Source: Planctomycetota bacterium (GTDB taxonomy: Bacteria; Planctomycetota; UBA1135; GCA-002686595). From it: a DNA stretch of 64,000 nt. The translations under genes were made by a program, and so were the position numbers. This document shows positions 1 through 64,000 of this stretch, in pieces (positions within the stretch are counted from its first letter, which is position 1; each line of letters starts with the position of its first letter). Where the stretch lies: NCBI GenBank assembly GCA_029259635.1, contig JAJDEU010000055.1, positions 1-64,000 of the forward strand. The letters are read 5' to 3'. The notes beneath the pieces are model-generated. The model was not told where the DNA came from and made no database searches. It saw nothing but the letters and a program-made list of their open reading frames with translations.

Positions 1-94
1 CTCCGGCCTACGGCCTCCACCTCCCCTCTGGGCTGTACCTGACACTGATCACTAACCTCTAACCAAGACCCGCTACGAGACTCGATGCCATAAC

Positions 95-421
95 CTAAAC
101 CCGCCGGTCACTGGCTCCGATCATCAACCCAGCTCTTTCCGTATCTACTCGCTCGCTGCTGATCGTCTCCTGCTCGATGACCGTTGCATAGAATTGTTTT
201 AGAAACCACCTGCAAGAGAACTGATCCTTGCCCATGCCTCGATCCAAGACCTGCCGTTTCCACGGAAAGTCGGTTTCGATTTTGGCGCCGTGCGTGCCGA
301 TATCGAGAACCTCTTGTCTCGTCGACGCGAAAAGGCTCGTGGAAGCGAGAGCCCAAAATCCGAGCGAAATGGCGAACGTCTTAATGTGATTGCGGCGCAC
401 GTTAGTAGCGTTATTCTTCAT
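95..421 (-). CDS. small putative secreted protein, unknown
   Basis: This 108-residue ORF opens with a charged n-region (MKNNATNVRRNHIK), a hydrophobic stretch (TFAISLGFWALAS) and a plausible signal peptidase site (LFAS), so a secreted product is likely. The rest is mixed polar sequence without a recognised motif. No conserved family is evident and the ribosome-binding site is weak. It may be a remnant of a longer secreted protein, because this end of the window is poor in genes and lies near a mobile element. I see no operon partner. Confidence 0.4.
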   Translation of the reverse strand: MKNNATNVRRNHIKTFAISLGFWALASTSLFASTRQEVLDIGTHGAKIETDFPWKRQVLDRGMGKDQFSCRWFLKQFYATVIEQETISSERVDTERAGLMIGASDRRV

Positions 422-937
422 GCTCTATTCGTATGTGTTCGACTCGTGATTCACGAGCGGTCTCGACCTACCGGGCTCTCCTTCGATCCGACAAACAAGG
501 TCCAAGGTGGCGGATCTATTCGCGGGTTCCCTGAAAAGGGCGATGATCTGTCCCTCAGTGAATCCGCACCTTTGCCTGTCTTCTTCCGCGAGATTCTAGG
601 CAAGAGAGACGGTGATACCTCAGTCGAAAATCGGGGAGCATCGGCATGGTGCGTGAACGGTTGCTTTGCTCGCGTGACCGCATCGATGGGCGTCGCCTGC
701 GACAGACACGCGGGTGGATGACCGCGGTCGAGTACGATCGAATGTCCCCGCGCTGGGAGGCGATCGTGAGTCGCGAAGAGGTCTATGAGAAAGCGGCTTG
801 CGCAATAAGGCGAGCCGTGCTCGACTCAAGAAACAAGCGTGAAGAACGCCGCGCAGTGCGCGAGGCGATCCTCGGCACGCTTCAACACTTTTCTGTCATT
901 ACACGAACCCGAGGCGGACGACCGTGGACTGCACACA
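422..937. other. gene-poor stretch of about 500 bases
   Basis: Open frames exist here on both strands, but none has a convincing signal peptide, domain, start context or codon pattern. The stretch lies between the small minus-strand secreted ORF and the plus-strand FG-GAP lipoprotein, so it probably holds their divergent promoters. No repeat or RNA gene was recognised. Confidence 0.4.
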
Positions 938-2209
938 ATGCGGAAGATGATTAGTGTGGAGCACATGTTTAAAATCGTTGGTTTGGCAAGGCCTGTTGCT
1001 GCGTTGCGATCGTTGCTCCTAGCCGGCTTGTTGTTTTCGTTCGCCAGCGCTTGTGGCATAAAAAAACACATTGGGCATTCAAAACTATTTGTGGTTGAGT
1101 TGCCTGTCCAGCAAAATGTTCGTTGCGCGTATTGGTTGCTTGGAGGCCTCAAGAATGATTATTTTAGGGGGCGAAGGGCAGTTCAAAGCGGCGTGATTTC
1201 AAGCCCAGGGGGAGATTTTGTTCACAGGACGAATTGGGGGGGCAAGGGTTTTGGTGCCCTCGGAGGCGATAGCTGTCCGACATCGGGGAAGGTTGTGATT
1301 GGAACGATCGGCTCGGGAGATGTATCACAAGTCGATGTGTATTCTGTTGCAGATTTCGGTGATAAGGCGCCGAGAAAAATCGATACATTTAGGGTGGGCG
1401 GCTTTTCAACGCCCTATTTTTCAATGGCGAGAGTGGCTGTTTTATGTGGCGATACCGCGGATTATGTAGCTGCACAATCTGTGGATATTGTTGATGGCTT
1501 TGGGTTGGTCTTGCTTGACTTGAATGACGGGGCGATTAGAGGGAGCGCTGGCAGCGATGGGGAGGTTGGTTTTGTCGGTGGGCCATTGCTTGCGATTCCA
1601 GATCAGGACGGAGATGGTGTTGAAGACCTATTGTGCTGTACAGACCTTGGGGAAAAGGTGTCGGTCTTGTCTGGGGCGTCGTTGTCAAGAATTAATTCGT
1701 TTTGGACGCTTGCAGAGGAGGACGGCTCGTTTGTGTTAACGAGTGCTTTTCTCAAGGGTGGCAAGGCGGCTGACGGAATCATTCTTGTGGGGCTATCTGG
1801 CGGTAATCGGCATACAGGCCGAGTGCTCGCCTTCGCTGAAGGGAATTTGGCGTTGAGCTATGAAGTGCAGGGGGCGGAGGTTTTTGATATTAGTGGACGC
1901 TCAATTGCGATCCTCGATGATCTTGATGGTGACGAAGTCGAGGATTGGGTTTCCAATACACCTATGATTGGGGCTGGGGGACGATCGGCTAGTATTTCGA
2001 TATTCTCCGGCCAGACAGGCAGTGTGCTTTCTACTATAAGCGGCGAGGTTGGGGATCGGCATTTTGCGTTAGATGTCGTAAGCGTGCCGGATGCTGATCT
2101 TGATGGATTACGTGATATAGGCGTACTCGTATTGGTCGATAACGGCGACCACATATTACGAACGTATTCTTCAAGAGATAAAAAACCGCTGCACGAAACG
2201 ACGCTTTGA
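938..2209 (+). CDS. FG-GAP/VCBS-like repeat lipoprotein
   Basis: A probable outer-surface lipoprotein. The N-terminus has a hydrophobic segment (LRSLLLAGLLFSFASAC) ending in a lipobox whose Cys is residue 39 from this start; ATG 965 would give a shorter and also plausible signal peptide. The body has Asp-rich calcium-loop repeats typical of FG-GAP (integrin alpha-like) propellers: DQDGDGVEDLL near residue 220, LDDLDGDEVEDW near 325 and VPDADLDGLRDIG near 385, each followed by beta-rich sequence such as 'SIFSGQTGSVLSTI'. Such proteins usually act in adhesion or ligand binding; no partner is visible. Codons are noticeably richer in T and A at third positions than in most of the window, which suggests recent transfer. 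A mobile element lies 30 bases downstream. Confidence 0.75.
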   Translation: MRKMISVEHMFKIVGLARPVAALRSLLLAGLLFSFASACGIKKHIGHSKLFVVELPVQQNVRCAYWLLGGLKNDYFRGRRAVQSGVISSPGGDFVHRTNWGGKGFGALGGDSCPTSGKVVIGTIGSGDVSQVDVYSVADFGDKAPRKIDTFRVGGFSTPYFSMARVAVLCGDTADYVAAQSVDIVDGFGLVLLDLNDGAIRGSAGSDGEVGFVGGPLLAIPDQDGDGVEDLLCCTDLGEKVSVLSGASLSRINSFWTLAEEDGSFVLTSAFLKGGKAADGIILVGLSGGNRHTGRVLAFAEGNLALSYEVQGAEVFDISGRSIAILDDLDGDEVEDWVSNTPMIGAGGRSASISIFSGQTGSVLSTISGEVGDRHFALDVVSVPDADLDGLRDIGVLVLVDNGDHILRTYSSRDKKPLHETTL

Positions 2210-2239
2210 TAGCGGGCTGTCGCGGGAACCCCGATTTTA

Positions 2240-2286
2240 GGCTCTCCTGCACCTTTAGTGGAAGCCTAGCGGGTGGAAAAACGCAG
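2240..2286 (+). repeat. IS left terminal inverted repeat (47 bp)
   Basis: This segment is the exact reverse complement of 3611-3657. It begins GGCTCTCCTGCACC and ends AAAAACGCAG. It directly follows the 8-bp direct repeat CGATTTTA. Confidence 0.95.
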
Positions 2287-2397
2287 CATTCGTGGATTCA
2301 GTGTGTTTTCGAGCACTCTCAGCGCGCCAAAGCTTGATGCACACGACGAGGACACCAGACTCAGGGTGAAAATAAAACCAAACCCTGGAGCCCCGCC

Positions 2398-3642
2398 ATG
2401 CGCGCTACGACGTTACTTCGAAAAGCCCTTTCCATCCAGCACCTAATCGTTCACGGCTTTGAGTTCGACGATCGAGGCATAGTTGTCACGGTTGCTCCAA
2501 CCAATCGAGTCCCACGGTGCGGAGAATGTGGCTCGATCGCGAGAAGCGTCTACGACCGGCGCCAGCGGTATTGGAGACATCACGACTTGGCGGGAATGAT
2601 GACCCGAATGCGCTATCCGATTCGTCGCGTTCGCTGCCCGAGATGCGAAAGCGTCAAGACGGAGCGAGTACCGTGGGCTGACTCTAGCTGCAATTTTACC
2701 TACGCCTTCGAGGAACGAACTGCGTTTCTCGCACAGCAGTGCAGCAAAACGGCAGTCACCAAATTGATGAGAATCGCTTGGCGGACAGTGGGTGAAATCG
2801 TGACCCGAACCGTGTCGGAGTACCTCGACAAGGGTGACGATCGCATCGACGGGCTTCGCCATATCGGCGCCGACGAGCTCAGCTATAGGCGCCATCACAA
2901 GTACGTCACGACCGTCGTGAATCACGAGCTCGGCGTTGTCGTTTGGGCGAAAGAGGGCAAGAACGCGGCGACGCTACGCGCCTTCTTTGAGGAGTTAGGT
3001 CCCGAACGCTGCAAGTTGATCGAAACGGTCACGATCGACATGTCCAAGGCTTTCATCAGCGTGGTCAAAGAAATGGTCCCGCACGCAAAGATGATTTTTG
3101 ATCGCTTTCACGTGCAGCGAATTCTTCAGGATGCCCTGGACAAGACACGTCGCGACGAAGTGCGCGAAGCGGAAACCAAGGAGCAGAAAGCGATTCTGAA
3201 GAACACACGAAACGCGATTCAAAAACGAGAAAGCAATCGCACCGACGATGATCTTGAAACGCTCGAGGAACTGAGAGCCAACAACAGCCACATCTTTGAT
3301 GCCATCTTGCTTAAGGACAGCTTCGCCGCAGTTCTCGACAAACGGCAGGTCAATGTCGCGCGGCTCAACTTAGAGCAGTGGGCGGTAAACGCAGAGGCAA
3401 GCGGGCTCGTCCATTTCCAAAGCGCGGCGAAGACAATCAAGAATCACATCGACGGAATTCTCGAGTACGTGCGAACGCGCTTCTCAAATGGCCGGACCGA
3501 AGGGCTGAACGGAAAAGTCCGAACGATCACTCGGCGCTCATTTGGTTTCCATTCCGCAGCCGCACTCATCTCGATGATCTTCCTGTGTTGCGGCGGCGTC
3601 GAGGTCACGCCTGCGTTTTTCCACCCGCTAGGCTTCCACTAA
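2398..3642 (+). CDS. ISL3-family transposase
   Basis: A DDE transposase of 414 residues that cuts and pastes its own insertion sequence. An N-terminal zinc ribbon has Cys41/Cys44 and Cys80/Cys83 (CGEC ... CPRC). It is followed by a helix-turn-helix region and the RNase H-like catalytic core with D159 (IGADE), D214 (TIDMS) and E368 (NGRTEGLNGK). All three catalytic residues are present and the length is normal for the family, so the enzyme is probably functional. The start lies about 110 bases inside the left repeat. The C-terminus 'FFHPLGFH' is encoded by the right inverted repeat. Confidence 0.95.
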   Translation: MRATTLLRKALSIQHLIVHGFEFDDRGIVVTVAPTNRVPRCGECGSIARSVYDRRQRYWRHHDLAGMMTRMRYPIRRVRCPRCESVKTERVPWADSSCNFTYAFEERTAFLAQQCSKTAVTKLMRIAWRTVGEIVTRTVSEYLDKGDDRIDGLRHIGADELSYRRHHKYVTTVVNHELGVVVWAKEGKNAATLRAFFEELGPERCKLIETVTIDMSKAFISVVKEMVPHAKMIFDRFHVQRILQDALDKTRRDEVREAETKEQKAILKNTRNAIQKRESNRTDDDLETLEELRANNSHIFDAILLKDSFAAVLDKRQVNVARLNLEQWAVNAEASGLVHFQSAAKTIKNHIDGILEYVRTRFSNGRTEGLNGKVRTITRRSFGFHSAAALISMIFLCCGGVEVTPAFFHPLGFH

Positions 3643-3657
3643 AGGTGCAGGAGAGCC
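3611..3657 (-). repeat. IS right terminal inverted repeat (47 bp)
   Basis: This segment is the exact reverse complement of 2240-2286 and is followed at once by the direct repeat CGATTTTA (3658-3665). It overlaps the last 32 bases of the transposase gene. Confidence 0.95.
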
Positions 3658-3845
3658 CGATTTTATTGTACGGGTCCGGTGAGCCGATATTCATCGACTC
3701 TACGTGTTGATCAGTGGCGATAGGCTCGAGTACGAATACTATGTCGATGCCGATTCCTACTGCGGCAGCCCCCGGAATCCGGGCCAGCTATAACTTGGAT
3801 CTCAGGGTATAACGAACCCGGAGGAGTCCATGCGAAAGAGTCGAA

Positions 3846-5216
3846 TCACCTTTGCGCCAGCAGCTCGTCGATCAACGCGCGAAAGCGCGGGTCGGTACGC
3901 AAATTGTCGAAGTCTTGATCTTGATCGATCTGCAGGGGGAAGTTGTAGCCGGATTCAACGCTCTTTCTGAGCCAACGAATTGCGTCGTCCAACTCGCCAA
4001 GACGCGAATAACAGCAGGCAATGTTGTAGCTCGCGTAGGTTGGGGAATGCTTGAGATCGTACTGCCTCTGAAAGCTCTCGATCGCTCCACGGAAGTCATT
4101 GAAGAATGAGCGCGCGATCGCGTATTCATAATGAGCTTGACCGTCGTTTGCATTTAGCGCGATTCGCTGCTCCGACCTCTGCTGCAACTGCTCAAAGCTG
4201 GTGGCATCGAATCGGTCGAGGAAAGCTCGCTGGGACTCCGTCAACTCGCTAGATACCGATTCGACCGGAGGCGCAGAGGTGAACGATAATCCCGGAAGGC
4301 TGATGGCGAAGAGCGCGAGCATGAGGACGAATCCATGCAGATTGAGCCTTCCGATCTGCCTGGTTCTGTACAGAGAGCGAAGCCTCTCTTTCACTCGCGC
4401 ACCGGACCCCATCCAATTCAAGAGTTCGTCGGGCATCGGTCGCGGGGCTCTTATTCGAATCGCGTCAATCAACGCGTTCGCGTAGGCGTGACGACCTTCG
4501 GGTTGTTGCTCCATGACCCACGTGTCGCAGGCGAGCTCTTTGAAGCGCCTGGATTGGACGATGGCGTATCGAACAACCGGATTCCACCACCAGATGCAGA
4601 CGGCCAGAACCTCGATCCAGGAAGTCCATGTGTCGCGCCGCTTCAGGTGAACCAACTCATGCAGGATGATGGAAGAGCGCGCTTGCGATGCGCCTGAAGT
4701 GTCGGATTCGGGCCACACGAGAATCGGATCTCGGAGGCCATAGATGAAGGGCGATCGAATACTCGTAAGCGTGACGACTCTTGGAGCTTCAATCCCCAAG
4801 GTGCGCGCTCCACGAGAGACCTCGGCTTTGAGGCGGGCGTCGGCCGATTGGCCAAGACGGATGCATTTGCGCAGGGACAAACTTCGAACCACCGAGCGCG
4901 TTAGAAAACAGACGCTTCCGATGCCCCACAAGATCAACAACCCGTCGATGAGGCTCAGCCCCCAAATTCCGACACCAGGGATCGAGGACAACTCGGTGGA
5001 TTCGGTCAGGAACAAGAGCGGCAAGCCCGCGCCGGAGGTTTCACTGGACCCGGCGGGAATCAGCGGAATCGAGGGCACCAAACTTCGAATCAAAACGGCT
5101 AGCCAAAGAGCGTGGCAGAGGGCCGGACGCCGCGAGAAGCAGCGCGATGCTAACTCGGCGCAACAGGCCAGCATGAAGATGCCCAGTAGGCTCGAGAGAA
5201 AGAACGTCGCGCTCAT
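3846..5216 (-). CDS. BlaR1/MecR1-like M56 membrane metallopeptidase with TPR-like tail
   Basis: A sensor-type zinc peptidase of the inner membrane. Hydrophobic segments near residues 4-24, 82-108 and 294-314 flank a cytoplasmic M56 domain with HELVH at 186-190 and the downstream E227 (KELACD) expected as third ligand. In BlaR1-type systems such a protease triggers removal of the partner BlaI repressor. Instead of a penicillin-binding sensor, the C-terminal 130 residues look like TPR helices (AHYEYAIARSFFNDFRGAIE, then YNIACCYSRLGELDDAIRWL), so it probably senses something other than beta-lactam. Its start overlaps the end of the upstream BlaI-like gene by 4 bases, so the two are co-translated. 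Confidence 0.88.
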   Translation of the reverse strand: MSATFFLSSLLGIFMLACCAELASRCFSRRPALCHALWLAVLIRSLVPSIPLIPAGSSETSGAGLPLLFLTESTELSSIPGVGIWGLSLIDGLLILWGIGSVCFLTRSVVRSLSLRKCIRLGQSADARLKAEVSRGARTLGIEAPRVVTLTSIRSPFIYGLRDPILVWPESDTSGASQARSSIILHELVHLKRRDTWTSWIEVLAVCIWWWNPVVRYAIVQSRRFKELACDTWVMEQQPEGRHAYANALIDAIRIRAPRPMPDELLNWMGSGARVKERLRSLYRTRQIGRLNLHGFVLMLALFAISLPGLSFTSAPPVESVSSELTESQRAFLDRFDATSFEQLQQRSEQRIALNANDGQAHYEYAIARSFFNDFRGAIESFQRQYDLKHSPTYASYNIACCYSRLGELDDAIRWLRKSVESGYNFPLQIDQDQDFDNLRTDPRFRALIDELLAQR

Positions 5217-5617
5217 GACTTTTCGGTTCCGCCCTGCGAGTCGGTTTCTAGTTCATCGAGAAGTTTGCGCAAGTCGCGCAGTTCCACGGACGAAAAGTTC
5301 CGCCCCTCGATCAACGACTGAACGAGAGGGACCGGTGAGCCGTCGCAGATCTTGTTGGCGATTCCGTCCAGCTGCTGACGCACCAAATCATCGCGGGTTG
5401 CGACGACCGTGTATTCGACCGCTCGTCCCTTCAACTCGGTACTGACAAAACCCTTGTTCGCGAGTCGATTTAGAAGGGTTTGAACCGTGTTGTAAGCCCA
5501 CTCTTTTCCGTCCGCTTGCAAGCTGTCGTGGATGGCACGGACGGAGCCGGTGTCGCGGCCCCACAGGACCTTGAGGACTTCCAGTTCTGAATCACTGATG
5601 GAGGAGGGAGGGGACAT
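5213..5617 (-). CDS. BlaI/MecI-family transcriptional repressor
   Basis: A winged-helix repressor of 134 residues from ATG 5617; a TTG at 5662 would add 15 residues without a better ribosome-binding site. The N-terminal half matches the family closely: ISDSELEVLKVLW, then the recognition region WAYNTVQTLLNRLANKGFV and the wing LKGRAVEYTVVATRDDL. The C-terminal half is helical and should dimerise. Stop and start overlap the M56 peptidase by 4 bases, the usual blaI-blaR arrangement. By family analogy it represses its own operon until the peptidase is activated. The target genes are not visible. Confidence 0.9.
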   Translation of the reverse strand: MSPPSSISDSELEVLKVLWGRDTGSVRAIHDSLQADGKEWAYNTVQTLLNRLANKGFVSTELKGRAVEYTVVATRDDLVRQQLDGIANKICDGSPVPLVQSLIEGRNFSSVELRDLRKLLDELETDSQGGTEKS

Positions 5618-5703
5618 GAGGTCGTCGAGGTTGGGCTGATGATGGGAAGCGAGAACCGTCAATGAGCGCTGGGGGCGGATTGCGCAGGCCTCACCCCTTC
5701 AAT

Positions 5704-6942
5704 TTACTCGATCGTTTGAACGACGAGATTGCTAAGTCGACAACTAACCGGTTCGTACACCTGAAAACCGATGGTCGTACCCAAGAGATCATTTCCCAAA
5801 GTGGCGCTGATACGCGAGTTGCCCGCCGCATTGGCCATCCGCAGCTTTACGAACGGATTGACGATTCCCATCAACATGTGGGGGCACGTGGGAAAGGGAA
5901 CCGATCCAAGCGTGGTTCCAATGAGCCAGGCCTGCACATTTCCCGGCGTCCCACCCTGCACTTGCATCGAATTGAAGGCGTTAATCGTGCCGGGTGACAT
6001 GCGCTTCAATCGGAGATTGGGGTTGGTGTGAAACGAGATGAACACGGGCAAATCCAATCCACCGGAGCCCACATTGACGGCCACGCCCTCCCAACTTCCG
6101 TCGGTCCCATTGAATCGACGCACGTTCCCCACGTTCAGGCTCGCCGCATACACGTTGCCGTCGATGGGGGAAACCGCTAATCCCGTTGTGCCCGTGTAGT
6201 TCGGGTTGATGAACTTACGGATGAATTTGCCTTTCGAGTTGTAGAGCAAGATTTGATTCGTGGCCTGGCTGGTAACCAGCACCGTTCCGTTGGTTCGAAA
6301 GACAACCGTACGCGGGTTTCTCAATTCACCGGCCGCGTTCGCGATAAAGGCCCCGAGGGAAGCGCCCGTCTTTCCGTCGTACTTGAGAACGCGCCGATTG
6401 AAAAAGCTCGGTACGTAGAGGTGTCCGTCCGGTCCAAAGGTCATTCCGGCGTCAGGCCCATTCAGACCGCCGGCGCCGTCGCTCACAAAAGTATCGATGT
6501 AGGCGCCCGTGGTCCCGTCGTAGCGAAGCACTCGATCGTTATTGAAGCTCGAGACGTACAGGTTGCCGTCTTCGCCGAAGATCACGCTGGCTGGCCCATC
6601 GAGGGGGCCGTTCTCGTCATCGGGTGTTGCGGGATCGTCGGCAACAAACTCGTCGATCAACAAGAAAGTCGTGCCATCAAAGCGCAGAACCTTGTCGGTC
6701 GCCTCTTCTGCGATGTACACGTTTCCGTCCGGACCCGTAACGATTCCGAGGGGATCGGAGACATTCCCAACCATCCCCAGGAACGCACCGGTCTCAAAGT
6801 CATAGCGATGAACACCGCTGTTGAATCCCGACACGAGGATCTCCTGACCGGAAGAGAGCGGGGCGAGCGCTGTTGCCGCGATGATCGGGATGAGAAGGGT
6901 TCGGAGCGAGGTCGGCAGATGGATGATGGACATGATGGACAT
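5704..6942 (-). CDS. secreted NHL/beta-propeller repeat protein
   Basis: A 412-residue exported protein. A signal peptide (LRTLLIPIIAATALAPLSSG) precedes about six propeller blades built on the recurring pattern GPDGNVYIAE.... / GEDGNLYVSS.... / GPDGHLYVPS... followed by 'VLRYDGTTGAYIDTFV'-type strands. About 100 C-terminal residues (from LRLKRMSPG) form a separate beta-rich domain with Cys pairs. The start is uncertain because MSIMSII offers ATG at 6942 and 6933. No catalytic residues were recognised; a binding or scaffolding role is likely. A perfect 16-bp palindrome lies about 35 bases upstream. Confidence 0.8.
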   Translation of the reverse strand: MSIMSIIHLPTSLRTLLIPIIAATALAPLSSGQEILVSGFNSGVHRYDFETGAFLGMVGNVSDPLGIVTGPDGNVYIAEEATDKVLRFDGTTFLLIDEFVADDPATPDDENGPLDGPASVIFGEDGNLYVSSFNNDRVLRYDGTTGAYIDTFVSDGAGGLNGPDAGMTFGPDGHLYVPSFFNRRVLKYDGKTGASLGAFIANAAGELRNPRTVVFRTNGTVLVTSQATNQILLYNSKGKFIRKFINPNYTGTTGLAVSPIDGNVYAASLNVGNVRRFNGTDGSWEGVAVNVGSGGLDLPVFISFHTNPNLRLKRMSPGTINAFNSMQVQGGTPGNVQAWLIGTTLGSVPFPTCPHMLMGIVNPFVKLRMANAAGNSRISATLGNDLLGTTIGFQVYEPVSCRLSNLVVQTIE

Positions 6943-6976
6943 GATGGTCTCTGGGAATTCGGGGCTTTTACGGACG

Positions 6977-7014
6977 CCTACAGGGTGTAGGACTGCACTC
7001 CTACACCCTGTAGG
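6977..7014. promoter_or_regulatory. perfect 16-bp inverted repeat upstream of the propeller gene
   Basis: CCTACAGGGTGTAGGA at 6977-6992 is repeated exactly as its reverse complement at 6999-7014, separated by the 6-base spacer CTGCAC. It lies in the leader or promoter of the minus-strand propeller gene that starts at 6942. There is no T-run on either side, so an operator or an RNA hairpin in the 5' leader is more likely than an intrinsic terminator. Confidence 0.6.
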
Positions 7015-7453
7015 TGGCGCGGTGAACTGTCAAGAGCCCCAAACGGCAATTCAACGTAAATGCCCCGTGAGCAGGTCGCCCAGCCGCTCCTTGTCGCCTG
7101 GGAAGCGACACACCTCATTCGCGAAGGCGGTCGTCCGTCCGGAATCCCTGTTCCCGGTTGTGCTCCTCACCAAGGCGCTTCCCTCTCCCCGTTCCTAGCG
7201 CAGCCTTCGGATCGTCGCCCAGACCTTTCCGGTCTGGGAGGACGCACGAAGACGCGTTTCGCTCCGCGCTCTTCGATCTGCGTTCCATCCGATGAGCGCG
7301 GGATCCGTCCGTCGCCGGGCTCTCGAGAAATGTGATTCGGTTTCGGAAGCGCCGCCCCTGACAGAGCAACGGGCTCTCGATGCCGGAGAGCGGCCGACGA
7401 GGTGCTCTCTCACTCGCCGGGTTTTTCATCACTTCTGCTCAGGGGATCTTCCT
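7015..7453. other. non-coding stretch between divergent genes
   Basis: Over 400 bases between the palindrome and the exo/endonuclease-like gene hold only short open frames, with no domains or credible start sites. Divergent promoters are expected here. The sequence AGGGGA at 7441-7446 is the likely ribosome-binding site of the following gene. Confidence 0.4.
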
Positions 7454-8305
7454 ATGCCTAAGTTCTCGTTCTTGTCGTGGAATGTTCGCATGTACAACGG
7501 CAGCAAGAAGCGCCTGGAGGACGCGGATCAGTTGATCACCGAGCTCGACCCAGACGTGATCGGGCTGCTCGAGTTCAAAGCCAAGAAGAAAGCGCGGGAG
7601 TTGATGTTCGATCGGTTTCCTGAGTACGACTGGAGTGCTACGGACAGCACCGGAAACCTCGAGGTCTTGATCGGTTTTCGCCGCGGGAAGTTCGATCAGG
7701 TGATCTTCTCGCAGAAGCGCACGTTCAACAACACGGAACGAACGCTTCGGCCCGGAGCACTCATCTCCGTCAAGACTCAGGGGCGCTGGTACAGCCTTCT
7801 GTATCTACACACCGACTCAGGAACGATGCACACGGACTACAAGAATCGGTGGAAGGTTTTTTCGAAGATCTGGAAACTCGAGGAGGCGCTGAAGAAACAC
7901 AGTCCGACGAAACAGCGCAGCTTGATCGTGCTGGGGGACCTGAACACGATGGGCAAAACGAATCCCGGCAAGCTGAGCGGAGCGGAAGAGATCGATGCAC
8001 TGGAGAAGAAGGCCAATAAGAACGGAATGGTGCTGCTGACCAAAGACGAGCCCAATACCTGGAGCCAGTGGGGCAAGGGGCCGCGCCAGAACAGGCGCAA
8101 ACTCAAGGTCAGCGAGCTGGGCGGCACGATGCACTCCGACCTCGACCACGTCCTGGCCAGTAAGAACCTCGACTTCGTGGCCCATGGCGCGGATGGCTCA
8201 TCGGCTATTCACGTGAAGGGCTGGCCGCAACTTTCCGGCAAAGAGCGCGTCGACTTTCTGTGGTCGCTCTCCGATCACAGCGCGCTGTTCGGCGAGGTGT
8301 GGTAG
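7454..8305 (+). CDS. endonuclease/exonuclease/phosphatase-family hydrolase
   Basis: A 283-residue metal-dependent hydrolase of the DNase I-like EEP fold. The family motifs are in order: FLSWNVRMYNG at the N-terminus, the catalytic Glu in DVIGLLEFKAKK, LGDLNTMG in the middle, SDLDHVLAS, and the terminal LSDHSALF. The fold covers nucleases, phosphodiesterases and lipid phosphatases, so the substrate cannot be named. ATG 7454 is preceded by AGGGGA at good spacing; the open frame extends further upstream but without support. No signal peptide is seen. It is probably a single-gene unit. Confidence 0.85.
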   Translation: MPKFSFLSWNVRMYNGSKKRLEDADQLITELDPDVIGLLEFKAKKKARELMFDRFPEYDWSATDSTGNLEVLIGFRRGKFDQVIFSQKRTFNNTERTLRPGALISVKTQGRWYSLLYLHTDSGTMHTDYKNRWKVFSKIWKLEEALKKHSPTKQRSLIVLGDLNTMGKTNPGKLSGAEEIDALEKKANKNGMVLLTKDEPNTWSQWGKGPRQNRRKLKVSELGGTMHSDLDHVLASKNLDFVAHGADGSSAIHVKGWPQLSGKERVDFLWSLSDHSALFGEVW

Positions 8306-8573
8306 CGGGACGGGTCCCAGGCGGCTCATAGAGGTCTATCAAGGACCACATTCACCGTCTTGAGAACCGCCGGAGAGCTTGTTTGTTTCGGTAAGCGTCA
8401 CAGCAGTCAGGCGCTTCGGAGCCGAGCCGAGTTCGTGTGGTTTCGGTGAAAGTGAACCGAGTCGATTTGCCGGCTCTCAAGATTCGGGTCGGGCTCTTTC
8501 TCAATAATGGATGCGCGGGTAGATTCAAACGCTGTTCCTGCTTGTGGCCGCCCGCGATTCCTTCGAAAGACCT

Positions 8574-9935
8574 ATGCGACTCAGTTATTTCGCGCTTGTC
8601 AGCGCCTTGATTCCGGCGCTCGCGTGTTCGCAACCGAAGAAATGGGCGACGGCTGAGAACCCGAATGTCGTGTTGATCATCATCGACACCCTGCGAGCGG
8701 ACAAACTGTCGAGCTACGGGCATGCCGAGGATCCCTCTCCCGCGCTCTCTCGACTGACCGAAAACGGGGTGCAGTTCGACTCGGTCTACGCCCAGGCGAG
8801 TTGGACTCTGCCCTCGGCGAGCTCGATGCTGACTTCGCAGTATCCGCGCACGATCGGAATTTACGGCGTCAACAGCGGGAGTCTTCCGGACCGGTTCACG
8901 ACCTTGGCGGAGGCGCTAAAAGCTGCGGGCTACACGACCTTCGGCGCGACGGCGAACCCGAACCTGAACACGATCGCCAACTTTCAGCAGGGCTTCGATG
9001 AGTACCTCGACTCCAACTTGTTTCCCGAGAGGAAGGGGAAGAAGGGCCAACCGACCAACAAGATCTCAAGTGGTCCCGCGTTGCGAACGGCTCCAGAGCT
9101 CTTCCAAGACGCCGTCGATTTCATTGACGCGACGAACAATGTTCAGCCTTACTTCCTCCAGTTCGATGTGATGGAAGTTCACGAGCACAACTTTCCCGAG
9201 TTGCTTCGCTCCGAGTACGCCGATGGATTCGAGGAGAGCGAGGACGCCGCCTACCTGCGCCGCATTCGCCAAGTCACGGACGATATCGAGGGATTCGTCG
9301 GGCGGCTCCGCGAGCTGGAGGGTTGGGAGCACACGCTCTTCGTGATCACGAGTGACCATGGCGAGGGCTTGAAGGATCACCCGGGAGTGGAACGCGCCCA
9401 TGCCCACGGATGGCAGCTGTACGATTCGCAGCTTCGCGTTCCGCTCCTGATATTCAACGAGTCGTGGATGATCGAGCCAAAACGCATTTCGCAATCCGTG
9501 CGGCTTCTCGATCTCTTGCCCACCGTCCTGGAGTTGGCCGGCACGCCGCCGCCGCTCGGTATCGAGGGCATTTCGCTGGTTCCCCTGATGACGGGCGCGG
9601 TGGAGGAAATCGAATTTCCCGACGCGCTCATCACCGAGACACACTTTCGCGGCGCGAACAAGATCTCCATTCACGCCCGGGAGTGGCAGTACATCCACAA
9701 TCGCGAAAAGCAGGCGGTGGGTCAGCCCCACGAGCTTCAGCATCGTGACCAAGTTCCCAACGGGCCTGCTACCGACGTCTCGAATCAGTACCCCAAAGTG
9801 TTGAAGGCACTCCAAGGCAAGATCGCCGCGTGGGAGCGAGCGCACCCCGAGAATCCTTCCACCGTGCAAACGGAAGAGTTGTCCGAGTCGGAGCTCGAGC
9901 AGCTCGAGGCGATCGGCTACATGGGCGATGAGTAG
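8574..9935 (+). CDS. sulfatase-fold lipoprotein with Thr at the formylglycine position (1)
   Basis: An alkaline phosphatase-superfamily hydrolase of 453 residues, exported as a lipoprotein: MRLSYFALVSALIPALAC has a lipobox with Cys18. Metal-binding motifs are present: NVVLIIIDTLRADKLSSYG near the N-terminus and VITSDHGEGLKDH in the C-terminal half. The active-site motif reads SWTLPSASSMLT where sulfatases have C/S-x-P-S-R, so Thr replaces the residue converted to formylglycine and Ala replaces the Arg. It may therefore be a phosphodiesterase or phosphotransferase, or a non-canonical sulfatase. Start 8574 fits the lipoprotein signal better than GTG 8544. A similar gene follows 84 bases downstream. 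Confidence 0.85.
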   Translation: MRLSYFALVSALIPALACSQPKKWATAENPNVVLIIIDTLRADKLSSYGHAEDPSPALSRLTENGVQFDSVYAQASWTLPSASSMLTSQYPRTIGIYGVNSGSLPDRFTTLAEALKAAGYTTFGATANPNLNTIANFQQGFDEYLDSNLFPERKGKKGQPTNKISSGPALRTAPELFQDAVDFIDATNNVQPYFLQFDVMEVHEHNFPELLRSEYADGFEESEDAAYLRRIRQVTDDIEGFVGRLRELEGWEHTLFVITSDHGEGLKDHPGVERAHAHGWQLYDSQLRVPLLIFNESWMIEPKRISQSVRLLDLLPTVLELAGTPPPLGIEGISLVPLMTGAVEEIEFPDALITETHFRGANKISIHAREWQYIHNREKQAVGQPHELQHRDQVPNGPATDVSNQYPKVLKALQGKIAAWERAHPENPSTVQTEELSESELEQLEAIGYMGDE

Positions 9936-10019
9936 CTGGAGTGATTCCGTTCTCCAAAAAGCTTGAGCGGGGGAGCGAGAGGGCATGATCCGCACTCGGG
10001 GCCTGCTAATATTGTCCGA

Positions 10020-11429
10020 ATGAACTGGCGCGGTATCGGTCTCCTTGTCTCGGCTTCGCTCTTCTCCTGCGGGCCAGCCGGATCGAGTGATGAGGCTTCC
10101 TCGTTACCGCCCGACGTCTTGCTGATCAGCCTCGACACGCTGCGGGCGGATCGCCTGGGCTGTTACGGGTACGAGCGAGCGACTTCGCCGAAGTTGGACT
10201 CGCTGGCGGCGAAGGGCGTTCGCTTTCACGAGGTCCATGCGCCTTCGGGGAATACGAAGCCGAGCCACATGAGCCTCTTCACCGGGCTCGATCCTCTAGC
10301 CCACGACGTTCGGCCGGTTCGGTTAGTCGCGACGGTGCGGCCGGCATTGAGCGAAGACGTTCCGACGATGCCCGAGCTGTTGAGAGGAGCGGGGTACCAG
10401 ACGGCGTCGTTCACGGACCGAGGCGGGCTTCCGCCGTCAGCGGGTTTCGGGCGCGGGTTTGATTTCCAGCACGCGGAGTGGGAAGAGCTTCCGCAAAAAA
10501 TCGCCGTGGTGAAGGACTACCTGGCGACGTCGAATCGGAAGCTGCCTCTGTTTCTGTTCTTTCACACCTACGAGCCTCACGCGCCTTACCTGCCGCCGCG
10601 ACCGCATCGCGGGAAGTTCACCGATCCCGATCACCAGGGTGGCTTCCGGAAGAGGTATGCGGAGCTGACGGGAACGCCGATGGCCGAGTTCTGGCGCGAG
10701 AAAGGCAAGTTCTTGCGCGAGTGGCCGGAGATGAGCGAGACCGACGTCGAGTTTTTGTCCGGGCTCTACGACGAAGAGATCTCTTGGACGGATCAAAACG
10801 TCGGGCGCTTGCTGCGCGTTTGGAACAAACACCGCGATCGTGAGAACACGATCTTGATTGTGCTCTCGGATCACGGCGAAGCCTTTAACGAACACGGGCG
10901 GCTCGGACACCAGCGCAGCATGTATGCCGAGCTGATGCGCGTGCCGCTCTTGATGTCGGGGCCGGGCTTGCCTGAAGGACTCGTGGTCGAAGAGGCGGTG
11001 AGTCTGACTGGAGTCTTGCCGACCTTGCTCGAGCTGCTCGGTTTGGCGAGCACCGAGACGCAGGTCGGTTCTTTTTTGAGTTCGGTGCGCGGCGAGCGCG
11101 AGGCGGGACTCCCGATCTACTCGCAGATGGGCAACCGCGGCGAAGACCTGTTCGAGTCGGTGACCGTGGACAACCTGCGGCTCTTGCGCACGACGCTGAA
11201 GGGCGAGATTCGTTACGAGCTCTTCGACTGGTCCGAGGATGGCGAGGAGTTGCAGGATCTGTCCTCGTTGCGGCCGGAAGACGTGAGCCGACTCTCGGCG
11301 CTGCTCGACGAGCGGAAGAGCGCGGCCGATCAGCTGCGCGAACGATTCCCACCCGGGCGCGAAGCGGCGCAGACGGAGGCCGAGCTGCGCGAGATCGAGG
11401 GGCTCGGCTACGGCGGAAACGACGACTAA
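10020..11429 (+). CDS. sulfatase-fold lipoprotein with Thr at the formylglycine position (2)
   Basis: A second alkaline phosphatase-superfamily lipoprotein, 469 residues from ATG 10020. Its signal peptide ends in LLVSASLFSC (lipobox Cys17). It has PDVLLISLDTLRADRLGCYGY, the active-site segment GNTKPSHMSLFTG and LIVLSDHGEAFNEHG. As in its upstream neighbour, the formylglycine Cys/Ser is replaced by Thr (TKPSH) and the following Arg by His. Other conserved features (HTYEPHAPYLPP, H-bearing C-terminal metal site) are kept, so the protein is not simply degenerate. It is probably a paralogue made by tandem duplication. Both genes end in a similar acidic tail with the pattern EL.E.E.L..[IL]GY. Confidence 0.85.
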   Translation: MNWRGIGLLVSASLFSCGPAGSSDEASSLPPDVLLISLDTLRADRLGCYGYERATSPKLDSLAAKGVRFHEVHAPSGNTKPSHMSLFTGLDPLAHDVRPVRLVATVRPALSEDVPTMPELLRGAGYQTASFTDRGGLPPSAGFGRGFDFQHAEWEELPQKIAVVKDYLATSNRKLPLFLFFHTYEPHAPYLPPRPHRGKFTDPDHQGGFRKRYAELTGTPMAEFWREKGKFLREWPEMSETDVEFLSGLYDEEISWTDQNVGRLLRVWNKHRDRENTILIVLSDHGEAFNEHGRLGHQRSMYAELMRVPLLMSGPGLPEGLVVEEAVSLTGVLPTLLELLGLASTETQVGSFLSSVRGEREAGLPIYSQMGNRGEDLFESVTVDNLRLLRTTLKGEIRYELFDWSEDGEELQDLSSLRPEDVSRLSALLDERKSAADQLRERFPPGREAAQTEAELREIEGLGYGGNDD

Positions 11430-11463
11430 ACCATGACCTTCGCCGCGAGGCGGATTCAGGAAT

Positions 11464-13122
11464 CTAAGCCGGTACCGTGTCGAGCAGGCCGTGCTTTTCC
11501 ATCCAGGCGAGCAGGTGCTCGGCGTGCCAGGCCGGATGGTTCGGAAAGTTCTCGACGATGGCGCTGGCCAAGATGTCGGCGGCGATCGGAGCTTCGGCTC
11601 CGATCAGCGCGGCGGTGACCATGGTGCTCTCGAACAGGAGCGACAGCTCGGGATAGATCGGCGGAGTGGCGCCGGCGGCGCTCATCGCTCGTCCGTGAGC
11701 GGAGGTGCAGAGCTGGCGATCCTGCGCGTTGTGCGACGTCGGGTAGTGCTCGAAGACTTTGGCGTAGTCGAGCGCGAGCGGATGAGCGTCGCTCGGCTTT
11801 ACGCGCGCACCGCTCTTGAAAGGCTTCGCGGCCAGACGATCAACGAGCGCCTCGTACTGCGGAATGACCTGACTCCAGTCGTAGATTCGCTCGGCTCGCG
11901 CACGTGCCGCCTCCCCGAGGCGCGCGGTCAACTCGCGGTCCTTTCCGAGACGGACCATGGCTTCTTCGAGAGCTTCGATATCGACGACGACGGATTGACC
12001 GAGCAGCAGGTGTAGAGGGCGCTCGTAGAGCAACGGACCGAGATCACGCAGCTCATCGGACGGAGCGGTCCAACGCGTGGGGACGCGAATGCCGACCTCG
12101 TCGGTGACACTCTCGCGATAGCCGTCAAAGTCGGCGACGATCGGCGGAAGGCCCGCGGCCATGGCTTCGATGACGGTGATGCCAAAGGTCTCTTGCACGT
12201 TGTCGGTGGGGGAGACAAAGACGTCGGCGGCGGCGAGTACGGCGCTCTTTTGCTCTTCGGGAAAGTCAGTGAGGAAGCGCAGGTTGGGTTCGATGCCGAG
12301 GGCGCGCGCCCAGATCTGAAGCATCTCGGGTGTCTTCGTGCCCTGGCGAGCGCCGGCGAGAAACAGGATGGCCGGGCGGTCGAGTTTTTGAACCACTCCG
12401 CGGAAAGCGAGCAGGAGCGGGAACAGGTCCATCTTGTCGTACTCGCTGAAGCGCGCGAGGGCCAAGGCGCAAAAGGCATCGGCCGGAATGTTGAGCTGCT
12501 CCCGAACCTGAGCGCCGTCGCCGTTTTGCAGAGCGCGCGTCTCCACGCCGAGCGGAATGACCGGTAGCTCGCAAGCTAGAGGCGGAAACTCGATCGCGCG
12601 CGCTCCCAGCGAATCGCAAAGACCGACCATCGTCTGTTCGACTACGCGCTTGCCGCTCTCGGTGGAACACAGAATCGCGTCGTTCTCGCTCGGCGGCGTG
12701 AGCAGGAAACGCAGGTAGTCGTTGGTCGAGCGCGGGTAGCTGAGCGAATGAATCTGCCCGGTGATCGGAATGTTCTGCGTCGCGTGCCGGTCGCGCATCC
12801 AAATCAGATCGCCGATACGGTCGAGGTGCGAGCCGTAGTGTAGGACGGTCAGCTCCGCAGCGGCGAGGTCGCGTCCGAGCTCCAAGAGATTTCGAACCTC
12901 CAAGCGATCGCCGAGGGTCGCGCCGAACAGCTTTTGCGCGGCAGCTTCATCGGCGCGCTCTCCGACGTAGAGCCGAAATTTTTCGAAGCTGGAGTAGCGC
13001 GCCAGCCCCTCGATAAAGGCCGTGTTGGCGACCATGCGACCGACAAGAACTCCTTCGCCGGCACGACCGTAGGTCATGTGAGTCGCAAGCGTGGCAAAGG
13101 TGCGCGGGGCCATCCCCTGCAT
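11464..13122 (-). CDS. GT4-type glycosyltransferase with C-terminal extension
   Basis: A GT-B fold glycosyltransferase of about 552 residues. The C-terminal Rossmann half is clear: ALARFSEYDKMDLFPLLLAF, LFLAGARQGT, LRFLTDFPEEQKSAVLAAADVFVSPTD and the sugar-nucleotide motif ETFGITVIEAMAAGLPPIVADFDGYRESV. The last 110 residues, after IYDWSQVIPQYEALVDRLA, form an extra helical domain not normally present in GT4 enzymes. The start at 13122 (or 13113) avoids overlap with the upstream gene; the open frame runs back into it without support. No membrane segment is seen. The acceptor is unknown. It follows nth on the same strand with about 50 bases between. Confidence 0.82.
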   Translation of the reverse strand: MQGMAPRTFATLATHMTYGRAGEGVLVGRMVANTAFIEGLARYSSFEKFRLYVGERADEAAAQKLFGATLGDRLEVRNLLELGRDLAAAELTVLHYGSHLDRIGDLIWMRDRHATQNIPITGQIHSLSYPRSTNDYLRFLLTPPSENDAILCSTESGKRVVEQTMVGLCDSLGARAIEFPPLACELPVIPLGVETRALQNGDGAQVREQLNIPADAFCALALARFSEYDKMDLFPLLLAFRGVVQKLDRPAILFLAGARQGTKTPEMLQIWARALGIEPNLRFLTDFPEEQKSAVLAAADVFVSPTDNVQETFGITVIEAMAAGLPPIVADFDGYRESVTDEVGIRVPTRWTAPSDELRDLGPLLYERPLHLLLGQSVVVDIEALEEAMVRLGKDRELTARLGEAARARAERIYDWSQVIPQYEALVDRLAAKPFKSGARVKPSDAHPLALDYAKVFEHYPTSHNAQDRQLCTSAHGRAMSAAGATPPIYPELSLLFESTMVTAALIGAEAPIAADILASAIVENFPNHPAWHAEHLLAWMEKHGLLDTVPA

Positions 13123-13172
13123 CTTGGGATTCCGGCGGCGCCGTATCAAGCGAGAGCCGGATCGCGTTTCGT

Positions 13173-13829
13173 CTATCGGCGCTTGACCGTCTCTTTGGCG
13201 ATACGCGTCTTTGTCGCCGCCCAGGAGCAGATCGGGCAGGTCGAGAGGTCGTGCCCACGCGCGGGACAAAACCGTCGCCCGAAATAGATGATCTGGAGAT
13301 GCAGCTTGTTCCAGTCCTCGGCGGGGAAGAGCTTCTTGAGGTCGCGCTCGGTCTGAACGACATTGCGATCGTTCGAGAGGCCCCAGCGCGCGGCGAGCCG
13401 GTGGATGTGCGTATCGACCGGGAAGGCGGGGACGCCGAAGGCCTGCGACATGACGACGCTGGCGGTCTTGTGCCCGACGCCGGGGAGGGTCTCGAGCTTC
13501 GTCATATCCGCCGGAACGACTCCGCCGTGCTCGTCGATCAGGAGTTTGGAGAGCTTGGAGATCGCTTTTGATTTTTGCGGGGCCAGCCCACAGCTCTTGA
13601 TGCAGGCGTGGATCTCTTCGACGGCGACCTTGGACATCGCCAGCGGATTATTCGCGAGCGCGAACAGCGCCGGCGTCACCATGTTCACGCGCTCATCGGT
13701 GCACTGCGCGGAGAGTAGCACCGCGACGAGCAGGGTGAAGGCGTCCTGATGATCGAGTGGAATCTCCGGCTCGCCGATGAGCTCGTCCAAGAGCTCTTGA
13801 ACTCGAACGGCTTTGTCCGCGCGTTTCAT
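13173..13829 (-). CDS. nth: endonuclease III (DNA glycosylase/AP lyase)
   Basis: A base-excision repair enzyme of 218 residues. The helix-hairpin-helix LPGVGHKTASVV carries the catalytic Lys, and FPVDTHIHRLAARWGL carries the catalytic Asp. The N-terminal LLVAVLLSAQCTDERVN matches the substrate-contacting helix. The C-terminal iron-sulfur loop is unusual: after FGRRFCPARG only the pattern C-x9-C-x2-C is seen, and the fourth Cys of the normal C-x6-C-x2-C-x5-C is missing. The cluster may therefore be absent or altered. The gene is 9 bases from the upstream beta-helix lipoprotein gene on the same strand. Confidence 0.93.
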   Translation of the reverse strand: MKRADKAVRVQELLDELIGEPEIPLDHQDAFTLLVAVLLSAQCTDERVNMVTPALFALANNPLAMSKVAVEEIHACIKSCGLAPQKSKAISKLSKLLIDEHGGVVPADMTKLETLPGVGHKTASVVMSQAFGVPAFPVDTHIHRLAARWGLSNDRNVVQTERDLKKLFPAEDWNKLHLQIIYFGRRFCPARGHDLSTCPICSWAATKTRIAKETVKRR

Positions 13830-13838
13830 GGAGAGAGC

Positions 13839-15260
13839 CTACTTGCGTTGGAACGGAGTCTTGTTGCGGCTCATCCGAGCGGGAGGCGTCTGGAGCTTTG
13901 CGAGCTGTTCGGAGTTGATCTTGCGCCCGTTCAGCTCCGTTCGGCCGGTGACTTGGGTGTCGGGAGAGACGTAGACGCGACCGTTTCGCGGGCTAATCGG
14001 CGGAGAGCTGGGACCGCCCTTGAGAGGGTCGAATGCGAGCGCCGGTTCTTTGCCGCCCGCGACGAAGCGATTCTTGCCGATCACGAAGACCTGGTCGCAG
14101 CCGCCAAAGGAGACCAGCGGCCGATCCCCACATCCGGGCGCAAACTCAAAGTCGTTGTTCTTAATGGTGACCTTTCCGTTCTTCACTTTCTCACCGCCAC
14201 CCCAGCAGACGAGAGCGCCCGTCCCGTACGGGACGTCTTTGCGAGTCAGACGAGCGAGCTGTGAATCAAACCCCGCTCGATAGCGGTTGCCTTCGACGAG
14301 AATGTCGCCGGTAAGTCGACCGGCGAAGGTGAAGGCCGAGCCACCTTTGTGGTTGTCGTCTTTGAAGAGCCCGATGTCGGAGACGTCGCAGTTGCGAACC
14401 GTGATCGAGCCCTTGCCCACCGGACCGTCTTTCGCGCGAGCCGTGAACTGACAGAAGGTGCGTCCGAGGCGCTTGGCCTGAACGTTCTCGATCAAGATCG
14501 GGCCCTGCGCATTCTGAATGTAGAAGGCGTGCTCTTGCTGGATGTTCTCCACGCGAGCCTTTCTCGCCTGACCGCGAAACTCGAAGTCCTTCATGCTGTG
14601 ACCCCAGAGACCCCACTTCGATTTCTTGCCCTTGTTGAGGACGTGGTTCCAGTTTCCGAGAATGTGGCAGTCGATGAATTTAAAGCTGTCGTGGGTGGCG
14701 CCACCTTTCAAGATGAAGAAGAAGATGGCGGCTCGTCCGCCCGGCTCGATCTTCAGGTTCTTGAAAGTGAAGTGCCCGGTCTTGATCTGCTGGTTGATCG
14801 AGATCGTGTCTTGGATGCCCTTGCCGGGACGAATCCAGACATCACCCGATCCGACAATGGTGATGGGTTGGCCCGGGTGTCCGCCCTTCGACTTTGAGTT
14901 TCGAGGGCTGCCGTTGTTGAAGCCGAGGGTGAAGCCCGGGTACTTGCCACTCTGGAGCGTGATCGTGCAGCCGGGGGCAGCGGCGGTGATGGCATCCGAG
15001 ATGGGGTTCTTCGTGATGCGCGGACGGTCGCTATCGATCTTGATCGTCGTCGGGGTGCAGATGATCAGTCGGGCGCGGCCTTTGGGCGGCGCGGGTGCCG
15101 GCTTCGAAACCGGCTCGGGAGCTGGCGCTGACTCTAGTGACGGCGCAGGCGCCGGCGCCGGTGAGCTCACTAAGGTCGCTTCCGAATGTCCGGATGTGCA
15201 GGTTACGAGCGCGAAGGCGAGGCTGAAGGATGCGCTGAGGAGAGACTTCAAGTTAAACAT
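13839..15260 (-). CDS. lipoprotein with right-handed beta-helix
   Basis: A 473-residue exported protein. The signal sequence LLSASFSLAFALVTC suggests a lipoprotein. A Pro/Ala-rich spacer (APAPAPSLESAPAPEPVSK) follows at residues 30-65, then a long run of beta-helix rungs with patterns such as GSGDVWIRPGKGI, HFTFKNLKIEPGG, DSFKFIDCHILGN, ITVRNCDVSDIG and GDILVEGNRYRAG. This architecture occurs in pectate lyase-like carbohydrate enzymes and in surface adhesins. I could not identify catalytic residues, so the function stays open. Its stop lies just before nth, so the two may be cotranscribed by position alone. Confidence 0.75.
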   Translation of the reverse strand: MFNLKSLLSASFSLAFALVTCTSGHSEATLVSSPAPAPAPSLESAPAPEPVSKPAPAPPKGRARLIICTPTTIKIDSDRPRITKNPISDAITAAAPGCTITLQSGKYPGFTLGFNNGSPRNSKSKGGHPGQPITIVGSGDVWIRPGKGIQDTISINQQIKTGHFTFKNLKIEPGGRAAIFFFILKGGATHDSFKFIDCHILGNWNHVLNKGKKSKWGLWGHSMKDFEFRGQARKARVENIQQEHAFYIQNAQGPILIENVQAKRLGRTFCQFTARAKDGPVGKGSITVRNCDVSDIGLFKDDNHKGGSAFTFAGRLTGDILVEGNRYRAGFDSQLARLTRKDVPYGTGALVCWGGGEKVKNGKVTIKNNDFEFAPGCGDRPLVSFGGCDQVFVIGKNRFVAGGKEPALAFDPLKGGPSSPPISPRNGRVYVSPDTQVTGRTELNGRKINSEQLAKLQTPPARMSRNKTPFQRK

Positions 15261-15406
15261 GACGAGAGAGATCTACGTGATCACTGGGGAAGTGTGAGGC
15301 GCGGGGAAGGACGCCTTCATTCAACTCTAAACCCCTGAGGCGCGATCTGCGTCTTTTGCGGGGAGCTTTTGCCGCCGAACGCGGCTAGCGGCTCAGGCTT
15401 GGGAGT

Positions 15407-16639
15407 TTATTCGCGCGAGTCGGTGCCGATCGAGAGCTTGTCCTTCCCGATCTCTCGCAGAAGCGAAGTCGCAAATGCGCCTTCCGGCAGACAGAAGCGG
15501 AGCTCGATGGTCTCGGCGTCGAGTGCTTCTGCGCTGACCTCCAAGGGGCGAACCCGAAGAGGCCGCCGCGCGCCTTCGATGCCGGCGAATCGACGCGGGT
15601 CCAAAGACTCGATCTCAATGCCGTTCGCCTGGAGTACTCGTCGCTCGAGATTTCCCGTCTGGCCCGAGGAGAGTGTTGTCGAGGGACCGATCAACGGGCT
15701 CGCGGGGGAAACTTCGAAGCGCGCTGCACGCGTGCGTTCTTCTTCGAGGTCGCGCACTTGAAAGGAACGACGGCTGCCGTGATTCCAGGCGAACTCGCCC
15801 TCGAAGAGTTGATCGATAGCGGGCATGCGCTCGGCCAGAAATTGGTTGAAGAGCTCGGACTGCCAGGCCGAGACGAAGAAGGCTTTTTCGCGTTTGGAGA
15901 GACAGCGCGTCGCGCGACTCGCCCGCCCGCGGTTCTTGTGCATGGCGAAGGACAGCTTGGCCGAGAGCTCAAAGCCGCGCGGCCACTCCCTCGACGAAGC
16001 GGAGTACTCGCCGGCGTCGAAGAGTTCGCGCGCGCGCCGAACCGCACCAAAATCGCGCTCGCCGGCTCGCCCCGCGATCAGCTCCGCCACTTCGCGATGA
16101 TCACCGGCGATGAGCGCACCGCCGATTTGGCCACTGTCGCCGCGAGCGCCGAATCGCTGAGGTCCAAATGCGTTGGGCATGCCCGTGCGCTCGAGTCGCT
16201 CGAGCACCTCGCGAACCTCCTCCAGCCGCGAGGCGTCCGTGTCCTGAAGTACGATCGCGAAACGATTGCCCGCCAGGTGTCCGCGCTTGAGCTTGTTCCG
16301 GTGCCGCTTGGCCCACAGGACCTCGGCGTCTTCGAGTTCGAGCGCGAGACAGGCTTCGGGCGTGACATGCTCGACGCTCAGCGCTTGGCGCGTCACCGCG
16401 CGCGCATCTTTTAGGCCTGCGACTCCGACAGCGGAGGAGGCGATGCCGAATCGATCTGCTACGCGCCGCACGAGCGTCGCCGTCGTGATCCCGCGCTTCT
16501 CAACGAAGAAGTGGACGTGGTCGCCCTCGCCTTCGAGCTCGTAGAGCGGGAGCTCCTCGACGAAGAAGTCTTCTTCCGACTTCTTGATCACAGCCGCGAG
16601 GGCCGGAACGTCCGCAGTCAGGTACGGAAGCTCGTGCAC
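15407..16639 (-). CDS. truD: tRNA pseudouridine(13) synthase TruD
   Basis: Isomerises uridine 13 of tRNA-Glu to pseudouridine. The 410-residue protein has the family motifs: SEEDFFVEELP at the N-terminus, the catalytic loop VAGLKDARAVTRQ with Asp78, the basic strand HRNKLKRGHLAGNRF and NAFGPQRFG at 156-164, followed by an insertion-bearing TRUD domain. It starts with GTG. It lies 16 bases after the biotin carrier gene on the same strand and is therefore probably the last gene of the acyl-CoA carboxylase operon, an odd partner for a tRNA modification enzyme. Confidence 0.95.
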   Translation of the reverse strand: MHELPYLTADVPALAAVIKKSEEDFFVEELPLYELEGEGDHVHFFVEKRGITTATLVRRVADRFGIASSAVGVAGLKDARAVTRQALSVEHVTPEACLALELEDAEVLWAKRHRNKLKRGHLAGNRFAIVLQDTDASRLEEVREVLERLERTGMPNAFGPQRFGARGDSGQIGGALIAGDHREVAELIAGRAGERDFGAVRRARELFDAGEYSASSREWPRGFELSAKLSFAMHKNRGRASRATRCLSKREKAFFVSAWQSELFNQFLAERMPAIDQLFEGEFAWNHGSRRSFQVRDLEEERTRAARFEVSPASPLIGPSTTLSSGQTGNLERRVLQANGIEIESLDPRRFAGIEGARRPLRVRPLEVSAEALDAETIELRFCLPEGAFATSLLREIGKDKLSIGTDSRE

Positions 16640-16655
16640 GAGTCTCGACTGGCCG

Positions 16656-17228
16656 CTACGCCGGTTCGACTTCGATCAGGGCCGCGTTGTTCTTGATCTC
16701 CGCGCCGTCGCCAGCGAGGAATCGCAAGAGCTTGGCGCGCGGGGGCAGGCCACCGGTGGCCCGGTAGTGCACGTGCGTGAAGGTCTTCATGACTTCGATC
16801 AAGCCGATCACGGAGCCATCCTCGACGACATCGCCCTCGTTCGCAAAGGCGTCGTCCGCCGGTGACGGGCGGTGCCAAAAGCGACCCGCGTGGCTAGAAC
16901 ACAGGACGAGGTTCGAGCTCTCGGCTTCGCTCGCGAGTTCCGTTTCGAAGCTCTGGCCTTCGCTAATCGGCTCGAGTTCGTAGATCCGCGTGCCGAAGCC
17001 GACCGGTTGGTAGACGCGCTCGAAGCGCTCACTCGCGATCCTGCCGGAGCAGCCCGCCGGAACGACGACGGTGCGCGCGACGCCGAGCGTCGTCAGCGAA
17101 CCCGCGCTCTGGCCGGGAACCAGGAGCTGTCCCGGTTCGAGCGCGCAGGTAAAGATTCCGACCGTCGGTGCGAGCAAGAAGTTCTTCCCCTCTTCACTCT
17201 GAATCAACAACTCGATGGGCTCGTTCAT
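16656..17228 (-). CDS. biotin carboxyl carrier protein of acyl-CoA carboxylase
   Basis: Carries the biotin that shuttles CO2 between the carboxylase and carboxyltransferase encoded just upstream. The C-terminal half is a biotinyl-lipoyl domain whose target loop reads GLIEVMKTFTHVHY, with Lys after Met as the biotinylation site. The N-terminal 100 residues (IELLIQSEEGKNFLLAPTVGIFTCALEPGQLL ...) look like a second, hammerhead-type carrier domain without the MK site, so a degenerate duplication is possible. The start at 17228 sits 4 bases from the stop of the carboxyltransferase gene. The length is about 190 residues. Confidence 0.85.
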   Translation of the reverse strand: MNEPIELLIQSEEGKNFLLAPTVGIFTCALEPGQLLVPGQSAGSLTTLGVARTVVVPAGCSGRIASERFERVYQPVGFGTRIYELEPISEGQSFETELASEAESSNLVLCSSHAGRFWHRPSPADDAFANEGDVVEDGSVIGLIEVMKTFTHVHYRATGGLPPRAKLLRFLAGDGAEIKNNAALIEVEPA

Positions 17229-17232
17229 TCGA

Positions 17233-18960
17233 TCAACCTCGCGGAGCCGAGAGAGCGGCGATGTCGTGCAGGGACCAGATGCGCGGGTTCTTGATGCGGC
17301 GATAGCCGGTCGACTGATAGGCCATCTCGGCCAGAGCGACGAGCCACGGACGCAGGTCGGAGAGCGCAACAATCTCGTCGGTGTCCATTTGCGCGGCGGC
17401 CTTGAAGGGATCCATGTCGCCTTCGATGCGAGCCTCGGTGGCCTTCATCCCCGCTTCGATCTCCGCGCGCTCTTCCGGATCGTCGGTCGCGATCTCGAAG
17501 TCGTCGTCGAGCTTTGTGTTGAAGGCGGCGATCGCGAGGGTGCGTCCCTCCATGACCGACTGGCGCGTAATCGTCGTCGAGAGCTGAACGACCGGCTCGT
17601 AGGGCAGCCCGGCCATGGCGTAATAACCCGCGCCGGAAGCTTTGCGCAGCAGCACGGTGAACATCGGAACGTCGTTCGTGCTGTTGGTGTAGATCAGATT
17701 CGAGCCGTAGCCGAGCAGGCCCATGCGTTCGGCTTCCACACCGATGTCGAAGCCCGAAATATCCTGCAGCCAGATGATCGGAATGCCGTCGGAGTTGCAG
17801 GCGCGACTGAAAGCCGAGACCTTCGCGATGCCTTCCTTGTAGAGGATGCCGGCCGGCTTCAGCTCGTCGTGATGCTCGGGATCGTTGACGAGCCCTTGGC
17901 GGTTGGCGACGAAGCCGACGTAGAGCCCGCCGACGCGCGCGACGCCGGTCACCATCTCGCGGCCGCGATCGGGCAAGACCTCCCAGAAGTGACTGTGGTC
18001 GACGAGCCGCGCGAGAATCTCCATGACGTCGTAGGTCATGCGGTGGTCGGCCGGCAACAGGCCGCCGATCTCGCGGTGCGGGAAGTGCGGGTCGCCGGCG
18101 TCCGCGCCCGTGCGGTAGTAGTCGGCGCCGCTGCTGGGCAGCTTGGCGATCTCGGCGCGAATCTGAATGAGAGCGGTCTGGTCGTCGGGCACGCGAACAT
18201 CGGCACAAGCCGAGAGGTGCACGTGAACTTCCGGGCCGCCGATGTCGAGGCTCGACAGGTGCATGCTCTTCGCGCCTTTGATCAGCGCCGCGCCCGCGAT
18301 GACCATGTAGGCCTGCTCGGTCATGAACACGCGATCGGAGATGATCGGCATGTAGCCGCCACCGGCGATGCAGTCGCCAAAGACGCCGGCGATCTGGGGG
18401 ACACCGTTAGCGGAGAGCTCGCTGTTCTTCTTGAAGATGTGGCCGGCGCCGGTGCGGCCGGGGAAGGACTGCGATTGTTCGGGCAGGTACAGGCCCGAGC
18501 AGTCCACCAGGTAGACGACCGGCAGGCGCAGGCGCAGCGCCATCTCCTGCGCGCGCTCGATCTTTTCCGGTGAGCGCGGCCACCAGGAGCCGGACGCGAC
18601 CGTGTTGTCGTTTGCGATCACCACGCACCAGCGACCTTCGACCTTCGCGAAGGTCGTGACGACACCGGCGCCGGGGCTGGCCAGCTTGCCGAAGGCGCGA
18701 CCCCAGTTCACAAAGGTGCCGACCTCGAACAGGGACGAGTCTTCGTCGACGAGGAGCTCGAGTCGCTCGCGCGTCGTCAGCTTGCCCTTCTGGTGAACGC
18801 GGCCGACGTACTTTTCGCCCCAGCCCGCTTCGACGGTGTGGCGCCGCTCGGCGAGAACTTCTTCGCGCTCGGCCAGCTCGGCGCGGTTCTTGTCGAGGGT
18901 GGCGGTGTCGAGCACGCTGTCGCTCGGCTGACCGATCGGTGAGAGGGGGACGTGAGCCAT
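17233..18960 (-). CDS. acyl-CoA carboxylase carboxyltransferase subunit
   Basis: Transfers CO2 from carboxybiotin to an acyl-CoA (propionyl-, acetyl- or methylcrotonyl-type). The 575-residue protein has both crotonase-like halves. The first half holds [35 protein letters not shown] and the oxyanion loop [14 protein letters not shown]. The second holds [28 protein letters not shown] and the Ala/Gly-rich turn [12 protein letters not shown]. An AccA-AccD-like fusion of this size is typical of the PccB/MccB family. Sequence alone does not fix the substrate. It stands between the biotin carboxylase (4 bases upstream) and the carrier gene (4 bases downstream). Confidence 0.93.
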
Positions 18961-18964
18961 GTCG

Positions 18965-20341
18965 TCAGGAGGCGGATTCGGGCGCCGGGGAATCGGGGTT
19001 CCAGCCCGGGATGCTCGACGTGTCGTAGTCGTTCGCGAGGAACTCGCGCGAGAGCAGCACGGCGAGGTGGAGCGGAATCGTGCTCTTGACGCCGTCGAGG
19101 CGCGAGGCCTGCAGCGAGTTGATGGCTGTCTCGACCGCGCGCTCGCGCGTCTCGGCGTGACAGATCACCTTGGCGATCAGCGAGTCGTAGTAAGGCGGAA
19201 TCGTGTCGCCGACGCGCAGGTGGGAGTCGATGCGAATATTGCCGGGTCCTTCGCCGCGGGCGAGCTCGAAGATCTCGAGCGTGCCGGGCGACGGTTGAAA
19301 GTTCTTGGAGGGATCTTCGGCGTTGATGCGACACTCGATCGCGTGGCCCTTGAGCTCGATGTCGGCTTGAGTAAACGACAGCGTCTGGTTCGCCGCGATC
19401 TTGAGCTGTTCGCAGACGATGTCGACGCCGGTGACGAGCTCGCTCACGGGATGCTCAACCTGTAGGCGAGTGTTCATCTCCATGAAGAACAGCTCGCCCT
19501 CGGCGCTGCGCAAAAACTCGATCGTGCCCGCGCCGACGTAACCGAGCTTGAGCGCGGCCGCCACGGCTTGTGCGCCGAGCTCTTCGCGTTCGTCCGTCGA
19601 GAGCACCGGCGACGGCGACTCTTCGATCAGCTTTTGGTGATTGCGCTGCACGCTGCAGTCGCGCTCATACAGGTGGATGCCATTTCCAAATCCGTCGCAC
19701 AGGATCTGAACTTCGATGTGACGGCCGCCGGAGAGAAACTTTTCCAGGTAGAGGCGACCGGTGCCAAAAGCGGACAGCGCTTCGGCCATCGCCGTCGGAA
19801 AGGCCTCGCGCAGTTCGGCTTCGTTTTCGCAGCGACGCATACCGCGCCCGCCGCCACCGGCGTCGGCCTTCAGGATGATCGGATACTCGATCTCGGACGC
19901 GACACGGACGGCCTCATCGACGTCATCGAGTGTGCCCACCGATCCGGGGATCACGGGCAGGCCGACTCCGCGCACGGCTTCCTTCGCCGGGGACTTCAAC
20001 CCCATGCGCGAGATCACGGCCGGTGAAGGGCCGACGAAAGTGACTCCGTGTTGCAAGCACAGCGCGGCAAAGCGCGGATCTTCGGCGAGGAAGCCCCAGC
20101 CCGGATGGAGCGCGGTGCAGCCGGTCTGAAGCGCCGCTTGGAGCACGCGATCCGATCGCAGGTAGCTCTCGCCGGCCGGTCCTTCACCGACGCACACGAC
20201 CTCTTCCATTTCCTCGAGCCAGGGCGCTCCCAGGTCGGCGGTTGAAGCGACGCAGACGGGCTCGACTCCCAGGTCGCGGCAGGCGCGAGCGATGCGAGTC
20301 GCGACTTCTCCGCGGTTGGCGATCAGTAGACGGTGAAACAA
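18965..20341 (-). CDS. biotin carboxylase subunit
   Basis: ATP-grasp enzyme that carboxylates biotin. The 458-residue protein shows [18 protein letters not shown] at the N-terminus, the glycine-rich ATP loop [14 protein letters not shown], the biotin carboxylase signature [19 protein letters not shown], and [20 protein letters not shown] with the catalytic region. The length is normal for AccC/PccA-type BC domains without a fused carrier. The start is probably TTG 20341 because the canonical MF..LLIANRG begins there. First gene of the operon biotin carboxylase, carboxyltransferase, biotin carrier, truD. Confidence 0.94.
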
Positions 20342-20537
20342 GGAGGGAGCTGCGGTGGGGGAAAGGTCGTCGGACTCGGAGGCCCAAATCGCGCAACAGA
20401 ATAGCAGCGAGGTGCTCGGTTGGCACTCGATCGTTCGGGTCCGCGCACAAATGGGTCTACGGGATCCCGGCAGCCCCGCACCCGCGTTCCTCCGCCCTGC
20501 GGCTCACTAGCGTGGGAGGTGCTTACTCGATCTCGGG

Positions 20538-21149
20538 CTACCCGCTGTGGGATGCCAGCACGCTCTGGGCGATCGCCTCGCTGAGTCGGCTTAAATTCTC
20601 GCTCATCGCCTCGGCGACGCCCGCGGGTCCGTCGCTCTCGCCGGTAGCCGAGCTCTGGAAGGACTCGGAGGCGAGCCACGCTCCACTCGGTCCCGCGAGG
20701 TGAAAGCGAGCGCGCAGCTCACAGGGGCCGCCGACCTTGGAGTCGAACTCGAGGATCTCGATCAGGAGCAGGTAGTCGAGTGGCGGTAAGAGGCGCGCGG
20801 GCTGGCGAAAGATGCTGGACGGTCCGAGAGAGCCTTCCAAGTTTAGTTCGAGAACGCGCGTGATGTTGTCTTCGAGCGGACTGGCCCACCGTGTGAACTC
20901 CGAGATGTGGCGTTGGTGAGCGGCGACGTTGAAGACCATCTGCGCGCGATTCACTTCGGCCGGAAGCTCGATCGGTTGGAGACCGACCCGGCAGAGCGGA
21001 GCCGTGAGCTGATCCGCGGCGTCGAGCCTCGGAGTGAGAACGAAAAACTCACTGGCCGGCGTGCTTCCGCATCCCGCGAGCGTCGCGATCGCAAGGAAGA
21101 GAAGCGGAGCCGGTGAACACGAAAACCGAGAGTGGCGGGAGGCGGACAT
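20538..21149 (-). CDS. pqiC: PqiC-like ABC-type transport auxiliary lipoprotein
   Basis: An outer-membrane lipoprotein that in the Pqi/MCE lipid-transport system docks the PqiB needle. The signal peptide ends LFLAIATLAGC (lipobox). The first mature strand SEFFVLTPRLD matches the Y/F-x-L-x-P opening of this family, and later segments (CRVGLQPIELPAEVNRAQMVF, then FTRWASPLEDNITRVLELNLE) match its domain. The length is 203 residues. Its ATG overlaps the stop of pqiB by one base (TAATG), so it is the last gene of the pqi operon. Confidence 0.85.
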   Translation of the reverse strand: MSASRHSRFSCSPAPLLFLAIATLAGCGSTPASEFFVLTPRLDAADQLTAPLCRVGLQPIELPAEVNRAQMVFNVAAHQRHISEFTRWASPLEDNITRVLELNLEGSLGPSSIFRQPARLLPPLDYLLLIEILEFDSKVGGPCELRARFHLAGPSGAWLASESFQSSATGESDGPAGVAEAMSENLSRLSEAIAQSVLASHSG

Positions 21150-22882
21150 TAGAAGTCTCCGGAATCGCTCTTGCCCTTGAGCAGAGCTTCGGGGTGTCGT
21201 TCGAGGTAGTCGGCGAGCGCAGAGATCGAGCGCATGCCGGACGCGATTTCGCGCAAGGCTGTCGAGAGTTCCATTTCGAGAACGGGCAGGCTCGCCGACA
21301 AGGTGCCGACGCCCTCCTCGCCACTGTGGGCCATCCCGTAGGCGGCATCGATCGTCGCCTGGAGAGAGCTCAGGATTTCGGGCGTCTCGGCGCGCACTTC
21401 CTTGGCGAAGACGCCGAGGTCGGAAACGAGGGTGCGCAAGTCGGCCAGGGTTCCGATTAGAGGGCCGCTGTCGGAGTCGAGCTTGCCGAGCAAATCATTG
21501 AGCGAGTTCGAAGCGGCGTGTAGCGACGCGAAAGTCTCGGTGGTCTTCGGCGTCTCGACCAGTTTCGCGATACCCGCGACGGAGGTCTGCAAGTCCGACA
21601 CGATGGTCGGCAGCTGATCGAGCATGTCCCCAATCGCCTGGCCCTTCGAGGGGATCGTGGGAATCTCAAGGAGCTCCGAGTCACCGTGGGCGAGCTTGAC
21701 CTTGGTATCCGCATGGAAGCCCAGAACGATGTCACGTGCTCCTGTCAAGAGGCTCGCCGATCCGAGCTGCGCGCGCAGACCGCGCTCGATGGCGAACTGC
21801 ATGCGCTCAGCTTTCGTTTCGCCCATTGTCTCCGTGTCGAGGTCGAGTCGATTCCGAAAGGTCTCCAGAACGACGCGAATGCGAAACTTCGCGGCCTCCG
21901 GTTCCAATTCGATTCCGATCTCGATCACTCTGCCGATTTCGATCCCGAGGAATCTCACCGGAGAGCCGACCGTCAGCCCTTCGACAGGCTCGTCGAAGTA
22001 GACCACGTCGCGCTCTGGTTCGGTCGTGTAGTCACCGGCCTCATCCTCGGTCGGCGTGAGCCAAAAGGTATCTCCATCGACCGAGGGTTCGCCGTCCGCT
22101 TCGCCTACGGCGCTGTCGAAAGCGATGCCTCCAACCAGCAGGGCTTGCAGGGATTCGGTGTGCATCTGAAAGCCGTCGGCAGAGAGCGTCGCGTTGAAGC
22201 CCGCGGAATTCCAAAAACGCGTGTTCTTGCGAACCAGGTCGGCGTACTGCGGCTCGATGTACACGTCGAACTCGATCATCTTCTCGTCGCGCAGATAGGT
22301 GTAGCCTTCGACGTCGCCCATCTCAATTTGGAGGTGGGTGACAACGGTGCCGACATCGATGGATCCGAGCGAGCGCGAGCGCAGCTTGATTCTCAATCCC
22401 TCGGCGTCCGCCGATCGACGCGGCGGCGTCTCGAGTCCAATAAAGAACTCCGTTCGACTGCCGGTCTTCGCGAAGTCCACGCCGACGTAAGCCCCGGAGA
22501 GAATCGTATCGAGGCCCGATATCCCGGAGGCACCGATGCGCGGCTTCACGACCCAAAACTGCGTGTTCTCCCGCAGATAGCTCTCGGAACCGGGGATGAG
22601 CTCGGCGGTGACAAGCACTCTCTGCAGACCGCTCGCCAGACGAATCCCCAGCACACGCCCGACCTCGAGGTCTTTGTATTTGAGCAGAGTCTTGCCGGCT
22701 TCGAGGCCGTCCGCCGTCTCAAAGCTGATCTCGACGATGGGCCCTTCGTCCTGAACGGCGCGAAACCAGAGCCAGCCGCCGACGATCGCGGCGATCATCG
22801 GTATGGCCCAAATGGTCGGAATGCCTCGCCGCTTGCGGACGATGGCCTCCGGATGCGATTCGGTCGGATCGGGTTGGCTCAT
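21149..22882 (-). CDS. pqiB: PqiB-like MCE-domain lipid transport protein
   Basis: A periplasm-spanning MCE protein of 577 residues that forms a lipid channel between the inner and outer membranes. It has an N-terminal anchor (IWAIPMIAAIVGGWLWF), then repeated MCE domains recognised by IVEISFETADGLEAGKTLLKYKDLEVGRV, a second LRSRSLGSIDVGTVV.L.IEMGDVEGY and a third VVYFDEPVEGLTVGSPVRFLGIEIGRV. The C-terminal 130 residues are helical and should form the needle. ATG 22882 overlaps the stop of pqiA2 by 4 bases; the open frame continues upstream only in the wrong context. Confidence 0.92.
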   Translation of the reverse strand: MSQPDPTESHPEAIVRKRRGIPTIWAIPMIAAIVGGWLWFRAVQDEGPIVEISFETADGLEAGKTLLKYKDLEVGRVLGIRLASGLQRVLVTAELIPGSESYLRENTQFWVVKPRIGASGISGLDTILSGAYVGVDFAKTGSRTEFFIGLETPPRRSADAEGLRIKLRSRSLGSIDVGTVVTHLQIEMGDVEGYTYLRDEKMIEFDVYIEPQYADLVRKNTRFWNSAGFNATLSADGFQMHTESLQALLVGGIAFDSAVGEADGEPSVDGDTFWLTPTEDEAGDYTTEPERDVVYFDEPVEGLTVGSPVRFLGIEIGRVIEIGIELEPEAAKFRIRVVLETFRNRLDLDTETMGETKAERMQFAIERGLRAQLGSASLLTGARDIVLGFHADTKVKLAHGDSELLEIPTIPSKGQAIGDMLDQLPTIVSDLQTSVAGIAKLVETPKTTETFASLHAASNSLNDLLGKLDSDSGPLIGTLADLRTLVSDLGVFAKEVRAETPEILSSLQATIDAAYGMAHSGEEGVGTLSASLPVLEMELSTALREIASGMRSISALADYLERHPEALLKGKSDSGDF

Positions 22883-23502
22883 GATTCTTCTTCGACGGCG
22901 TCCCACATCAGGCGAGGGTCGAAGGATTCGGCGGCAAATAGAGTGAGGACGACCACGGCGCAGAAGGCGATTGCCCCGGGACCAGCGTCGACCGTTGCGA
23001 TGGCTTGGAGTTGCACGAGGGCAACCAGGATGGAGATTACGAAGACGTCGAGGATCGACCAACGACCAATGAACTCAATTGCTCGGTAGATCGTCGTTCG
23101 GTCGCGGAGATTCCAGCGCGACCGAAACTTCACCGAGAGCAAGAGCCAGGTCAGAATGAGGAGTTTGAGGGACGGCACGGCGATGCTGGCGATGAAGATC
23201 ACCAAGGCGATCGGCGCGTCCCCGTCATGAATGAGCCCGATCACGCCGCTCATAATGGTGTCGGGCCGACCTCGGTCCAGGTAGATGATGGTGGAGACCG
23301 GCAGCAGGTTCGCGGGGATGTACATGAAGTACGCCGCGATGAGATAGGCCCAGGTGCGGGTGAGGGAGTCGCGCTTTCGCAGGTGGAGGGAGGAGTTGCA
23401 GCGCGGGCAGTGGGCGACCATCTTGGGCGCAAGCTGCGGAAACTTGGACGCCAGTCCACAGTCGTGACAGCGAGCGAGCCCCTTCGAGATCGCGACGGTC
23501 AT
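22879..23502 (-). CDS. pqiA: PqiA-like membrane protein, second unit
   Basis: An inner-membrane partner of PqiB, 207 residues. It has an N-terminal zinc ribbon with two CxxC pairs (ARCHDCGLASKF and VAHCPRCNSSLHLRK) and four hydrophobic segments, including AYLIAAYFMYIPANLLPVS, a motif conserved in PqiA proteins, and FIGRWSILDVFVISILVALV. It corresponds to one half of the duplicated E. coli PqiA, so this organism splits PqiA into two proteins. It overlaps both neighbours by 4 bases (ATGA). Confidence 0.9.
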   Translation of the reverse strand: MTVAISKGLARCHDCGLASKFPQLAPKMVAHCPRCNSSLHLRKRDSLTRTWAYLIAAYFMYIPANLLPVSTIIYLDRGRPDTIMSGVIGLIHDGDAPIALVIFIASIAVPSLKLLILTWLLLSVKFRSRWNLRDRTTIYRAIEFIGRWSILDVFVISILVALVQLQAIATVDAGPGAIAFCAVVVLTLFAAESFDPRLMWDAVEEES

Positions 23503-24131
23503 TCCGCTTCGTCCCCGTCGTAGTAGGCCCATGCGACACGGGGCTCGAAGGCGACGAGTGCCTGGGACGAGGTGAAAATGAGGCCGATGAAGGCGAAGAG
23601 CGAGGGACCGAAGGAGATGTCGGCGATCTGGGAGAGCTTGATCGTCGAGACGCCAACCGCGAGTAGAAAGATCTCCATCATGCTCCAGGTCTTGAGCCGC
23701 GCGATGAGCTTGATGACGAGCGGCATCCACGCGAAGCGGTAGCCCCGGAGCATGGCGCCGCTGATCGCCGTGAGGCTGAAGATCAAGGCGATGGGAGCGA
23801 GGACGCTTGAGAAGAAGACGATCAGCGCCAGCTCCCAGTAACCATCCGTGTAGAGCTGTCCGACGCCGGTCCAGAGGCGAGCGACTTGAACGCGTCCGGC
23901 GATCTCGAACTCCATGAAGGAGAAGGAGTTGGCGAGGGCGAGCAAGAGCAGGCTGGCGATGGAGAGCGCAAAAGTACTCTCGGCGACGTTGCGCTTGCCC
24001 CGCGCGAGAACTCTGCTGCAGCGCGAGCAGAAGGCGAGTTCGCCCGACGCGAGTTTCGGTGGAGCGTGGAGCTGGTCGCAGTCGCGGCAAATGAGTGCCG
24101 GTGCGCTGTTTGCTGGGCCAGTAGTCGAGAT
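23499..24131 (-). CDS. pqiA: PqiA-like membrane protein, first unit, with non-standard start
   Basis: The first half of a split PqiA. In frame it reads ICRDCDQLHAPPK ... FCSRCSRVLARG (zinc ribbon), then hydrophobic segments FALSIASLLLLALANSFSF, LALIVFFSSVLAPIALIFSL and MEIFLLAVGVSTIKL. The zinc ribbon lies upstream of the first in-frame ATG/GTG/TTG, while a TAG at 24141-24143 closes the frame. Between them no standard start exists. ATC at 24129-24131, seven bases after AGGA, or ATT at 24090-24092, are the only reasonable starts unless the sequence has a frameshift. If the frame began only at 23945, the ribbon would be lost. Confidence 0.75.
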   Translation of the reverse strand: MSTTGPANSAPALICRDCDQLHAPPKLASGELAFCSRCSRVLARGKRNVAESTFALSIASLLLLALANSFSFMEFEIAGRVQVARLWTGVGQLYTDGYWELALIVFFSSVLAPIALIFSLTAISGAMLRGYRFAWMPLVIKLIARLKTWSMMEIFLLAVGVSTIKLSQIADISFGPSLFAFIGLIFTSSQALVAFEPRVAWAYYDGDEAE

Positions 24132-24286
24132 GTCGGGATCCTACCACCTGGACGGAAAGCGACGAAACCACAAGTGCGCGCGCACGGCTCGCCGTTTGGG
24201 AATGGACGGAGAGCGCTCGGTCGCATTCGGGCGGGAATCCGGGAGCCGAGGCTTAGCGCGGATTTCGGCTTGGGTTAGCCTGTGCC

Positions 24287-26416
24287 ATGCTTGCCCTCTG
24301 CCTTCTCGTCGCTGGCGCTCTTACCGGCGGGATCGACCCGCTCGATTCCGACGTCGATTCCTTGGATCGCGCGCTGGGTGCACTCACCAGCGATGACGCG
24401 TCCGATCGCGTTCGGGGTGAGCGTTGGCTCGCGGCGCACCTCACGACGACCGACTTTGCCCGGCTCGCGGAGGCGGCTCTCGGCGGCGAGCGCGAGGTGG
24501 AGACGCGCTTGGTGAGGGCGCTCGGGTCCGATGACCGACACCTGGCCCTCTCCGTGCTGATGGCGAGTGACAAGAATCCAAAGCTGGTGGCGCTGGGCGA
24601 AGAAGCGATTCGCGAGATTGCCGGGCGCTGGCACACGGGGTTGGGCGAGCCGCTCGCCGTAGATGGACCGAATCGGTCGGAGCTTCGCGACGCGCAGGTG
24701 CGCATGCGCGAGATCTATCCCGCGGAGCGCTATCGGCTCAATCTCGAGGGCAAGCTTGGCGAAGTCGTCGAGCGGTTCGCGCGCTTGGCCGACCTCCCTC
24801 TGTTTCTGTGTGTCGATCCGTACACGGAGAACTCTCCGACGAGAAAGGCGGGTCGAAGCCGAGTGCTCGAGGGGACGTGGGACGAGCTCTTGCTCAAGCT
24901 CGCGGTCGAATACGGCGTCAATCTCGAGGGGGCGTTGACGACGAATGATAAAGAGGAGGTGCTGCCGCTCTTCGTCTGCTTCCGGCCGCGCAACAGTGGT
25001 GCGGGCATTCCCACGGCCAGCGTCTTAGCGGATTGGTGCCGGCTCTCGCTGGAGGATGGTCCCCTCGCGATTCGAGCTGCGCGCGCACTCGCCGGATGCG
25101 GCTGGCCCGCGGCGCTCTTGTGGATGAATCAGCGCTACGGCGAGAGCGAGGACCCAGTCGCTCTGGAGGGATTACTCCTCGCGGCTGGAACCGGGCGCGT
25201 GGCGCTCACTCTTCAGCGAAGTTCCACGGTGGCGCGGCTACTCGAAGAAGCGGATGGAGCGCAGTCGAATGCTGTCGCCGAGAGAACGATGCACGCCTTG
25301 TCCGGCATGCTCCCGGTCAGCATAACGGGCGAACGGCTCGACGAGCTTGTCGCTACGGATTTGGCCGACCTGCAAGGCAGAGCGCTACGACTGCGACTGG
25401 GTGTTTTCGAGGGGATGACGAGTACGAGTGCGAGCGTCCGGGCGAGCTTGCGCGCGGTCCTGGCGAAACCGGCGAAGAGCATGAAGCCTTCGATGCGGCT
25501 TCAAGCTCTGCGCGCTTGGACGGCGGTCGGGGATGGACGTGAAATTCAACTCGAGGGCATCGGTCGATTGTTTGGGGCCGTCGAGAACGCGGACGACGGT
25601 GAAGAGCTGGTCTACTTGCTGTCGTCGGCGGGCGTCGCTCCGGATGGCTTGTGGGAGAAAGCGGCCAATACTCAGAGCTACTCAGTCGCTGCGCGTGCCG
25701 CTGCGCTCGAGTGGAACCTCGCCTTTGGTCGGAGCGAATCCGCCGCCGATTACTTGGAGGGCATCTGCCGGTGGAAGAGCGGTTGGCCGTCGAACACGGA
25801 GAGCTTTCTGCGCACGGAGCGGGTTGCCGAGGTCTTGCGCCAGCGCGTTCAGCGCGGTGACGGAACTCGAATCGGGCATTGGTTGGAGAGTCTGTCCAGT
25901 GCGGACGCGAGCGGGGGAGGTCCCGGGCCGGCCGCGCGCCGCGCATTGCACCGCATCGCCATTCTCAGCGGGGCGCCGACTCCCGATCCCCTGGCTCGCA
26001 GTCTCAGCTGTCTCTCGCGCGCCCTGCCGAACGCGAAGGACGGAACGGAGTTCTCTGCGGGAGATGAGGTGCTGCTCGGAGTCCTCGCCGCGAGTCCGAT
26101 GCCGGTGGTGAGCGGACCTGCTCGCAAGTTCCTCTTTCAAATCTTCGCGGAGTCGCTCTCGAACGGCGACCCGCAGTCCAAGCCCTTCCGGTCAGCAGAG
26201 CGAGCGCTCCGCGGCATCGAGCGCTGCGCCATCGAGCTCTTGGCTCGAGGCGAGGACCTGCAGGTGGAGCTGCTCGTCCGAGATGTTCGCAGCCTGATTC
26301 GGCTCGTCGAAGATCATCCGCTGCGAGCGCTGACCGAATCGAGCGCGTGGCCTCCGGGACCCAGCTCGAAGGCGATCGAACTTCTTCGGTTGGAGCGCCT
26401 GCTCTCGACTCAGTAG
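24287..26416 (+). CDS. large exported HEAT-like repeat protein, unknown
   Basis: A 709-residue protein starting with a short hydrophobic signal (MLALCLLVAGALTGG). The rest is mostly helical, with repeating units such as ADWCRLSLEDGPLAIRAARALAGCGW, VAERTMHALSGMLPVS and ASVRASLRAVLAKPAKSMKPSMRLQALRAWTAVG that resemble HEAT/ARM-type pairs. No enzymatic motif was found. It is transcribed divergently from the pqi operon, and its 3' end overlaps the BY-kinase-like gene tail to tail by 7 bases. A periplasmic scaffold is a guess. Confidence 0.7.
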   Translation: MLALCLLVAGALTGGIDPLDSDVDSLDRALGALTSDDASDRVRGERWLAAHLTTTDFARLAEAALGGEREVETRLVRALGSDDRHLALSVLMASDKNPKLVALGEEAIREIAGRWHTGLGEPLAVDGPNRSELRDAQVRMREIYPAERYRLNLEGKLGEVVERFARLADLPLFLCVDPYTENSPTRKAGRSRVLEGTWDELLLKLAVEYGVNLEGALTTNDKEEVLPLFVCFRPRNSGAGIPTASVLADWCRLSLEDGPLAIRAARALAGCGWPAALLWMNQRYGESEDPVALEGLLLAAGTGRVALTLQRSSTVARLLEEADGAQSNAVAERTMHALSGMLPVSITGERLDELVATDLADLQGRALRLRLGVFEGMTSTSASVRASLRAVLAKPAKSMKPSMRLQALRAWTAVGDGREIQLEGIGRLFGAVENADDGEELVYLLSSAGVAPDGLWEKAANTQSYSVAARAAALEWNLAFGRSESAADYLEGICRWKSGWPSNTESFLRTERVAEVLRQRVQRGDGTRIGHWLESLSSADASGGGPGPAARRALHRIAILSGAPTPDPLARSLSCLSRALPNAKDGTEFSAGDEVLLGVLAASPMPVVSGPARKFLFQIFAESLSNGDPQSKPFRSAERALRGIERCAIELLARGEDLQVELLVRDVRSLIRLVEDHPLRALTESSAWPPGPSSKAIELLRLERLLSTQ

Positions 26417-27147
26417 GGACCGTAGGCGGCCTTCTTTGAGGCCGTTGCTCCGGTCAGGCACAGGCCGAGAATGTTGCCGCCCAGGGTTTCGAGAATGCGC
26501 TGTGCTTGCTCGACCATGTGGCGGGGAGTCTCGCCGAGGCGAACGACGAGAATGATGCCGTCGGAAATCGCGCCGAGCATGCTCGGGTCGTTGAGCGTTA
26601 GCGCGGGCGGAGTGTCGAGCAGGACGTAGTCGTACTCGCGCTTGAGTGTGAGCAAGATGCTCTTGATTCGATCGAGGTTCATGATCTCGGTCGGATTCAG
26701 CGGGCGCTCTCCCGCGGCGATGATGTCGAGATTTTTAATCGACGTTCGACGCACCGCAGCTTTGAGAGGAATCTCTCCTCGAAGGAGCTCCGTGATTCCC
26801 TGGCGGCGGGGGAGCTCAAGATAGTGTTCGACTGAGGGATCGCGAACGTCGGCATCGAGGACGATCACCCGAGTGCGCGGCGACTCGACGAGGCTGAGCG
26901 CGAGGTTGAGAGTCGCCACCGATTTGCCCTCGCCACGCGTCGCGCTCGTCATGAGGATCGTTCGTGAGGCACGATCGGGGTTGAGCGTCAGGATCGAGTT
27001 GCGCAGGCGGCGGTACTGCTCGGCGATGATGCTCTGAGGATCGTGCAGGACGGCCAGCTCCTCGCGCGTCGCGGGAATGGCCGTGGCCTCGTCCGGAGGA
27101 GCCGCGACCAGAGGAGCGGGGGGCTGGGGTTTGCGGAATATGGCCAT
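26410..27147 (-). CDS. BY-kinase-like (CpsD/CapB family) P-loop ATPase
   Basis: A 245-residue cytoplasmic ATPase of the MinD-like BY-kinase family, which controls polysaccharide export. It has the Walker A motif SATRGEGKSVAT, the A' motif VIVLDADVRDPSV and Walker B YDYVLLDTPPALTL, preceded by the conserved EQYRRLRNSIL segment. The C-terminal tail contains only two tyrosines (AAYGPY), fewer than the Tyr-rich cluster of true BY-kinases, so autophosphorylation may be limited. No Wzz-type membrane activator lies beside it. The gene is alone on its strand here, about 250 bases from the SprT-like gene. Confidence 0.88.
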   Translation of the reverse strand: MAIFRKPQPPAPLVAAPPDEATAIPATREELAVLHDPQSIIAEQYRRLRNSILTLNPDRASRTILMTSATRGEGKSVATLNLALSLVESPRTRVIVLDADVRDPSVEHYLELPRRQGITELLRGEIPLKAAVRRTSIKNLDIIAAGERPLNPTEIMNLDRIKSILLTLKREYDYVLLDTPPALTLNDPSMLGAISDGIILVVRLGETPRHMVEQAQRILETLGGNILGLCLTGATASKKAAYGPY

Positions 27148-27400
27148 GGGGTCGGTTCGGTCGAGCGGAGGCCTGACCGAGCAGGCTCTCTCGGTGCTTT
27201 CGGCCTTGTGGGAGGTTGACCGTAGAGGAAATCGAGGTCGCTCTCCGGTTGCAGGGTCAAACTACGGTTGTGGGGAGCTGGGTTGGAGTGTCGGCCCGGA
27301 AATGTTGGGAGCGGGGCGACTTCGGGTGGGTCCACCCAGACCCCAATCCACCGTTCGCGGGACCCCAGGCTGGGTCTGCCCGGGCGAGGAGCGTCTGGCT

Positions 27401-28249
27401 CTAATTCAAGAAGGGAAACAGCCAGCCGGGTGACGGCTTCGGCGAACTCGGTGCTCGAGCCGCGGGCCGCCTGCGAACGGCGGGCTCCAACTGGACCGCA
27501 GCCGTTTTTTGGGGAGCCGGGCGGGATCGATCGGAGAGTCGATGGCTGGTACGCAAGAGCTTCGGCAGGTTGCGGTCCAGCCACTTCACCGCCCTCGAAT
27601 ACTCGGGATAGTTTTGCTCCCACCGCTTGAAGACTTGTCCGTGGTGAACCGCGCGGCCGGTCGAGCCACGCTCTGACGGCAGAGCGGCATGCAGGAGCTC
27701 GTGAAAGAGCACGTACCGAAGGAACCACTCGGGAACCCAGTTCTGATCGAGGACCGGGTGGACTCGAATTAAGTCGTCGGCGGCGATGTAGCAGCCGAGT
27801 TGAAGCGAACGGCGTGCGCGCGTTCGAGTTCTGCGCCCCCAAGTCACGGCGGGGAGCGAGTCCAGTTCGGGAAGGTGAGTCGGGTGACCTTTGAGCTCCA
27901 GCGCAATGGGGGTGAGGTCGTGGTGATCGCCGAGCGGGCAAATCGAGATGCGGCGGTTCGCTGCGGGCGGCAGCTGTTCGACCGCGGTCTCGATCCAAGC
28001 GTCGAGCAGAGCTGCGGACTTGCGCGCGCGGCGTCCGACTCGAAGCCAGTGCGCGACGGCGGCTCGAACTTCCTCGGGAGCCTCCGAGAAGAACGAGCTC
28101 AAGCGGACGTTGAGAACCGATGCGCCGCCGATGAGGCTGGGCTTGTGGGATGCCTCTAAGACGCGTTGTCGCGCACGACCGAAGCGCACGTGAACCGTGC
28201 TGTCCAGTTCCCTCGAGAGGAACGCGCTCCACTCCCCCTCATTGAACAC
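27401..28249 (-). CDS. SprT-like zinc metallopeptidase
   Basis: A 282-residue protein with a zinc site resembling SprT/Spartan: HELLH at 183-187 in the context WFLRYVLFHELLHAALPS, then His202/203 in AVHHGQVFKRWE as the third ligand. The upstream IRVHPVLDQNWVPEWFLRYV segment is also family-like. The 70-residue C-terminus is rich in Arg/Pro/Ala and probably disordered. It starts with GTG. No signal peptide is visible, so a cytoplasmic DNA- or protein-associated role is likely. The physiological substrate is unknown. Confidence 0.75.
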   Translation of the reverse strand: MFNEGEWSAFLSRELDSTVHVRFGRARQRVLEASHKPSLIGGASVLNVRLSSFFSEAPEEVRAAVAHWLRVGRRARKSAALLDAWIETAVEQLPPAANRRISICPLGDHHDLTPIALELKGHPTHLPELDSLPAVTWGRRTRTRARRSLQLGCYIAADDLIRVHPVLDQNWVPEWFLRYVLFHELLHAALPSERGSTGRAVHHGQVFKRWEQNYPEYSRAVKWLDRNLPKLLRTSHRLSDRSRPAPQKTAAVQLEPAVRRRPAARAPSSPKPSPGWLFPFLN

Positions 28250-28292
28250 GCTCGCATTCTAAGGGAGGCCCTGGCTCAAAGAGAAGGCCTGT

Positions 28293-30305
28293 TTATTGGC
28301 TACGCCCGCCGAGATTCAAATCCTGCGTGAACTCCTGTCCACGCCCGATTCGGAAGTTCACTTCCGAATTCTTGATATCGACGATGGGACCAAAGATGTC
28401 GCCGCCCTTACTGGGACGGGAACCGCAGAGGTTATAGGAACCCTCGGGGACATTACGGAGGATGAAACGTCCTTCCGAATTCGATCGAGCTTCCATATGC
28501 ATGTCAAAGTCGTCCGCGGTGGAGCGCAGTTGAACGGTTGCACCCGAGAGCGGATCGCCCGCTTCGTCGTAGACGATTCCTCGAATCGTGCTGCCGGGTA
28601 GGAGCTGAATCTTTCCGGCATCTGTCGGGACTCCTTCGGAGACTCGGAGATTGTTCAGCGTGGCGAGCGGGAATTGGGGGTGCTGAACCTGAATCTGATA
28701 AATCTCGGGTGCGAGCATGGAGAGCTCGAACCGACCATCTTTTCCCGAGCGCGTATTTTGCGGCGTTGTTCTCCGCGGCATCCCGTCTCCGAACATGCGC
28801 ATCAGAGGGTTGTCCTGAAAGTTGTTGTCCTGGGTGGTGATGACGGCGCCGGACAGCGGCTCTCCAGTTGTCGCGTTCACAACGATTCCGACAATCGTCC
28901 CGCCCGAGCTCATTTGAATGAGGACGTCGGTGGTCGTGAGACCTTGGGTGACTTCGAAATCTTCGGAGTAGGTGTCCGCGTACCCGGCCGCGGCGACCTT
29001 GATGCTAAAGCGTCCTTCATTAACCCCCGTCAAGGTGAAGGTGCCGTCCTCGGAATCGAACTTCTTCTCTTTGACTTTGCGACCATAAGCGGCGCTATTC
29101 GCGATGTACTGGTGCAGGCTGAGCGTGAAACTGACTACGGGCTCTCCGGAGAGTCCGACGACACGCCCCATGACGGTGCCTTGTTCGGCCAGCTCAATCT
29201 GAATGTCGCTTTTCGGAGCTTCGACTCGATTGAGTCGCTCCGTCTTTAGGCCTTCGGCATTCGCGATCAACGCGTAGCTACCCGAAACCAAATTGGGGAT
29301 CTCGAATCGGCCGGCGGCGTTGGTGATTCCCTCACTGCTTAGAGTCTGGGGCTGTTGGTAGCCAATGACGCGAATCACGGCGCCCTCAACAGGGGAACGG
29401 TCCGGGCCGAGCACGATGCCGGCCAAGGTTTCGCCGGGCGACAAGCGAAAGTCGACCGTGTTCGTACCGTTCGCTCCATCAACGAGCAGATTGCGCTCCG
29501 TCTGTGTGCCGAAAGTGTCGGCACTTGCGGAGAGATGCCAGGACTCGTCCGGTGTGAGATTCAGGAAACGGTAGTAGCCCTGGGCATTGGTCTCGACGGT
29601 GAACTCCGTATCGGCCTCGTGATCTTTTCTGGGATTCATGAGTGCCGGCGTAATGGACGAGCTGAGCACGATGGTGGCTTTCTCGATCGGACCACCTTCG
29701 ATGCTGTGCACGTAGCCGTGCAGCATGATCCCTTCCCGAAGAGTGATGTCCCAATGGGTCTCCCCGACAAACGCGACTGGTACCATATTGTCGCGGTACT
29801 GGCTGAACTCTTCGTGCTTGGTGACGAGCGAGTAGTCGCCCGGTTTCAGATTCTTGAAGGCGTAGCGCCCGTCAGCGTCGGTCTTGGTGGAGCGCTTCCG
29901 CTTGGTGCGGTCGGCGAGTGCTCCCATCGCCCGACGAAGTTCGAGCATCCCCGATTGGATTCCTCCTTCAGTCAGGAGTAACGACGCGCCTTCAATCGGA
30001 AGCCCGTCCGGATCGAGAACGCGACCGCTGAGCGAGTTGTCGAAATTCTCCGTCGACTGGGCAACAGCTACGCGCTCGTTGTCTTGACTGATCGCGCGTC
30101 GGTCGCTCTCCACTTTCGGCCGATCGATGGTCTTGGGCTGGGTCAGATCCTCTGCGACGGGTGCGTCGGGCCGGGAGGTCTGGACGGTGGGTGCCGTCTC
30201 GGCGAGTACCGGCTCGGGATCCGTGTTTCCATCCAGCGCGAAGATCGAGAAGAGAAGAACGGCGACGGCGATGATCACCAAGCTGATGACGAGAAGAGGA
30301 CGCAT
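28293..30305 (-). CDS. membrane-anchored protein with repeated carboxypeptidase-regulatory-like domains
   Basis: A 670-residue protein with an N-terminal anchor (MRPLLVISLVIIAVAVLLFSIFAL), a Pro/Thr-rich spacer and six or more CarboxypepD_reg-like beta-sandwich repeats. Each repeat opens like SGRVLDPDGLPIEGASLLL, GIVLGPDRSPVEGAVIRVIG or GIVYDEAGDPLSGATVQLRS and continues with 'TDADGRYAFKNLKPGDYSLV'. Such repeats serve as surface or periplasmic scaffolds. The open frame extends 51 bases upstream, but ATG 30305 gives a clean anchor. No enzymatic domain is present. Confidence 0.85.
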   Translation of the reverse strand: MRPLLVISLVIIAVAVLLFSIFALDGNTDPEPVLAETAPTVQTSRPDAPVAEDLTQPKTIDRPKVESDRRAISQDNERVAVAQSTENFDNSLSGRVLDPDGLPIEGASLLLTEGGIQSGMLELRRAMGALADRTKRKRSTKTDADGRYAFKNLKPGDYSLVTKHEEFSQYRDNMVPVAFVGETHWDITLREGIMLHGYVHSIEGGPIEKATIVLSSSITPALMNPRKDHEADTEFTVETNAQGYYRFLNLTPDESWHLSASADTFGTQTERNLLVDGANGTNTVDFRLSPGETLAGIVLGPDRSPVEGAVIRVIGYQQPQTLSSEGITNAAGRFEIPNLVSGSYALIANAEGLKTERLNRVEAPKSDIQIELAEQGTVMGRVVGLSGEPVVSFTLSLHQYIANSAAYGRKVKEKKFDSEDGTFTLTGVNEGRFSIKVAAAGYADTYSEDFEVTQGLTTTDVLIQMSSGGTIVGIVVNATTGEPLSGAVITTQDNNFQDNPLMRMFGDGMPRRTTPQNTRSGKDGRFELSMLAPEIYQIQVQHPQFPLATLNNLRVSEGVPTDAGKIQLLPGSTIRGIVYDEAGDPLSGATVQLRSTADDFDMHMEARSNSEGRFILRNVPEGSYNLCGSRPSKGGDIFGPIVDIKNSEVNFRIGRGQEFTQDLNLGGRSQ

Positions 30306-30619
30306 GACGAGGGTTGGGTTTTGGGGGCAGCGGGTGCTTCCCGGCTCATGGGCCAAGAGTCACGAAGCCGAGAGACACGAAGTCGACGATTTGTACGTGC
30401 TGGAGGCGAGGATGGAGAAGCGCATTCTCCGTAGACGCAATGTATCCATCGGACGCCGCTAGTCCCGCGCTTCTTCCCTCTAGATCGAGAATGCGTAGCC
30501 GATAGCTGAGCCCGATTTGAGCTCTATAGGCCGTTTTGTGGCGGCGAGGCCGGGAACCTCCTCGCGTAGGGGCGCCGAGCGGATGAGCGCTCGTGGACCC
30601 AGCCATCGCCGACGATGGA

Positions 30620-31150
30620 CTAGCGGCTGCCCGCGTGGAGAGCCGGGCCGGGCCAGATCGCCTCACAGTAGGAGCGGTAGGCGAGAAAGTAGCCGAGCAG
30701 GAGCAGCGGGAAGTCGAGTCGTTTGTAGACCTCAAGCTTGGAATTTCTCCCCATCCACGGGGCGGTGATCCGAGCGGCTTCTCCCGTTCGTGGGGCAAAG
30801 AGCCCCCAGCTCTTCTTCCAACCGCGGAGCGGAACAAGGTGGAACGGCTTGCCTCCGGTGTGCAACTGGAGGGTGCGCGGGAAAAAGCCGTCGCGTTCCG
30901 AAGAGCCAATCCACTCCCGGCCGCTCGACCACATGGAAAACTGTGCGCGCCTCAAGCCGGGATCGCGGCTGATCGTGAGGACAGCGCCTTTCTCCGGTGT
31001 GTAGACCCCCGAAATGATGAGCCCCCAGGCGTTGCGACGCATCTCGAGTAAGCCGACGCGGCCCTGCTCGTCATGGATCTCGTGACGCGAGCTCCACAGC
31101 CCGCTCACGCGGGTGGTGTAGATGTTCTTAGGGGTCGGAAGATCAGTCAT
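30620..31150 (-). CDS. conserved-looking hypothetical protein
   Basis: A 176-residue protein without a signal peptide. It is rich in aromatic and basic residues in alternating beta patterns (HEIHDEQGRVGLLEMRRNAWGLIISGVY, then LVPLRGWKKSWGLFAP), suggesting a compact beta-barrel such as a tubby/LURP-like fold; this is only an impression. A hydrophobic segment near the C-terminus (LDFPLLLLGYFLAYRSYCEAIW) may anchor it. It does not overlap other real genes. I do not recognise the family. Confidence 0.6.
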   Translation of the reverse strand: MTDLPTPKNIYTTRVSGLWSSRHEIHDEQGRVGLLEMRRNAWGLIISGVYTPEKGAVLTISRDPGLRRAQFSMWSSGREWIGSSERDGFFPRTLQLHTGGKPFHLVPLRGWKKSWGLFAPRTGEAARITAPWMGRNSKLEVYKRLDFPLLLLGYFLAYRSYCEAIWPGPALHAGSR

Positions 31151-31335
31151 GTCGAGGGGGCCCTGCGCGAAGGGACCGAGCCAGCGGGCGGGGCGAAGGA
31201 GACTTGAATGCGGTGAGGGGCTTCTAGTGCCGCGAAAGCCTATCCGCGGTGAGAGGGGAGGGAGCGACTTTATTAGGGGAACTTGGGTCGGACCCCGCCT
31301 CCGTCAGCCTGCGGATCCCGGGTCGTTCCGAATGC

Positions 31336-32523
31336 CTAATCGAGCAGGGGAGAGAGGCTCCTGAGCTGGCCGATCGCTTTGAGGGCGAGCTCGGCCGCCC
31401 GGTCGAGCCCGGCGGGTGTGGTCAGCCGAGAGAGCGAGAAGCGCAGCGTGCCGAGCGCGAGGTCTTCCTCGACGCCCATCGCCGCCAAGACGTGGCTGAC
31501 GCCGCGGGTGCTCGAGCTGCAGGCGGAGCCGGTGGAGGCGGCGACGCCGTACTCCGCGAGGAGGGCAACCGCCGAATCGCCGGAGATACCCGGAAAGCCG
31601 AGGCTGGTGGTCGAGGCGACGCGCGGCGCTCCGCTGCCGTGAATCTCGGTATCGGGGAGCGCTTGAAGGAAGCGCTTCTCAAGCCCGTCTCTAAGCTCGC
31701 CCAGCGCACCGGTCGCCGCTTCGTCTTGAACGAAGGCCAGCGCGAGTTCCGCCGCCCGACCGGCTCCGACAATCGCCGGAACGTTTTCCGTTCCCGCGCG
31801 TCGGTCGAGCTCCTGCGGTCCACCCCGAAAGAGAGCGGTGAAGGGATAGTCGCTCCTGACCCACAACATTCCAGAGCCCTTTGGGCCGTGAAATTTGTGC
31901 GCACTGATCGAGACCATGTCGACGGGGAACTCGGCCACCTTCATCAAGAGCTTGCCGGCTGCTTGCATGGCATCGAGGTGAAAGCTCGCGCCCCGATCCC
32001 GACAGGCTGCGCCGATCGTTCGAAGGCTCTCTTCGGGAGTGATCACTCCCGTCTCATTGTTCACCCACTGCAGAGTGACGAGAGCGCAATCTTCATCGAT
32101 CAGAGCGAGCGCTTGATCGACGTTCAACCGACCGTCACGATCGACCTCGACTTGGACAACTTCGTAGCCCGCTTCGGCTTGAAGGAATTCGAGCGGCTCG
32201 AGAACCGCCGGGTGCTCCACCGCGCTGGTGACGATGCGCTTGCGCTTCGGCGTGTGCGCGCGAGAGGCGTGAATCGCAGAATGGATGGACTCGGTTCCAC
32301 CGGAGGTAAACAGAACCTCTCGGGGCGAGCGCGCTCCAAAAAGCCGAGCGACGGAGCTCCGTGCGGAGGCCAGTGCGTCCGCAGCTTCGGTGCCCAAGCC
32401 GTGCTGGCTCGACGGGTTTCCGCAGCTCGACTGCAGAAACGGAAGCATGGCTTCGAGAACTTCGGCAGCGACAAAAGTGGTCGCGTTGTTATCGAGGTAG
32501 AGAGTGGATGCGTCCACGATCAC
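31336..32523 (-). CDS. cysteine desulfurase (NifS/IscS type)
   Basis: A PLP enzyme of 395 residues that removes sulfur from cysteine for Fe-S cluster or thio-nucleotide synthesis. Motifs: YLDNNATTFV at the N-terminus, SGGTESIHSAIHA, SAVEHPAV, the PLP Lys in SISAHKFHGPKGSGML, and the catalytic Cys in ASTGSACSSSTRG. The length fits NifS/IscS. It starts with GTG 6 bases after the merR-like gene on the same strand, so the two form an operon. No IscU or SufU scaffold is in the window. Confidence 0.93.
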   Translation of the reverse strand: MIVDASTLYLDNNATTFVAAEVLEAMLPFLQSSCGNPSSQHGLGTEAADALASARSSVARLFGARSPREVLFTSGGTESIHSAIHASRAHTPKRKRIVTSAVEHPAVLEPLEFLQAEAGYEVVQVEVDRDGRLNVDQALALIDEDCALVTLQWVNNETGVITPEESLRTIGAACRDRGASFHLDAMQAAGKLLMKVAEFPVDMVSISAHKFHGPKGSGMLWVRSDYPFTALFRGGPQELDRRAGTENVPAIVGAGRAAELALAFVQDEAATGALGELRDGLEKRFLQALPDTEIHGSGAPRVASTTSLGFPGISGDSAVALLAEYGVAASTGSACSSSTRGVSHVLAAMGVEEDLALGTLRFSLSRLTTPAGLDRAAELALKAIGQLRSLSPLLD

Positions 32524-32529
32524 GACGGG

Positions 32530-33003
32530 CTAGTAGAGAGCGCTCAAATCGTTGGGGAGCGCGCGGCCTGTCTTCACACAGGGCTCGCAGTAGTTGTTCT
32601 CGGGACGGGGGCTGTGATCGCAGCCCTGGCACTCAAGCAACTTGGAGAGAGCTTCGGAGACGTGCTCGCGCTCTTCCGTCAAGTGAGCCATGTGCTCATC
32701 GATCAGCCGCTGTCTCTCAATCAGGGCATTGCGCACGCGCCCGAGCATCAACTTAGCTTCCTCGGGACTGCGTCGCGTATCCATCAGCTTGCCGATGCTC
32801 GCGAGCTCGAGCCCGAGGGCTTGCAAGTCGCGAATCATGCGCAGGCGATTGAGGTCGGATCGACGGTAGTAGCGAAAGCCCCCGTCGCTGCGCGCGGTGG
32901 GCGACATCAAGCCCAGCTGCTCGTAGTAGCGCAGGGTTCGGAGATTGGTTTCGCCGAGGCGGGCGAAGTCACCAATTCTCAAGCAGTCGTTCGGGATTCC
33001 CAT
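32530..33003 (-). CDS. MerR-family regulator with C-terminal zinc-ribbon-like Cys pairs
   Basis: A 157-residue regulator. The N-terminal winged helix (LRIGDFARLGETNLRTLRYYEQLGLMSP, then GGFRYYRRSDLNRLRMIRDLQALG) and the long dimerisation helix are typical of MerR. The C-terminal effector region has two CxxC pairs, Cys125/Cys128 (CQGC) and Cys139/Cys142 (CEPC), which should bind a metal, probably Zn, or a thiol-reactive signal. It is the first gene of an operon with cysteine desulfurase, so control of sulfur or Fe-S supply is a reasonable inference. Confidence 0.88.
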   Translation of the reverse strand: MGIPNDCLRIGDFARLGETNLRTLRYYEQLGLMSPTARSDGGFRYYRRSDLNRLRMIRDLQALGLELASIGKLMDTRRSPEEAKLMLGRVRNALIERQRLIDEHMAHLTEEREHVSEALSKLLECQGCDHSPRPENNYCEPCVKTGRALPNDLSALY

Positions 33004-33563
33004 GGTCGTGGTTGGAGAGGGGCGGAGCGCCAGCGGGGCGATCCTGGTTTTGAACTATACAGCTCTGGTGAGGTTCCGGGATGGAGGTGGCATTGTAGGG
33101 GCCTTGAGGGCGGGGTTCGCCATGTTCGATGGTCACTTTCGACCGTGGACCGCGGCCGAGCCGGAGCTCACAGCTTGGCACAAGGGAACTGACTGGCTTC
33201 CGTGTGGAATCCAAATCTCCAAGTCTGTGCGAACACTGGGCTTGAAGAGCGTTTGGGCTCGGCGAGGCCCCCGGAACCGGAAATCGAACCTATCACAGGC
33301 GTGAGCCGGAACTTACGCAGGGCTTTCCACACGGAAACCAGTCAGTTCCAAAGCTCCACCATTGCGGACTGCTAGGATCGAACCTCGCAGAGAGTACGGG
33401 GTGAATCCGCGCCTCTTTTCGGCTAGAAAAGCCTCCGCACAAATCCGAAGCAGGGGGCCGCGCGGAGGTGACACCCGCTCGCACGAAGGCTCGCTCACGA
33501 AGGCCTCTGCCCACTTCACCTGCGATTGGTCCGCTCCAAAACTCCCTCACTCCAAACCCTACG
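33004..33563. other. 560-base intergenic region with a long inverted repeat
   Basis: The region separates the divergent merR-like and YugP-like genes. It holds no credible gene. On the minus strand TATAGT (33054-33059) is a possible -10 box for the merR operon. A 25-bp near-perfect inverted repeat (33185-33209 and 33325-33349) encloses 115 bases, and a motif shared with 36354-36382 overlaps its right end. Confidence 0.5.
33185..33349. repeat. 25-bp inverted repeat with 115-base spacer
   Basis: GGAACTGACTGG at 33185 continues through 33209, and 33325-33349 is its reverse complement with one mismatch in 25 bases. No transposase or open frame lies between the arms. It could be a non-autonomous element or a long regulatory hairpin; its size is small for either. 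Confidence 0.6.
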
Positions 33564-34280
33564 ATGTTTTTCTACGGCATTGATCCTTATTTCCTCATCG
33601 CCAGCCTTATCGGCATCGTCATCTCCATGGCGGCGAGCGCTCGCGTCAAGCTGGCCTTTAACAAGTACGCCAAGGTGGGCGTTCGAAGTGGCATGACCGG
33701 AGCCGAGGCCGCGATGGCGGTTGCTCGTGCAGGCGGAGCCCACGACGTAACGGTAGAACGCCACCAAGGCTTCTTGAGCGACCACTACGATCCGCGCACC
33801 AAGACTCTGCGACTCTCGCCGGACGTTCACGACGGACGCTCGATCTCCTCGATCGCCGTAGCGGCTCATGAAGCGGGTCACTCGATCCAGGACGTCGAGG
33901 AGTACGCTCCCCTCGGGTTTCGATCCTTCCTCGTGCCGGTCGCCAATCTGGGCAGCCGGGTTTGGTGGATACCGATCTTGCTCGGCAGTATCTTCGCTGG
34001 AAGCTCGCGCGGCGATGGGGACTTCAGCAACACGTGGATGAACATCGGAGTCTTGATGTTCTCCGCGGTGGTCTTGTTTCAACTCGTCACGCTACCGGTC
34101 GAGTTCAATGCGACCAGCCGCGCGAAAGCTGTTCTGGCCCAGACCGGGATCGTCTCGACACAAGAGGAAGCGATCGGGGTGAATAAAGTTCTGGATGCGG
34201 CCGCGATGACCTACGTCGCCGCTGCGCTGGCTTCTATTCTGCAGCTGGTGGCCCTCTTGCTTCGAGCCCGCGACAACTGA
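33564..34280 (+). CDS. YugP-like membrane zinc metallopeptidase
   Basis: A 238-residue membrane protein of the YugP/DUF2267-independent neutral zinc peptidase group. It starts with the typical MFFYGIDPYFLIASLIGIVISMAASARVK, then VRSGMTGAEAAMAVARAGG and the zinc motif HEAGH at residues 102-106 (VAAHEAGHSIQDVEEYAPLGFRS). Later hydrophobic segments are VLMFSAVVLFQLVTLPVEF and AAALASILQLVALLL. The conserved phrase LPVEFNATSRAKAVL supports the family. The substrate is unknown. ATG 33564 is used because the conserved N-terminus begins there. Confidence 0.9.
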   Translation: MFFYGIDPYFLIASLIGIVISMAASARVKLAFNKYAKVGVRSGMTGAEAAMAVARAGGAHDVTVERHQGFLSDHYDPRTKTLRLSPDVHDGRSISSIAVAAHEAGHSIQDVEEYAPLGFRSFLVPVANLGSRVWWIPILLGSIFAGSSRGDGDFSNTWMNIGVLMFSAVVLFQLVTLPVEFNATSRAKAVLAQTGIVSTQEEAIGVNKVLDAAAMTYVAAALASILQLVALLLRARDN

Positions 34281-34390
34281 GGTTTTCCCGCCCTAGCTTC
34301 TGACCAAAGCTGGGACTCTTCTCGGCTCCCTCGACTTCACTTCAAGATCGACGAAGACCGGGCTCGATAGGGCGGGGTGAGGTCATCATC

Positions 34391-34558
34391 ATGATTCAGT
34401 CCGTCTCTAGTACGGTCGCCAGCGTGCTGGCGGCTACCCCCGCCCCGGTCCCCGCCGCAGCAAATGCTTCGGCTCAGGGCATCGTCCGCGATTCGGCCAC
34501 GATCTCTCCCGAGGGGAGAGCGCTCCTGGCCGCCGAGCAGTCCGAAGCCCAGACCTGA
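34391..34558 (+). CDS. small protein of 55 residues, unknown
   Basis: ATG 34391 opens a 55-codon frame reading MIQSVSSTVASVLAATPAP ... ending ATISPEGRALLAAEQSEAQT. The start follows a GAGGTCATCATC leader with GAGG about 10 bases before the ATG. An Ala/Pro-rich middle joins two ordered-looking ends; the C-terminal D-S-A-T-I-S-P-E-G-R-A-L-L-A-A resembles short motifs seen in small motility-associated proteins, but I cannot assign it. A strong terminator hairpin follows 36 bases after the stop, which supports a real transcript. Confidence 0.55.
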   Translation: MIQSVSSTVASVLAATPAPVPAAANASAQGIVRDSATISPEGRALLAAEQSEAQT

Positions 34559-34594
34559 GGCTGATTCGAGCATCGCCCGTGTGGCGAGATCATG

Positions 34595-34631
34595 AAGGGG
34601 CCGGCGGGACGACAAGTTCCGCCGGCCCCTT
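34595..34631 (+). terminator. GC-rich terminator hairpin
   Basis: A perfect 13-bp stem is formed by AAGGGGCCGGCGG (34595-34607) and CCGCCGGCCCCTT (34619-34631) with an 11-base loop. It is followed by CGCCTTTCT, a weak T-tract. It lies between the 55-residue gene and pgi. Confidence 0.75.
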
Positions 34632-34824
34632 CGCCTTTCTGCTGAGTGGAGGAGCATTCTCGCCGGGCGAGAGCTGATCAAGCGTGTTCAGGTTGCGAGC
34701 CAACTTGTACCGTACCGGGCCGCCGCGCCACCGCGCTACTGAGACCCCTTCGACCCACTCGGCACTTCCGCCGCGGGTCGAGATCCCTCGGGCAACCCGC
34801 CCGCAGCATACGAGGAGCACCGTT

Positions 34825-36219
34825 TTGAGCCGCGTCCGATTCGACTACACCCACGTCATGTCCGATCTCATCGGTCCCGAGCACGGCGTCACCGACAGCG
34901 ATCTTCAAGTCGAGGCCCCGCACGCGGGTGCCGCGCTCAAGAGCGTGCTCGCACGTCGCGAGGAAGACCTGCGCTGGCTCGACCTGCCGTACCAAACCGC
35001 GGTCCACGACGAGATTCTCGAGTACGCCGCCTCCGTCAAGGGACGCTTCAAGAACGTCGTGGTCCTCGGTATCGGCGGTTCGGCGCTCGGCAACATCGCA
35101 CTGCATGACGCGCTCAACGGACCCTTTCATAATTTGAATCCGCCCGAGGGCATTCCGCGTCTGTTCGTGCTCGACAATATCGATGCAGAGCTGATCGCTG
35201 GATTCCTCGAGAGCTTTGACGTCACCGAGACGCTGTTCAACGTGATCAGTAAATCCGGCGGCACAGCGGAGACGATGAGCCAGTTCCTCATCTTCCGCGA
35301 AGCGATCCTTCAGAAGCTCGGCGCGGATGCTCTCAAAGATCAGATGGTGATCACGACGGACGAGAAGAACGGAGTCCTGCGTGAGATCGTCGGGCGCGAG
35401 GGTTATCGATCCTTCATCGTTCCCGATGGTGTTGGCGGCCGTTTCAGCGTGTTGTCGCCCGTGGGGCTCTTGCCGGCCGCGCTGGTCGGGATCGACATCA
35501 AAGCGCTCTGCGCGGGTGCCGCGGAGATGGACGAGCGCTGCCGCTCGACGGATATCCTCAAAAACCCCGCGCTCTTGCATTCGTCGATTCAGACGCTGAT
35601 GCACCGCGACAAGGACAAAAACATCTCGGTCATGTTCTCCTACAGCCATCGCCTTAAGAGCATGGCCGACTGGTACGCGCAGCTGCTCGCCGAGTCGATC
35701 GGCAAGCGCAAGAGCAAAGAGGGCAAGGATATCTACACTGGCCCGACGCCCGTTCGCGCGGTCGGCGTGACGGATCAACACAGCCAGGTGCAGCTCTACG
35801 TCGAGGGCACCGAGGACAAGTGGTTCACCTTCCTGTCCGTCGACGAGCCCGACGTGAACGTCACAATTCCGAAAGCTTTCGACGACCTCGAAGGCGTGAG
35901 CTATCTCGGTGGGCGCACCTTGACCGAGCTCTTCCAGGCCGAGCGCGACGGCACGCGCATCGCGCTCGCCGAAGCCGAACGCCCGACCGCGACGATTCAC
36001 TTCGACAAGGTCGACGCGCACGCGATCGGTCAGTTGATCTTCATGCTCGAGCTCTCGGTGGCCGTCATGGGCGAGCACTACAAGGTCGACGCCTTCGACC
36101 AGCCCGGCGTCGAAGCCGGTAAGGTCGCCGCCTACGCGCTGATGGGACGCGACGGCTACGAGGAGCGTCGCGCGGAGATCGAGTCGTCGAAGGGCGATTG
36201 GAAAACCCGCGAGGTTTAG
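34825..36219 (+). CDS. pgi: glucose-6-phosphate isomerase
   Basis: Interconverts glucose 6-phosphate and fructose 6-phosphate. The 464-residue protein shows VVVLGIGGSALGNIALHDAL, the phosphate loop SKSGGTAETM, DGVGGRFSVLSPVGLLPAAL, and the C-terminal VDAFDQPGVEAGK with the active-site Gln/Lys region. The length of about 460 residues matches the shorter Bacillus-like PGI group. The start is taken as TTG 34825 because GAGGAG sits 7 bases before it; ATG 34858 is possible. Confidence 0.95.
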   Translation: MSRVRFDYTHVMSDLIGPEHGVTDSDLQVEAPHAGAALKSVLARREEDLRWLDLPYQTAVHDEILEYAASVKGRFKNVVVLGIGGSALGNIALHDALNGPFHNLNPPEGIPRLFVLDNIDAELIAGFLESFDVTETLFNVISKSGGTAETMSQFLIFREAILQKLGADALKDQMVITTDEKNGVLREIVGREGYRSFIVPDGVGGRFSVLSPVGLLPAALVGIDIKALCAGAAEMDERCRSTDILKNPALLHSSIQTLMHRDKDKNISVMFSYSHRLKSMADWYAQLLAESIGKRKSKEGKDIYTGPTPVRAVGVTDQHSQVQLYVEGTEDKWFTFLSVDEPDVNVTIPKAFDDLEGVSYLGGRTLTELFQAERDGTRIALAEAERPTATIHFDKVDAHAIGQLIFMLELSVAVMGEHYKVDAFDQPGVEAGKVAAYALMGRDGYEERRAEIESSKGDWKTREV

Positions 36220-36457
36220 CAGCTCGTGGCAAAAGTCATTCGCCCCATGAGCGGCGCCCTTCAGGCCAGGTCGGCACTCGAAAAGCTCGCTGAATCTACG
36301 GATTCGGCTGCGTTTTCGAGCGCCAACCTGACCAGAATTTCGCGGCTCATGAACCAAAGCACTTTCACCACGGACTGCTAGGCCGTCCGTTCATGGGACG
36401 CGGACGGGCGCTCAAGGGAAACCGACCATCCGTCGAGAGGTTTCTCTGGAGCCCTCC

Positions 36458-37318
36458 GTGAACAACTTTCCCCTGCACGAGCTGTTCGATGACATTCCGC
36501 GTCAGCGCATCGTCGACGTCGGAGCGAGCCCCATCGATGGAGCTCCGCCCTACAGCGCTCTCCGCGAGAGCAACCGAGCGGACTTAGTCGGTTTCGAACC
36601 CGACCGCGATCAGTTGCGAGCTCTTCACGAGCGCGGAGAGCGAAACGCCGTGTTTCTGCCGGAGGCGGTGGGCGACGGTCAGCCGGGAGTGCTGCACATC
36701 TGCAAGTCTCCAGGGATGACCTCGCTGCTCAAGCCCGATGCGCGGGTGCTCGCGCACTTCCACGGTTTCCCGGAGTGGGGCGAGGTCTTGCGCACAGAGC
36801 CCGTCGAGACGGTGCGGCTCGACGATTGCCCGGAGACGCGCGGAACCAGCTATCTCAAGCTGGACGTTCAGGGCGGTGAGCTGGCGGCTCTAACCGGCGC
36901 TCCCGAGCTCCTGGCGAGTGCGCTAGCCGTTCACGTCGAGGTCCAGTTCATTCCCTTCTACGAGGGACAGCCGTTGTTCGCCGAGCTCGATCAGGCTCTG
37001 CGCGCTGCCGGCTACTGCCTGCATCGGTTCCTTCCGATTCACAGTCGAGTGTTCCAACCGTTGCTCGTCGACGAGAATATCTACTCGGGACTCAGCCAGG
37101 TGCTCTGGTCCGACGCCGTCTACTTCAAGAACTTCGTCGACTTGGATCAGCAAGCGCCGAGCGCTCTGCTTCAGCTCGCCGAAATCGCGAACGACCTCTA
37201 CCACTCGGTGGACTTCGCAGCGTTGGCTCTCAGGCATGTCGACCGACAGACGGGCAGTCGGCGCGAGGCAAAATACCTGCAGGCTCTCGCCGGCATGACT
37301 CCCGTCCTGCTGGGCTAG
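36458..37318 (+). CDS. FkbM-family SAM-dependent methyltransferase
   Basis: A 286-residue methyltransferase. The SAM-binding motif is IVDVGASPIDGAPPYSAL, followed by LVGFEPDRDQLRAL, the FkbM-typical SLLKPDARV and the acidic strand TSYLKLDVQGGELAALTGAPELL, with VHVEVQFIPFYEGQPLFAELDQALRAAGY near the end of the fold. Such enzymes O-methylate sugars or polyketides. GTG 36458 is the likely start. It is transcribed toward the minus-strand aldolase gene, with about 30 bases between their 3' ends. The acceptor is unknown. Confidence 0.85.
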   Translation: MNNFPLHELFDDIPRQRIVDVGASPIDGAPPYSALRESNRADLVGFEPDRDQLRALHERGERNAVFLPEAVGDGQPGVLHICKSPGMTSLLKPDARVLAHFHGFPEWGEVLRTEPVETVRLDDCPETRGTSYLKLDVQGGELAALTGAPELLASALAVHVEVQFIPFYEGQPLFAELDQALRAAGYCLHRFLPIHSRVFQPLLVDENIYSGLSQVLWSDAVYFKNFVDLDQQAPSALLQLAEIANDLYHSVDFAALALRHVDRQTGSRREAKYLQALAGMTPVLLG

Positions 37319-37346
37319 CCGATCGGGCGCGAGCCGCAGGGGAGAG

Positions 37347-38066
37347 CTACAAGCCGCAGCGGTTCTCGAGCGTGTTCGTCGTCGTGATTCCGAGCAGCTT
37401 GCGCGTCTCGAGCAGCTTGCGGACTTGTTCCGGCGGCAGAGGCTCGAGTCCACCCTTCACGGTGTGCGCGAGGTAGAGAATCTTTGCGGTGTGCTCCAGC
37501 ATGTCGAGCTTCTTGAAGGCATCCATCAGGTTCGGACCGATCGTGACCGAGCCGTGGTTCTGCATCAGCATCGTGTCGGAACAGCGCAAGAGATCGCGAA
37601 TCGAGTCGGCGAGCTCGTGGGTTCCAGGCGTTCCGTAGGGCGCGGTTGGAATGCCGCCGATCGTCACGACGATCTCCGGAATCATCGGGAGCTGGAGGTC
37701 GATACCCGCGATGGTCATCGCGACGGCGTGCGGGGGGTGAGCGTGTACGACCGCACGCATCTCCGGGCGAAGCTCGTAGGCCGCGAGGTGAATGCCCGTC
37801 TCGGAAGAACACTTGGGACCGTTGTCGATCACCTCGCCTTGCATGTTGATGTGCGCGAGGTGGTGGGGCTTCAGGTAGCCCTTCATCGCGCCCGTCGGCG
37901 TGATCAGGATCGTGCCATCGGCCAGACGTGCGGAAATGTTGCCGTCGGCCGCGACGATGAAGTTGCGCTCGTAGCAGAGCCGGCCGATGCGGCAGATGGC
38001 CGAGCGCAGCCGCGACTCTTCTTCGGGCCAGGAGCCGTCTTGGATTCCGTCGGTGGGATCGTTCAC
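37347..38066 (-). CDS. class II aldolase (L-fuculose-phosphate aldolase-like)
   Basis: A zinc-dependent aldolase of 239 residues. The metal and catalytic residues are visible: Glu89 in SSETGIHLAAY, His108 and His110 in VVHAHPPHAVAM and His171 in LMQNHGSVTIGP. FIVAADGNISARL and ILITPTGAMKGYL are the phosphate- and glycine-rich signatures of the AraD/FucA family. In planctomycete microcompartments such an aldolase releases lactaldehyde from fuculose or rhamnulose phosphate. It is the last gene after three BMC-P shell genes and overlaps the third by 4 bases, which supports that role here. Confidence 0.9.
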   Translation of the reverse strand: MNDPTDGIQDGSWPEEESRLRSAICRIGRLCYERNFIVAADGNISARLADGTILITPTGAMKGYLKPHHLAHINMQGEVIDNGPKCSSETGIHLAAYELRPEMRAVVHAHPPHAVAMTIAGIDLQLPMIPEIVVTIGGIPTAPYGTPGTHELADSIRDLLRCSDTMLMQNHGSVTIGPNLMDAFKKLDMLEHTAKILYLAHTVKGGLEPLPPEQVRKLLETRKLLGITTTNTLENRCGL

Positions 38067-38386
38067 GGCGTCAGTCTAGCGACCGATTCCCGGTGCTGCT
38101 CCTCGTAGACGTGCTCGCCCTCCAATTCGACGAAATCGACGATGCCGAGCACGATGGTCTTGACCGGCCCGTTCGGGGCGGCGAGTAATTGTCGCCCGGC
38201 GTTGCCCTCATCCACGACGAGAACGCGGTCACCGACGCCGGCTCCGGTGTGATCGATCCCGATCCGCGTGAGACCGCTGGGTGCGCCACTCGGGGTCAGC
38301 GGCCGCAGTAGCAAGAGCGTCTTGCCCTCCAGAATCGGTGTCTGAATGGGGGAGACCACCGTCCCTATGACGTCGGCGAGAAACAC
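38063..38386 (-). CDS. EutN/CcmL-type microcompartment vertex protein (BMC-P) 3
   Basis: A 107-residue BMC-P protein that forms pentamers capping the vertices of a protein shell. It begins with MFLADVIGTVVSP in place of the usual M-x-[LI]-[GA]-x-V-x-G-x-V-V, keeps the central GVGDRVLVVDEGNAGRQL, and ends TIVLGIVDFVELEGEHVYEEQ; the segment VLGIVD is diagnostic. It is followed by 15 extra residues. GTG start overlapping the stop of the preceding BMC-P gene. It belongs to a run of three paralogues. Confidence 0.92.
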   Translation of the reverse strand: MFLADVIGTVVSPIQTPILEGKTLLLLRPLTPSGAPSGLTRIGIDHTGAGVGDRVLVVDEGNAGRQLLAAPNGPVKTIVLGIVDFVELEGEHVYEEQHRESVARLTP

Positions 38387-38682
38387 TAGCGGCGCGCCTC
38401 GCGAACCAGGTCGCGTCCGAAGGCGCTGGCCTCTTCGACGTAGCCGATGATCGCGGCATCGACCGGAACGAAGGTGGTCGGGCAGGCGAGCGCGCCCTCG
38501 CGACCGTCGACGAAGTGAACGATGTCACCGGGACCTGAGGCAATCGCGGCGCAGGCTACGAGCGGCGTGCCCGCGTCTTGTCCTTCCTCGTCGAGCGGTT
38601 GAATCCACTGGAAGGGGACCGACTCGAGACCTTCGTAGGCCGTCGTCGCGACGACGCGGCCGATGACACGCGCGAGATACAA
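38386..38682 (-). CDS. EutN/CcmL-type microcompartment vertex protein (BMC-P) 2
   Basis: A 98-residue BMC-P protein: MYLARVIGRVVATTAYEGL at the N-terminus, a middle VACAAIASGPGDIVHFVDGREGAL with the conserved GPGD turn, and VPVDAAIIGYVEEAS in place of V-x-A-x-[IV]-[VI]-G-I-V-D. It starts with TTG, one base after the stop of the first BMC-P gene. It has diverged from its two neighbours, suggesting a distinct vertex position rather than a recent copy. Confidence 0.92.
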   Translation of the reverse strand: MYLARVIGRVVATTAYEGLESVPFQWIQPLDEEGQDAGTPLVACAAIASGPGDIVHFVDGREGALACPTTFVPVDAAIIGYVEEASAFGRDLVREARR

Positions 38683-38683
38683 G

Positions 38684-38986
38684 CTAGGCCCACTTCTCGT
38701 AGATGTTGTCGCCGCCCAGATCCCACGAGTCGACGATCGCCATGACGACTGCGTCGCACGGCCGGTTCTCGGTCAGGCTTGTCTGGCGCGCGCTCGAACC
38801 GGTTGCGTAGAGCACCATGTCGCCGGGACCGGCCTGCACCGAGTCGGCCGCCACCACGTAGCTCTCCGTCGGTTCGTTCTGCGGGTCGTGAACCTGAACG
38901 ACGAGTAGCTTCAGGTTCGCCAGCTTCTCGTCTTTTTGGCTCGCGACAACACTGCCGACTACTTTTCCGATTTGCATGGCGAGCAT
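38684..38986 (-). CDS. EutN/CcmL-type microcompartment vertex protein (BMC-P) 1
   Basis: A 100-residue BMC-P protein and the closest of the three to the consensus: MQIGKVVGSVVASQKDEKLANLKLLVVQ, AGPGDMVLYATGSSARQT, then PCDAVVMAIVDSWDL. The true start may be ATG 38977 (MQIGKV) rather than 38986. It lies 24 bases after the prolyl isomerase gene and directly before the second BMC-P gene, all on the minus strand. Shell pentamers would need hexameter-forming BMC-H proteins, which are not in view. Confidence 0.93.
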   Translation of the reverse strand: MLAMQIGKVVGSVVASQKDEKLANLKLLVVQVHDPQNEPTESYVVAADSVQAGPGDMVLYATGSSARQTSLTENRPCDAVVMAIVDSWDLGGDNIYEKWA

Positions 38987-39010
38987 GTTACTGCTTGCCC
39001 CGGTCGCGCG

Positions 39011-40456
39011 TCACGCGTCGAGGATCGTGACCATGCTCTCGCGCGGCAGAACCTCGACTAGAAAGCGTTTGCGGAGCGTATCGCGCACGTGACCGCGCAT
39101 CGTCTCCCAGGTCGGCGCCGGGCGGTGCTCGCTGAGCCACAGGAGGACGACGCCGGTGGCATTTCGAATCGGCGGCATGATTCGCCCACCCTCGGGCAGT
39201 GGTCCGCTCCGCTTGAGGTGCTCAAAAGCGGCGCTGCGCAGCTCGCCGAGGCCGGTTCCGACCCGACTGAGCCACCCCAGCTCGCCGCCATTCGTGCGCG
39301 TCTTCGAGTCTTCCGAGTGTCGTCGAGCCGCGGCTTCGAACTCGCTCTCGGAGTGAATGTCGCGCGCCAGCTCTTCGAGCTGCGCGACGGCTTGATCGTA
39401 GAGCCGCGGATTCTTGGGAGTCCCGACTTCGGCGGCGCGCAAAAAGATCACGCGCGTACGCAGCGCCTCCCCGAAGGTGCCGTCAAAGAGCGCGCGCTCT
39501 TCGTCGTAGGCCGCGCGCAGAGCATCGTCCGAGTGGCTGCGCAGAATCCAGAGCTGCGAGAGCGCCGTGACTTGCACCGCGGGATCCGTCCGCAGAAGCT
39601 CGATCGTCATGCCCTGCGTAGAGAGCAGGTGCTCAAAACTAGCGCCTCGATAAGCGGGATTGGACTCGGCTTGAATGCGTCGGCGTTCGATCTCCAGCGT
39701 GAGCGATTTGTCGTAGGTCTCGTCCGAGATATCCGGCATGCGCGCGCGAAGGGCTTTGGCGACGAGCATCTGATAGCAGGTCTCGCGCACGGCTTCGGGA
39801 TCCAGACTCAAGACCAGCTCAGCCTCGTACTCCTCGGCCGTCACGATCGCGTCACCACATCGCCCCGCGATTCCGTTCGACCACGGAGGTGCGGGCGCTT
39901 CCACGCCGCGAGCCTTGAGCTCTTCGTCGATCCAGAGGTCTTGTTGACCCTTCGAGACCGGCTGGTCGGGCGCGATTCCCAGCGCTTCGCGACACAAGCG
40001 TTCCTGCACGATGGAGAAGCGCAACAAGCGGCGGAACTCCGCCTCGTCGATGTTGTTCGCTCTCAGGTTCGAGAGCACGTCGCCGGTCTCGCCCGCCGCT
40101 CGCATCTGACGGTTGAGTTCCTCGATGCGTCGATCGAGCGCCTCGTCGCCGACTTCCATGTGGCGCTCGACTGCCATGCGCTCCAGCAGTCGCGTCTTTA
40201 GAAGGTGGGTCAGCGCGCTGCGACCCTCGCCGGTCATCGCATAGCGTTTGACCAGAACCGGGTGAAGCTCGGCCCGCATCAGCTCGACGCCGTTGCCCCA
40301 GGCTACCCGGGAGCCCTCCTTGGGCGGAGTCTCGGGGGAGTCCTCCGTGGGCTGGGCCGCGCGCTCGGGCGCTGCTTGCACGCGAGGGGTGCGGCAGGAA
40401 TGCGCGGGCGGGAGGAGGAGCGGAGCGGCGACTAGCGCGAAGAGCGGGTGGATCAT
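39011..40456 (-). CDS. parvulin-type peptidyl-prolyl isomerase, exported
   Basis: A 481-residue SurA/PpiD-like protein. ATG 40456 starts a signal peptide (MIHPLFALVAAPLLLPPAHSC); the open frame upstream of it is not coding. Two helical chaperone segments follow, one with ALTHLLKTRLLERMAVERHMEVGDEALDRRIEELNRQMR. The rotamase domain lies at the C-terminus: RVIFLRAAEVG..., SEFEAAARRHSEDSKTRTNGGELGWLSRVGTGLGELRSAAFEHLKRSGPL and GVVLLWLSEHRP. It is probably a periplasmic folding factor. It lies 24 bases upstream of the BMC-P genes and 65 bases after the AAA+ gene. Confidence 0.85.
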   Translation of the reverse strand: MIHPLFALVAAPLLLPPAHSCRTPRVQAAPERAAQPTEDSPETPPKEGSRVAWGNGVELMRAELHPVLVKRYAMTGEGRSALTHLLKTRLLERMAVERHMEVGDEALDRRIEELNRQMRAAGETGDVLSNLRANNIDEAEFRRLLRFSIVQERLCREALGIAPDQPVSKGQQDLWIDEELKARGVEAPAPPWSNGIAGRCGDAIVTAEEYEAELVLSLDPEAVRETCYQMLVAKALRARMPDISDETYDKSLTLEIERRRIQAESNPAYRGASFEHLLSTQGMTIELLRTDPAVQVTALSQLWILRSHSDDALRAAYDEERALFDGTFGEALRTRVIFLRAAEVGTPKNPRLYDQAVAQLEELARDIHSESEFEAAARRHSEDSKTRTNGGELGWLSRVGTGLGELRSAAFEHLKRSGPLPEGGRIMPPIRNATGVVLLWLSEHRPAPTWETMRGHVRDTLRKRFLVEVLPRESMVTILDA

Positions 40457-40521
40457 CACCCGGGCAGGATATCGAAGGCTGCCGGAATTCTCGACGCCGG
40501 GCGCGATTCCTCTTCTAGCGC

Positions 40522-41829
40522 TTACTCTTCGATCCGCAGCTCGGGAATCCCTGCGCGGATACCGATCCGGAGCCAGGGACGCTCGCGCTTGGTCTCGAGC
40601 AGGAGCTCGGCCAGCGGGCCTTCGATCGACCGTCGAATGGCCCGGCGAATCTCTCGGGCGCCACTCTCGACCGCAAAGCCATTCTTCGCGATCCAGCCGG
40701 CGACGGCGGGGGTGAAGGCGACGCGGCGGCCGCGCTTGCGGACGCGGGCGACGAGCTCCGACAGCTGCTTCTGCGCGATCTTGCGAGCGTCCGCGAGATC
40801 CAGAGCGCGGAAGCGAACGGTCTCGTCCACGCGACCGAGGAACTCGGGCGGGAAGTTCTCGCGCAGTTCGCGGGTGACGATCTCGCCAACGGCGTCGTCG
40901 TTCAGTTCGACTGAGGAGCCGAAGCCGACGCGATTGGACTCGCGCTGGACGTTCTCGGCTCCGATGTTCGAGGTCATCACGATGAACGAGCGATCGAAGG
41001 GAACGCTCTGGCCCTTGCCGTCGGTCAGGTGACCCTCGTCGAGAATCTGGAGCAGCAGGTTGTGCATGCGCGGGTGCGCTTTTTCGATCTCGTCGAAGAG
41101 CACAATGCTCTCGGGATTCTTGGCGATGGCTTCGGTGAGCTGGCCGCCGTCTCCGTGACCGACGTAGCCGGGCGGCGCGCCGATGAGCTTGGAGTATTCG
41201 TGCGCCATCGCGAACTCGGTGCAGTCGATGCGCACGAAGGCGTCTTCGTTGCCGAGCACTTCGGCAGCGAGAGCGCGGCACAGCTCGGTCTTGCCCGTGC
41301 CGGTGCGCCCGACGAAAAGGAATGAGGCCAGCGGGCGATGGTCTTCCGCGAGGCCAGCGGCAGCGCGGCGAACCGAAGCGACGACCGTCTGAACGGCTTG
41401 GTCTTGGCCGATGACGCGCTCGTTGAGCCGCTCCTCCAGCAGTGAGGAGCGTCGGGCCAGCCGCGTGGCGAGTTTGGTCTTCGGAGAGGGCTGCTTGCGC
41501 TCGCGGGTGACCTGTTCCACCGCGTTGTATTCGTCGGCCAGGCTGACCGCGTGGATCTCAAGACCCGGATTGACCGAGACGCACAGTTGGTACAGGTGAT
41601 CTTCCGCAGCGGTCGGGTCGCAGGGGTGCAACTGTGCGAGAGAGAGCGCCATATTCTCTCCGCCGAACTCCTCCATGCACACCCGGATCACCGACTGGCG
41701 GTAGCCCGATCGATTCATGTCGGATTCCACCGCCAAGTTCACGTCGTCGGGCCCGAGAACCCGAACTCGCACGAAACGATCGGCGAGATCGAGGTACTTG
41801 AAGACGGTGTTGGTTCGGGAGGAGCGCAC
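40522..41829 (-). CDS. ClpB/ClpA D2-like single-ring AAA+ ATPase
   Basis: A 435-residue AAA+ unfoldase. The module at residues 130-435 has Walker A GRTGTGKTE (174-182), the pore loop GYVGHGDGG (220-228), Walker B IVLFDEIEKAHP (241-252), sensor MTSNIGAENV and a ClpB D2-small domain (EFLGRVDETVRFRALDLADARKIA). It matches the second ring of ClpB, but there is no first ring and no Clp N-domain. The N-terminal 125 residues (FVRVRVLGPDDVNLAVESDMNRSGYRQSV ...) are a separate domain I do not recognise. GTG start. Its 3' end lies 65 bases before the prolyl isomerase gene. Confidence 0.88.
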   Translation of the reverse strand: MRSSRTNTVFKYLDLADRFVRVRVLGPDDVNLAVESDMNRSGYRQSVIRVCMEEFGGENMALSLAQLHPCDPTAAEDHLYQLCVSVNPGLEIHAVSLADEYNAVEQVTRERKQPSPKTKLATRLARRSSLLEERLNERVIGQDQAVQTVVASVRRAAAGLAEDHRPLASFLFVGRTGTGKTELCRALAAEVLGNEDAFVRIDCTEFAMAHEYSKLIGAPPGYVGHGDGGQLTEAIAKNPESIVLFDEIEKAHPRMHNLLLQILDEGHLTDGKGQSVPFDRSFIVMTSNIGAENVQRESNRVGFGSSVELNDDAVGEIVTRELRENFPPEFLGRVDETVRFRALDLADARKIAQKQLSELVARVRKRGRRVAFTPAVAGWIAKNGFAVESGAREIRRAIRRSIEGPLAELLLETKRERPWLRIGIRAGIPELRIEE

Positions 41830-41969
41830 GGGATGTGGGGAGGCGTTGGAGCGTGATTGGACCGCGGTATCCAGCCTGTTTCGGAATCCGCGCCCCGAGA
41901 TCTTGACTGTCGTCTGGTTTCCAACTCGTCGGTTCCAAATTGCTCGCTACACTTTCCGCCCAAAACCTC

Positions 41970-43022
41970 ATGACTCCTCCCAACCTCGAAATTAAATACC
42001 TCGCCACTCTGGTTCATCGCGGGCATCTCAGCCGCGAAGATGCGGAGCGAATCCTGCCTGCAGTGCAGTCAGGTGCGTCTGTTGACGACGAGCTGATTGA
42101 AGTCCTCGAATGGGACCCGCGCCTGGTTCGGAAGTTGCGTCGAACGCGTGGCGGCGAGATCCCAGAAATTCCCGGCTACACGATTTTGGGAAAGCTCGGA
42201 ACGGGCGGCACGGCAGACGTCTTTCGGGCGCGGGAAAAGAAGACGAATAAGCAATTTGCGCTAAAGATCCTCAACGCGGAGAGCACGCGCAATGCCGCCA
42301 CTCGCAAGGCCTTTGTGGCGGAGGCGCGACTCCTGGAGCGCCTCTCCCATCCGGGGCTGGTCCGTTGTGCCGGCATCGCGAAGAGTGGCGCTACTTACTT
42401 CTCGCGGCTCGAGTTTATCGACGGCAAAACTCTGCTCGAAGTCCTGGACGCGGGTCGTATCTTCGACGAAGAAGCGGCCCTTCGTGTCGTGATGGAAGTG
42501 GCTCAGGTACTCGGCTATCTCGAATCCGAGGGCGTTGTTCACCGCGACGTCAAGTCGGGCAACATCATGTTGACGGCTCTCGGTGGAACCAAGTTGATCG
42601 ACCTCGGCTTTGCGGCCGAGGGCAAGGAATCCGATGCCTCGCCCGAGAAGACGGTGGGGACGGTGGCCTATCTCTCACCCGAACAAGCGAAGGGTGGTGC
42701 CGCCGCCGATGCGCGTTCGGACATCTACAGCTTGGGCGTCACCCTGTTTCACATCGTGATCGGACACCTCCCGTTCGAGAGCTCCGACGACCGCGAGATT
42801 CTGCGCATGCAGATCATGGACTCGCTCTCTTCGCCCGAGCTCAAGAGCCGTGGTATCTCGCCGCACTTGCAGTACTTCATCGAGAAGATGATGGCCAAGG
42901 AAGTCGAGCACCGCTATCAGTCCTGGACCGAGCTTGCGGAGGACATCCAGGACCAAGTGCTCGGACGTGAGGGCTTGGACTTTGAGGCGCAGGCGCGCCG
43001 CGACTCGAAGCGCCGGCGCTAG
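41970..43022 (+). CDS. cytoplasmic Ser/Thr protein kinase
   Basis: A Hanks-type kinase of 350 residues. The glycine loop is LGKLGTGGTADVFRA (73-87), Lys99 lies in FALKIL, the catalytic loop is HRDVKSGN (191-198), and the metal motif is DLG (211-213) in place of DFG. The activation segment GTVAYLSPEQAKGG and the SDIYSLGVTLFHIVIGHLPF helix are typical. There is no transmembrane segment, unlike PknB-type receptors; instead about 68 N-terminal residues form a small helical domain (SREDAERILPAVQSGASVDDELIEVL). An FHA protein, a possible phosphothreonine reader, begins the secretion operon 4.7 kb downstream. Confidence 0.93.
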   Translation: MTPPNLEIKYLATLVHRGHLSREDAERILPAVQSGASVDDELIEVLEWDPRLVRKLRRTRGGEIPEIPGYTILGKLGTGGTADVFRAREKKTNKQFALKILNAESTRNAATRKAFVAEARLLERLSHPGLVRCAGIAKSGATYFSRLEFIDGKTLLEVLDAGRIFDEEAALRVVMEVAQVLGYLESEGVVHRDVKSGNIMLTALGGTKLIDLGFAAEGKESDASPEKTVGTVAYLSPEQAKGGAAADARSDIYSLGVTLFHIVIGHLPFESSDDREILRMQIMDSLSSPELKSRGISPHLQYFIEKMMAKEVEHRYQSWTELAEDIQDQVLGREGLDFEAQARRDSKRRR

Positions 43023-43042
43023 CAGCAAGTCGCGAGCGGGTA

Positions 43043-44041
43043 CTACTCGTTCACGCGGGTGAGCTTCGTGACTCGGCCGTATAGGTTCCAGTCGAGCACG
43101 AACAAGTTGCCGGTTGCGTCCCAAGCGGCGTGGTGAGGCGACAGAAACGTACCGTTCTTCCAGTCGGAAGTGGGAATCTTGAACTGACCGCGCTGGTCCG
43201 TATCGGGATTGTCGCCGAGGTGCAGGAGCAGCTGGTCGTTTTCGTCGAGGATGGTGACGCGACCATCGAGGTCGGCGATGACGAGGTTCTTTCCGCGGCC
43301 AAAGATCGAGCAAGGCCGGCGGAACTCGACGTCGAGCTTTCCGATCAGCTCGCCCTCGAGAGAAAAGCGTTGGATGCGATGGTTGGCGCGGTCGGCGACG
43401 AGCAGGGTCGCGGGCTCCTCGCGCGTGTCGACCATCAATCCGTGGGGGATGTTGAATTTGCCGAGGTTCGCCCCGAGTCCACCGATCGAGCGCAGGTAAT
43501 TACGGTTCGCGTCGTAGAGGTGAACCCAACTCCGTCCGTAACCGTCGGCGACAAAGAGCCTCCCGTCCGGCGCCATGGCGACGCTCGTCGGATGAAACTT
43601 TTGCTCCTCGCCGTAGAGTCCCTCGGCGTCCGGAATGCCGAGCCTCCAGAGCAGCTCGCCGTCCAGCGAGAGCGCGATGACTTCTTGGGTGCGCAGCTGC
43701 GTGAGGAGTAGCTGTTCTTCGCCGTCCCGCTCGACCATCAGCATGCCGTGAATCCCCCGAGCGAACTGCTCGCCAATGGTGAGCAAGAGATTGCCCGCTT
43801 CATCGAAAACCAGAACGGCGCGCGGACTGTTGGTGCCGACGTAGATGCGTCCCGACTTGTCGAAGACAACGCCCGCGTGAGTGGGGCCCAGCCGCTCGTG
43901 GTCCGGGGCCAGAGGCCACGCGCTCTCCCAGGTGTAGAGCTGAGCTCCGCTGCCGAGTCGCAGCTCGGGTTGAGCGGGCATCGATTCGTCGGCGAGTGCG
44001 AGTGCGAGCAGGCCGGCGAGTATCATGGCTGTTCGATGCAT
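43043..44041 (-). CDS. exported NHL-repeat propeller protein
   Basis: A 332-residue protein with signal sequence MHRTAMILAGLLALALADE. It contains NHL-type blades: HAGVVFDKSGRIYVGTNSPRAVLVFD, VAMAPDGRLFVADGYGRSWVHLYDANRNYLRSIGG, and LLVADRANHRIQRFSLEGELIGKL. It has only one or two Cys and no enzymatic motif, so a ligand-binding or scaffold role is likely. It converges on the kinase gene with about 20 bases between them. Confidence 0.85.
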   Translation of the reverse strand: MHRTAMILAGLLALALADESMPAQPELRLGSGAQLYTWESAWPLAPDHERLGPTHAGVVFDKSGRIYVGTNSPRAVLVFDEAGNLLLTIGEQFARGIHGMLMVERDGEEQLLLTQLRTQEVIALSLDGELLWRLGIPDAEGLYGEEQKFHPTSVAMAPDGRLFVADGYGRSWVHLYDANRNYLRSIGGLGANLGKFNIPHGLMVDTREEPATLLVADRANHRIQRFSLEGELIGKLDVEFRRPCSIFGRGKNLVIADLDGRVTILDENDQLLLHLGDNPDTDQRGQFKIPTSDWKNGTFLSPHHAAWDATGNLFVLDWNLYGRVTKLTRVNE

Positions 44042-44155
44042 GGGCTCCAGATTAGCGGAGCGCGGCCTCGGTGGCTGCTGCTTCGCCCGTCAATTGCCGT
44101 TATCGCCAGGCTCGCGCGGAAGAAAGCACGAGCTCGGCAGTAGACTAGCTTCGCG

Positions 44156-44998
44156 ATGGAACGCACTTCGAACGAGGAGCCGGGGACCGAGGGCGTGGTG
44201 CCCTTTCGATTTAGCTGCAAGCGCAGCGGGAACTGTTGCCGCGTAACCGGCGGGTTCGCTTGGGTGGAAGGGGAGGAGCTCGAGCCGCTCGCGCTCGCGG
44301 CCGGATTGGAACTCGCGCAGTTTGTCGAACGGCATATTCGGCAGGTCAGCGACCCGGTGAGCGGCGAGCTGCGCATGGCGCTCCGCGATGGCGAAGAGTC
44401 GCGCTGCAGCCTGCTCGAAGGCGCCAATCACTGCTCGGTGTACGACGCGCGTCCCTCACACTGTCGGCAGTTTCCGTTCTGGGCGAGCGTCTTGAATAGT
44501 CGCGAAGGCTTCGAGCGCGCGCACGCCACCTGTCCGGGGCTCGAACCGCTCGTGGCGAGCGCCGTGCGCGACGAGGCCTTTTCAAGACTGGAAGCGGTGT
44601 ATCGAGAAGTCGATGCCTTCATCGAAAAGGCTCAACCGGTTTGCATCGTGCGCGGTGTGTGTTGCCGCTTCGAGGAAGCGGACCATCAGCTCTACGCGAC
44701 CGGCCTCGAGGCTGACTTCGCGGCGGCGCGGGAGCCCGAAGCGCCGGCGCCGGAGGCCGAAGGGCGCTGTCCCTATCACGTGGCGGGACGCTGCACGGCG
44801 CGAAGCGCCCGCCCGCTCGGCTGTCGGACCTACTTCTGCGACACGCGCACGACCTCCGTGCTCGAGGAAGCGAACGAGTTCTTCTCGGCTCGCATTCAGG
44901 AAATTGAGCGCGAGCTCGACTACCCGCACTCCTTTGTTCGCTTTCCGAGCGCGATGCTGGAGCGCGGGGTCGGCACTTCTTCCGGTGAACTCGCGTGA
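44156..44998 (+). CDS. YkgJ-type cysteine cluster protein with two metal sites
   Basis: A 280-residue protein with two tandem zinc/iron-chelatase-like (YkgJ) units. Unit 1: FSCKRSGNCCRVTGGF, then CSLLEGANHCSVYDARPSHCRQFPFW. Unit 2: CIVRGVCCRFEE, then CPYHVAGRCTARSARPLGCRTYFCD. Each gives a CxxxxCC ... C ... C-x7-10-C pattern, so each should bind one cluster. Single-unit YkgJ proteins are common; a tandem form is unusual. Its stop overlaps the following gene (GTG 44995) by 4 bases, so the two are co-translated. The biochemical role is unknown for the family. Confidence 0.88.
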   Translation: MERTSNEEPGTEGVVPFRFSCKRSGNCCRVTGGFAWVEGEELEPLALAAGLELAQFVERHIRQVSDPVSGELRMALRDGEESRCSLLEGANHCSVYDARPSHCRQFPFWASVLNSREGFERAHATCPGLEPLVASAVRDEAFSRLEAVYREVDAFIEKAQPVCIVRGVCCRFEEADHQLYATGLEADFAAAREPEAPAPEAEGRCPYHVAGRCTARSARPLGCRTYFCDTRTTSVLEEANEFFSARIQEIERELDYPHSFVRFPSAMLERGVGTSSGELA

Positions 44999-46197
44999 GG
45001 TTCGTCGCGGTTCTGGTGCTCGTCGTGGTGGCGCTGATCGGCGGAGCGGGGCTCTGGAACCAGCTGCACGATGAGGAGCTCTCGCCGCTGCCCGTTGAAG
45101 CGCAAAGGTCGACTTCCGTCGAGGATTCGCGCGATGAGTCGAAGCGGGTCGCCGTCGAACCGAGCGCCGCGCCGAAGAAAGTGGTCGCCGAGCCTCAGTC
45201 CGATGACTACGAGCGCACGCAGGAGCTCAGCGCGATCAACGACCGCGGAATTGCTCGGCTCGGTGAGGGAAAAAACCGTTTGGCAATCGCGTTGTTCGAA
45301 GAGTGCTATCTCGAGCGACCGGATATCGAGGCCTACGGTTTTAATCTCAGCGAAGGGCTCTATCGGCTCGCGTCGGATATCGCTCAGTCAGGTGAAGCGA
45401 CGGAAGCCGAGGCGCTGCTCGTTCGGGCCATCGAGATCGCTCCGGGTCGCAAGAAGCTGTCGAAGCTGCTCGCGCGTTGGCGCAAGACGGCGGAAGAGGA
45501 GGGCGAACTCTGGCAATACGAGACCGACCACTTCGAGCTCGTCTTCGACAGCGAGCGCACCGACATTCTCTTCGGTGCGCAGGATGTGCTCGATGTCTTA
45601 GAGGAGGGTTATCTCGAGTTTCGCGCACTCTTCGCCCATGACCCGATCGCCTCCGGACGTCAGAGGATTCGGGTTGTTCTCAGTTCGCGCTCGGATTTCC
45701 AGCGCGCGACCGGACTCGGTGAGTGGGCCGGTGGTGCCTATGACGGAACCATTCGTCTGCCGCTACGCGATCTCGACGAACAGCGCGCGAGTTGGACGCG
45801 CATCTTGCGACACGAGCTCGGACACGTCTGGATTCGCGAGGTTGCGGGGCGAAACGTCCCGGGTTGGTTGAACGAAGGTTTCTGTCAGTGGTTGGAGGGT
45901 GAGCGAGCCCCGCTGATCGAACATGCCGAGCGCGCGCTTCAAGGCCAAAAGCTGTTCAGCCTGGCGGAACTCACCGGCTCACTGATTCACTGGAGCGACG
46001 CCTCCGAAGTGGGGCGCGCCTACGCTCAGGCTTTTCTTTTCCTCGAGAGCCTGATGAAGACTTATGGAATGAACGCTGTGCTCGCGATGGCGAAGGGTTG
46101 CCAGGAGAACATCGACCCCGCGGTTTCCTTCGAGCGAGAGACCTTGGTCTCGCTGAGCGTGGCCTTCGACGATTTCGTCGGGACGCTCGCGAAGTAA
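44995..46197 (+). CDS. membrane-anchored TPR-containing gluzincin-type metallopeptidase
   Basis: A 400-residue protein anchored by RFVAVLVLVVVALIGGAGLW (2-21). TPR-like helices occupy residues 75-165 (IARLGEGKNRLAIALFEECYLERPDI, then ATEAEALLVRAIEIAPG). The zinc motif HELGH is at 273-277 (WTRILRHELGHVWI) and Glu294 (WLNEGFCQWLEG) follows as the gluzincin third ligand, spaced 17 residues as in the peptidase_MA-like group. No substrate is known. GTG start inside the end of the YkgJ-like gene. A hairpin 70 bases after its stop probably ends transcription. Confidence 0.85.
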   Translation: MRFVAVLVLVVVALIGGAGLWNQLHDEELSPLPVEAQRSTSVEDSRDESKRVAVEPSAAPKKVVAEPQSDDYERTQELSAINDRGIARLGEGKNRLAIALFEECYLERPDIEAYGFNLSEGLYRLASDIAQSGEATEAEALLVRAIEIAPGRKKLSKLLARWRKTAEEEGELWQYETDHFELVFDSERTDILFGAQDVLDVLEEGYLEFRALFAHDPIASGRQRIRVVLSSRSDFQRATGLGEWAGGAYDGTIRLPLRDLDEQRASWTRILRHELGHVWIREVAGRNVPGWLNEGFCQWLEGERAPLIEHAERALQGQKLFSLAELTGSLIHWSDASEVGRAYAQAFLFLESLMKTYGMNAVLAMAKGCQENIDPAVSFERETLVSLSVAFDDFVGTLAK

Positions 46198-46267
46198 GTG
46201 CGCTAGTGCGTTCGTTAGCTCGGCAAATTACAGCCGCGTTAAGGGTCGCCAACTCATCCGGTAATAG

Positions 46268-46297
46268 CAAACGACCGCGTCAGGGCGCGGTCGTTTG
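46268..46297. terminator. bidirectional hairpin between convergent genes
   Basis: CAAACGACCGCG (46268-46279) and CGCGGTCGTTTG (46286-46297) form a perfect 12-bp stem with a 6-base loop. It lies between the stop of the peptidase gene (+) and that of the small membrane protein gene (-). There is no clear T-run on either side. Confidence 0.6.
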
Positions 46298-46344
46298 GAG
46301 AGCGCAGTGGCTATCCACTACCTCATTACAAATCACGCTAGTGG

Positions 46345-46479
46345 TTATCCGGCAGTGCGGTCATCCACTTGGGTGCCTTCGGCCAAAGCACCGGATCTGT
46401 AGCTCAGGAGGAACAAGATAGTTACGAGCACCCACGTGAAAATAAGCAGAACTCCGAGCTTGGTCAGGAAGGCAAACAA
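46345..46479 (-). CDS. small 44-residue single-pass membrane protein
   Basis: TTG 46479 is preceded by GGAGGAG at a 6-base distance, a nearly ideal ribosome-binding site. The product begins LFAFLTKLGVLLIFTWVLVT and continues ILFLLSYRSGALAEG, a single long hydrophobic helix, then a polar tail. An ATG-started frame (46644) would extend it but lacks such a site. No homologue is recognised. It lies alone on the minus strand between the peptidase gene and radC. Confidence 0.6.
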   Translation of the reverse strand: MFAFLTKLGVLLIFTWVLVTILFLLSYRSGALAEGTQVDDRTAG

Positions 46480-46658
46480 GGTTTTCTCCTCCGTGTGTGT
46501 CCGTACAAACCTCTTCGGTAGAGGATGGGGAAGTCCGTCCCGATAGCAGCGGGAAATCGAGCGAATCCGAATTGCGTTCTCCACATCGGGAATAGCGGTC
46601 GAGGCGAGAAGACGAAGGCCGGAGTGAAACCGTTCGAAGATCACTTCGTCTAAGCCTT

Positions 46659-47477
46659 ATGAAGAACTCATTGGCCTGTCATGACGGCGAATTAAACAAA
46701 CTTGCAAATGTGGAGGCGGAGCCCCTGAAGGGTTTCACCCATATTCCTCCGTCGATGGAAGAGCAACGCGGGAAATCGGAAGTGAAGGCGGTCTCCCGTC
46801 GAGCCGAAGAGATCCGAAATCAAATCGTGCCCGAGCGAGAGCCGGAACCGACGGCCCGATGGGGAAGCGGCGATCTGGCAAGCGCGGGCTTGGAGGAGCT
46901 GTTCGGGTGTTTGATCGGGAGGCAGCCGCGTGCTGAGCAAGACCAGGCGCTCGAACTCTTGGGGCGGCGGCGGTTAGCGCGGCTCGCTCGGTCGACGCCG
47001 ATGGAGCTCGCGGGACATTTTGGTCTCACCGGGCGAGATTCGCGGCGGTTGGCCGCTGCCTTCGAACTCGGGCGAAGGGCGATCTCGGAGGAGGTCGAAC
47101 CGGCACCGGCTTGCAGCTCCGCCGAGCAGGTCTTTCGCCTCGTACATCCCGAGCTCTCGGGGTTGGAGCGGGAGAGATTCTTGGTGCTGCTCTTGGACGG
47201 CAAGCATCGGCTTGCGCGGATGGAGCCGATCAGCGAGGGCACGCTGACCACCTCCCTGGTTCATCCGCGCGAGGTCTTTCGTTCGGCGGTGCGGGAGTCG
47301 GCCGCCGCCCTGATCGCCGTTCACAATCACCCTTCCGGGGACCCAGAGCCCAGTTCGGAGGATTTGGAGGTGACCCGGAGGTTGCGCCGGGCGGGGCGCC
47401 TGCTCGGAATACCCCTCTTGGACCACGTGGTCGTGGGGGCTGGCCGCTTCGTTTCCCTCCGAGAGCGCCTGTGGTGA
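46659..47477 (+). CDS. radC: RadC-family JAB1/MPN metallohydrolase-like protein
   Basis: A 272-residue RadC-like protein. A helix-hairpin-helix segment (TPMELAGHFGLTGRDSRRLAAAFELGRRAI) precedes the JAMM core: Glu in ARMEPISEGTLTTSLVHPREVF, then HNHPSGDPEPSSEDLEVTRRLRRAGRLLGIPLLDHVVVG, where the two His and the Asp bind metal. The 70 N-terminal residues are unusual and may belong to a later start. RadC proteins were named after DNA repair, but a catalytic repair role is unproven. It precedes the secretion operon by about 220 bases. Confidence 0.92.
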   Translation: MKNSLACHDGELNKLANVEAEPLKGFTHIPPSMEEQRGKSEVKAVSRRAEEIRNQIVPEREPEPTARWGSGDLASAGLEELFGCLIGRQPRAEQDQALELLGRRRLARLARSTPMELAGHFGLTGRDSRRLAAAFELGRRAISEEVEPAPACSSAEQVFRLVHPELSGLERERFLVLLLDGKHRLARMEPISEGTLTTSLVHPREVFRSAVRESAAALIAVHNHPSGDPEPSSEDLEVTRRLRRAGRLLGIPLLDHVVVGAGRFVSLRERLW

Positions 47478-47699
47478 GTTGCCGAGCTCTGGCCCATTTG
47501 TAGCGGGCACTCTTGAGGAGACTAGGTACCGTAGCGGCTACGCACCCGCTTCTCAGTACCGCTATCTCTGTCGCGAGTCCGCTCGCAGGGGCCGTCGAAC
47601 GCTGTGGAGCGGTCTCTGGGCGATCCCCCGCCCGGAGGAACTCTCTGGTCTCGAGCCCCCTCGGACCACCCGAACAAGGTCCGAGACACCTCATATTTA

Positions 47700-49655
47700 A
47701 TGGAAACTAGGTACTGGCTCACCATCGAAGGCGGCAAGCGCCGTGGGGAGAGCTTTTCGATTCCGCCTACTGGCTGCCTTCTGGGACGCGATTCGAGCGC
47801 GGATCTTCAGCTGCCCGAGGCCTCCGTCTCGGGCAAACACGCTCGATTGGACGTCGAAGCGGATGGAGTCCGAGTCACCGATCTCGAGAGCCGCAACGGA
47901 GTTCGCGTGAACGGCGAGCGCGTGAAGAACCATTTGATGGCGCACGCGGATCAGCTCTCGCTCGGCAAACTCCAGCTGACCCTCCGCGACCGAACGGTGG
48001 CTGGCAGTACCACCGAGAACTCCGATCCGCTCGTCTCCGGAAGTTCGCTCGCGGAGAGCTCAGAGCAGAAGCTGCACTCGCTCTCCGCGTCCTCTCCGAA
48101 TCGTCGCGCGGTGCCCGCTCTGATTAAAGTCTTGGTGGGCGTCCTCGTCGCCGCGGGAGGTTTCCAAGGCTGGCAGCTCCTCCAAAAATCGGACGCGATT
48201 CCTCGGCGAACACTTCCGGTTGCCCTGGTTCCCGGTGAGTTGCTTGCGGACGGCTCTTTCGAAGAGAGCGCCACTCTTCAGTCATGGGAGACCGAACCCG
48301 AGACGAGTCTTGAGCTCGCCCCCGTCTATCGCCATCGCGGCGAAACCGGGCTCGGCGTGGATTTGACCGAAGCTCAAAGTTTTCGGCTGACTTCGCCGTG
48401 GAGTGCGGTTCGCGAGGGCCGTGCACTTCGAGTCTCGGCGCAGGTGCGAGGGGCGACGGGATTGGAGCTGAGCTCTGGCTTGGAACTCGGCAAGTCATCG
48501 GATCCGAGCGCACGACTCGAGCTTCGCGGGGGCAGCCTCTCCACAAGTGATGAGTTCCGCGAGCTCACGATGACGGAAGCCATTCTCCCGGGATTCGATC
48601 GCGCACGCCTCGTGTTCCGAGTGAGCGCCGCCAACCCCGTGAGCCTTTCTCTCGACGACGTCTCCGTCTCCGAAGTCGCGATGGTCGATCCCGTCGCTCT
48701 CAAGTTCGAAGAGTTCGAGCTCTACCGACACGGGGCGGACGCCACGTCGGCGAGCCTGGTTCGCATTGGTCGGGTTGTCGCTTCCGAACTTCGATTTTTC
48801 ACAGAGGAAGGCGAGAGCCCTCTCGGGATTCAAGAGCTCGCCACCGGCTGGGAGCTCGGCGCCCGTTCTTCGGAGCTCGGGACGCGCTTCTCCTTTCTCA
48901 TTGCGGACAGCCTGTCGGAGTTCGGCTTGGCGACGCTGCACCGAGGGGCCGGTCGGCGCAGATTGTCGGCCGGTAAAGCGACGGAAGTTTCGGGAGTCCT
49001 GGCGGGTGAAGGCACGCTCCTCGTTCGGTTCGGGTTCGCCGAACCGGTGGAGCTTCACTCCGAGCGCGCCCCACAGGGTTGGCGGTTGACGACCGGCTCG
49101 ATCCGGGGGCCAGTCGAACTGCAGCTCTCCTTTCGCGACGTGCGCAACCGCGCCGCGGACCTTGCCGATGCCGCGCGGCGCGCCGACCGGTCGGATTCGC
49201 CGAGCGAGAGCCTGAAGTTGTGGGCGGAACTCCTGGAGAGCGTGCCCTTTGATGCTGAGCTCGTTGCCGAAGGCGAGGCCGCGCGCGGACGGCAACTTCG
49301 AATCGGACTCGATCAGGTCGAAGCCGTGCGCGCCGAGTTCACGCGCGCGCGTTTCTTCAACTTGCCCGAGATCTATCGGAGAAACGCCGACCGCGTGAGC
49401 GCCATAGGAAAACGCTACGCGGGCAGCGAAGTCGCGGAGGAGGCGGCGCGATTGGCGGGCGAAATCAACGCGGAGCTGGCGGGGCACGTGGACGAAGAAC
49501 AAGCGGAAGAGCGCGAGCGCCTGGCGCGAGTGGCTCAAGCACTACAACGCTCCGGCGCCGGCGAGTTGGCCGAGCATGTCCGGGCCGAAGCCTCCGCAGC
49601 CGGCGAAGATCACGATCACGATCCTTCGCACGAAGGGGGAACCACTGATGTCTAA
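47700..49655 (+). CDS. FHA-domain membrane protein of the secretion locus
   Basis: A 651-residue protein from ATG 47700. An FHA domain occupies about residues 1-95: LLGRDSSADLQL, SVSGKHARLDVEAD and LESRNGVRVNGERV are the phosphothreonine-binding loops. A transmembrane helix lies near 138-160 (ALIKVLVGVLVAAGGFQGWQLL). The large periplasmic part (from 170) begins with a beta-sandwich region (GELLADGSFEESATLQSW) and ends in coiled-coil helices (LAGEINAELAGHVDEEQAEERERLARVAQALQ). It overlaps the PilM-like gene by 8 bases and is probably the first gene of the operon. A phospho-dependent link to the nearby kinase is only inferred. Confidence 0.85.
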   Translation: METRYWLTIEGGKRRGESFSIPPTGCLLGRDSSADLQLPEASVSGKHARLDVEADGVRVTDLESRNGVRVNGERVKNHLMAHADQLSLGKLQLTLRDRTVAGSTTENSDPLVSGSSLAESSEQKLHSLSASSPNRRAVPALIKVLVGVLVAAGGFQGWQLLQKSDAIPRRTLPVALVPGELLADGSFEESATLQSWETEPETSLELAPVYRHRGETGLGVDLTEAQSFRLTSPWSAVREGRALRVSAQVRGATGLELSSGLELGKSSDPSARLELRGGSLSTSDEFRELTMTEAILPGFDRARLVFRVSAANPVSLSLDDVSVSEVAMVDPVALKFEEFELYRHGADATSASLVRIGRVVASELRFFTEEGESPLGIQELATGWELGARSSELGTRFSFLIADSLSEFGLATLHRGAGRRRLSAGKATEVSGVLAGEGTLLVRFGFAEPVELHSERAPQGWRLTTGSIRGPVELQLSFRDVRNRAADLADAARRADRSDSPSESLKLWAELLESVPFDAELVAEGEAARGRQLRIGLDQVEAVRAEFTRARFFNLPEIYRRNADRVSAIGKRYAGSEVAEEAARLAGEINAELAGHVDEEQAEERERLARVAQALQRSGAGELAEHVRAEASAAGEDHDHDPSHEGGTTDV

Positions 49656-51285
49656 GCTGATTTGTGGCATCGACGTCGGCACGGGCAGCTCGATCTTTCT
49701 GCGTGGAAAGTCGAAAGGCACGCGCTTCTCCATCACCGACTTTTGGGCGAGTAGTCATCCCTCGCCGGACGTCGCAAGCGCTTGGTCCACTGTCGAGGTC
49801 GACTTCAAGCCCGGCCTCTCGTGCGTCGGGCTGAGCGGTCGCGAGCTCAATATCCGCTACACCGAGGTTCCGCGGCTGCCCGACTGGCAGCTCCGCAAGC
49901 TCATGCGTTTCGAGGTCGAAGAAATCGGCGGGCAAGCGGGAGCGGAGATGGCGTCGGACTTCAACGTCCTGCCCGAGCTGCCCGAGATCGAAGGCGAAGA
50001 CGTGGTTCTGCTTGCCATGGCCCGCGAGTCGTTGCTCGCCGAACACGATGCCGGGCTGACGGCCGTGGGTGGAAAGCTCGCTCACTTCTCGCCCAGTGCG
50101 ATCGGACTCTACAACGCGTGGCTGCACTACGGAGTCATCGAAGAGGACACCGTGCTCGTCGCCAATATCGGTCACCAGAACATCGACGTCGCGATCGTGC
50201 GCGGCACCGACCTCTTGTTTGCGCGGAACCTGTCCGGCGGTTCTCGCCTCTTCGACGAAGCTTTGGCGGAGCGCTTTGACGTGTCGGTCTCACGCGCGGA
50301 GAAGATCAAGCTCGAGCAGGGCAGCCTCTCGCCGGACGCGATCCGCGCGGGAGGCACTCGCGAAAAGGCGGCGCGCGCGCTGCAGGGTGCGGCGGGGCAA
50401 CTCGCGACCCTGCTCCAGTCCGCGGTTCTGTTCTGCAAGACGCAAATCAAGCTGTCGGGACTGACGATCGATCGCATCGCACTGTGCGGTGGCGGGTCGG
50501 CGTTGGAAGGGCTCGATACCTACTTGCAGGGCGCGATGAAGATCCGCGTGGAGGCCTTTGATCCGTTCCGCGTGGTGGATACGACAGCGCTCAGCCCGGC
50601 CGCCGCGGAGTTGTTCGAGGAGTTTCGGCTGGAGTCCGTCGTTGCGCTCGGCCTCGCCACCAGCGCGTCGAACGACGAGTCCTATGCCATTGAAATCCTG
50701 CCGGCGCGCGTGGAGAAACGCCGCCAGTTTTGGGGAAAGACCGCGCTCAGTATCGTGGCCGCCGTTCTGTGCCTCGTGTATCTCGGAGTGCGCGCCCAAA
50801 AAGAGCGCGCGGCGCTGCGGGCGACCGAGACCGAGTTGAGCCAGCTGACCTCGCGCTACACGCGCGCACGACGGGCCGACTTGGACACGCGCGAACTGAT
50901 CGCCGAGAACGAGGAGTTGATGGCAATTGTGTCCGAACTCTGGCTCACGGCTGGAGCGGGTGAACAGTTGGTTCGAGCGCTCGAAGTGATCGAGCGCGAC
51001 CTGCCGCCGGACTTTTGGCTCGACGAGCTCTCCAGTCGCTCGGCCTTCGAAGCCGCGCTTGGAATCGAACGCGGCGACGAACGCCCCGTGCTTCACCTCG
51101 AAGGCAAAGTGCGCGAGGGGACCGCAGCTCCCTCAGCTCTGTTCGAAGTCTTTCTCGCTCGGCTCGCCGCCGAGCTCGATGGAGTCCGAGTCTTGCCCAG
51201 CCTGTCACCGTCGGGGGATCGCTTTACGCTCGATCTCACTCTCTTCAGTTCGCCCAAAAACGCCGAGCCATCGACGGAGGGTTGA
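49648..51285 (+). CDS. PilM-PilN fusion (GspL-like) inner-membrane protein
   Basis: A 545-residue protein. The N-terminal 340 residues are an actin-like PilM domain: CGIDVGTGSSIFLRGK, FKPGLSCVGLSGRELNIRYTEVPRLPDW, and LVANIGHQNIDVAIVRGTDLLFARNLSGG with ALCGGGSALEGLDTYL as phosphate loops. A membrane helix (GKTALSIVAAVLCLVYLGVRA, near 362-382) is followed by a coiled coil and a PilN-like ferredoxin-type domain. Separate pilM and pilN genes are the norm in pilus systems, whereas the fusion resembles GspL of type II secretion. ATG 49648 follows GAAGGGGGA. Confidence 0.9.
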   Translation: MSKLICGIDVGTGSSIFLRGKSKGTRFSITDFWASSHPSPDVASAWSTVEVDFKPGLSCVGLSGRELNIRYTEVPRLPDWQLRKLMRFEVEEIGGQAGAEMASDFNVLPELPEIEGEDVVLLAMARESLLAEHDAGLTAVGGKLAHFSPSAIGLYNAWLHYGVIEEDTVLVANIGHQNIDVAIVRGTDLLFARNLSGGSRLFDEALAERFDVSVSRAEKIKLEQGSLSPDAIRAGGTREKAARALQGAAGQLATLLQSAVLFCKTQIKLSGLTIDRIALCGGGSALEGLDTYLQGAMKIRVEAFDPFRVVDTTALSPAAAELFEEFRLESVVALGLATSASNDESYAIEILPARVEKRRQFWGKTALSIVAAVLCLVYLGVRAQKERAALRATETELSQLTSRYTRARRADLDTRELIAENEELMAIVSELWLTAGAGEQLVRALEVIERDLPPDFWLDELSSRSAFEAALGIERGDERPVLHLEGKVREGTAAPSALFEVFLARLAAELDGVRVLPSLSPSGDRFTLDLTLFSSPKNAEPSTEG

Positions 51286-51288
51286 GCC

Positions 51289-52092
51289 GTGGACCTGAAC
51301 GACATTTGGCAGGAGAACAAGCGCTACTTCACCGGGGTACTCATCGGTGGGTTGGTCTTTCTCGTCGGCATTCTCTTGATCCAGTCGCTCTACGGCGACG
51401 AGCTCAGTCAAGTTCGACGGTCGAAGGCGCGCGTCGAGCGCCAGCTCGGAGAAGCGCGCTATGGAACGACGGAGCGAGAGCTCGCTCGTTCGGAAAACGC
51501 CGCGCTCGCCTCCGCTCTTGACGAGCTCGCCACGGCGGTCGAGTTCCGAGCGCGCGATGACTTTCGGCTCGACCCCGCGGCCGGCTCTTCGGTGAATCAA
51601 TACCACCGGTCGGTGGCGCGCGTGCGCGAACGCCTGCTCTCCCGCGCCGGCCGGGCGAATCTGTTCCTCGACGCCAATCTCGGTCTTCCGGATTTGTCGC
51701 CAGCCGAAGACGAGGAGATCGCGCGCTATCTCGATGCGCTCGATGCAGTTGCGCGAATAACGGAGTGGGCGATCGCGTCGGGCGTGGAGCGCGTCGATGA
51801 CGTGCGCATCCGGCTCGACCCCGGCTTCGGTTCACGCAAGGGCGTCGGCGCAGTCGAGCGCACGCGCGTCGAGTTTGAATTCGCGGGCAGCGGTCTGGCG
51901 CTGACCCGTCTGCTGCGCGCGACACAGCGTCCCAAAGAGCACGGGCTCGCGCACACGGATCAACCGCTCTCCATTTATTCGCTCGAGCTTCGCCCCGCGC
52001 GCAATCGCGCGGAGAAGTCAAAGCTCACTCTCTCGATCGACCTCGTCAGGCTGCACGCCGCGGCGAGCTTCGCGGAGGATTCCCAGTCGTGA
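51289..52092 (+). CDS. PilO/GspM-like inner-membrane protein
   Basis: A 267-residue bitopic protein: membrane helix at 13-33 (RYFTGVLIGGLVFLVGILLIQ), a coiled-coil region, then a compact alpha/beta domain with VERTRVEFEFAGSGLALTRLL followed by SIYSLELRPA. This order matches PilO or GspM, which pair with PilN/GspL in the assembly platform. GTG start 3 bases after the PilM-PilN stop. The sequence identity to characterised members must be low, since the call rests on topology and position. Confidence 0.75.
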   Translation: MDLNDIWQENKRYFTGVLIGGLVFLVGILLIQSLYGDELSQVRRSKARVERQLGEARYGTTERELARSENAALASALDELATAVEFRARDDFRLDPAAGSSVNQYHRSVARVRERLLSRAGRANLFLDANLGLPDLSPAEDEEIARYLDALDAVARITEWAIASGVERVDDVRIRLDPGFGSRKGVGAVERTRVEFEFAGSGLALTRLLRATQRPKEHGLAHTDQPLSIYSLELRPARNRAEKSKLTLSIDLVRLHAAASFAEDSQS

Positions 52093-54920
52093 AATTGAGT
52101 CTTGCCAAAGAACCCGCGCTCCTCATCGGAGTCGCGCTGATCATCGGTGTCTTGTTTCTTCGGCTCGACGCGGAGCCCGCGTCCCTGCGTGGCCGTAAAA
52201 AGGCAGAGGCGCTCGAGCTACAGGAGAGCCGCCTTCCCGATGTCGCGCGCGCGAAGCCGCGCATTGTCGGCAATGAAGCCGGAGCGAGCACCCGCGACCT
52301 CTTCGTGCAGCCGTCGGACACGCGTCCGCTGCCTCCGCTCGACTGGATCGATCCGCCGCGCGCGGAGCTCGCCGCGATCTTTCCGCCGCTCGACCCGGGC
52401 CCGGCTCCGGCGCTCTTTGGAGAGTTTCTGCGCCGCGAGATGGTTCGCATCGACTCGAGTGAGTCGGGCGCGACGCAGTTGGCATTGCCCGTGTTCGACG
52501 ATCAGCTGGACTCAGGGCGCGGGGGATCGGATGTGAGTGGCGTACGATCTGCACTGCGCGAACTCGGCAAACGCATCGGTTCGGAGGAGGAGGACGCGAC
52601 GCTCTCTCCCGCGGAACGGGCTGCACAGCGCGCGAGCTATCGACGCGTCTACGACTGGATCGAGTTGAGTGGCGCGATCACGATCTACGGCTCGATCGAA
52701 AACGATGATCGATTCGCGCTCTTCCTCGATGAACGGAGCGCCGCTCCCGTCGTGTTTCGGCAGATCAATCCGACGACCGGACAGGAGAGCTTCCCCGGTC
52801 AACCGCCGATCAACTACGAGCAAGAGCGATTGACTGAGATCGGCCTTGCGCTGAATCGCAGCAACGAGCTGGAGCTCCGCTCGCGTCGCTTGAAGATGCT
52901 CGGCAGCACCCAGCGCGAGGTCTTGGCCTTCGCCGAGTATTGCCTGGAGTCGCGACTGGCCGCGCCGCGCGCCATGCAGCTCGCGCAAGAGGCGCTGATG
53001 CCGCTGATCGAGGCGGTCCCCGACGATCCCGCTCCGCGCTTGGCACTAGCGCGTACCTTTGAAGCCGACTTCGAGTTCGAGGCGGCTTTTGTCGAGGTTC
53101 GAGCTCTCCTCGAGGAGTTTCCCGAGAACCCCGAGATCTACGTGGCGTTCGCCGAGCTCGAGCTGCGCTGTCTGCTCTTCGAATCCGCTGAAGAGCATTT
53201 GCTCGCCGCGCTCCGCCTCGACCGCACTTCCTCGCGAGCTCACTGGGTGCTCGGCCGCATGTACGGCAAGCGCGGAGAAACCGAACTCGCGCTGAATCAT
53301 TTGGAGGCGGCCCAACGTCATATGGCGGAAGAGCTCGAGCCGCTCACCGTTCGCGTCGAGGTGCGCACCGACCTGGCCGGCGCGCTGCTCGCGCGCGGTG
53401 AAATCGAGGCCGCCGCCCGTGAACTAGAGATCGCACGGCGCCTCGATCCGCTCGACCAGGAGACTCTGGCGGCGCTGATCCACTGCGCGATCATCGACCC
53501 TGCACTCGTCGGAATCACTGCGCCCGCACGCGGAGCTGGCGCACCGGAGGCGGCACTCGAGACCTGGCTGCAGCCGATCTCCGACGTCGTGCGCGAGCGC
53601 GAGTCTTCGGATGGTTCACTCGGCTTGCGATTCGAGCTCTTGATGGCGATTGGCCTGTGGGATCTCGAGCACGGCGACGGGAGCTCGGCAAAGACGCGCT
53701 TCACCGCAGCCGCAATCGCGGATCCTCTTCGGGCTCACTTCGCTTCACGCGCTCTGTCCTACCTGTTCGAGACGGTCGGCGATCTGGAGGGTGCCATGTC
53801 GCTCATCGAGCAAGCGCTGGAGGGCAATCCGTCCGACGCGTGGAGCCTGTACCAACGCGGTCGACTGCAGGTCCTCTCGGGCGACCTCGACGGGGCACAA
53901 GCGAGTTTTGAAGCCGCGCTCGAACAAGACCTCGACTTCGACGACGCGCTGGTCGCACTCGGCGAGCTGCTCTTGGAGGACGGCGCCTATAACGACGCAA
54001 GCCGCTACTTCGAACGCGCGCTCTCGCGCGACACCGGCCGCGCGGAGGTCCACACACTAGAGGGATTGGTTCGCCTGCGCTCGGGGTCCTTCTTCGAAGC
54101 GCTGGCCTCTTTCGAGCGTGCGCTCGAATTGCGTTTCGATGATCCGGTCGCGCTCGGCGGCAAAGCCTGGGCGACCTATCGAACCGGCAACTCGGCCGAG
54201 GCGCTCATCCTGCTGGCACAGCTCGACGACTCGCGCCGAGCTTTTTCCGAAGAGGACGCGCATCGCATCTGGGCGCGCGAACAGATCGCGCGCATCACCG
54301 ATCATCTGGAGAAGGTCGCCTGGGGCGACGGCTTCGCGCGCACGGTGATTCGCAACGGCTGGCAGGTTGACGAGGGAGCCGGTCCGCTGGTCGGGCTCGA
54401 GGGCGAGACGGTGCGGCTCTCCGGCGTCTTCTCACGCGCGGGCAAGACGCGCATCTATCGCGAGTATCCCGCGGGCAGCTTCGTTTCGATCGAGGCTAGC
54501 GTGTGGATTCCCGCCGGCGCTCCGATTCGGGGAGGCCTGTTTGTCGCTCGCGAGCGACGACGTCAACGCGTCTGGACGACCGAGAGCGAGGTCTCGATTG
54601 CGCGGCATTCGGACGGAGCGCTCGAGGTTTGCATCGAGCGGTCGGCGACCACAGAGCCCGAGACGCTCAAGACGAACGAGATCGAATTTCCGACGGGGCG
54701 GTGGGTGCGCGTGCGCATCGAACGAACCGGAACGGTTGAAGAGCCGACGGTCGACGTCTTCCTCGGGGGCGTGCCGGTTGTGATCGGAGCGGACTTCCCG
54801 CAGCTCGGTCGTGGCGGGCAGCCGTTGCGCGTCGGCGTCTTCGCCGAGGGCGAGACCGGACGCGAGGTCGACCTCAAGCTCGACGACGTGGTCGTCGTCT
54901 ACCGGGAGCTCGGCCAATGA
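52089..54920 (+). CDS. large membrane-anchored TPR protein of the secretion operon
   Basis: A 943-residue protein. It has an N-terminal membrane helix (ALLIGVALIIGVLFL, about 10-24) and a periplasmic segment with FVQPSDTRPLPPLDWIDPP, comparable in position to PilP/GspC but without clear homology. From about residue 300 it carries many TPR units (PRLALARTFEADFEFEAAFVEV, SEVHWVLGRMYGKRGETELALNHLEAA-type repeats, AWSLYQRGRLQVLSGDLDGAQASFEAALEQ). The last 150 residues form a concanavalin-like sandwich (FVSIEASVWIPAGAP, then WVRVRIERTGTVEEPTVDVFLGG). Four-base overlaps with both neighbours. Confidence 0.8.
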   Translation: MKLSLAKEPALLIGVALIIGVLFLRLDAEPASLRGRKKAEALELQESRLPDVARAKPRIVGNEAGASTRDLFVQPSDTRPLPPLDWIDPPRAELAAIFPPLDPGPAPALFGEFLRREMVRIDSSESGATQLALPVFDDQLDSGRGGSDVSGVRSALRELGKRIGSEEEDATLSPAERAAQRASYRRVYDWIELSGAITIYGSIENDDRFALFLDERSAAPVVFRQINPTTGQESFPGQPPINYEQERLTEIGLALNRSNELELRSRRLKMLGSTQREVLAFAEYCLESRLAAPRAMQLAQEALMPLIEAVPDDPAPRLALARTFEADFEFEAAFVEVRALLEEFPENPEIYVAFAELELRCLLFESAEEHLLAALRLDRTSSRAHWVLGRMYGKRGETELALNHLEAAQRHMAEELEPLTVRVEVRTDLAGALLARGEIEAAARELEIARRLDPLDQETLAALIHCAIIDPALVGITAPARGAGAPEAALETWLQPISDVVRERESSDGSLGLRFELLMAIGLWDLEHGDGSSAKTRFTAAAIADPLRAHFASRALSYLFETVGDLEGAMSLIEQALEGNPSDAWSLYQRGRLQVLSGDLDGAQASFEAALEQDLDFDDALVALGELLLEDGAYNDASRYFERALSRDTGRAEVHTLEGLVRLRSGSFFEALASFERALELRFDDPVALGGKAWATYRTGNSAEALILLAQLDDSRRAFSEEDAHRIWAREQIARITDHLEKVAWGDGFARTVIRNGWQVDEGAGPLVGLEGETVRLSGVFSRAGKTRIYREYPAGSFVSIEASVWIPAGAPIRGGLFVARERRRQRVWTTESEVSIARHSDGALEVCIERSATTEPETLKTNEIEFPTGRWVRVRIERTGTVEEPTVDVFLGGVPVVIGADFPQLGRGGQPLRVGVFAEGETGREVDLKLDDVVVVYRELGQ

Positions 54921-55555
54921 CGCGGCCGCAGAAGATGAGCTTCGGCGCGCGCGCCGGCTTCACGTTGATCGAGATGATCGCGGTGCTCCTAATCCTGTCG
55001 ATTCTCGTGGGCGTCTTCTTGGTGAATATCGCGGGTACTCAGGAGCTGGTCGAGGTTCAGCTCATGCGCACGCAGCTCGAACAAATCTCGCTCGCCGCTA
55101 GCGAGTACGAGGTCGAAGAGGGCGACTATCCGCCGAGCCATTTTGACGAGCGCACCGGTCCGGCGCCCAATCCGATCAACCTGGGGATCGAGCGCATGCT
55201 GATCGCGCTCTGGTCCGACGGACTGGAGGGCTGCGGACTCTCGCCGGATGACCTCGACAACCTCGACGGCGATCGCAGCGCGAACCGGCTCAGCGACCTG
55301 CCGACCTCGGATCTCTTCGAGCTCCTCGATGCATGGGGCAACCCGATCGCCTACTTCCATCACACCGACTACGAGCGCGAAGACGTCTACCAGACCTTTG
55401 ACACGCTGACCGGCGAGCGCGAGGAGGAGAAGGTCCGGGCGCTGAAGAACCCAAAGACCAAGCTCTTCTTCGAGCACCGAAAGTTTCAACTGATCTCGGC
55501 CGGCCCCGACGGGCTCTTCATGACCGAGGACGATATCACCAACTTCAAACGATGA
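54917..55555 (+). CDS. GspG-like major pseudopilin
   Basis: A 212-residue prepilin. The class III signal is short and basic, and is cut after Gly14: G14-F-T-L-I-E19 with the required Glu at mature position 5, then the hydrophobic helix MIAVLLILSILVGVFLV. The globular part keeps GspG features: LEQISLAASEYEVEEGDYPP, LLDAWGNPIAYF and the calcium-binding end SAGPDGLFMTEDDI. It is longer than usual GspG proteins (about 145 residues) by an insertion after the PPS segment. It is probably the main building block of the pseudopilus. Four-base overlaps on both sides. Confidence 0.92.
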   Translation: MTRPQKMSFGARAGFTLIEMIAVLLILSILVGVFLVNIAGTQELVEVQLMRTQLEQISLAASEYEVEEGDYPPSHFDERTGPAPNPINLGIERMLIALWSDGLEGCGLSPDDLDNLDGDRSANRLSDLPTSDLFELLDAWGNPIAYFHHTDYEREDVYQTFDTLTGEREEEKVRALKNPKTKLFFEHRKFQLISAGPDGLFMTEDDITNFKR

Positions 55556-56562
55556 ATCTGCGGCCGAACTCCTCGCCCCGCCGGCGCTTCGACACGCGCG
55601 GCATGACGCTGCTCGAGCTGTTGCTCGTGATGGTGGTGATGGGAGTGGTCATGGGGCTCGGCGTGGGAACCTTCGCGTCGCTCGATCCGGGACGCGGAAC
55701 GGCGGCCTCGACCGTCCGAGGCACGCTGCGCTCGGCGGTTCAATCGGCGAAGGCAAACCGAGCTCCGGCCGTGGTTCAGCTCGATGCGAAGACGGGTGAG
55801 CTAACTCCGCGCGGCCTCGTCACCGTCGGTACCTGGCACTTCGAAGGCCTCGGGCTGCGCGGTGCCTTCGGGGTTGACGGGATCGGCACCGACATCGAGA
55901 AGTCGCCGGGAGTTCTGGGTGAAGCGCTGGAGTTCCCCGCGGGCGCGCGGGCGCGAGCGGAGTTCGCGATTCAAGACGATCCCTCCTTCGAGTTTTCGGG
56001 GGGCTTCGCCATCGAGTGCCAAATCGCGCCCGACGCGGCGAGCTCGGCACACGCGATCAGCGTCGGAAATGTGTTCGGCTTGTACGTTCTCGCAACCGGC
56101 GCCGTACGCGTCTGGTTCTACAGCGTGGACCAGGATGGCGAACAGAGTGGGCAGGTCGTGCTCGACAGCGACGCCGCTGTGCTCTTGCCCGGAGAGTGGT
56201 CGAAGGTGCGGGTGGAGTACGACCGGCGAGAGCTCTTGATCGTCGTCGATGGTGTGCGCGTCGCGCGCATGGAGGCGAGCGAGGAAGTCGCTCGAGTGCA
56301 GGCGCCGATGATTCTCGGCGGCGGACAAAAACCCTTCGTCGGACGCATCGACGAGCTCGTGCTCTCGGCTTGGACGATCGGCGAGATACGAAAGTTGCCG
56401 GCGTCGGTGGTACTGGACAAAGAGACGGCCGCCGAGATTGGCTTCGATGCGGCCGGTCACCTCGACGCGCGGCGTCATCCCGAGCCGCTCGAGCTGGGAC
56501 TGACCCACTTGAGCGGTCGCCGCGAGACGGTGAGAGTCGGACGTTGGGGGACGATCGAATGA
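55552..56562 (+). CDS. GspH-like pseudopilin carrying a LamG-like domain
   Basis: A 336-residue prepilin cleaved after Gly17: G17-M-T-L-L-E22 with Glu at +5, then a long hydrophobic helix LLLVMVVMGVVMGLGVGTF. After a short pilin-like segment (RGTLRSAVQSAKANRAPAVVQLDA) residues 130-285 resemble a LamG/concanavalin sandwich: FEFSGGFAIECQIAPDAASSAHAIS, GNVFGLYVLATGAVRVWFYSVDQ, LPGEWSKVRVEYDRRELLIVVDGVRVA and FVGRIDELVLSAW. Normal GspH proteins have no such domain. The tip of the pseudopilus could therefore bind a carbohydrate or protein. Four-base overlaps on both sides. Confidence 0.88.
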   Translation: MNLRPNSSPRRRFDTRGMTLLELLLVMVVMGVVMGLGVGTFASLDPGRGTAASTVRGTLRSAVQSAKANRAPAVVQLDAKTGELTPRGLVTVGTWHFEGLGLRGAFGVDGIGTDIEKSPGVLGEALEFPAGARARAEFAIQDDPSFEFSGGFAIECQIAPDAASSAHAISVGNVFGLYVLATGAVRVWFYSVDQDGEQSGQVVLDSDAAVLLPGEWSKVRVEYDRRELLIVVDGVRVARMEASEEVARVQAPMILGGGQKPFVGRIDELVLSAWTIGEIRKLPASVVLDKETAAEIGFDAAGHLDARRHPEPLELGLTHLSGRRETVRVGRWGTIE

Positions 56563-59500
56563 GAGGCTTACGGACAGGAGGGCGCTTCTCTTCAGAGCGC
56601 GGCGGGTTCGCGATGATCGCCGTGCTGCTCGTACTCCTCGCGCTGTTCGTCCTCGCGACGCCCTACCTCCTGGGGATTCGACGCGCGGACCGCGAGAGCG
56701 AGCGCGTCTTCGACCGCATGTCCGCGCGCCTCGCGCTCGACGATGCTGCGCGCCACGCCCGCGCTCGACTCGACGCGACTCATCCCGCGGTAGACACGTC
56801 GCCGTACTGGGATTCGATGGACGAGCTCGCGATCGACAATCATCTCGACCCCGAGTTCGTGAACGCGAACGATCCGAATGGAGTCATGTGGGATCTCGAT
56901 GCCACCGACCTCTCGGGGCGGGTGGATCTGGGCAGCGCATCGCCCGGCGTGCTCGCGAACCTGATGGGTGGGCACACTTGGCTCGCCAAAGCTGCATCGG
57001 AGGAGGACGCGTCCCTGAAGACCGCGTCGACCCGCGGCTTCGCGGGTGAGGGGTTTTTGTGGGTCGGTGGCGAGCGCATGGCTTACTTGGAGAGCGACGG
57101 CTCGACCTTCGGCAAGCTCGAGCGGGAGCTCTTCGGCGACGCGAATACGGACGCGGTGAATCCCGACTGCGACTTCGCGCGGCCGCGCGCTCACGATGCC
57201 GGCGCGCCGGTGCTCGGTCTCGAGGCCTTCGCTCTTCCCCTGTGGCGCATTCGTGCCGAGACGGCGAAGTGGCGGACGCCGGCGGACTTCGAGCAGGTAA
57301 GAGAGGCGTTCGACGAGTCCATCAGTGGGCCCGCCGACGAGCTGGCCTTCATGCTGCTGAAGGGTGGCGCGACGACTTTCGGTGGACTCGGGGCGGGGCC
57401 GCGTTGGCAGCGCGCGACTCGGCTGGTGGACTCCGTGGTCGGCGGCAACGACTGCGCGCTGCGTGTCGAAGAAGCGCACTACTTCAATCCGGGTACGACC
57501 GTTCAGATCTCGAATGGCGCGATCTCGGAGATGGCGATCGTGCGCGAGGTCATCGGTTCGGTGGTCAAGCTCGAACGCGTGCTGCTCGGCGACTACGACG
57601 CCTTCGACGCGGTGGTTCGGCCGCTCGCTCGGCGTCCCGTCAATCTGAACAGCGCGCCGCCCGAGGTTCTGCACGCGCTCTTTCTCGGACTCAAGCTGCG
57701 TCGCAGAAACGCGCGCATCACCGACCGCGAAGCGAATCAGTTGGTGGACTCGGTGCTCGTGAGTAGGCCCTTCACCGGCTTCGAAGACTTCTTGAACCGC
57801 GTCGTTCTGCCGGCGGCGGGGCTGGAGCAGGGTGGCGCTGGCGAGAACAGCTTCATGGATGCGGTCGATGCCGAGGCGCTCTATCGAAACGGACTGAACG
57901 CGAACGACCGCGCGCTCGAGTTCTCCACGATGCCCTTTGCGTTTACCACGCGCGGAACTTTTGGACTCTCGCTGCGCAGCTCGATCAACGCGAAAAGCGG
58001 AATCGAGCGCGCTTCGCTGGAGCGCGAGCAGGTCGAGGTGATGGTTCCGCAGCGCGAGCTGATGCGCCTGTGGACGCGGCAGGAGGATTTCGATGAGGAG
58101 CTGCGGCTCTCGCGCGAGGCGCCGCTCTGGTCAACCGGTCCGTCGGCCACTTCACTCGCGTCGAACGGAGCGAATCCGCCCTCGCGCTTTGCCGCACACT
58201 TTGGGACGTTGACCGAGGGCGCGCTGATGGGTGAGCTCGCCCCGGGCTTTGCCTCGCGCGACGAGCACGGCTGGGCGCAGCTCTTCGCGACGCGCACCGA
58301 CGACCGGGAGACCGACTACCACTCACGCCATGTCGAACACATGGACCGCGAGACCTCGAACCTCGAGGGCATGGACTTTTCGCGCGCCGGCGCTTATGCG
58401 GCGAATGCCTCGGATCCGGACGTCGAGTGGACGGGCGCACAGGGCGACTTGCTGCGGCCGTTCTCCTTTGCGATGTGGGTCAAGCCCCAGCTGCGTGCGT
58501 CAGGTGCGCTCTACTTCGATCTGGGAGATTCGGCCTACCCGGACACGGATCGTGTGTCGCTCAGCGAAGAGGGCACCGATCTCTTGGTCAGTGTGCTCGA
58601 TGCCGGCGGCGATCACCGGCTGAGCGTTCTCGAAGAGCGCACCGAGGTCCGCGTTCCGATCGAGCACTTTCCGCTCAACACCTGGACGCATTTGTCGATA
58701 GACGTGCGCGGCAGTCGGCCGGATCAGATCACGGTTCTGGTCGATGGTATGGCGCGCGGTGAGACGAGCGGGCTGACGAAGCTCGCGACGAACTTGGGCG
58801 AGACGGCGACTACGATTCAGGTGGACTCGACGGAGGGCTTCGGCGCGGTGGGCGAGCGTTGTGTCGTTCAGATCGGAAACGAGATCATCGAGGCCGAGGT
58901 GATGGGTCCGACGACGCTGCTCGCGACGCCGTATGTCGACGGAATGAACGCCGGCATCGGCGGGCGGGCGGCGCGGGAGCAGGAGTTGTGGAGGTCAGAC
59001 GGCAGCGAGCAGCTCAACCAAGGTATCGGTGTTGTTCGCAACCACCCGGCGCTCTCCGCGGTTCAGCTCTTTGGCTACAGCCGCGCGCTCCGCTCTTCGG
59101 CTCCGGTGGGGGCGACGAGCTTGCCCACACCGCTCGGTCCCTTTGCGGTGGCGGAAGTGCACACGGTGGAAGGGGGGACCCTGCACGAAGGTGATTTGAT
59201 CGAGGTGGAGGGGCTGAACGGAGCGCGCAGGTTGGGAACCGGAATCAAGGGGCGAAGCAGCAACGCGACCGGACTGGTCTTACGACGTGGCGATGATCCC
59301 GGGAGTGGGGACACATCCTTTCTTTCGGCGTTCAATACCAGCGGCGGCTACGCGATGTTAGTTCAGCGAGAGATGATCATTACGTTCGACAACTCGCCCA
59401 CGCAAAGAGAGACGATTCATGGCGAACCGCTCGGCGGAATGGAGCTCATTCGCTATACGGGCATTAAGGACAATATCTTGCAGCTCGCGCTTCCCCGGGG

Positions 59501-61769
59501 AGAGGTTCGAAAGGAACTGAATAGCAGTAGCCCGATTCCAGCTGGAGGAGACGTACGCGTGTTCGTTACCGATTTCGACGACAATGTGGACTGGGGTTCT
59601 GGTCCCAACGGCGATGAGGAGTTGACGTATCAGCTGTTCGTCGTGCCGATCTCCCTACCGGCACCTAACGTCCTCGCGGGCAATCAGCAGTTTCTCGATC
59701 AGACGACCTCAGATGTTCCCCAGTTCGCACAAATCACGCGCGTCGATAACTTTCGGCACCTGACGGAGTGGATTTGCTACGACAGGATCATTGCGCCGCC
59801 GAGTGGCGCGCATCCTCAGTTCGTACGCGACCACCCCGACGTCCTCGAGCGCGTGCGAAAATTGATTGCCCCTCAACCGATCGAAGCCAATATTCAAGCG
59901 GCTTCGCCGACGCCTCCGCAAGGTGGCGGTCCAGGGCAACCCCCCAAAGAGGAAGGCTTTCCCGTGCCGGGGAGCACCGGCGTGGGAATTTTTCGCGCCG
60001 TTTCGCCGAACACAATGGCAAGCACGTCGGCTTCCGCCAATCCCGCCGCGCTTCCCCCGTTGAGCCCCGCTGCAGCTCCGCAATCCACGTCGCAGGATAC
60101 GGCTTCCGCGCTCGACGACTTCGGCTACTGGAAGGGCGATCTCGGCGTGGCGGAAGACCAGGACTACTTCCTCACGAGTGCCGTGCGGAAGACGCTTAAC
60201 TTCCGCGGCGTGATGGGCACGTATCCGCACGATCATCCCCCGGGAACCCCGATCCTGCCCGTCTTTCGCGTCTGGAGAGACGAGGACGATGTCGGCATTC
60301 CCGGTGCTGGTGATCGGGCTTGGTTGATCTTCGAAAACGAAGATTCGATCGGCGAACCGGTCAGCATTCACCGCAGCTACTTGCCGGGCGACCGCTATCC
60401 CACCCAGGGCTGGCTCTCCGCATCCTACGTGGCCAAGGCTGGAACGACTTCGACCGAGCTCTTCGAAGAAGCCCGCTCGGGGCTGAGCTCGCCGGACTTT
60501 GAGAGCCAGGTCTTCATCGCTCTCGAAGAACGGATCGGAACTTTCCTACCGCCAACAGAGGGACCCACGACGAGTTCGGGAGCACCCCTTGATCGCGAGA
60601 TGCGCAGCATCACGCGGCTGGTGAAGTTTCCGAGCGGCGAGCTTCCGCGCGCGGTCGACTCGATTGCAGTCGGCGGCCCCGCGGCAGGTACGAACGGCGG
60701 TCCGATGCCGGACGCGATCGTGGATGAGTTGGAGTTCGGCGCGACGCTCTTCGGGGGCTCGATGGCTCCTGGCGATGTCGCTCGCGGTGCCGCGATGGTT
60801 CTCGATGAAGCGCTCGGGCTCGGAACGGGGTCGATTGAGATCTGGTCGAAGACGATGCGCGACTCGCGCGGATTTTTTAACACCGGCTTCGCACCGCCCC
60901 GCGAGCTTCCCCGCGGTGGCGGCCTGCTGCGCATCGGCGAAGAGTTGATCGCCTACGACAACGTGGACCCCGGCGGAACCGCGATCGATATTGCTCCCGG
61001 CGGACGCGGGATGCTCGGCACGGAAGAGCAGCCGCACCGCGTCGGCGAGTCGATCTACTTTTTGTCGCACATGCGCACGACGACGACCTTGGGCCAAGTC
61101 GGGCCCGCCGACGCCGACGTCGCGCTGGCCGACCTGCACGGCCTGCCGGAAAGCGGGACGCTCTTGGTCGGGAAGGAACTGCTCCACTACACCCATAGCG
61201 ATGCGAACCGTGGCGCGGGAGTGGTCGGCATGCCGCGCGCTTCCGAAGAGCCCGGCGAACGTGACGGCGAGGGCGGCGCGCTCTTCCGCGGACGCTTTGG
61301 AACCGCGGCTTCGGCGCACGTGACGGGGACGCCGGCTGTGCTCTTCCCCACGCGCTACCTCGATCGCTGGGCCGATGGGGCGGAAGCACCGGAGCTGTCC
61401 TACTTCGGCTTCGCGGCCAGCCAGCCGAACGCCTACTGGCAGAGCGCCTTCTTCGAAGAGAGCGAGCCCCAGCATCCGGGCGCGCAGCTCGGCCTGCTCG
61501 TTCGCGCTTCGCCCGAGATCCCTTGGGATGCGGATCCGGACAAGACGGACGGCCTGTGGTTGTTCGACAAGGGGCAAGAGGAGAACCGCAGCCTCGCGCT
61601 CGGCGTGCAGTCCGATCTCTTGGAGTGGCGCGTCTTTGTGCGCTATGAGCCGGGCGCTTTCGATTTCCTGTCGGGCTTCGCGCACGGCTGGAAGACCACG
61701 CCCGAGCTGCGCTTTGTCGGCGCGGAGTTTGTGGCGCCGCGGGTGACGTTGTTCCGGGAGGACCGATGA
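56559..61769 (+). CDS. giant GspK-like minor pseudopilin with LamG-like domain and repeats
   Basis: A 1736-residue protein, several times longer than usual GspK (about 300-350). Start ATG 56559 overlaps the previous stop. N-terminal prepilin helix at 15-37 (GGFAMIAVLLVLLALFVLATPYLL), lacking Glu at +5 as GspK does. A GspK SAM-like/HhH segment lies at 358-422 (RPVNLNSAPPEVLHALFLGL, then FTGFEDFLNRVVLP). A LamG-like domain is at about 608-740 (RPFSFAMWVKPQLR, WTHLSIDVRGSRPDQITVLVDG). Short beta modules occur near 160, 290, 740, 1450 and 1530. A Pro/Ser-rich linker lies at about 1100-1185. It probably caps the pseudopilus or binds substrates. Confidence 0.88.
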   Translation: MRGLRTGGRFSSERGGFAMIAVLLVLLALFVLATPYLLGIRRADRESERVFDRMSARLALDDAARHARARLDATHPAVDTSPYWDSMDELAIDNHLDPEFVNANDPNGVMWDLDATDLSGRVDLGSASPGVLANLMGGHTWLAKAASEEDASLKTASTRGFAGEGFLWVGGERMAYLESDGSTFGKLERELFGDANTDAVNPDCDFARPRAHDAGAPVLGLEAFALPLWRIRAETAKWRTPADFEQVREAFDESISGPADELAFMLLKGGATTFGGLGAGPRWQRATRLVDSVVGGNDCALRVEEAHYFNPGTTVQISNGAISEMAIVREVIGSVVKLERVLLGDYDAFDAVVRPLARRPVNLNSAPPEVLHALFLGLKLRRRNARITDREANQLVDSVLVSRPFTGFEDFLNRVVLPAAGLEQGGAGENSFMDAVDAEALYRNGLNANDRALEFSTMPFAFTTRGTFGLSLRSSINAKSGIERASLEREQVEVMVPQRELMRLWTRQEDFDEELRLSREAPLWSTGPSATSLASNGANPPSRFAAHFGTLTEGALMGELAPGFASRDEHGWAQLFATRTDDRETDYHSRHVEHMDRETSNLEGMDFSRAGAYAANASDPDVEWTGAQGDLLRPFSFAMWVKPQLRASGALYFDLGDSAYPDTDRVSLSEEGTDLLVSVLDAGGDHRLSVLEERTEVRVPIEHFPLNTWTHLSIDVRGSRPDQITVLVDGMARGETSGLTKLATNLGETATTIQVDSTEGFGAVGERCVVQIGNEIIEAEVMGPTTLLATPYVDGMNAGIGGRAAREQELWRSDGSEQLNQGIGVVRNHPALSAVQLFGYSRALRSSAPVGATSLPTPLGPFAVAEVHTVEGGTLHEGDLIEVEGLNGARRLGTGIKGRSSNATGLVLRRGDDPGSGDTSFLSAFNTSGGYAMLVQREMIITFDNSPTQRETIHGEPLGGMELIRYTGIKDNILQLALPRGEVRKELNSSSPIPAGGDVRVFVTDFDDNVDWGSGPNGDEELTYQLFVVPISLPAPNVLAGNQQFLDQTTSDVPQFAQITRVDNFRHLTEWICYDRIIAPPSGAHPQFVRDHPDVLERVRKLIAPQPIEANIQAASPTPPQGGGPGQPPKEEGFPVPGSTGVGIFRAVSPNTMASTSASANPAALPPLSPAAAPQSTSQDTASALDDFGYWKGDLGVAEDQDYFLTSAVRKTLNFRGVMGTYPHDHPPGTPILPVFRVWRDEDDVGIPGAGDRAWLIFENEDSIGEPVSIHRSYLPGDRYPTQGWLSASYVAKAGTTSTELFEEARSGLSSPDFESQVFIALEERIGTFLPPTEGPTTSSGAPLDREMRSITRLVKFPSGELPRAVDSIAVGGPAAGTNGGPMPDAIVDELEFGATLFGGSMAPGDVARGAAMVLDEALGLGTGSIEIWSKTMRDSRGFFNTGFAPPRELPRGGGLLRIGEELIAYDNVDPGGTAIDIAPGGRGMLGTEEQPHRVGESIYFLSHMRTTTTLGQVGPADADVALADLHGLPESGTLLVGKELLHYTHSDANRGAGVVGMPRASEEPGERDGEGGALFRGRFGTAASAHVTGTPAVLFPTRYLDRWADGAEAPELSYFGFAASQPNAYWQSAFFEESEPQHPGAQLGLLVRASPEIPWDADPDKTDGLWLFDKGQEENRSLALGVQSDLLEWRVFVRYEPGAFDFLSGFAHGWKTTPELRFVGAEFVAPRVTLFREDR

Positions 61770-62842
61770 AGCCTTTGGTTATTCGTCGGAAGGACTGTCG
61801 AGCGCGCGCTCGCCGCGGCTTGACGCTGATCGAGCTGATGATCGCGATCGGATTGACGTCGCTGCTCGTCGTTGCCCTCGTCACGTTGCTCGAGACTTCA
61901 CTCGGCGTCTGGGGCCGCACGGAGACGCGGCGCGACCTGCTCGAACGGGCGACCTCCATCTCCGAGCTGCTGGCGAATGATCTCCTGGCGATCGACGGGG
62001 GCAAGCGCGGCGATCTAATCGTGGACTGGGAAGCCTTCGATACCGACGGGGATGGGATCGCGGGATTGTTCTATCAGCGCCTGCGATTGGTGCGACGGAT
62101 CTCGCGGGCCGAGCTCTCCTCGCGCACTTCGCTCATGGCGAACGCGGACGGCCGCGAATCCGAACCGGCGGGCGCCTTAATCGAGGTCAGCTGGTTGATG
62201 CTGCCGGGCGAGATTGGCTCCCTCCAACGCGGCGAGCGCTTCCTCGATCCGCTCGAATCGATCTTCGATGACGACTACTTGGATGAGAGCGGACTGCCGC
62301 CGGTCGGCGCTGTCTCGGAAGTCTCGCGGAGTGTCTTGTGGTTCGGTTTGGCTCTCGCATCGCAGACCAGTGACCTCACGTCGGGCTGGCAGATCGGAGA
62401 CGACTTGCTCGACTGCGGCGTGGCTTGGGATGCGCGAACGAGCGGCCGTACGGACGAGGAGCTCACGACGCTCAACGCGCTACCTACGGGATGTCCCACG
62501 TCGAAGGAGCTCCCGGTCTTTCCGCGCCGCGTGCGAATCGAGCTCGAGATCGAACGCGCGAAAGACCTCGAACACCGCACGACTTTGACGGAGATGATCG
62601 ATCCGAAGGAGACGTCGCTGGTATTGCGCGATGAGCGCTTTGCGCCGGATGCGAATACCTTCGTGCGCATCGACGAGGAGTGGATGGAGGTTCGGCGAGT
62701 GGATGGCAAGCGTCTGACGGTCGTGCGCGGCGTGCGCGGCTCGCGCAGCACCGACCACGAGGTGGGCGCACTCGTTCACTTCGGCACGCGCACCGTGCGC
62801 GAACTGCGCGTCGCCGCCTATCGCGAGGACTGGAACCTATGA
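61766..62842 (+). CDS. GspJ-like minor pseudopilin with extra C-terminal module
   Basis: A 358-residue prepilin cleaved after Gly18: G18-L-T-L-I-E23, then MIAIGLTSLLVVALVTLLE. The order and the length class of the globular domain (FYQRLRLVRRI, GALIEVSWLMLPGE) fit GspJ. The last 80 residues (LVLRDERFAPDANTFVRIDEEWMEVRRVD, then VVRGVRGSRSTDHEVGALVHFGT) copy the short beta module found several times in the GspK-like protein. Four-base overlaps with both neighbours. Confidence 0.88.
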   Translation: MKPLVIRRKDCRARARRGLTLIELMIAIGLTSLLVVALVTLLETSLGVWGRTETRRDLLERATSISELLANDLLAIDGGKRGDLIVDWEAFDTDGDGIAGLFYQRLRLVRRISRAELSSRTSLMANADGRESEPAGALIEVSWLMLPGEIGSLQRGERFLDPLESIFDDDYLDESGLPPVGAVSEVSRSVLWFGLALASQTSDLTSGWQIGDDLLDCGVAWDARTSGRTDEELTTLNALPTGCPTSKELPVFPRRVRIELEIERAKDLEHRTTLTEMIDPKETSLVLRDERFAPDANTFVRIDEEWMEVRRVDGKRLTVVRGVRGSRSTDHEVGALVHFGTRTVRELRVAAYREDWNL

Positions 62843-63375
62843 GTGCACTTCGCATCTCCCGACGTTCGGGCTCGCGCTCGGGCTTCACTCTGATCGAGGT
62901 CGTGCTCGCGATGGGCATCTTCCTACTCGGCGCGACCGCGATCCTGGGCTTTCTGACCTTCGGCGCGACGATGTCGCGCACCGCCAGCTTGCGCACGCTC
63001 TCCGCCGAAGCGGTCGAGGCGATCGCGCTCGATCTCGAAGAGGGGCTCTTCCCGCTCGACGAATCCGGCGCCGTCGGCGAGCCGCGAACGATTGTCGATC
63101 GAGAAGTGCCCGGCTATCGCGAGCTGACCTACACCGTTCAAACCGTCGAAGATACGAACGCCGACCTCGAGCGAGACGCGAGTCCAGAGGTTCGCGTCGA
63201 CATCGAAATCAAGTGGAAGGGCGGCGTCTCGCGACGCGGCCGGCGCCTCTCGATCTTACTGTTGAAGGAAGTGCCCTTCGGCGAGCGCTTGAGGCGTCAA
63301 CTGTTGCCGGCGAGAGAAGAGCAGGTCTCGGATCAGCAGAACGGATCCGATGTGAAGCAAGAGACTCAACCATGA
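62839..63375 (+). CDS. GspI-like minor pseudopilin
   Basis: A 178-residue prepilin cleaved after Gly15: G15-F-T-L-I-E20, then VVLAMGIFLLGATAILGFLTFGA, a typical GspI/PilV helix. The globular part is short (YRELTYTVQTVEDTNADLERDASPEVRVDIEIKWKGG) and ends in a charged tail. It is longer than classic GspI (about 120 residues). Start 62839 is chosen because it overlaps the preceding stop by 4 bases and gives a proper prepilin signal; the frame extends 160 bases upstream without one. Confidence 0.9.
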   Translation: MSALRISRRSGSRSGFTLIEVVLAMGIFLLGATAILGFLTFGATMSRTASLRTLSAEAVEAIALDLEEGLFPLDESGAVGEPRTIVDREVPGYRELTYTVQTVEDTNADLERDASPEVRVDIEIKWKGGVSRRGRRLSILLLKEVPFGERLRRQLLPAREEQVSDQQNGSDVKQETQP

Positions 63376-64000
63376 TGATGACTCGACAATTTTCGAAGGC
63401 GCTCGTGCTCCTCTTGAGCCTTCTGGCCAGCGCGCCGCTCATGTTCGCGGGGGACGAGCGGATGGTCGGGCTTCGAAGTGGCGAAGTGCTCTGGGCCGAA
63501 GTGGAGAGCCACGACGAGGACGGGGTGGATTTCTTGCGACTCGACAACGGCGGTCGCGTGCGACTCGCGTGGTCCTTGCTCGACCCGCGCTTTGAACAAG
63601 AGCTGCGCGCGGAGTTCGGCTACTTGGATGTCGCGAACGAAGAGGTCATGGTCACGGCGGATCGGATTCGAACGGTGGACGGTGAAGAGCTCATCGGCCT
63701 CATCGTGCATCGCACCGAAGACGCGCTTCACATCAAGACGGCCCAGCGCATGATCGCTCTGCCGAAGCTGCGCATCGCCGGACCGAGTGTTTTGGTGCGC
63801 GCACCGGCGCTGGATATCTACTCGCGCGAAGAGCTGGTTCAGAAAGAGCTCGACGAGCGCCGCGGTGCTCTCGGTTTGGAGGGCGCGCGCGGTGCGGCGG
63901 CGCACTTCGACTTGGCGCAGTACTGCGAGCGCATTCTCGATTACGCCAGTGCGGTGCGGTATTACGAGCTCGCGGCGGCCAAAGATTCGAGTTGGCGACC
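63372..64000 (+). CDS. exported TPR protein, 3' part beyond the window
   Basis: ATG 63372 (ATGATGATG, overlapping the preceding stop) opens a frame that runs off the window after 209 codons. Signal peptide: MMMTRQFSKALVLLLSLLASAPLMFAG. The next region has beta-rich repeats with LRSGEVLWAEVESHDEDGVDFLRLD and VDGEELIGLIVHRTEDALHIKTA, similar to SH3-like units. Helices resembling TPR begin at about residue 180 (AAAHFDLAQYCERILDYASAVRYYELAAAKDSSW). It is the last visible member of the secretion operon. The continuation is not in view. Confidence 0.85.
   Translation, partial: MMMTRQFSKALVLLLSLLASAPLMFAGDERMVGLRSGEVLWAEVESHDEDGVDFLRLDNGGRVRLAWSLLDPRFEQELRAEFGYLDVANEEVMVTADRIRTVDGEELIGLIVHRTEDALHIKTAQRMIALPKLRIAGPSVLVRAPALDIYSREELVQKELDERRGALGLEGARGAAAHFDLAQYCERILDYASAVRYYELAAAKDSSWR

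What the first reader, a model, noticed from the sequence alone, without database searches (positions are those of the whole stretch)
37347..38986. Triple BMC-P cluster with an aldolase but no visible BMC-H shell genes
Three EutN/CcmL-type vertex genes lie head to tail and are followed with overlap by a FucA-like aldolase. Known planctomycete (PVM) microcompartments, which degrade fucose and rhamnose, also have several BMC-P genes, but together with BMC-H shell proteins, an aldehyde dehydrogenase and other enzymes. None of these lies within 37 kb upstream or 26 kb downstream. The locus may be split, or the three pentamers may serve a different shell.
Basis: partly seen in the sequence, partly recalled or inferred. 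Interest (0 to 1): 0.65.

Follow-up and report, generated by a model that had tools for sequence, protein, structure and literature searches.

The report
Satellite vertex-gene cluster of split microcompartment
Three genes for the corner pieces of a bacterial protein organelle, together with an aldehyde-producing enzyme, sit about 73,000 bases away from the genes for the organelle's walls and its main enzyme; this split arrangement is conserved in a whole family of uncultured planctomycetes and resembles satellite clusters already described elsewhere.

Summary
In detail: three tandem EutN/CcmL (BMC-P) genes and a class II (FucA-like) aldolase lie on the minus strand at 38986-37347, with no BMC-H gene in the window. 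The missing shell genes exist. About 73 kb further on, on the same contig, lie BMC-H, a CoA-acylating aldehyde dehydrogenase, BMC-H and a CcmP/HO-5816-like BMC-T; a second contig continues with BMC-H, BMC-T, two further BMC-P and BMC-T. The window cluster is therefore a satellite locus holding a complete "BMC-P triplet" plus the signature aldolase. The split is old: it recurs throughout this family of uncultured Planctomycetota and in two sister families. In a closed relative and three others the triplet is the only source of pentamers while BMC-H and BMC-T lie elsewhere, so it must cap that shell. Each pentamer is orthologous, in order, to those of Acidobacteria (ACI-like) and Latescibacterota loci. 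The fucose/rhamnose (PVM) reading fails: no fucose isomerase, no fuculo- or rhamnulokinase, no PduL. HO type I satellites (two BMC-P plus aldolase) are published precedents, so this is a new member of a known kind. Its unusual point is five BMC-P genes per genome. The substrate remains inferred.

The parts
38684..38986 (-). BMC-P1, vertex pentamer; best solved-structure match is the EutN/CcmL-type pentamer of the Haliangium ochraceum shell (5v74, 100 bits)
   Evidence: PF03319 103 bits; PDB phmmer E 5e-28; orthologous to P1 of ACI/Latescibacterota triplets
38386..38682 (-). BMC-P2, vertex pentamer (TTG start)
   Evidence: PF03319 67 bits; P2 clade with outgroup P2, support 96
38063..38386 (-). 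BMC-P3, vertex pentamer (GTG start, overlaps the P2 stop by 1 base)
   Evidence: PF03319 64 bits; P3 clade
37347..38066 (-). class II (FucA-like) aldolase, presumed signature enzyme; overlaps P3 by 4 bases; the only PF00596 protein found in the genome; keeps the H-x-H, distal H and catalytic-type Glu positions
   Evidence: PF00596 161 bits; sole hit; invariant columns E89, H108, H110, H171 of A1

Best explanation
The cluster is a satellite locus of a split metabolosome. It encodes a full BMC-P triplet, the pentamers that close the vertices of the shell, in one operon-like run with a class II aldolase. The facets (two or more BMC-H), the gated double-disc BMC-T (CcmP/HO-5816 type), a second BMC-T and the CoA-acylating aldehyde dehydrogenase come from a main locus 73 kb away. 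Shown: the gene content, the absence of BMC-H near the triplet, its co-occurrence with the main locus, and genomes in which the triplet is the only pentamer source for that shell. Inferred: the aldolase cleaves a ketose-1-phosphate into DHAP and a short aldehyde, which is turned into acyl-CoA by the encapsulated aldehyde dehydrogenase. Acetaldehyde is my best guess, because the dehydrogenase scores best against the acetylating acetaldehyde dehydrogenase family and the same genome has an EutB-EutC-EutL ethanolamine satellite that would also feed acetaldehyde in.
For: Shell genes elsewhere in the genome. Exactly five BMC-P genes, three satellite plus two main, in 31 of 37 genomes of the family. 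Main loci of closed G016 and of G043, G047, G039 contain BMC-H, AldDH and BMC-T but no BMC-P, and their triplets lie elsewhere. Aldolase and AldDH occur together in 36, neither in 22, one alone in 3 of 61 genomes; single-contig G030 lacks all of them. Triplet orthology with fused loci. P1 and the double-disc BMC-T have H. ochraceum shell proteins as best solved-structure matches. AldDH: TIGR02518, 506 bits. EutB/EutC/EutL.
Against: No expression, proteomic or imaging evidence. The C51/C55 junction is inferred (same tetranucleotide signature) and implies a local duplication. G033 has the main locus but no triplet or aldolase was found (91% complete, about 90 contigs), so two main-locus pentamers might suffice there. 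The AldDH score is below the TIGR02518 cut-off (506 against 620), so its substrate is open. The co-occurrence test is not corrected for shared ancestry.
Confidence: 0.85

Rival explanations
1. A split PVM-type compartment that degrades L-fucose and L-rhamnose through fuculose/rhamnulose-1-phosphate to DHAP and lactaldehyde.
For: Planctomycetota host; class II aldolase and three BMC-P.
Against: No L-fucose isomerase; the single FGGY kinase is glycerol kinase; no PduL; the main locus has a double-disc BMC-T like HO-5816 and CcmP; I recognised no classic PVM locus among the 80 closest aldolases, while ACI- and Latescibacterota-type loci are there. The genome is about 90% complete, and rhamnose isomerase was not searched.
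Confidence: 0.05
2. The three pentamers belong to another shell, or are orphan pentamers with a non-shell role.
For: They are never beside BMC-H in the planctomycete loci held; the main locus of this family has two BMC-P of its own.
Against: In four relatives the triplet is the only BMC-P set and there is one BMC-H/AldDH locus; presence and absence go together across 61 genomes; orthologous triplets sit beside BMC-H in other phyla.
Confidence: 0.04
3. The aldolase is not cargo but a cytosolic salvage enzyme, for example the last step of a DHAP shunt (MtnA followed by an aldolase giving acetaldehyde and DHAP), and only shares the operon with the pentamer genes.
For: MtnA is present; it is the only class II aldolase found in the genome; DHAP-shunt chemistry as in PMC10986504. 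No dedicated FGGY sugar kinase other than glycerol kinase.
Against: MtnA is also present in relatives without the compartment, so it does not track it. Relatives of the aldolase sit beside shell genes in several phyla. The two ideas are compatible if the shunt's aldehyde is made inside the shell.
Confidence: 0.2

Closest known systems
Type I HO (Haliangium ochraceum-type) BMC with its aldolase satellite (Sutter et al. 2021, PMC8217296)
   Same: BMC-P genes plus an aldolase in a satellite apart from the main shell/AldDH locus; CcmP/HO-5816-like double-disc BMC-T; an additional Eut-module satellite; P1 closest to the H. ochraceum pentamer in the PDB
   Different: Here all three triplet members, not two, are in the satellite, and the main locus carries two other BMC-P genes; host is Planctomycetota; AldDH phylogeny not tested
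ACI BMC of Acidobacteria (Sutter et al. 2021, PMC8217296)
   Same: Class II aldolase with an orthologous BMC-P triplet in the same order; AldDH lies away from the triplet
   Different: ACI keeps BMC-H next to the triplet and aldolase; here BMC-H lies elsewhere; aldolase only about 40-43% identical
FRAG BMCs (Sutter et al. 2021, PMC8217296), reported also in Planctomycetes
   Same: Shell genes scattered over several places, with a BMC-P triplet; here at least four places (window cluster, main locus, C1 BMC-T, C53 EutL)
   Different: FRAG types are defined by shell-protein composition that could not be scored here; most FRAG genes are remote from known enzymes, whereas this satellite has the aldolase
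PVM BMC (Planctomycetes/Verrucomicrobia, fucose/rhamnose)
   Same: Phylum, class II aldolase, three BMC-P
   Different: PVM is one locus with BMC-H and works on fucose/rhamnose; here split, no fucose isomerase or fuculo-/rhamnulokinase found, no PduL

Membership tests
Satellite BMC locus (Axen 2014; Sutter 2021) | Only one of PF03319/PF00936 present, shell genes contiguous | tested here: met
   Three contiguous PF03319 genes; nearest PF00936 on the contig about 73 kb away
Satellite BMC locus (Axen 2014; Sutter 2021) | A separate main locus with both BMC-H and BMC-P exists in the genome | tested here: met
   C51 end and C55: BMC-H, BMC-T, two BMC-P, AldDH. Because of the aldolase it would be 'satellite-like' in Axen's stricter wording
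BMC-P triplet (Sutter 2021) | Three paralogues from three distinct, recurrent clades | tested here: met
   P1, P2, P3 fall in three groups, each with the same-position gene of ACI and Latescibacterota loci (support 83-96, few columns); the published colour clades themselves were not available
HO-type BMC | Satellite of BMC-P plus aldolase, apart from the main locus | tested here: met
   three BMC-P instead of two
HO-type BMC | CsoS1D- or CcmP-like double-disc BMC-T | tested here: met
   Best PDB hit HO-5816 at 189 bits, CcmP at 188 bits
HO-type BMC | AldDH on the HO/SPU5/SPU7 branch | not tested
   No reference AldDH set on hand
PVM BMC | Fucose/rhamnose pathway (isomerase and kinase) feeding the aldolase | tested here: not met
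   No PF07881; only FGGY kinase is GlpK; RhaA not searched; genome about 90% complete
PVM BMC | BMC-H in the same locus as BMC-P and aldolase | tested here: not met
   for this genome; for 29 related loci
PVM BMC / complete metabolosome core | PduL-type phosphotransacylase | tested here: not met
   No PF06130 in the genome; a PTA_PTB-family protein is present
ACI BMC | Class II aldolase, BMC-P triplet and BMC-H in one locus | tested here: not met
   BMC-H is 73 kb away
FRAG BMC | Match to FRAG-specific shell-protein HMMs | not testable with these tools
   The published HMM set was not available

The most novel reading that the evidence does not exclude
This planctomycete family runs one shell with five conserved, distinct pentamers in two separately located sets. 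The ancient triplet travels with the aldolase, and an added pair (P4/P5, their own clade) travels with the facets and with DUF711/ACT genes. The two sets could give vertices with different roles, for example cargo-specific assembly or alternative vertex plugs.
Probability: 0.25. Interest if true: 0.55.

Novelty: new member of a known kind. Interest (0 to 1): 0.36.

Why it matters
It shows that vertex genes and the signature enzyme can be stably separated from facet genes across a whole family of bacteria, so locus-based surveys that require BMC-H next to BMC-P can miss or misfile such compartments. Why microcompartments keep several pentamer paralogues is described as unexplained (PMC8217296). 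Relatives with only the triplet, with all five, or apparently with only the extra pair are natural experiments on that question.

Tried and rejected
PVM fucose/rhamnose pathway: rejected, isomerase and kinases missing. A different or missing shell: rejected by genome-wide PF00936 and relatives. C55 as a contaminant: rejected by tetranucleotide profile (0.92 to own contigs against 0.65-0.83 for relatives). MtnA as a marker of compartment function: led nowhere, it is present with and without the compartment. A slightly odd tetranucleotide profile at C51:84-102 kb led nowhere: ordinary-looking long reading frames (mreB/mreC-like and large transporter-like by eye), no Rfam match, no long repeats. 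No structure prediction was run: homology was already clear.

Full report
OBSERVATION. The window carries, on the minus strand, BMC-P1 38986-38684, P2 38682-38386, P3 38386-38063 and a class II aldolase 38066-37347, with Pfam scores of 103, 67, 64 (PF03319) and 161 bits (PF00596). P2/P3 and P3/aldolase overlap by 1 and 4 bases and P1/P2 are one base apart, which points to one operon. The three pentamers are only 26-33% identical to each other, so they are distinct paralogues, not recent copies. No PF00936 gene is in the window.

THE MISSING SHELL. The window is C51:1-64000 of a 5.5 Mb assembly in 62 contigs (about 90% complete). The genome has ten BMC-domain matches and five BMC-P. On the same contig, about 73 kb from the triplet, lie BMC-H (C51:111887), a 617-aa acylating aldehyde dehydrogenase (TIGR02518 best, 506 bits against a cut-off of 620), BMC-H (114103) and the start of a double-disc BMC-T, where the contig ends. 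The end of contig C55 reads, in the matching direction, AldDH C-terminus, BMC-H, BMC-T (PDB best HO-5816 189 bits, CcmP 188 bits), P4, P5, PduT-like BMC-T, an ACT protein, DUF711, a response-regulator-like protein and an MFS-like transporter (the last two by eye). Relatives carry this as one uninterrupted locus with a single AldDH, so C51 and C55 very probably adjoin with a local duplication of AldDH-BMC-H-BMC-T. C55 has the genome's own tetranucleotide signature. The split conclusion does not depend on C55, since C51 alone has BMC-H, AldDH and BMC-T. Two more satellites exist: an RnfC/PduS-like gene with a PduT-like BMC-T (C1) and EutB-EutC-EutL (C53).

CONSERVATION. In the same family 31 of 37 genomes have exactly five BMC-P. 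Where both loci are on one contig they are 74, 92, 101 and 90 kb apart (G000, G011, G036, G016). An aldolase alignment (A1) finds 29 named loci (L064-L092) with at least 50% identity, nearly all labelled Planctomycetota MAGs. Twenty-seven have three BMC-P upstream of the aldolase, two show only one (one of them at a contig edge), and none has BMC-H in the DNA held (up to 8 kb each side). Aldolase and AldDH co-occur: both in 36, neither in 22, one alone in 3 of 61 genomes (Fisher p about 3e-13, not corrected for kinship). The single-contig genome G030 lacks everything.

DECISIVE COMPARISON. G016 (6.9 Mb, two contigs) and G043, G047 and G039 (two other families) have exactly three BMC-P, all in the aldolase satellite. 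Their main loci have AldDH, BMC-H and two kinds of BMC-T but no BMC-P. With only one BMC-H/AldDH locus and one set of pentamers, the triplet must serve that shell. These same main loci also show no ACT or DUF711 match, so P4/P5 and ACT/DUF711 look like one added module.

ORIGIN. In a tree of 88 BMC-P (100 columns, so many forks are weak), P1, P2 and P3 each group with the same-position gene of Acidobacteria, Latescibacterota, Gemmatimonadota and KSB1 loci, while P4 and P5 form their own pair of clades. In those other phyla the triplet, aldolase and BMC-H lie within a few kilobases. The simplest reading is that an aldolase-triplet block was separated from the facet genes before these planctomycete families diverged; the direction is inferred, not shown.

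FUNCTION. Aldehyde-generating signature enzyme plus acylating AldDH is the usual metabolosome logic (PMC4207490): here sugar phosphate to DHAP plus aldehyde, then acyl-CoA. The aldolase keeps the H-x-H and distal His columns and the Glu column (E89, H108, H110, H171 invariant in A1); their match to FucA's zinc and catalytic residues is from general knowledge. Fucose/rhamnose use is unlikely: no L-fucose isomerase, single FGGY kinase is GlpK, no PduL, though the genome is about 10% incomplete and rhamnose isomerase was not tested. Acetaldehyde is favoured, weakly, by the AldDH family and the Eut satellite. A DHAP-shunt source (MtnA; chemistry in PMC10986504) is possible but MtnA does not track the compartment.

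KNOWN OR NEW. Sutter et al. 2021 (PMC8217296) describe BMC-P triplets, type I HO satellites with two BMC-P and an aldolase, Eut-module satellites for HO, and scattered FRAG compartments in Planctomycetes. This case fits that picture with all three triplet genes in the satellite and two extra pentamers in the main locus. I file it as a new member of a known kind; whether it is HO or FRAG could not be decided here.

Noticed in passing
L014:10199-12052 (C51:112198-114051) and orthologues in L056, L058, L060, L061, L063, L144, L151-L153; C55 end: The acylating aldehyde dehydrogenase ends in a long low-complexity linker, usually a short helix-like stretch (LSxxEIQxIMxxAG, an encapsulation-peptide candidate) and a conserved cysteine motif GCP(L/M)GPCxxC with a further Cys near the end (TGxC). 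The motif is present in family f1 including G016; none was found in the f4/f8 main loci.
   Followed up: partly
end of C51 (L014) and end of C55 (L015): AldDH, BMC-H and double-disc BMC-T occur in two diverged copies (80-87% identical shell proteins, AldDH tails 36%) at two contig ends, probably a tandem duplication that broke the assembly; nearly all relatives have one AldDH.
   Followed up: partly
L015:9632-10278 (P4, P5), 7079-8962 (ACT, DUF711): Two extra BMC-P genes form their own clade and are absent together with ACT and DUF711 genes in the main loci of G016, G043, G047 and G039, suggesting an added module of unknown role.
   Followed up: partly
C53 (L017:8689-11596) and C1 (L016:6932-8799): Further satellites: EutB-EutC-EutL and an RnfC/PduS-like gene with a PduT-like BMC-T. 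Equivalent sets are in G019 (Eut) and in G011 and G032 (RnfC-PduT).
   Followed up: partly
window 34684-45000 and C51:98000-112000: Both loci sit in conserved surroundings: PGI, PPIC-type PPIase, Clp-type AAA ATPase and protein kinase beside the satellite; mreB-like and rodA-like genes upstream of the main locus.
   Followed up: no
G033 (L061): This relative has the complete main locus with P4/P5 but no triplet or aldolase was found; either missing sequence or a real loss.
   Followed up: no

Follow-up and report, generated by a model that had tools for sequence, protein, structure and literature searches.

What does a planctomycetal operon build when its GspK-like pseudopilin runs to 1736 residues? 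The operon lies at the end of the window analysed here, a stretch of 64,000 nucleotides from contig JAJDEU010000055.1 (positions below are those of the window), and spans 47700–64886 as a single operon of ten genes, the last of which runs past the window end. An open reading frame check placed every operon gene of a preliminary description of this DNA at the position given there, and 4-base overlaps occur at six of the eight gene junctions from the FHA gene through I. The ten genes are:

47700..49655, plus strand: FHA-domain protein, first gene, ATG at 47700, 651 aa (PF00498 1.6e-14, PF16697 1.5e-15)
49576..51285, plus strand: PilM–PilN fusion with GspL-like architecture, 569 aa (Pfam PilM_2 1.3e-14; PDB profile matches)
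51289..52092, plus strand: 267-aa protein in the PilO/GspM position (placed by position; no library match)
52089..54920, plus strand: TPR protein, 943 aa, C-terminus possibly a LamG/ConA-like sandwich (TPR_19 5.1e-21)
54917..55555, plus strand: G, GspG-like prepilin with Glu+5 (NCBIfam GspG 3.9e-12, below cut-off; N_methyl 2e-5)
55552..56562, plus strand: H, GspH-like prepilin with a C-terminal LamG domain, residues 142–270 (PF13385 3.7e-9)
56559..61769, plus strand: K, giant GspK-like pseudopilin, 1736 aa (predicted structure, conservation)
61766..62842, plus strand: J, GspJ-like prepilin with Glu+5 and one C-terminal K-type module, residues 300–339 (module HMM 2.8e-4)
62839..63375, plus strand: I, GspI-like prepilin with Glu+5 (NCBIfam XpsI 6.7e-5 and gspI 0.0044, both below cut-off)
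about 63372..64886 (window part to 64000), plus strand: second TPR-type protein, 504 aa (TPR at E 0.02 for the window part)

The second gene encodes the PilM–PilN part of a predicted membrane platform. Against PDB profiles its product matches PilM (2.2e-24 over profile positions 5–344) and PilN (5.3e-5 over 351–469), and its best NCBIfam family is Amuc_1101 (6.8e-31; 107.8 bits, under the cut-off of 650). The 267-aa protein had been called PilO/GspM-like, a label that no profile supports: Pfam and NCBIfam returned nothing, and the best PDB relative has an E-value of 0.09. Of a GspL/GspM platform, the fusion is the recognisable part, and the candidate GspM/PilO counterpart has no profile match. 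In hhalign comparisons the C-terminal 199 residues of the 943-aa TPR protein align with the LamG region of H at probability 76 and E 2.3e-5, and with the LamG of K at a probability of just 16; this C-terminus has no Pfam match in the window's own protein, and 3keto-disac_hyd was matched there (1.4e-4) in one of three orthologs scanned. The middle part of the window's FHA protein likewise has no Pfam match, and hhalign against H gave a probability of 4.

Downstream, the locus holds the full T2SS pseudopilin set of five prepilins, G, H, I, J and K, with K assigned by structure and the other four from their position, the prepilin motif and profile scores that mostly fall below threshold. Glu+5 is present in G, H, J and I and absent from K, as first read from the sequence; across orthologs (alignment counts include the window's own sequence), it is found by a strict pattern in 37 of 39 G sequences and in none of 41 K sequences, eight of which fit neither pattern. 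PF13385 LamG is found in 18 of 20 H sequences, that of the window included, and the domain in H matches PDB profiles of neurexin (2.5e-9), laminin (5e-8) and geopilin (8.9e-8). For the window's J, the general prepilin motif was the sole Pfam or NCBIfam match; NCBIfam gspJ is matched by 9 of 18 J sequences, the window's J not among them, and a module HMM detects the K-type module in 11 of 19 J sequences and in 0 of 202 shuffled proteins. Each of H, J and K joins an N-terminal pilin module to a module of a kind not confined to type IV filaments, which is the definition of a modular type IV pilin.

The GspK-like identity proposed for K is carried by its predicted structure. Profile matches for the window's K are weak and below cut-off, both for PF03934 (E 0.0031; 18.3 bits against 24.2) and for NCBIfam NF037980, the GspK family (5.6e-4; 19.5 bits against 130), which is matched at E ≤ 0.01 by 12 of 20 K sequences. 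In the model (mean pLDDT of the core 87.0), residues 17–498 form a complete GspK fold, alpha domain included: by VIA-align, residues 53–498 superpose on XcpX (6utu_C) with Z 13.7 and rmsd 3.0 (213 aligned of 261), and residues 17–498 on XcpX in a filament model (9a1f_T) with Z 13.1 (246 of 295). The parts distinguished within K are:

56607..58052, plus strand: GspK pseudopilin fold, residues 17–498, with a long alpha-1 helix at 17–74 (predicted structure)
56964..57230, plus strand: phage-type beta-module within the GspK core, residues 136–224 (structure matches)
57390..57632, plus strand: second inserted beta-module, residues 278–358 (structure matches)
58365..58778, plus strand: LamG/pentraxin-like sandwich, residues 603–740 (structure matches, hhalign)
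60771..61373, plus strand: two consecutive phage-type modules, residues 1405–1605 (structure, phage profiles)
61362..61745, plus strand: C-terminal beta-sandwich, residues 1602–1729 (pLDDT above 90 for most)

Much of K consists of phage-type beta-modules and other beta domains rather than LamG. The module at 136–224 matches 9in6_M (a capsid entry, phage VP1; Z 9.8, rmsd 1.6 over 71), 8jov_1 (phage GP4 portal–tail complex; Z 9.5) and 8rk3_b (JBD30 baseplate; Z 9.2). For the one at 278–358 the matches are 7w1c_B, a K1 capsule lyase (Z 9.7 over 78), 9n71_A, the tail tube of phage Mystique (Z 8.7), and 4ru4_B, the LKA1 tailspike (Z 7.9). The C-terminal pair at 1405–1605 again matches 9in6_M (Z 9.9), 8jov_1 (Z 8.9) and 8rk3_b (Z 7.8), and F1-ATPase barrels stand in the same match list at Z about 5–6. 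The phage tail family phrog_1101 is matched by 71 of 85 K sequences (window 2.6e-5, best 1.9e-12), and PF23666 (Rcc01698_C) by 18 of 85, the window's K not among them. These modules had gone unnoticed in the first reading of the sequence. The HMM for this module, which derives from the first of the C-terminal copies in K, marks that copy alone in the window's K, missing the module at 136–224, so the remaining copies there rest on structure; across 21 K proteins it finds one copy in ten, two in eight and three in three.

LamG on pseudopilins, also part of the preliminary description, is borne out by profile in H and by predicted structure and hhalign in K. The sandwich at 603–740 matches PTX3 (Z 8.7), neurexin (7.8) and laminin (7.7), and aligns with the LamG region of H (hhalign, probability 90, E 1.9e-6); PF13385 itself is found in 6 of 20 K sequences, not including the window's. 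The terminal sandwich at 1602–1729 gave common-fold matches solely, with Z under 7. Since a Foldseek search of the PDB with both parts of K returned nothing at E ≤ 1e-3, the fold assignments rest on the VIA-align rows and the C-terminal profile matches. Among BFVD entries, 36 matched at E ≤ 1e-3, with low TM-scores that indicate likeness at the level of the module solely, and a tblastn search for the C-terminal modules in phage records reached eight cyanophage records, none significant (best E 0.1). Taken together, these results on K point to phage-type modules as possible insertions within a pseudopilin fold.

Two simpler accounts of K were considered and rejected. A frameshift, fusion or assembly artefact is at odds with 85 K sequences of 1352–1914 aa from many genomes, the window included, 82 of them at least 1600 aa long (each start being placed 20 residues ahead of where the profile match begins); an alignment of 20 (the window and 19 others) is full-length throughout, bar one sequence shortened N-terminally by its gene call. 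A LamG adhesin without a pilin part is at odds with the GspK fold at residues 17–498.

Nor is the operon the oddity of one genome that it might have seemed. K is present in 147 of 154 genomes of the class and matched at E ≤ 1e-5 in 249 of 392 genomes of the phylum, a count that includes weak matches near 1e-6, possibly to ordinary GspK. All ten genes were found at 19 of 20 class loci, chosen for contig margins from the 147 matching genomes, a partly circular figure in that the gene profiles were built from these loci and the window; they were found at 13 of 20 other loci, a non-random sample drawn from the listed, higher-scoring matches of the same phylum. By profile, the FHA protein is present at 19 of 20 class and 15 of 20 other loci, the PilO-position protein at 20 and 16, and the second TPR-type protein at 20 and 15. 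Conservation across genomes excludes a chance origin of the gene set. A search for relatives with two peptide patterns placed the best 80 of 102 relatives at 78 loci, and the titles among these 80 name Planctomycetota, another planctomycete or an unnamed bacterium, which leaves room for relatives in other phyla. Several genomes rated 99–100% complete have no K match, so the operon's filament would not account for the fibres of every planctomycete.

Turning to export machinery, the genome itself encodes what the operon omits: seven secretin matches, 13 T2SSE matches (one below cut-off), ten T2SSF domains and two prepilin-peptidase matches, both over cut-off. A secretin, a T2SSE-type ATPase, GspF and a prepilin peptidase are thus all encoded, unlinked to the operon, and a complete T2SS locus with secretin, GspE and GspF together with the prepilins is not present here. 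The operon's contig (C51) has no secretin or GspF match and a single sub-cut-off ATPase match 85.6 kb in. In genome G115 the sole PilM_2 match is the operon's own, and its two GspF-family proteins lie elsewhere. The prepilin sites, GspK fold and secretin and ATPase genes on which the original pseudopilus reading depended were therefore all found.

We propose that the operon specifies a conserved planctomycetal type IV filament, either a pseudopilus or a short pilus, with a tip of H, J and K that binds an extracellular ligand, probably a glycan or particle surface; as a whole, this account has about an even chance of being right. The GspG-like prepilin and its four companions, H, I, J and K, are predicted from sequence or model, as is the PilM–PilN part of the platform. 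Because the secretin, ATPase, GspF protein and peptidase are encoded outside the operon, we infer filament assembly. The motor, the filament itself and the ligand are inferred as well. From what is understood of T2SS and type IV pili, H, I, J and K would form a tip complex that primes assembly, and the extra domains of H, J and K would thereby crown the filament. The unlinked peptidase would process the subunits, a GspE/PilB-type ATPase and a GspF/PilC protein encoded elsewhere would drive the filament, and a secretin encoded elsewhere would let it pass. With less support, the crown may bind an extracellular ligand, most likely a polysaccharide or particle surface, for attachment or to bring polymer to the cell.

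Several observations weigh against this proposal. Ligand binding at the tip is argued by analogy, and LamG domains, like small beta-barrels, can mediate contacts between proteins as well; the K-type module is present in SecDF proteins of the same lineage too, a setting in which binding a glycan has no evident purpose. Among the ten genes, Pfam and NCBIfam scans recognised neither a carbohydrate-active enzyme nor a transporter, the window's GspK, GspG and GspI profile matches lie below their cut-offs, and the roughly 1,200 residues that would crown the GspK core would have to cross the secretin or remain periplasmic. A bolder form of the proposal, which we put forward tentatively, is that the gene order (FHA, PilM–PilN, PilO-position, TPR, G, H, K, J, I, TPR) marks a distinct, ancient type IV filament machine of Planctomycetota, whose H/J/K tip, with grafted LamG and phage-tail-type modules, might act as a polysaccharide-capturing adsorption device like a phage tail tip.

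It is possible, if rather unlikely, that the operon instead supplies an accessory tip and platform to an ordinary T2SS, with an unlinked secretin, ATPase, GspF and four-prepilin cluster providing the channel and motor and the periplasmic heads of K and H selecting or pushing very large exoproteins. Such a cluster lies on contig C48 of the same genome, where the best NCBIfam families are GspD, GspE, GspF and GspG, each somewhat below cut-off, and a like layout, with secretin and GspF matches, recurs in all six other genomes examined. The four short genes in those clusters mostly match the operon's prepilin profiles, and the clusters have neither a K-profile nor a PilM_2 match; the operon could supply these L-like and K parts, the PilM–PilN fusion having the architecture of GspL. 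Against this, the T2SS cluster already owns prepilins, and a GspK-like protein of just 492 aa (NCBIfam 5.3e-7, under the cut-off) adjoins another secretin on contig C55, with a similar pair in genome G104, so that a T2SS need not borrow the giant K.

A retractile type IV pilus for motility, with an unlinked PilB/PilT/PilC-type cluster and K as a PilY1-like, surface-gripping tip adhesin, is improbable: G resembles GspG (3.9e-12, under the cut-off), not the major pilin of a T4a system, and Pfam and NCBIfam scans recognised neither PilT nor PilY1 in the operon. A type IVa pilus would have its own major pilin and a PilT retraction ATPase; T2SSE-family ATPases lie elsewhere in the genome, and one of them might serve this filament. 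In its favour, three T2SSE-family genes stand together with a GspF-family gene on contig C47, and G104 and G115, the two genomes of about 90% completeness in which GspF domains are fewest (four in each, from two proteins), have one GspF protein in a T2SS-type cluster and one in a locus whose ORF sizes resemble those on C47. The cultured relatives returned by the locus search, which we take to belong to the Saltatorellus clade, also count in its favour. That clade has been described as shape-shifting (PMC11481906).

For the ligand-binding filament that we favour, a possible physiological setting is at hand. In two model planctomycetes, both of which take up dextran of high molecular weight, the gold-labelled polymer adheres to pili-like fibres, whose genes are not named in the available text of that report (PMC5394234). 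Near universal in one planctomycetal class, the operon is a testable candidate for polymer capture in little-studied lineages. Word-match searches of an open-licence library, judged on titles and opening lines of abstracts, listed no published description of it, and the size of K, its inserted phage-type modules and its wide conservation appear to be new features.

Among the closest known systems is GspK/XcpX, the T2SS tip pseudopilin: residues 17–498 of K superpose on it, Glu+5 is lacking and the neighbours are G, H, J and I, whereas K is about five times longer than usual GspK, with two beta-modules in its core and LamG and many other beta domains added. The Verru_Chthon cassette A–D (TIGR02600, 02598, 02599, 02596) is another: family A is matched by 2 of 20 K sequences (best 9.4e-6) and C by 4 of 18 J sequences (best 1.2e-8); in the window, weak matches link I with B (5.1e-4), J with C (0.01) and H with D (0.0039), and all window proteins are below the NCBIfam cut-offs or without a match. 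To our knowledge, that cassette includes no platform genes. Akkermansia MUL2 (amuc_1099–1102) provides, in Amuc_1101, the nearest NCBIfam family of the PilM–PilN fusion, far below cut-off; in Akkermansiaceae, MUL2 is proposed to mediate glycan attachment and is described, in the text available, as four genes, among which a giant K, a LamG pilin and an FHA protein are not named (PMC13174399). With phage virion proteins and the GTA protein Rcc01698 the operon shares a small beta-module (phrog_1101, PF23666; 9in6, 8jov, 8rk3), here grafted onto pseudopilins, and none of the ten genes is a tail gene. LamG-bearing pseudopilins are indeed present, as first described, but their unusualness is qualified by precedent: PilB and PilC of Streptococcus sanguinis are modular type IV pilins with a grafted LamG/ConA-like module, thought to lie at the tip (PMC8179133, PMC9934059), and the ConA-like module of PilC binds glycans (PMC9934059). 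The pilin with a LamG/ConA-like graft (PF13385 pilins) is shared with these; the most extreme modular pilin named in the 2021 survey has 860 residues and 12 added repeats (PMC8179133), whereas K has 1736 residues and phage-type modules and belongs to an operon with three decorated subunits, H, J and K, extending the modular-pilin idea to a giant GspK.

The gene list that the preliminary description placed at 47700–64000 was reproduced by translation of the window, with matching open reading frames and start codons. After its first gene, for an FHA protein (ATG at 47700), the operon encodes a PilM-PilN fusion, proteins of 267 and 943 residues, the latter a TPR protein, and the prepilins G, H, K, J and I; a second TPR-type protein closes it at contig base 64886. 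Between FHA and I, neighbouring genes overlap by 4 bases at six of eight junctions. Genes for a PpiC-like protein and then ScpB lie 3' of the operon. A RadC gene (46659–47477) lies directly 5'; a RadC relative is upstream in 4 of 20 class loci, most of which include little upstream DNA.

The largest product is K, a 1736-residue protein that had been described as GspK-like. Sequence profiles match the window's K weakly (PF03934, 0.0031; NCBIfam, 5.6e-4; both below cut-off), and the NCBIfam GspK profile matches 12 of 20 K sequences at E≤0.01. The structure was predicted as two separate pieces from 85 sequences each, residues 1–1112 (mean pLDDT 87.0) and 1185–1736 (84.8). For the first piece, the top VIA-align rows are XcpX, the GspK of Pseudomonas aeruginosa, which bears out the GspK-like assignment. 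The predicted GspK core holds two putative modules of about 80 residues each, and a Gly/Pro-rich linker precedes what are modelled as two further, consecutive modules. The parts of K and their structural matches are as follows.

K 53–498, GspK core: XcpX, Z 13.7, rmsd 3.0, 213/261 residues aligned
K 17–498, GspK core: XcpX of the XcpGHIJK filament model, Z 13.1, 246/295 aligned
K 136–224, predicted module resembling phage virion proteins: 9in6 (capsid entry of phage VP1), Z 9.8; 8jov (portal-tail complex of GP4), Z 9.5; 8rk3 (JBD30 baseplate), Z 9.2
K 278–358, predicted module: K1-capsule lyase, Z 9.7; phage tail tube, Z 8.7; LKA1 tailspike, Z 7.9
K about 603–740, LamG/pentraxin-like sandwich: PTX3, Z 8.7; neurexin, Z 7.8; laminin, Z 7.7
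K 1405–1605, two predicted modules: 9in6, Z 9.9; 8jov, Z 8.9; JBD30 baseplate, Z 7.8
K 1602–1729, sandwich that matches common folds: Z under 7

Unrelated structures commonly reach VIA-align Z values of up to about 8, according to the tool's own note, and F1-ATPase barrels appear at Z 5–6 in the list for the C-terminal part; we therefore relied on rows above 8 together with profile matches. The sequence profiles agree with the structure-based assignment of phage-type modules in this part of K. The phage tail family phrog_1101 is found in 71 of 85 K sequences at E≤0.01 (window, 2.6e-5; best, 1.9e-12), and PF23666, the C-terminal domain of the family resembling Rcc01698, a gene transfer agent protein, in 18 of the 85, the window's K not among them. 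An HMM built from the first module of the C-terminal pair finds one to three copies per K protein (one in the window's K) and a copy in 11 of 19 J proteins (2.8e-4 in the window's J). It matched none of the H, G, I, FHA, PilM-PilN or PilO-position proteins, neither TPR protein, and none of 202 shuffled proteins. The same RG..H..G module was also seen in the periplasmic part of SecD in SecD-SecF fusion proteins, one in the same genome (L228:2499-5435, contig C17; identified by Pfam) and two in relatives (L230, L231; judged by eye from translation). One copy occurs in a 1025-residue open reading frame of the same genome (L229:4536-7613, contig C42) with a tail-protein look and no Pfam match; our guess is that it is prophage-derived.

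In the PilM-PilN fusion, a PilM part (PDB profile, 2.2e-24) precedes a PilN part (5.3e-5), as had been claimed; among NCBIfam families it scores best with Amuc_1101 (6.8e-31), though far short of the cut-off. The 267-residue protein gave no convincing match in Pfam, NCBIfam or PDB profiles, so its PilO/GspM label is a guess from gene position. G is GspG-like (NCBIfam, 3.9e-12, below cut-off). H combines a prepilin N-terminus with a LamG domain (PF13385, 3.7e-9), present in 18 of 20 H sequences, and the GspJ profile of NCBIfam matches 9 of 18 J sequences, excluding the window's. The pattern of Glu+5 in four prepilins and its absence from K was checked across relatives: by strict pattern it occurs in G in 37/39 (one further by a looser pattern), H in 34/38, J in 33/37 and I in 31/39 (eight more by the looser pattern), and in K in 0/41, eight of which fit neither pattern.

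Within the class, 147 of 154 genomes have K, among them all 53 of good quality. Over the phylum its profile matches 249 of 392 genomes (110 of 216 good ones), part of these matches being weak; several genomes rated 99–100% complete gave no match in this search. Of 20 class loci, 19 have all ten genes, as do 13 of 20 loci chosen from the higher-scoring matches in the phylum; in this second set, 18 loci carry PilM-PilN, TPR and the five prepilins G, H, K, J and I. A pattern scan that took one genome per species yielded 78 loci (best 80 of 102 relatives), the named ones being planctomycetes and including the cultured strains Pla86, Pla163 and Poly30. Two loci (L213, L217) have K but neither the platform nor the remaining prepilin genes; at L213 the second TPR protein is still matched.

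Profile searches of the operon's contig, C51, gave no secretin or GspF match and an ATPase match below threshold only; secretin, ATPase, GspF and prepilin peptidase are encoded elsewhere in the genome (5.5 Mb, about 90% complete), which has two prepilin-peptidase matches. A compact cluster on contig C48 begins with four genes whose best NCBIfam families are GspD, GspE, GspF and GspG, each somewhat below cut-off; of the three genes that come next, one matches GspH (2e-6), one PilV only (9.4e-4) and one nothing. All six other genomes examined (loci L218, L219, L222, L225, L226, L227) have a cluster of this layout, with secretin and GspF matches at these sites. Apart from this cluster, a 492-residue GspK-like protein adjoins a 527-residue GspD-like secretin on C55 (L040, 2001–20000), and a similar pair occurs in a relative, G104 (L221). 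T4P-type clusters lie on C21 and C47, and C62 (L039, 148001–168000) carries a GspE/GspF platform cluster that also has two prepilins and three other genes, small or of PilM size; it gave no secretin match, and its 552-residue gene no NCBIfam match. On C47 (L042:1063-13509), two TPR-secretin proteins (865 and 879 residues) flank a 982-residue TPR protein, ExbB and ExbD; two secretin matches 8.7–12 kb apart on one contig occur in 16 of 20 genomes searched. In a second relative, G115, the sole PilM_2 match is the operon's own fusion, and G104 and G115 each have four GspF domains in two proteins, one inside a T2SS-type cluster. The operon and one of these unlinked motors would together make a full set.

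Assembly of type IV filaments is primed by a tip complex of H, I, J and K in which K is uppermost (PMC9934059); on this basis, the domains added to H, J and K would build a large crown at the filament tip. This position, together with glycan binding by a pilin and a proposed role in attachment to glycans for the Akkermansiaceae MUL2 locus (both below), leads us to favour a filament for polysaccharide capture or particle attachment, a reading we put at an even chance. A T2SS-accessory role is possible though doubtful, and a motility pilus unlikely. Against a purely glycan-directed form of the capture or attachment reading stands the module's presence in SecDF of this genome and two relatives, so the module may serve protein contacts in general.

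Searches of an open-licence library found no description of the operon. As far as these searches go, the new features are the size of K, the insertion of phage-type modules into a pseudopilin fold, the presence in one operon of three tip subunits with added domains, and the conservation over much of the phylum. Modular pilins, LamG pilins and a view of GspK as modular are already in print (PMC8179133); the most extreme case named there, judged by how many repeats were added, is 860 residues long. For the Akkermansiaceae MUL2 locus, with its Amuc_1101 PilM, attachment to glycans has been proposed (PMC13174399). In S. sanguinis, the pilin PilC carries a glycan-binding, lectin-like module of the same broad class as the LamG domains here (PMC9934059).
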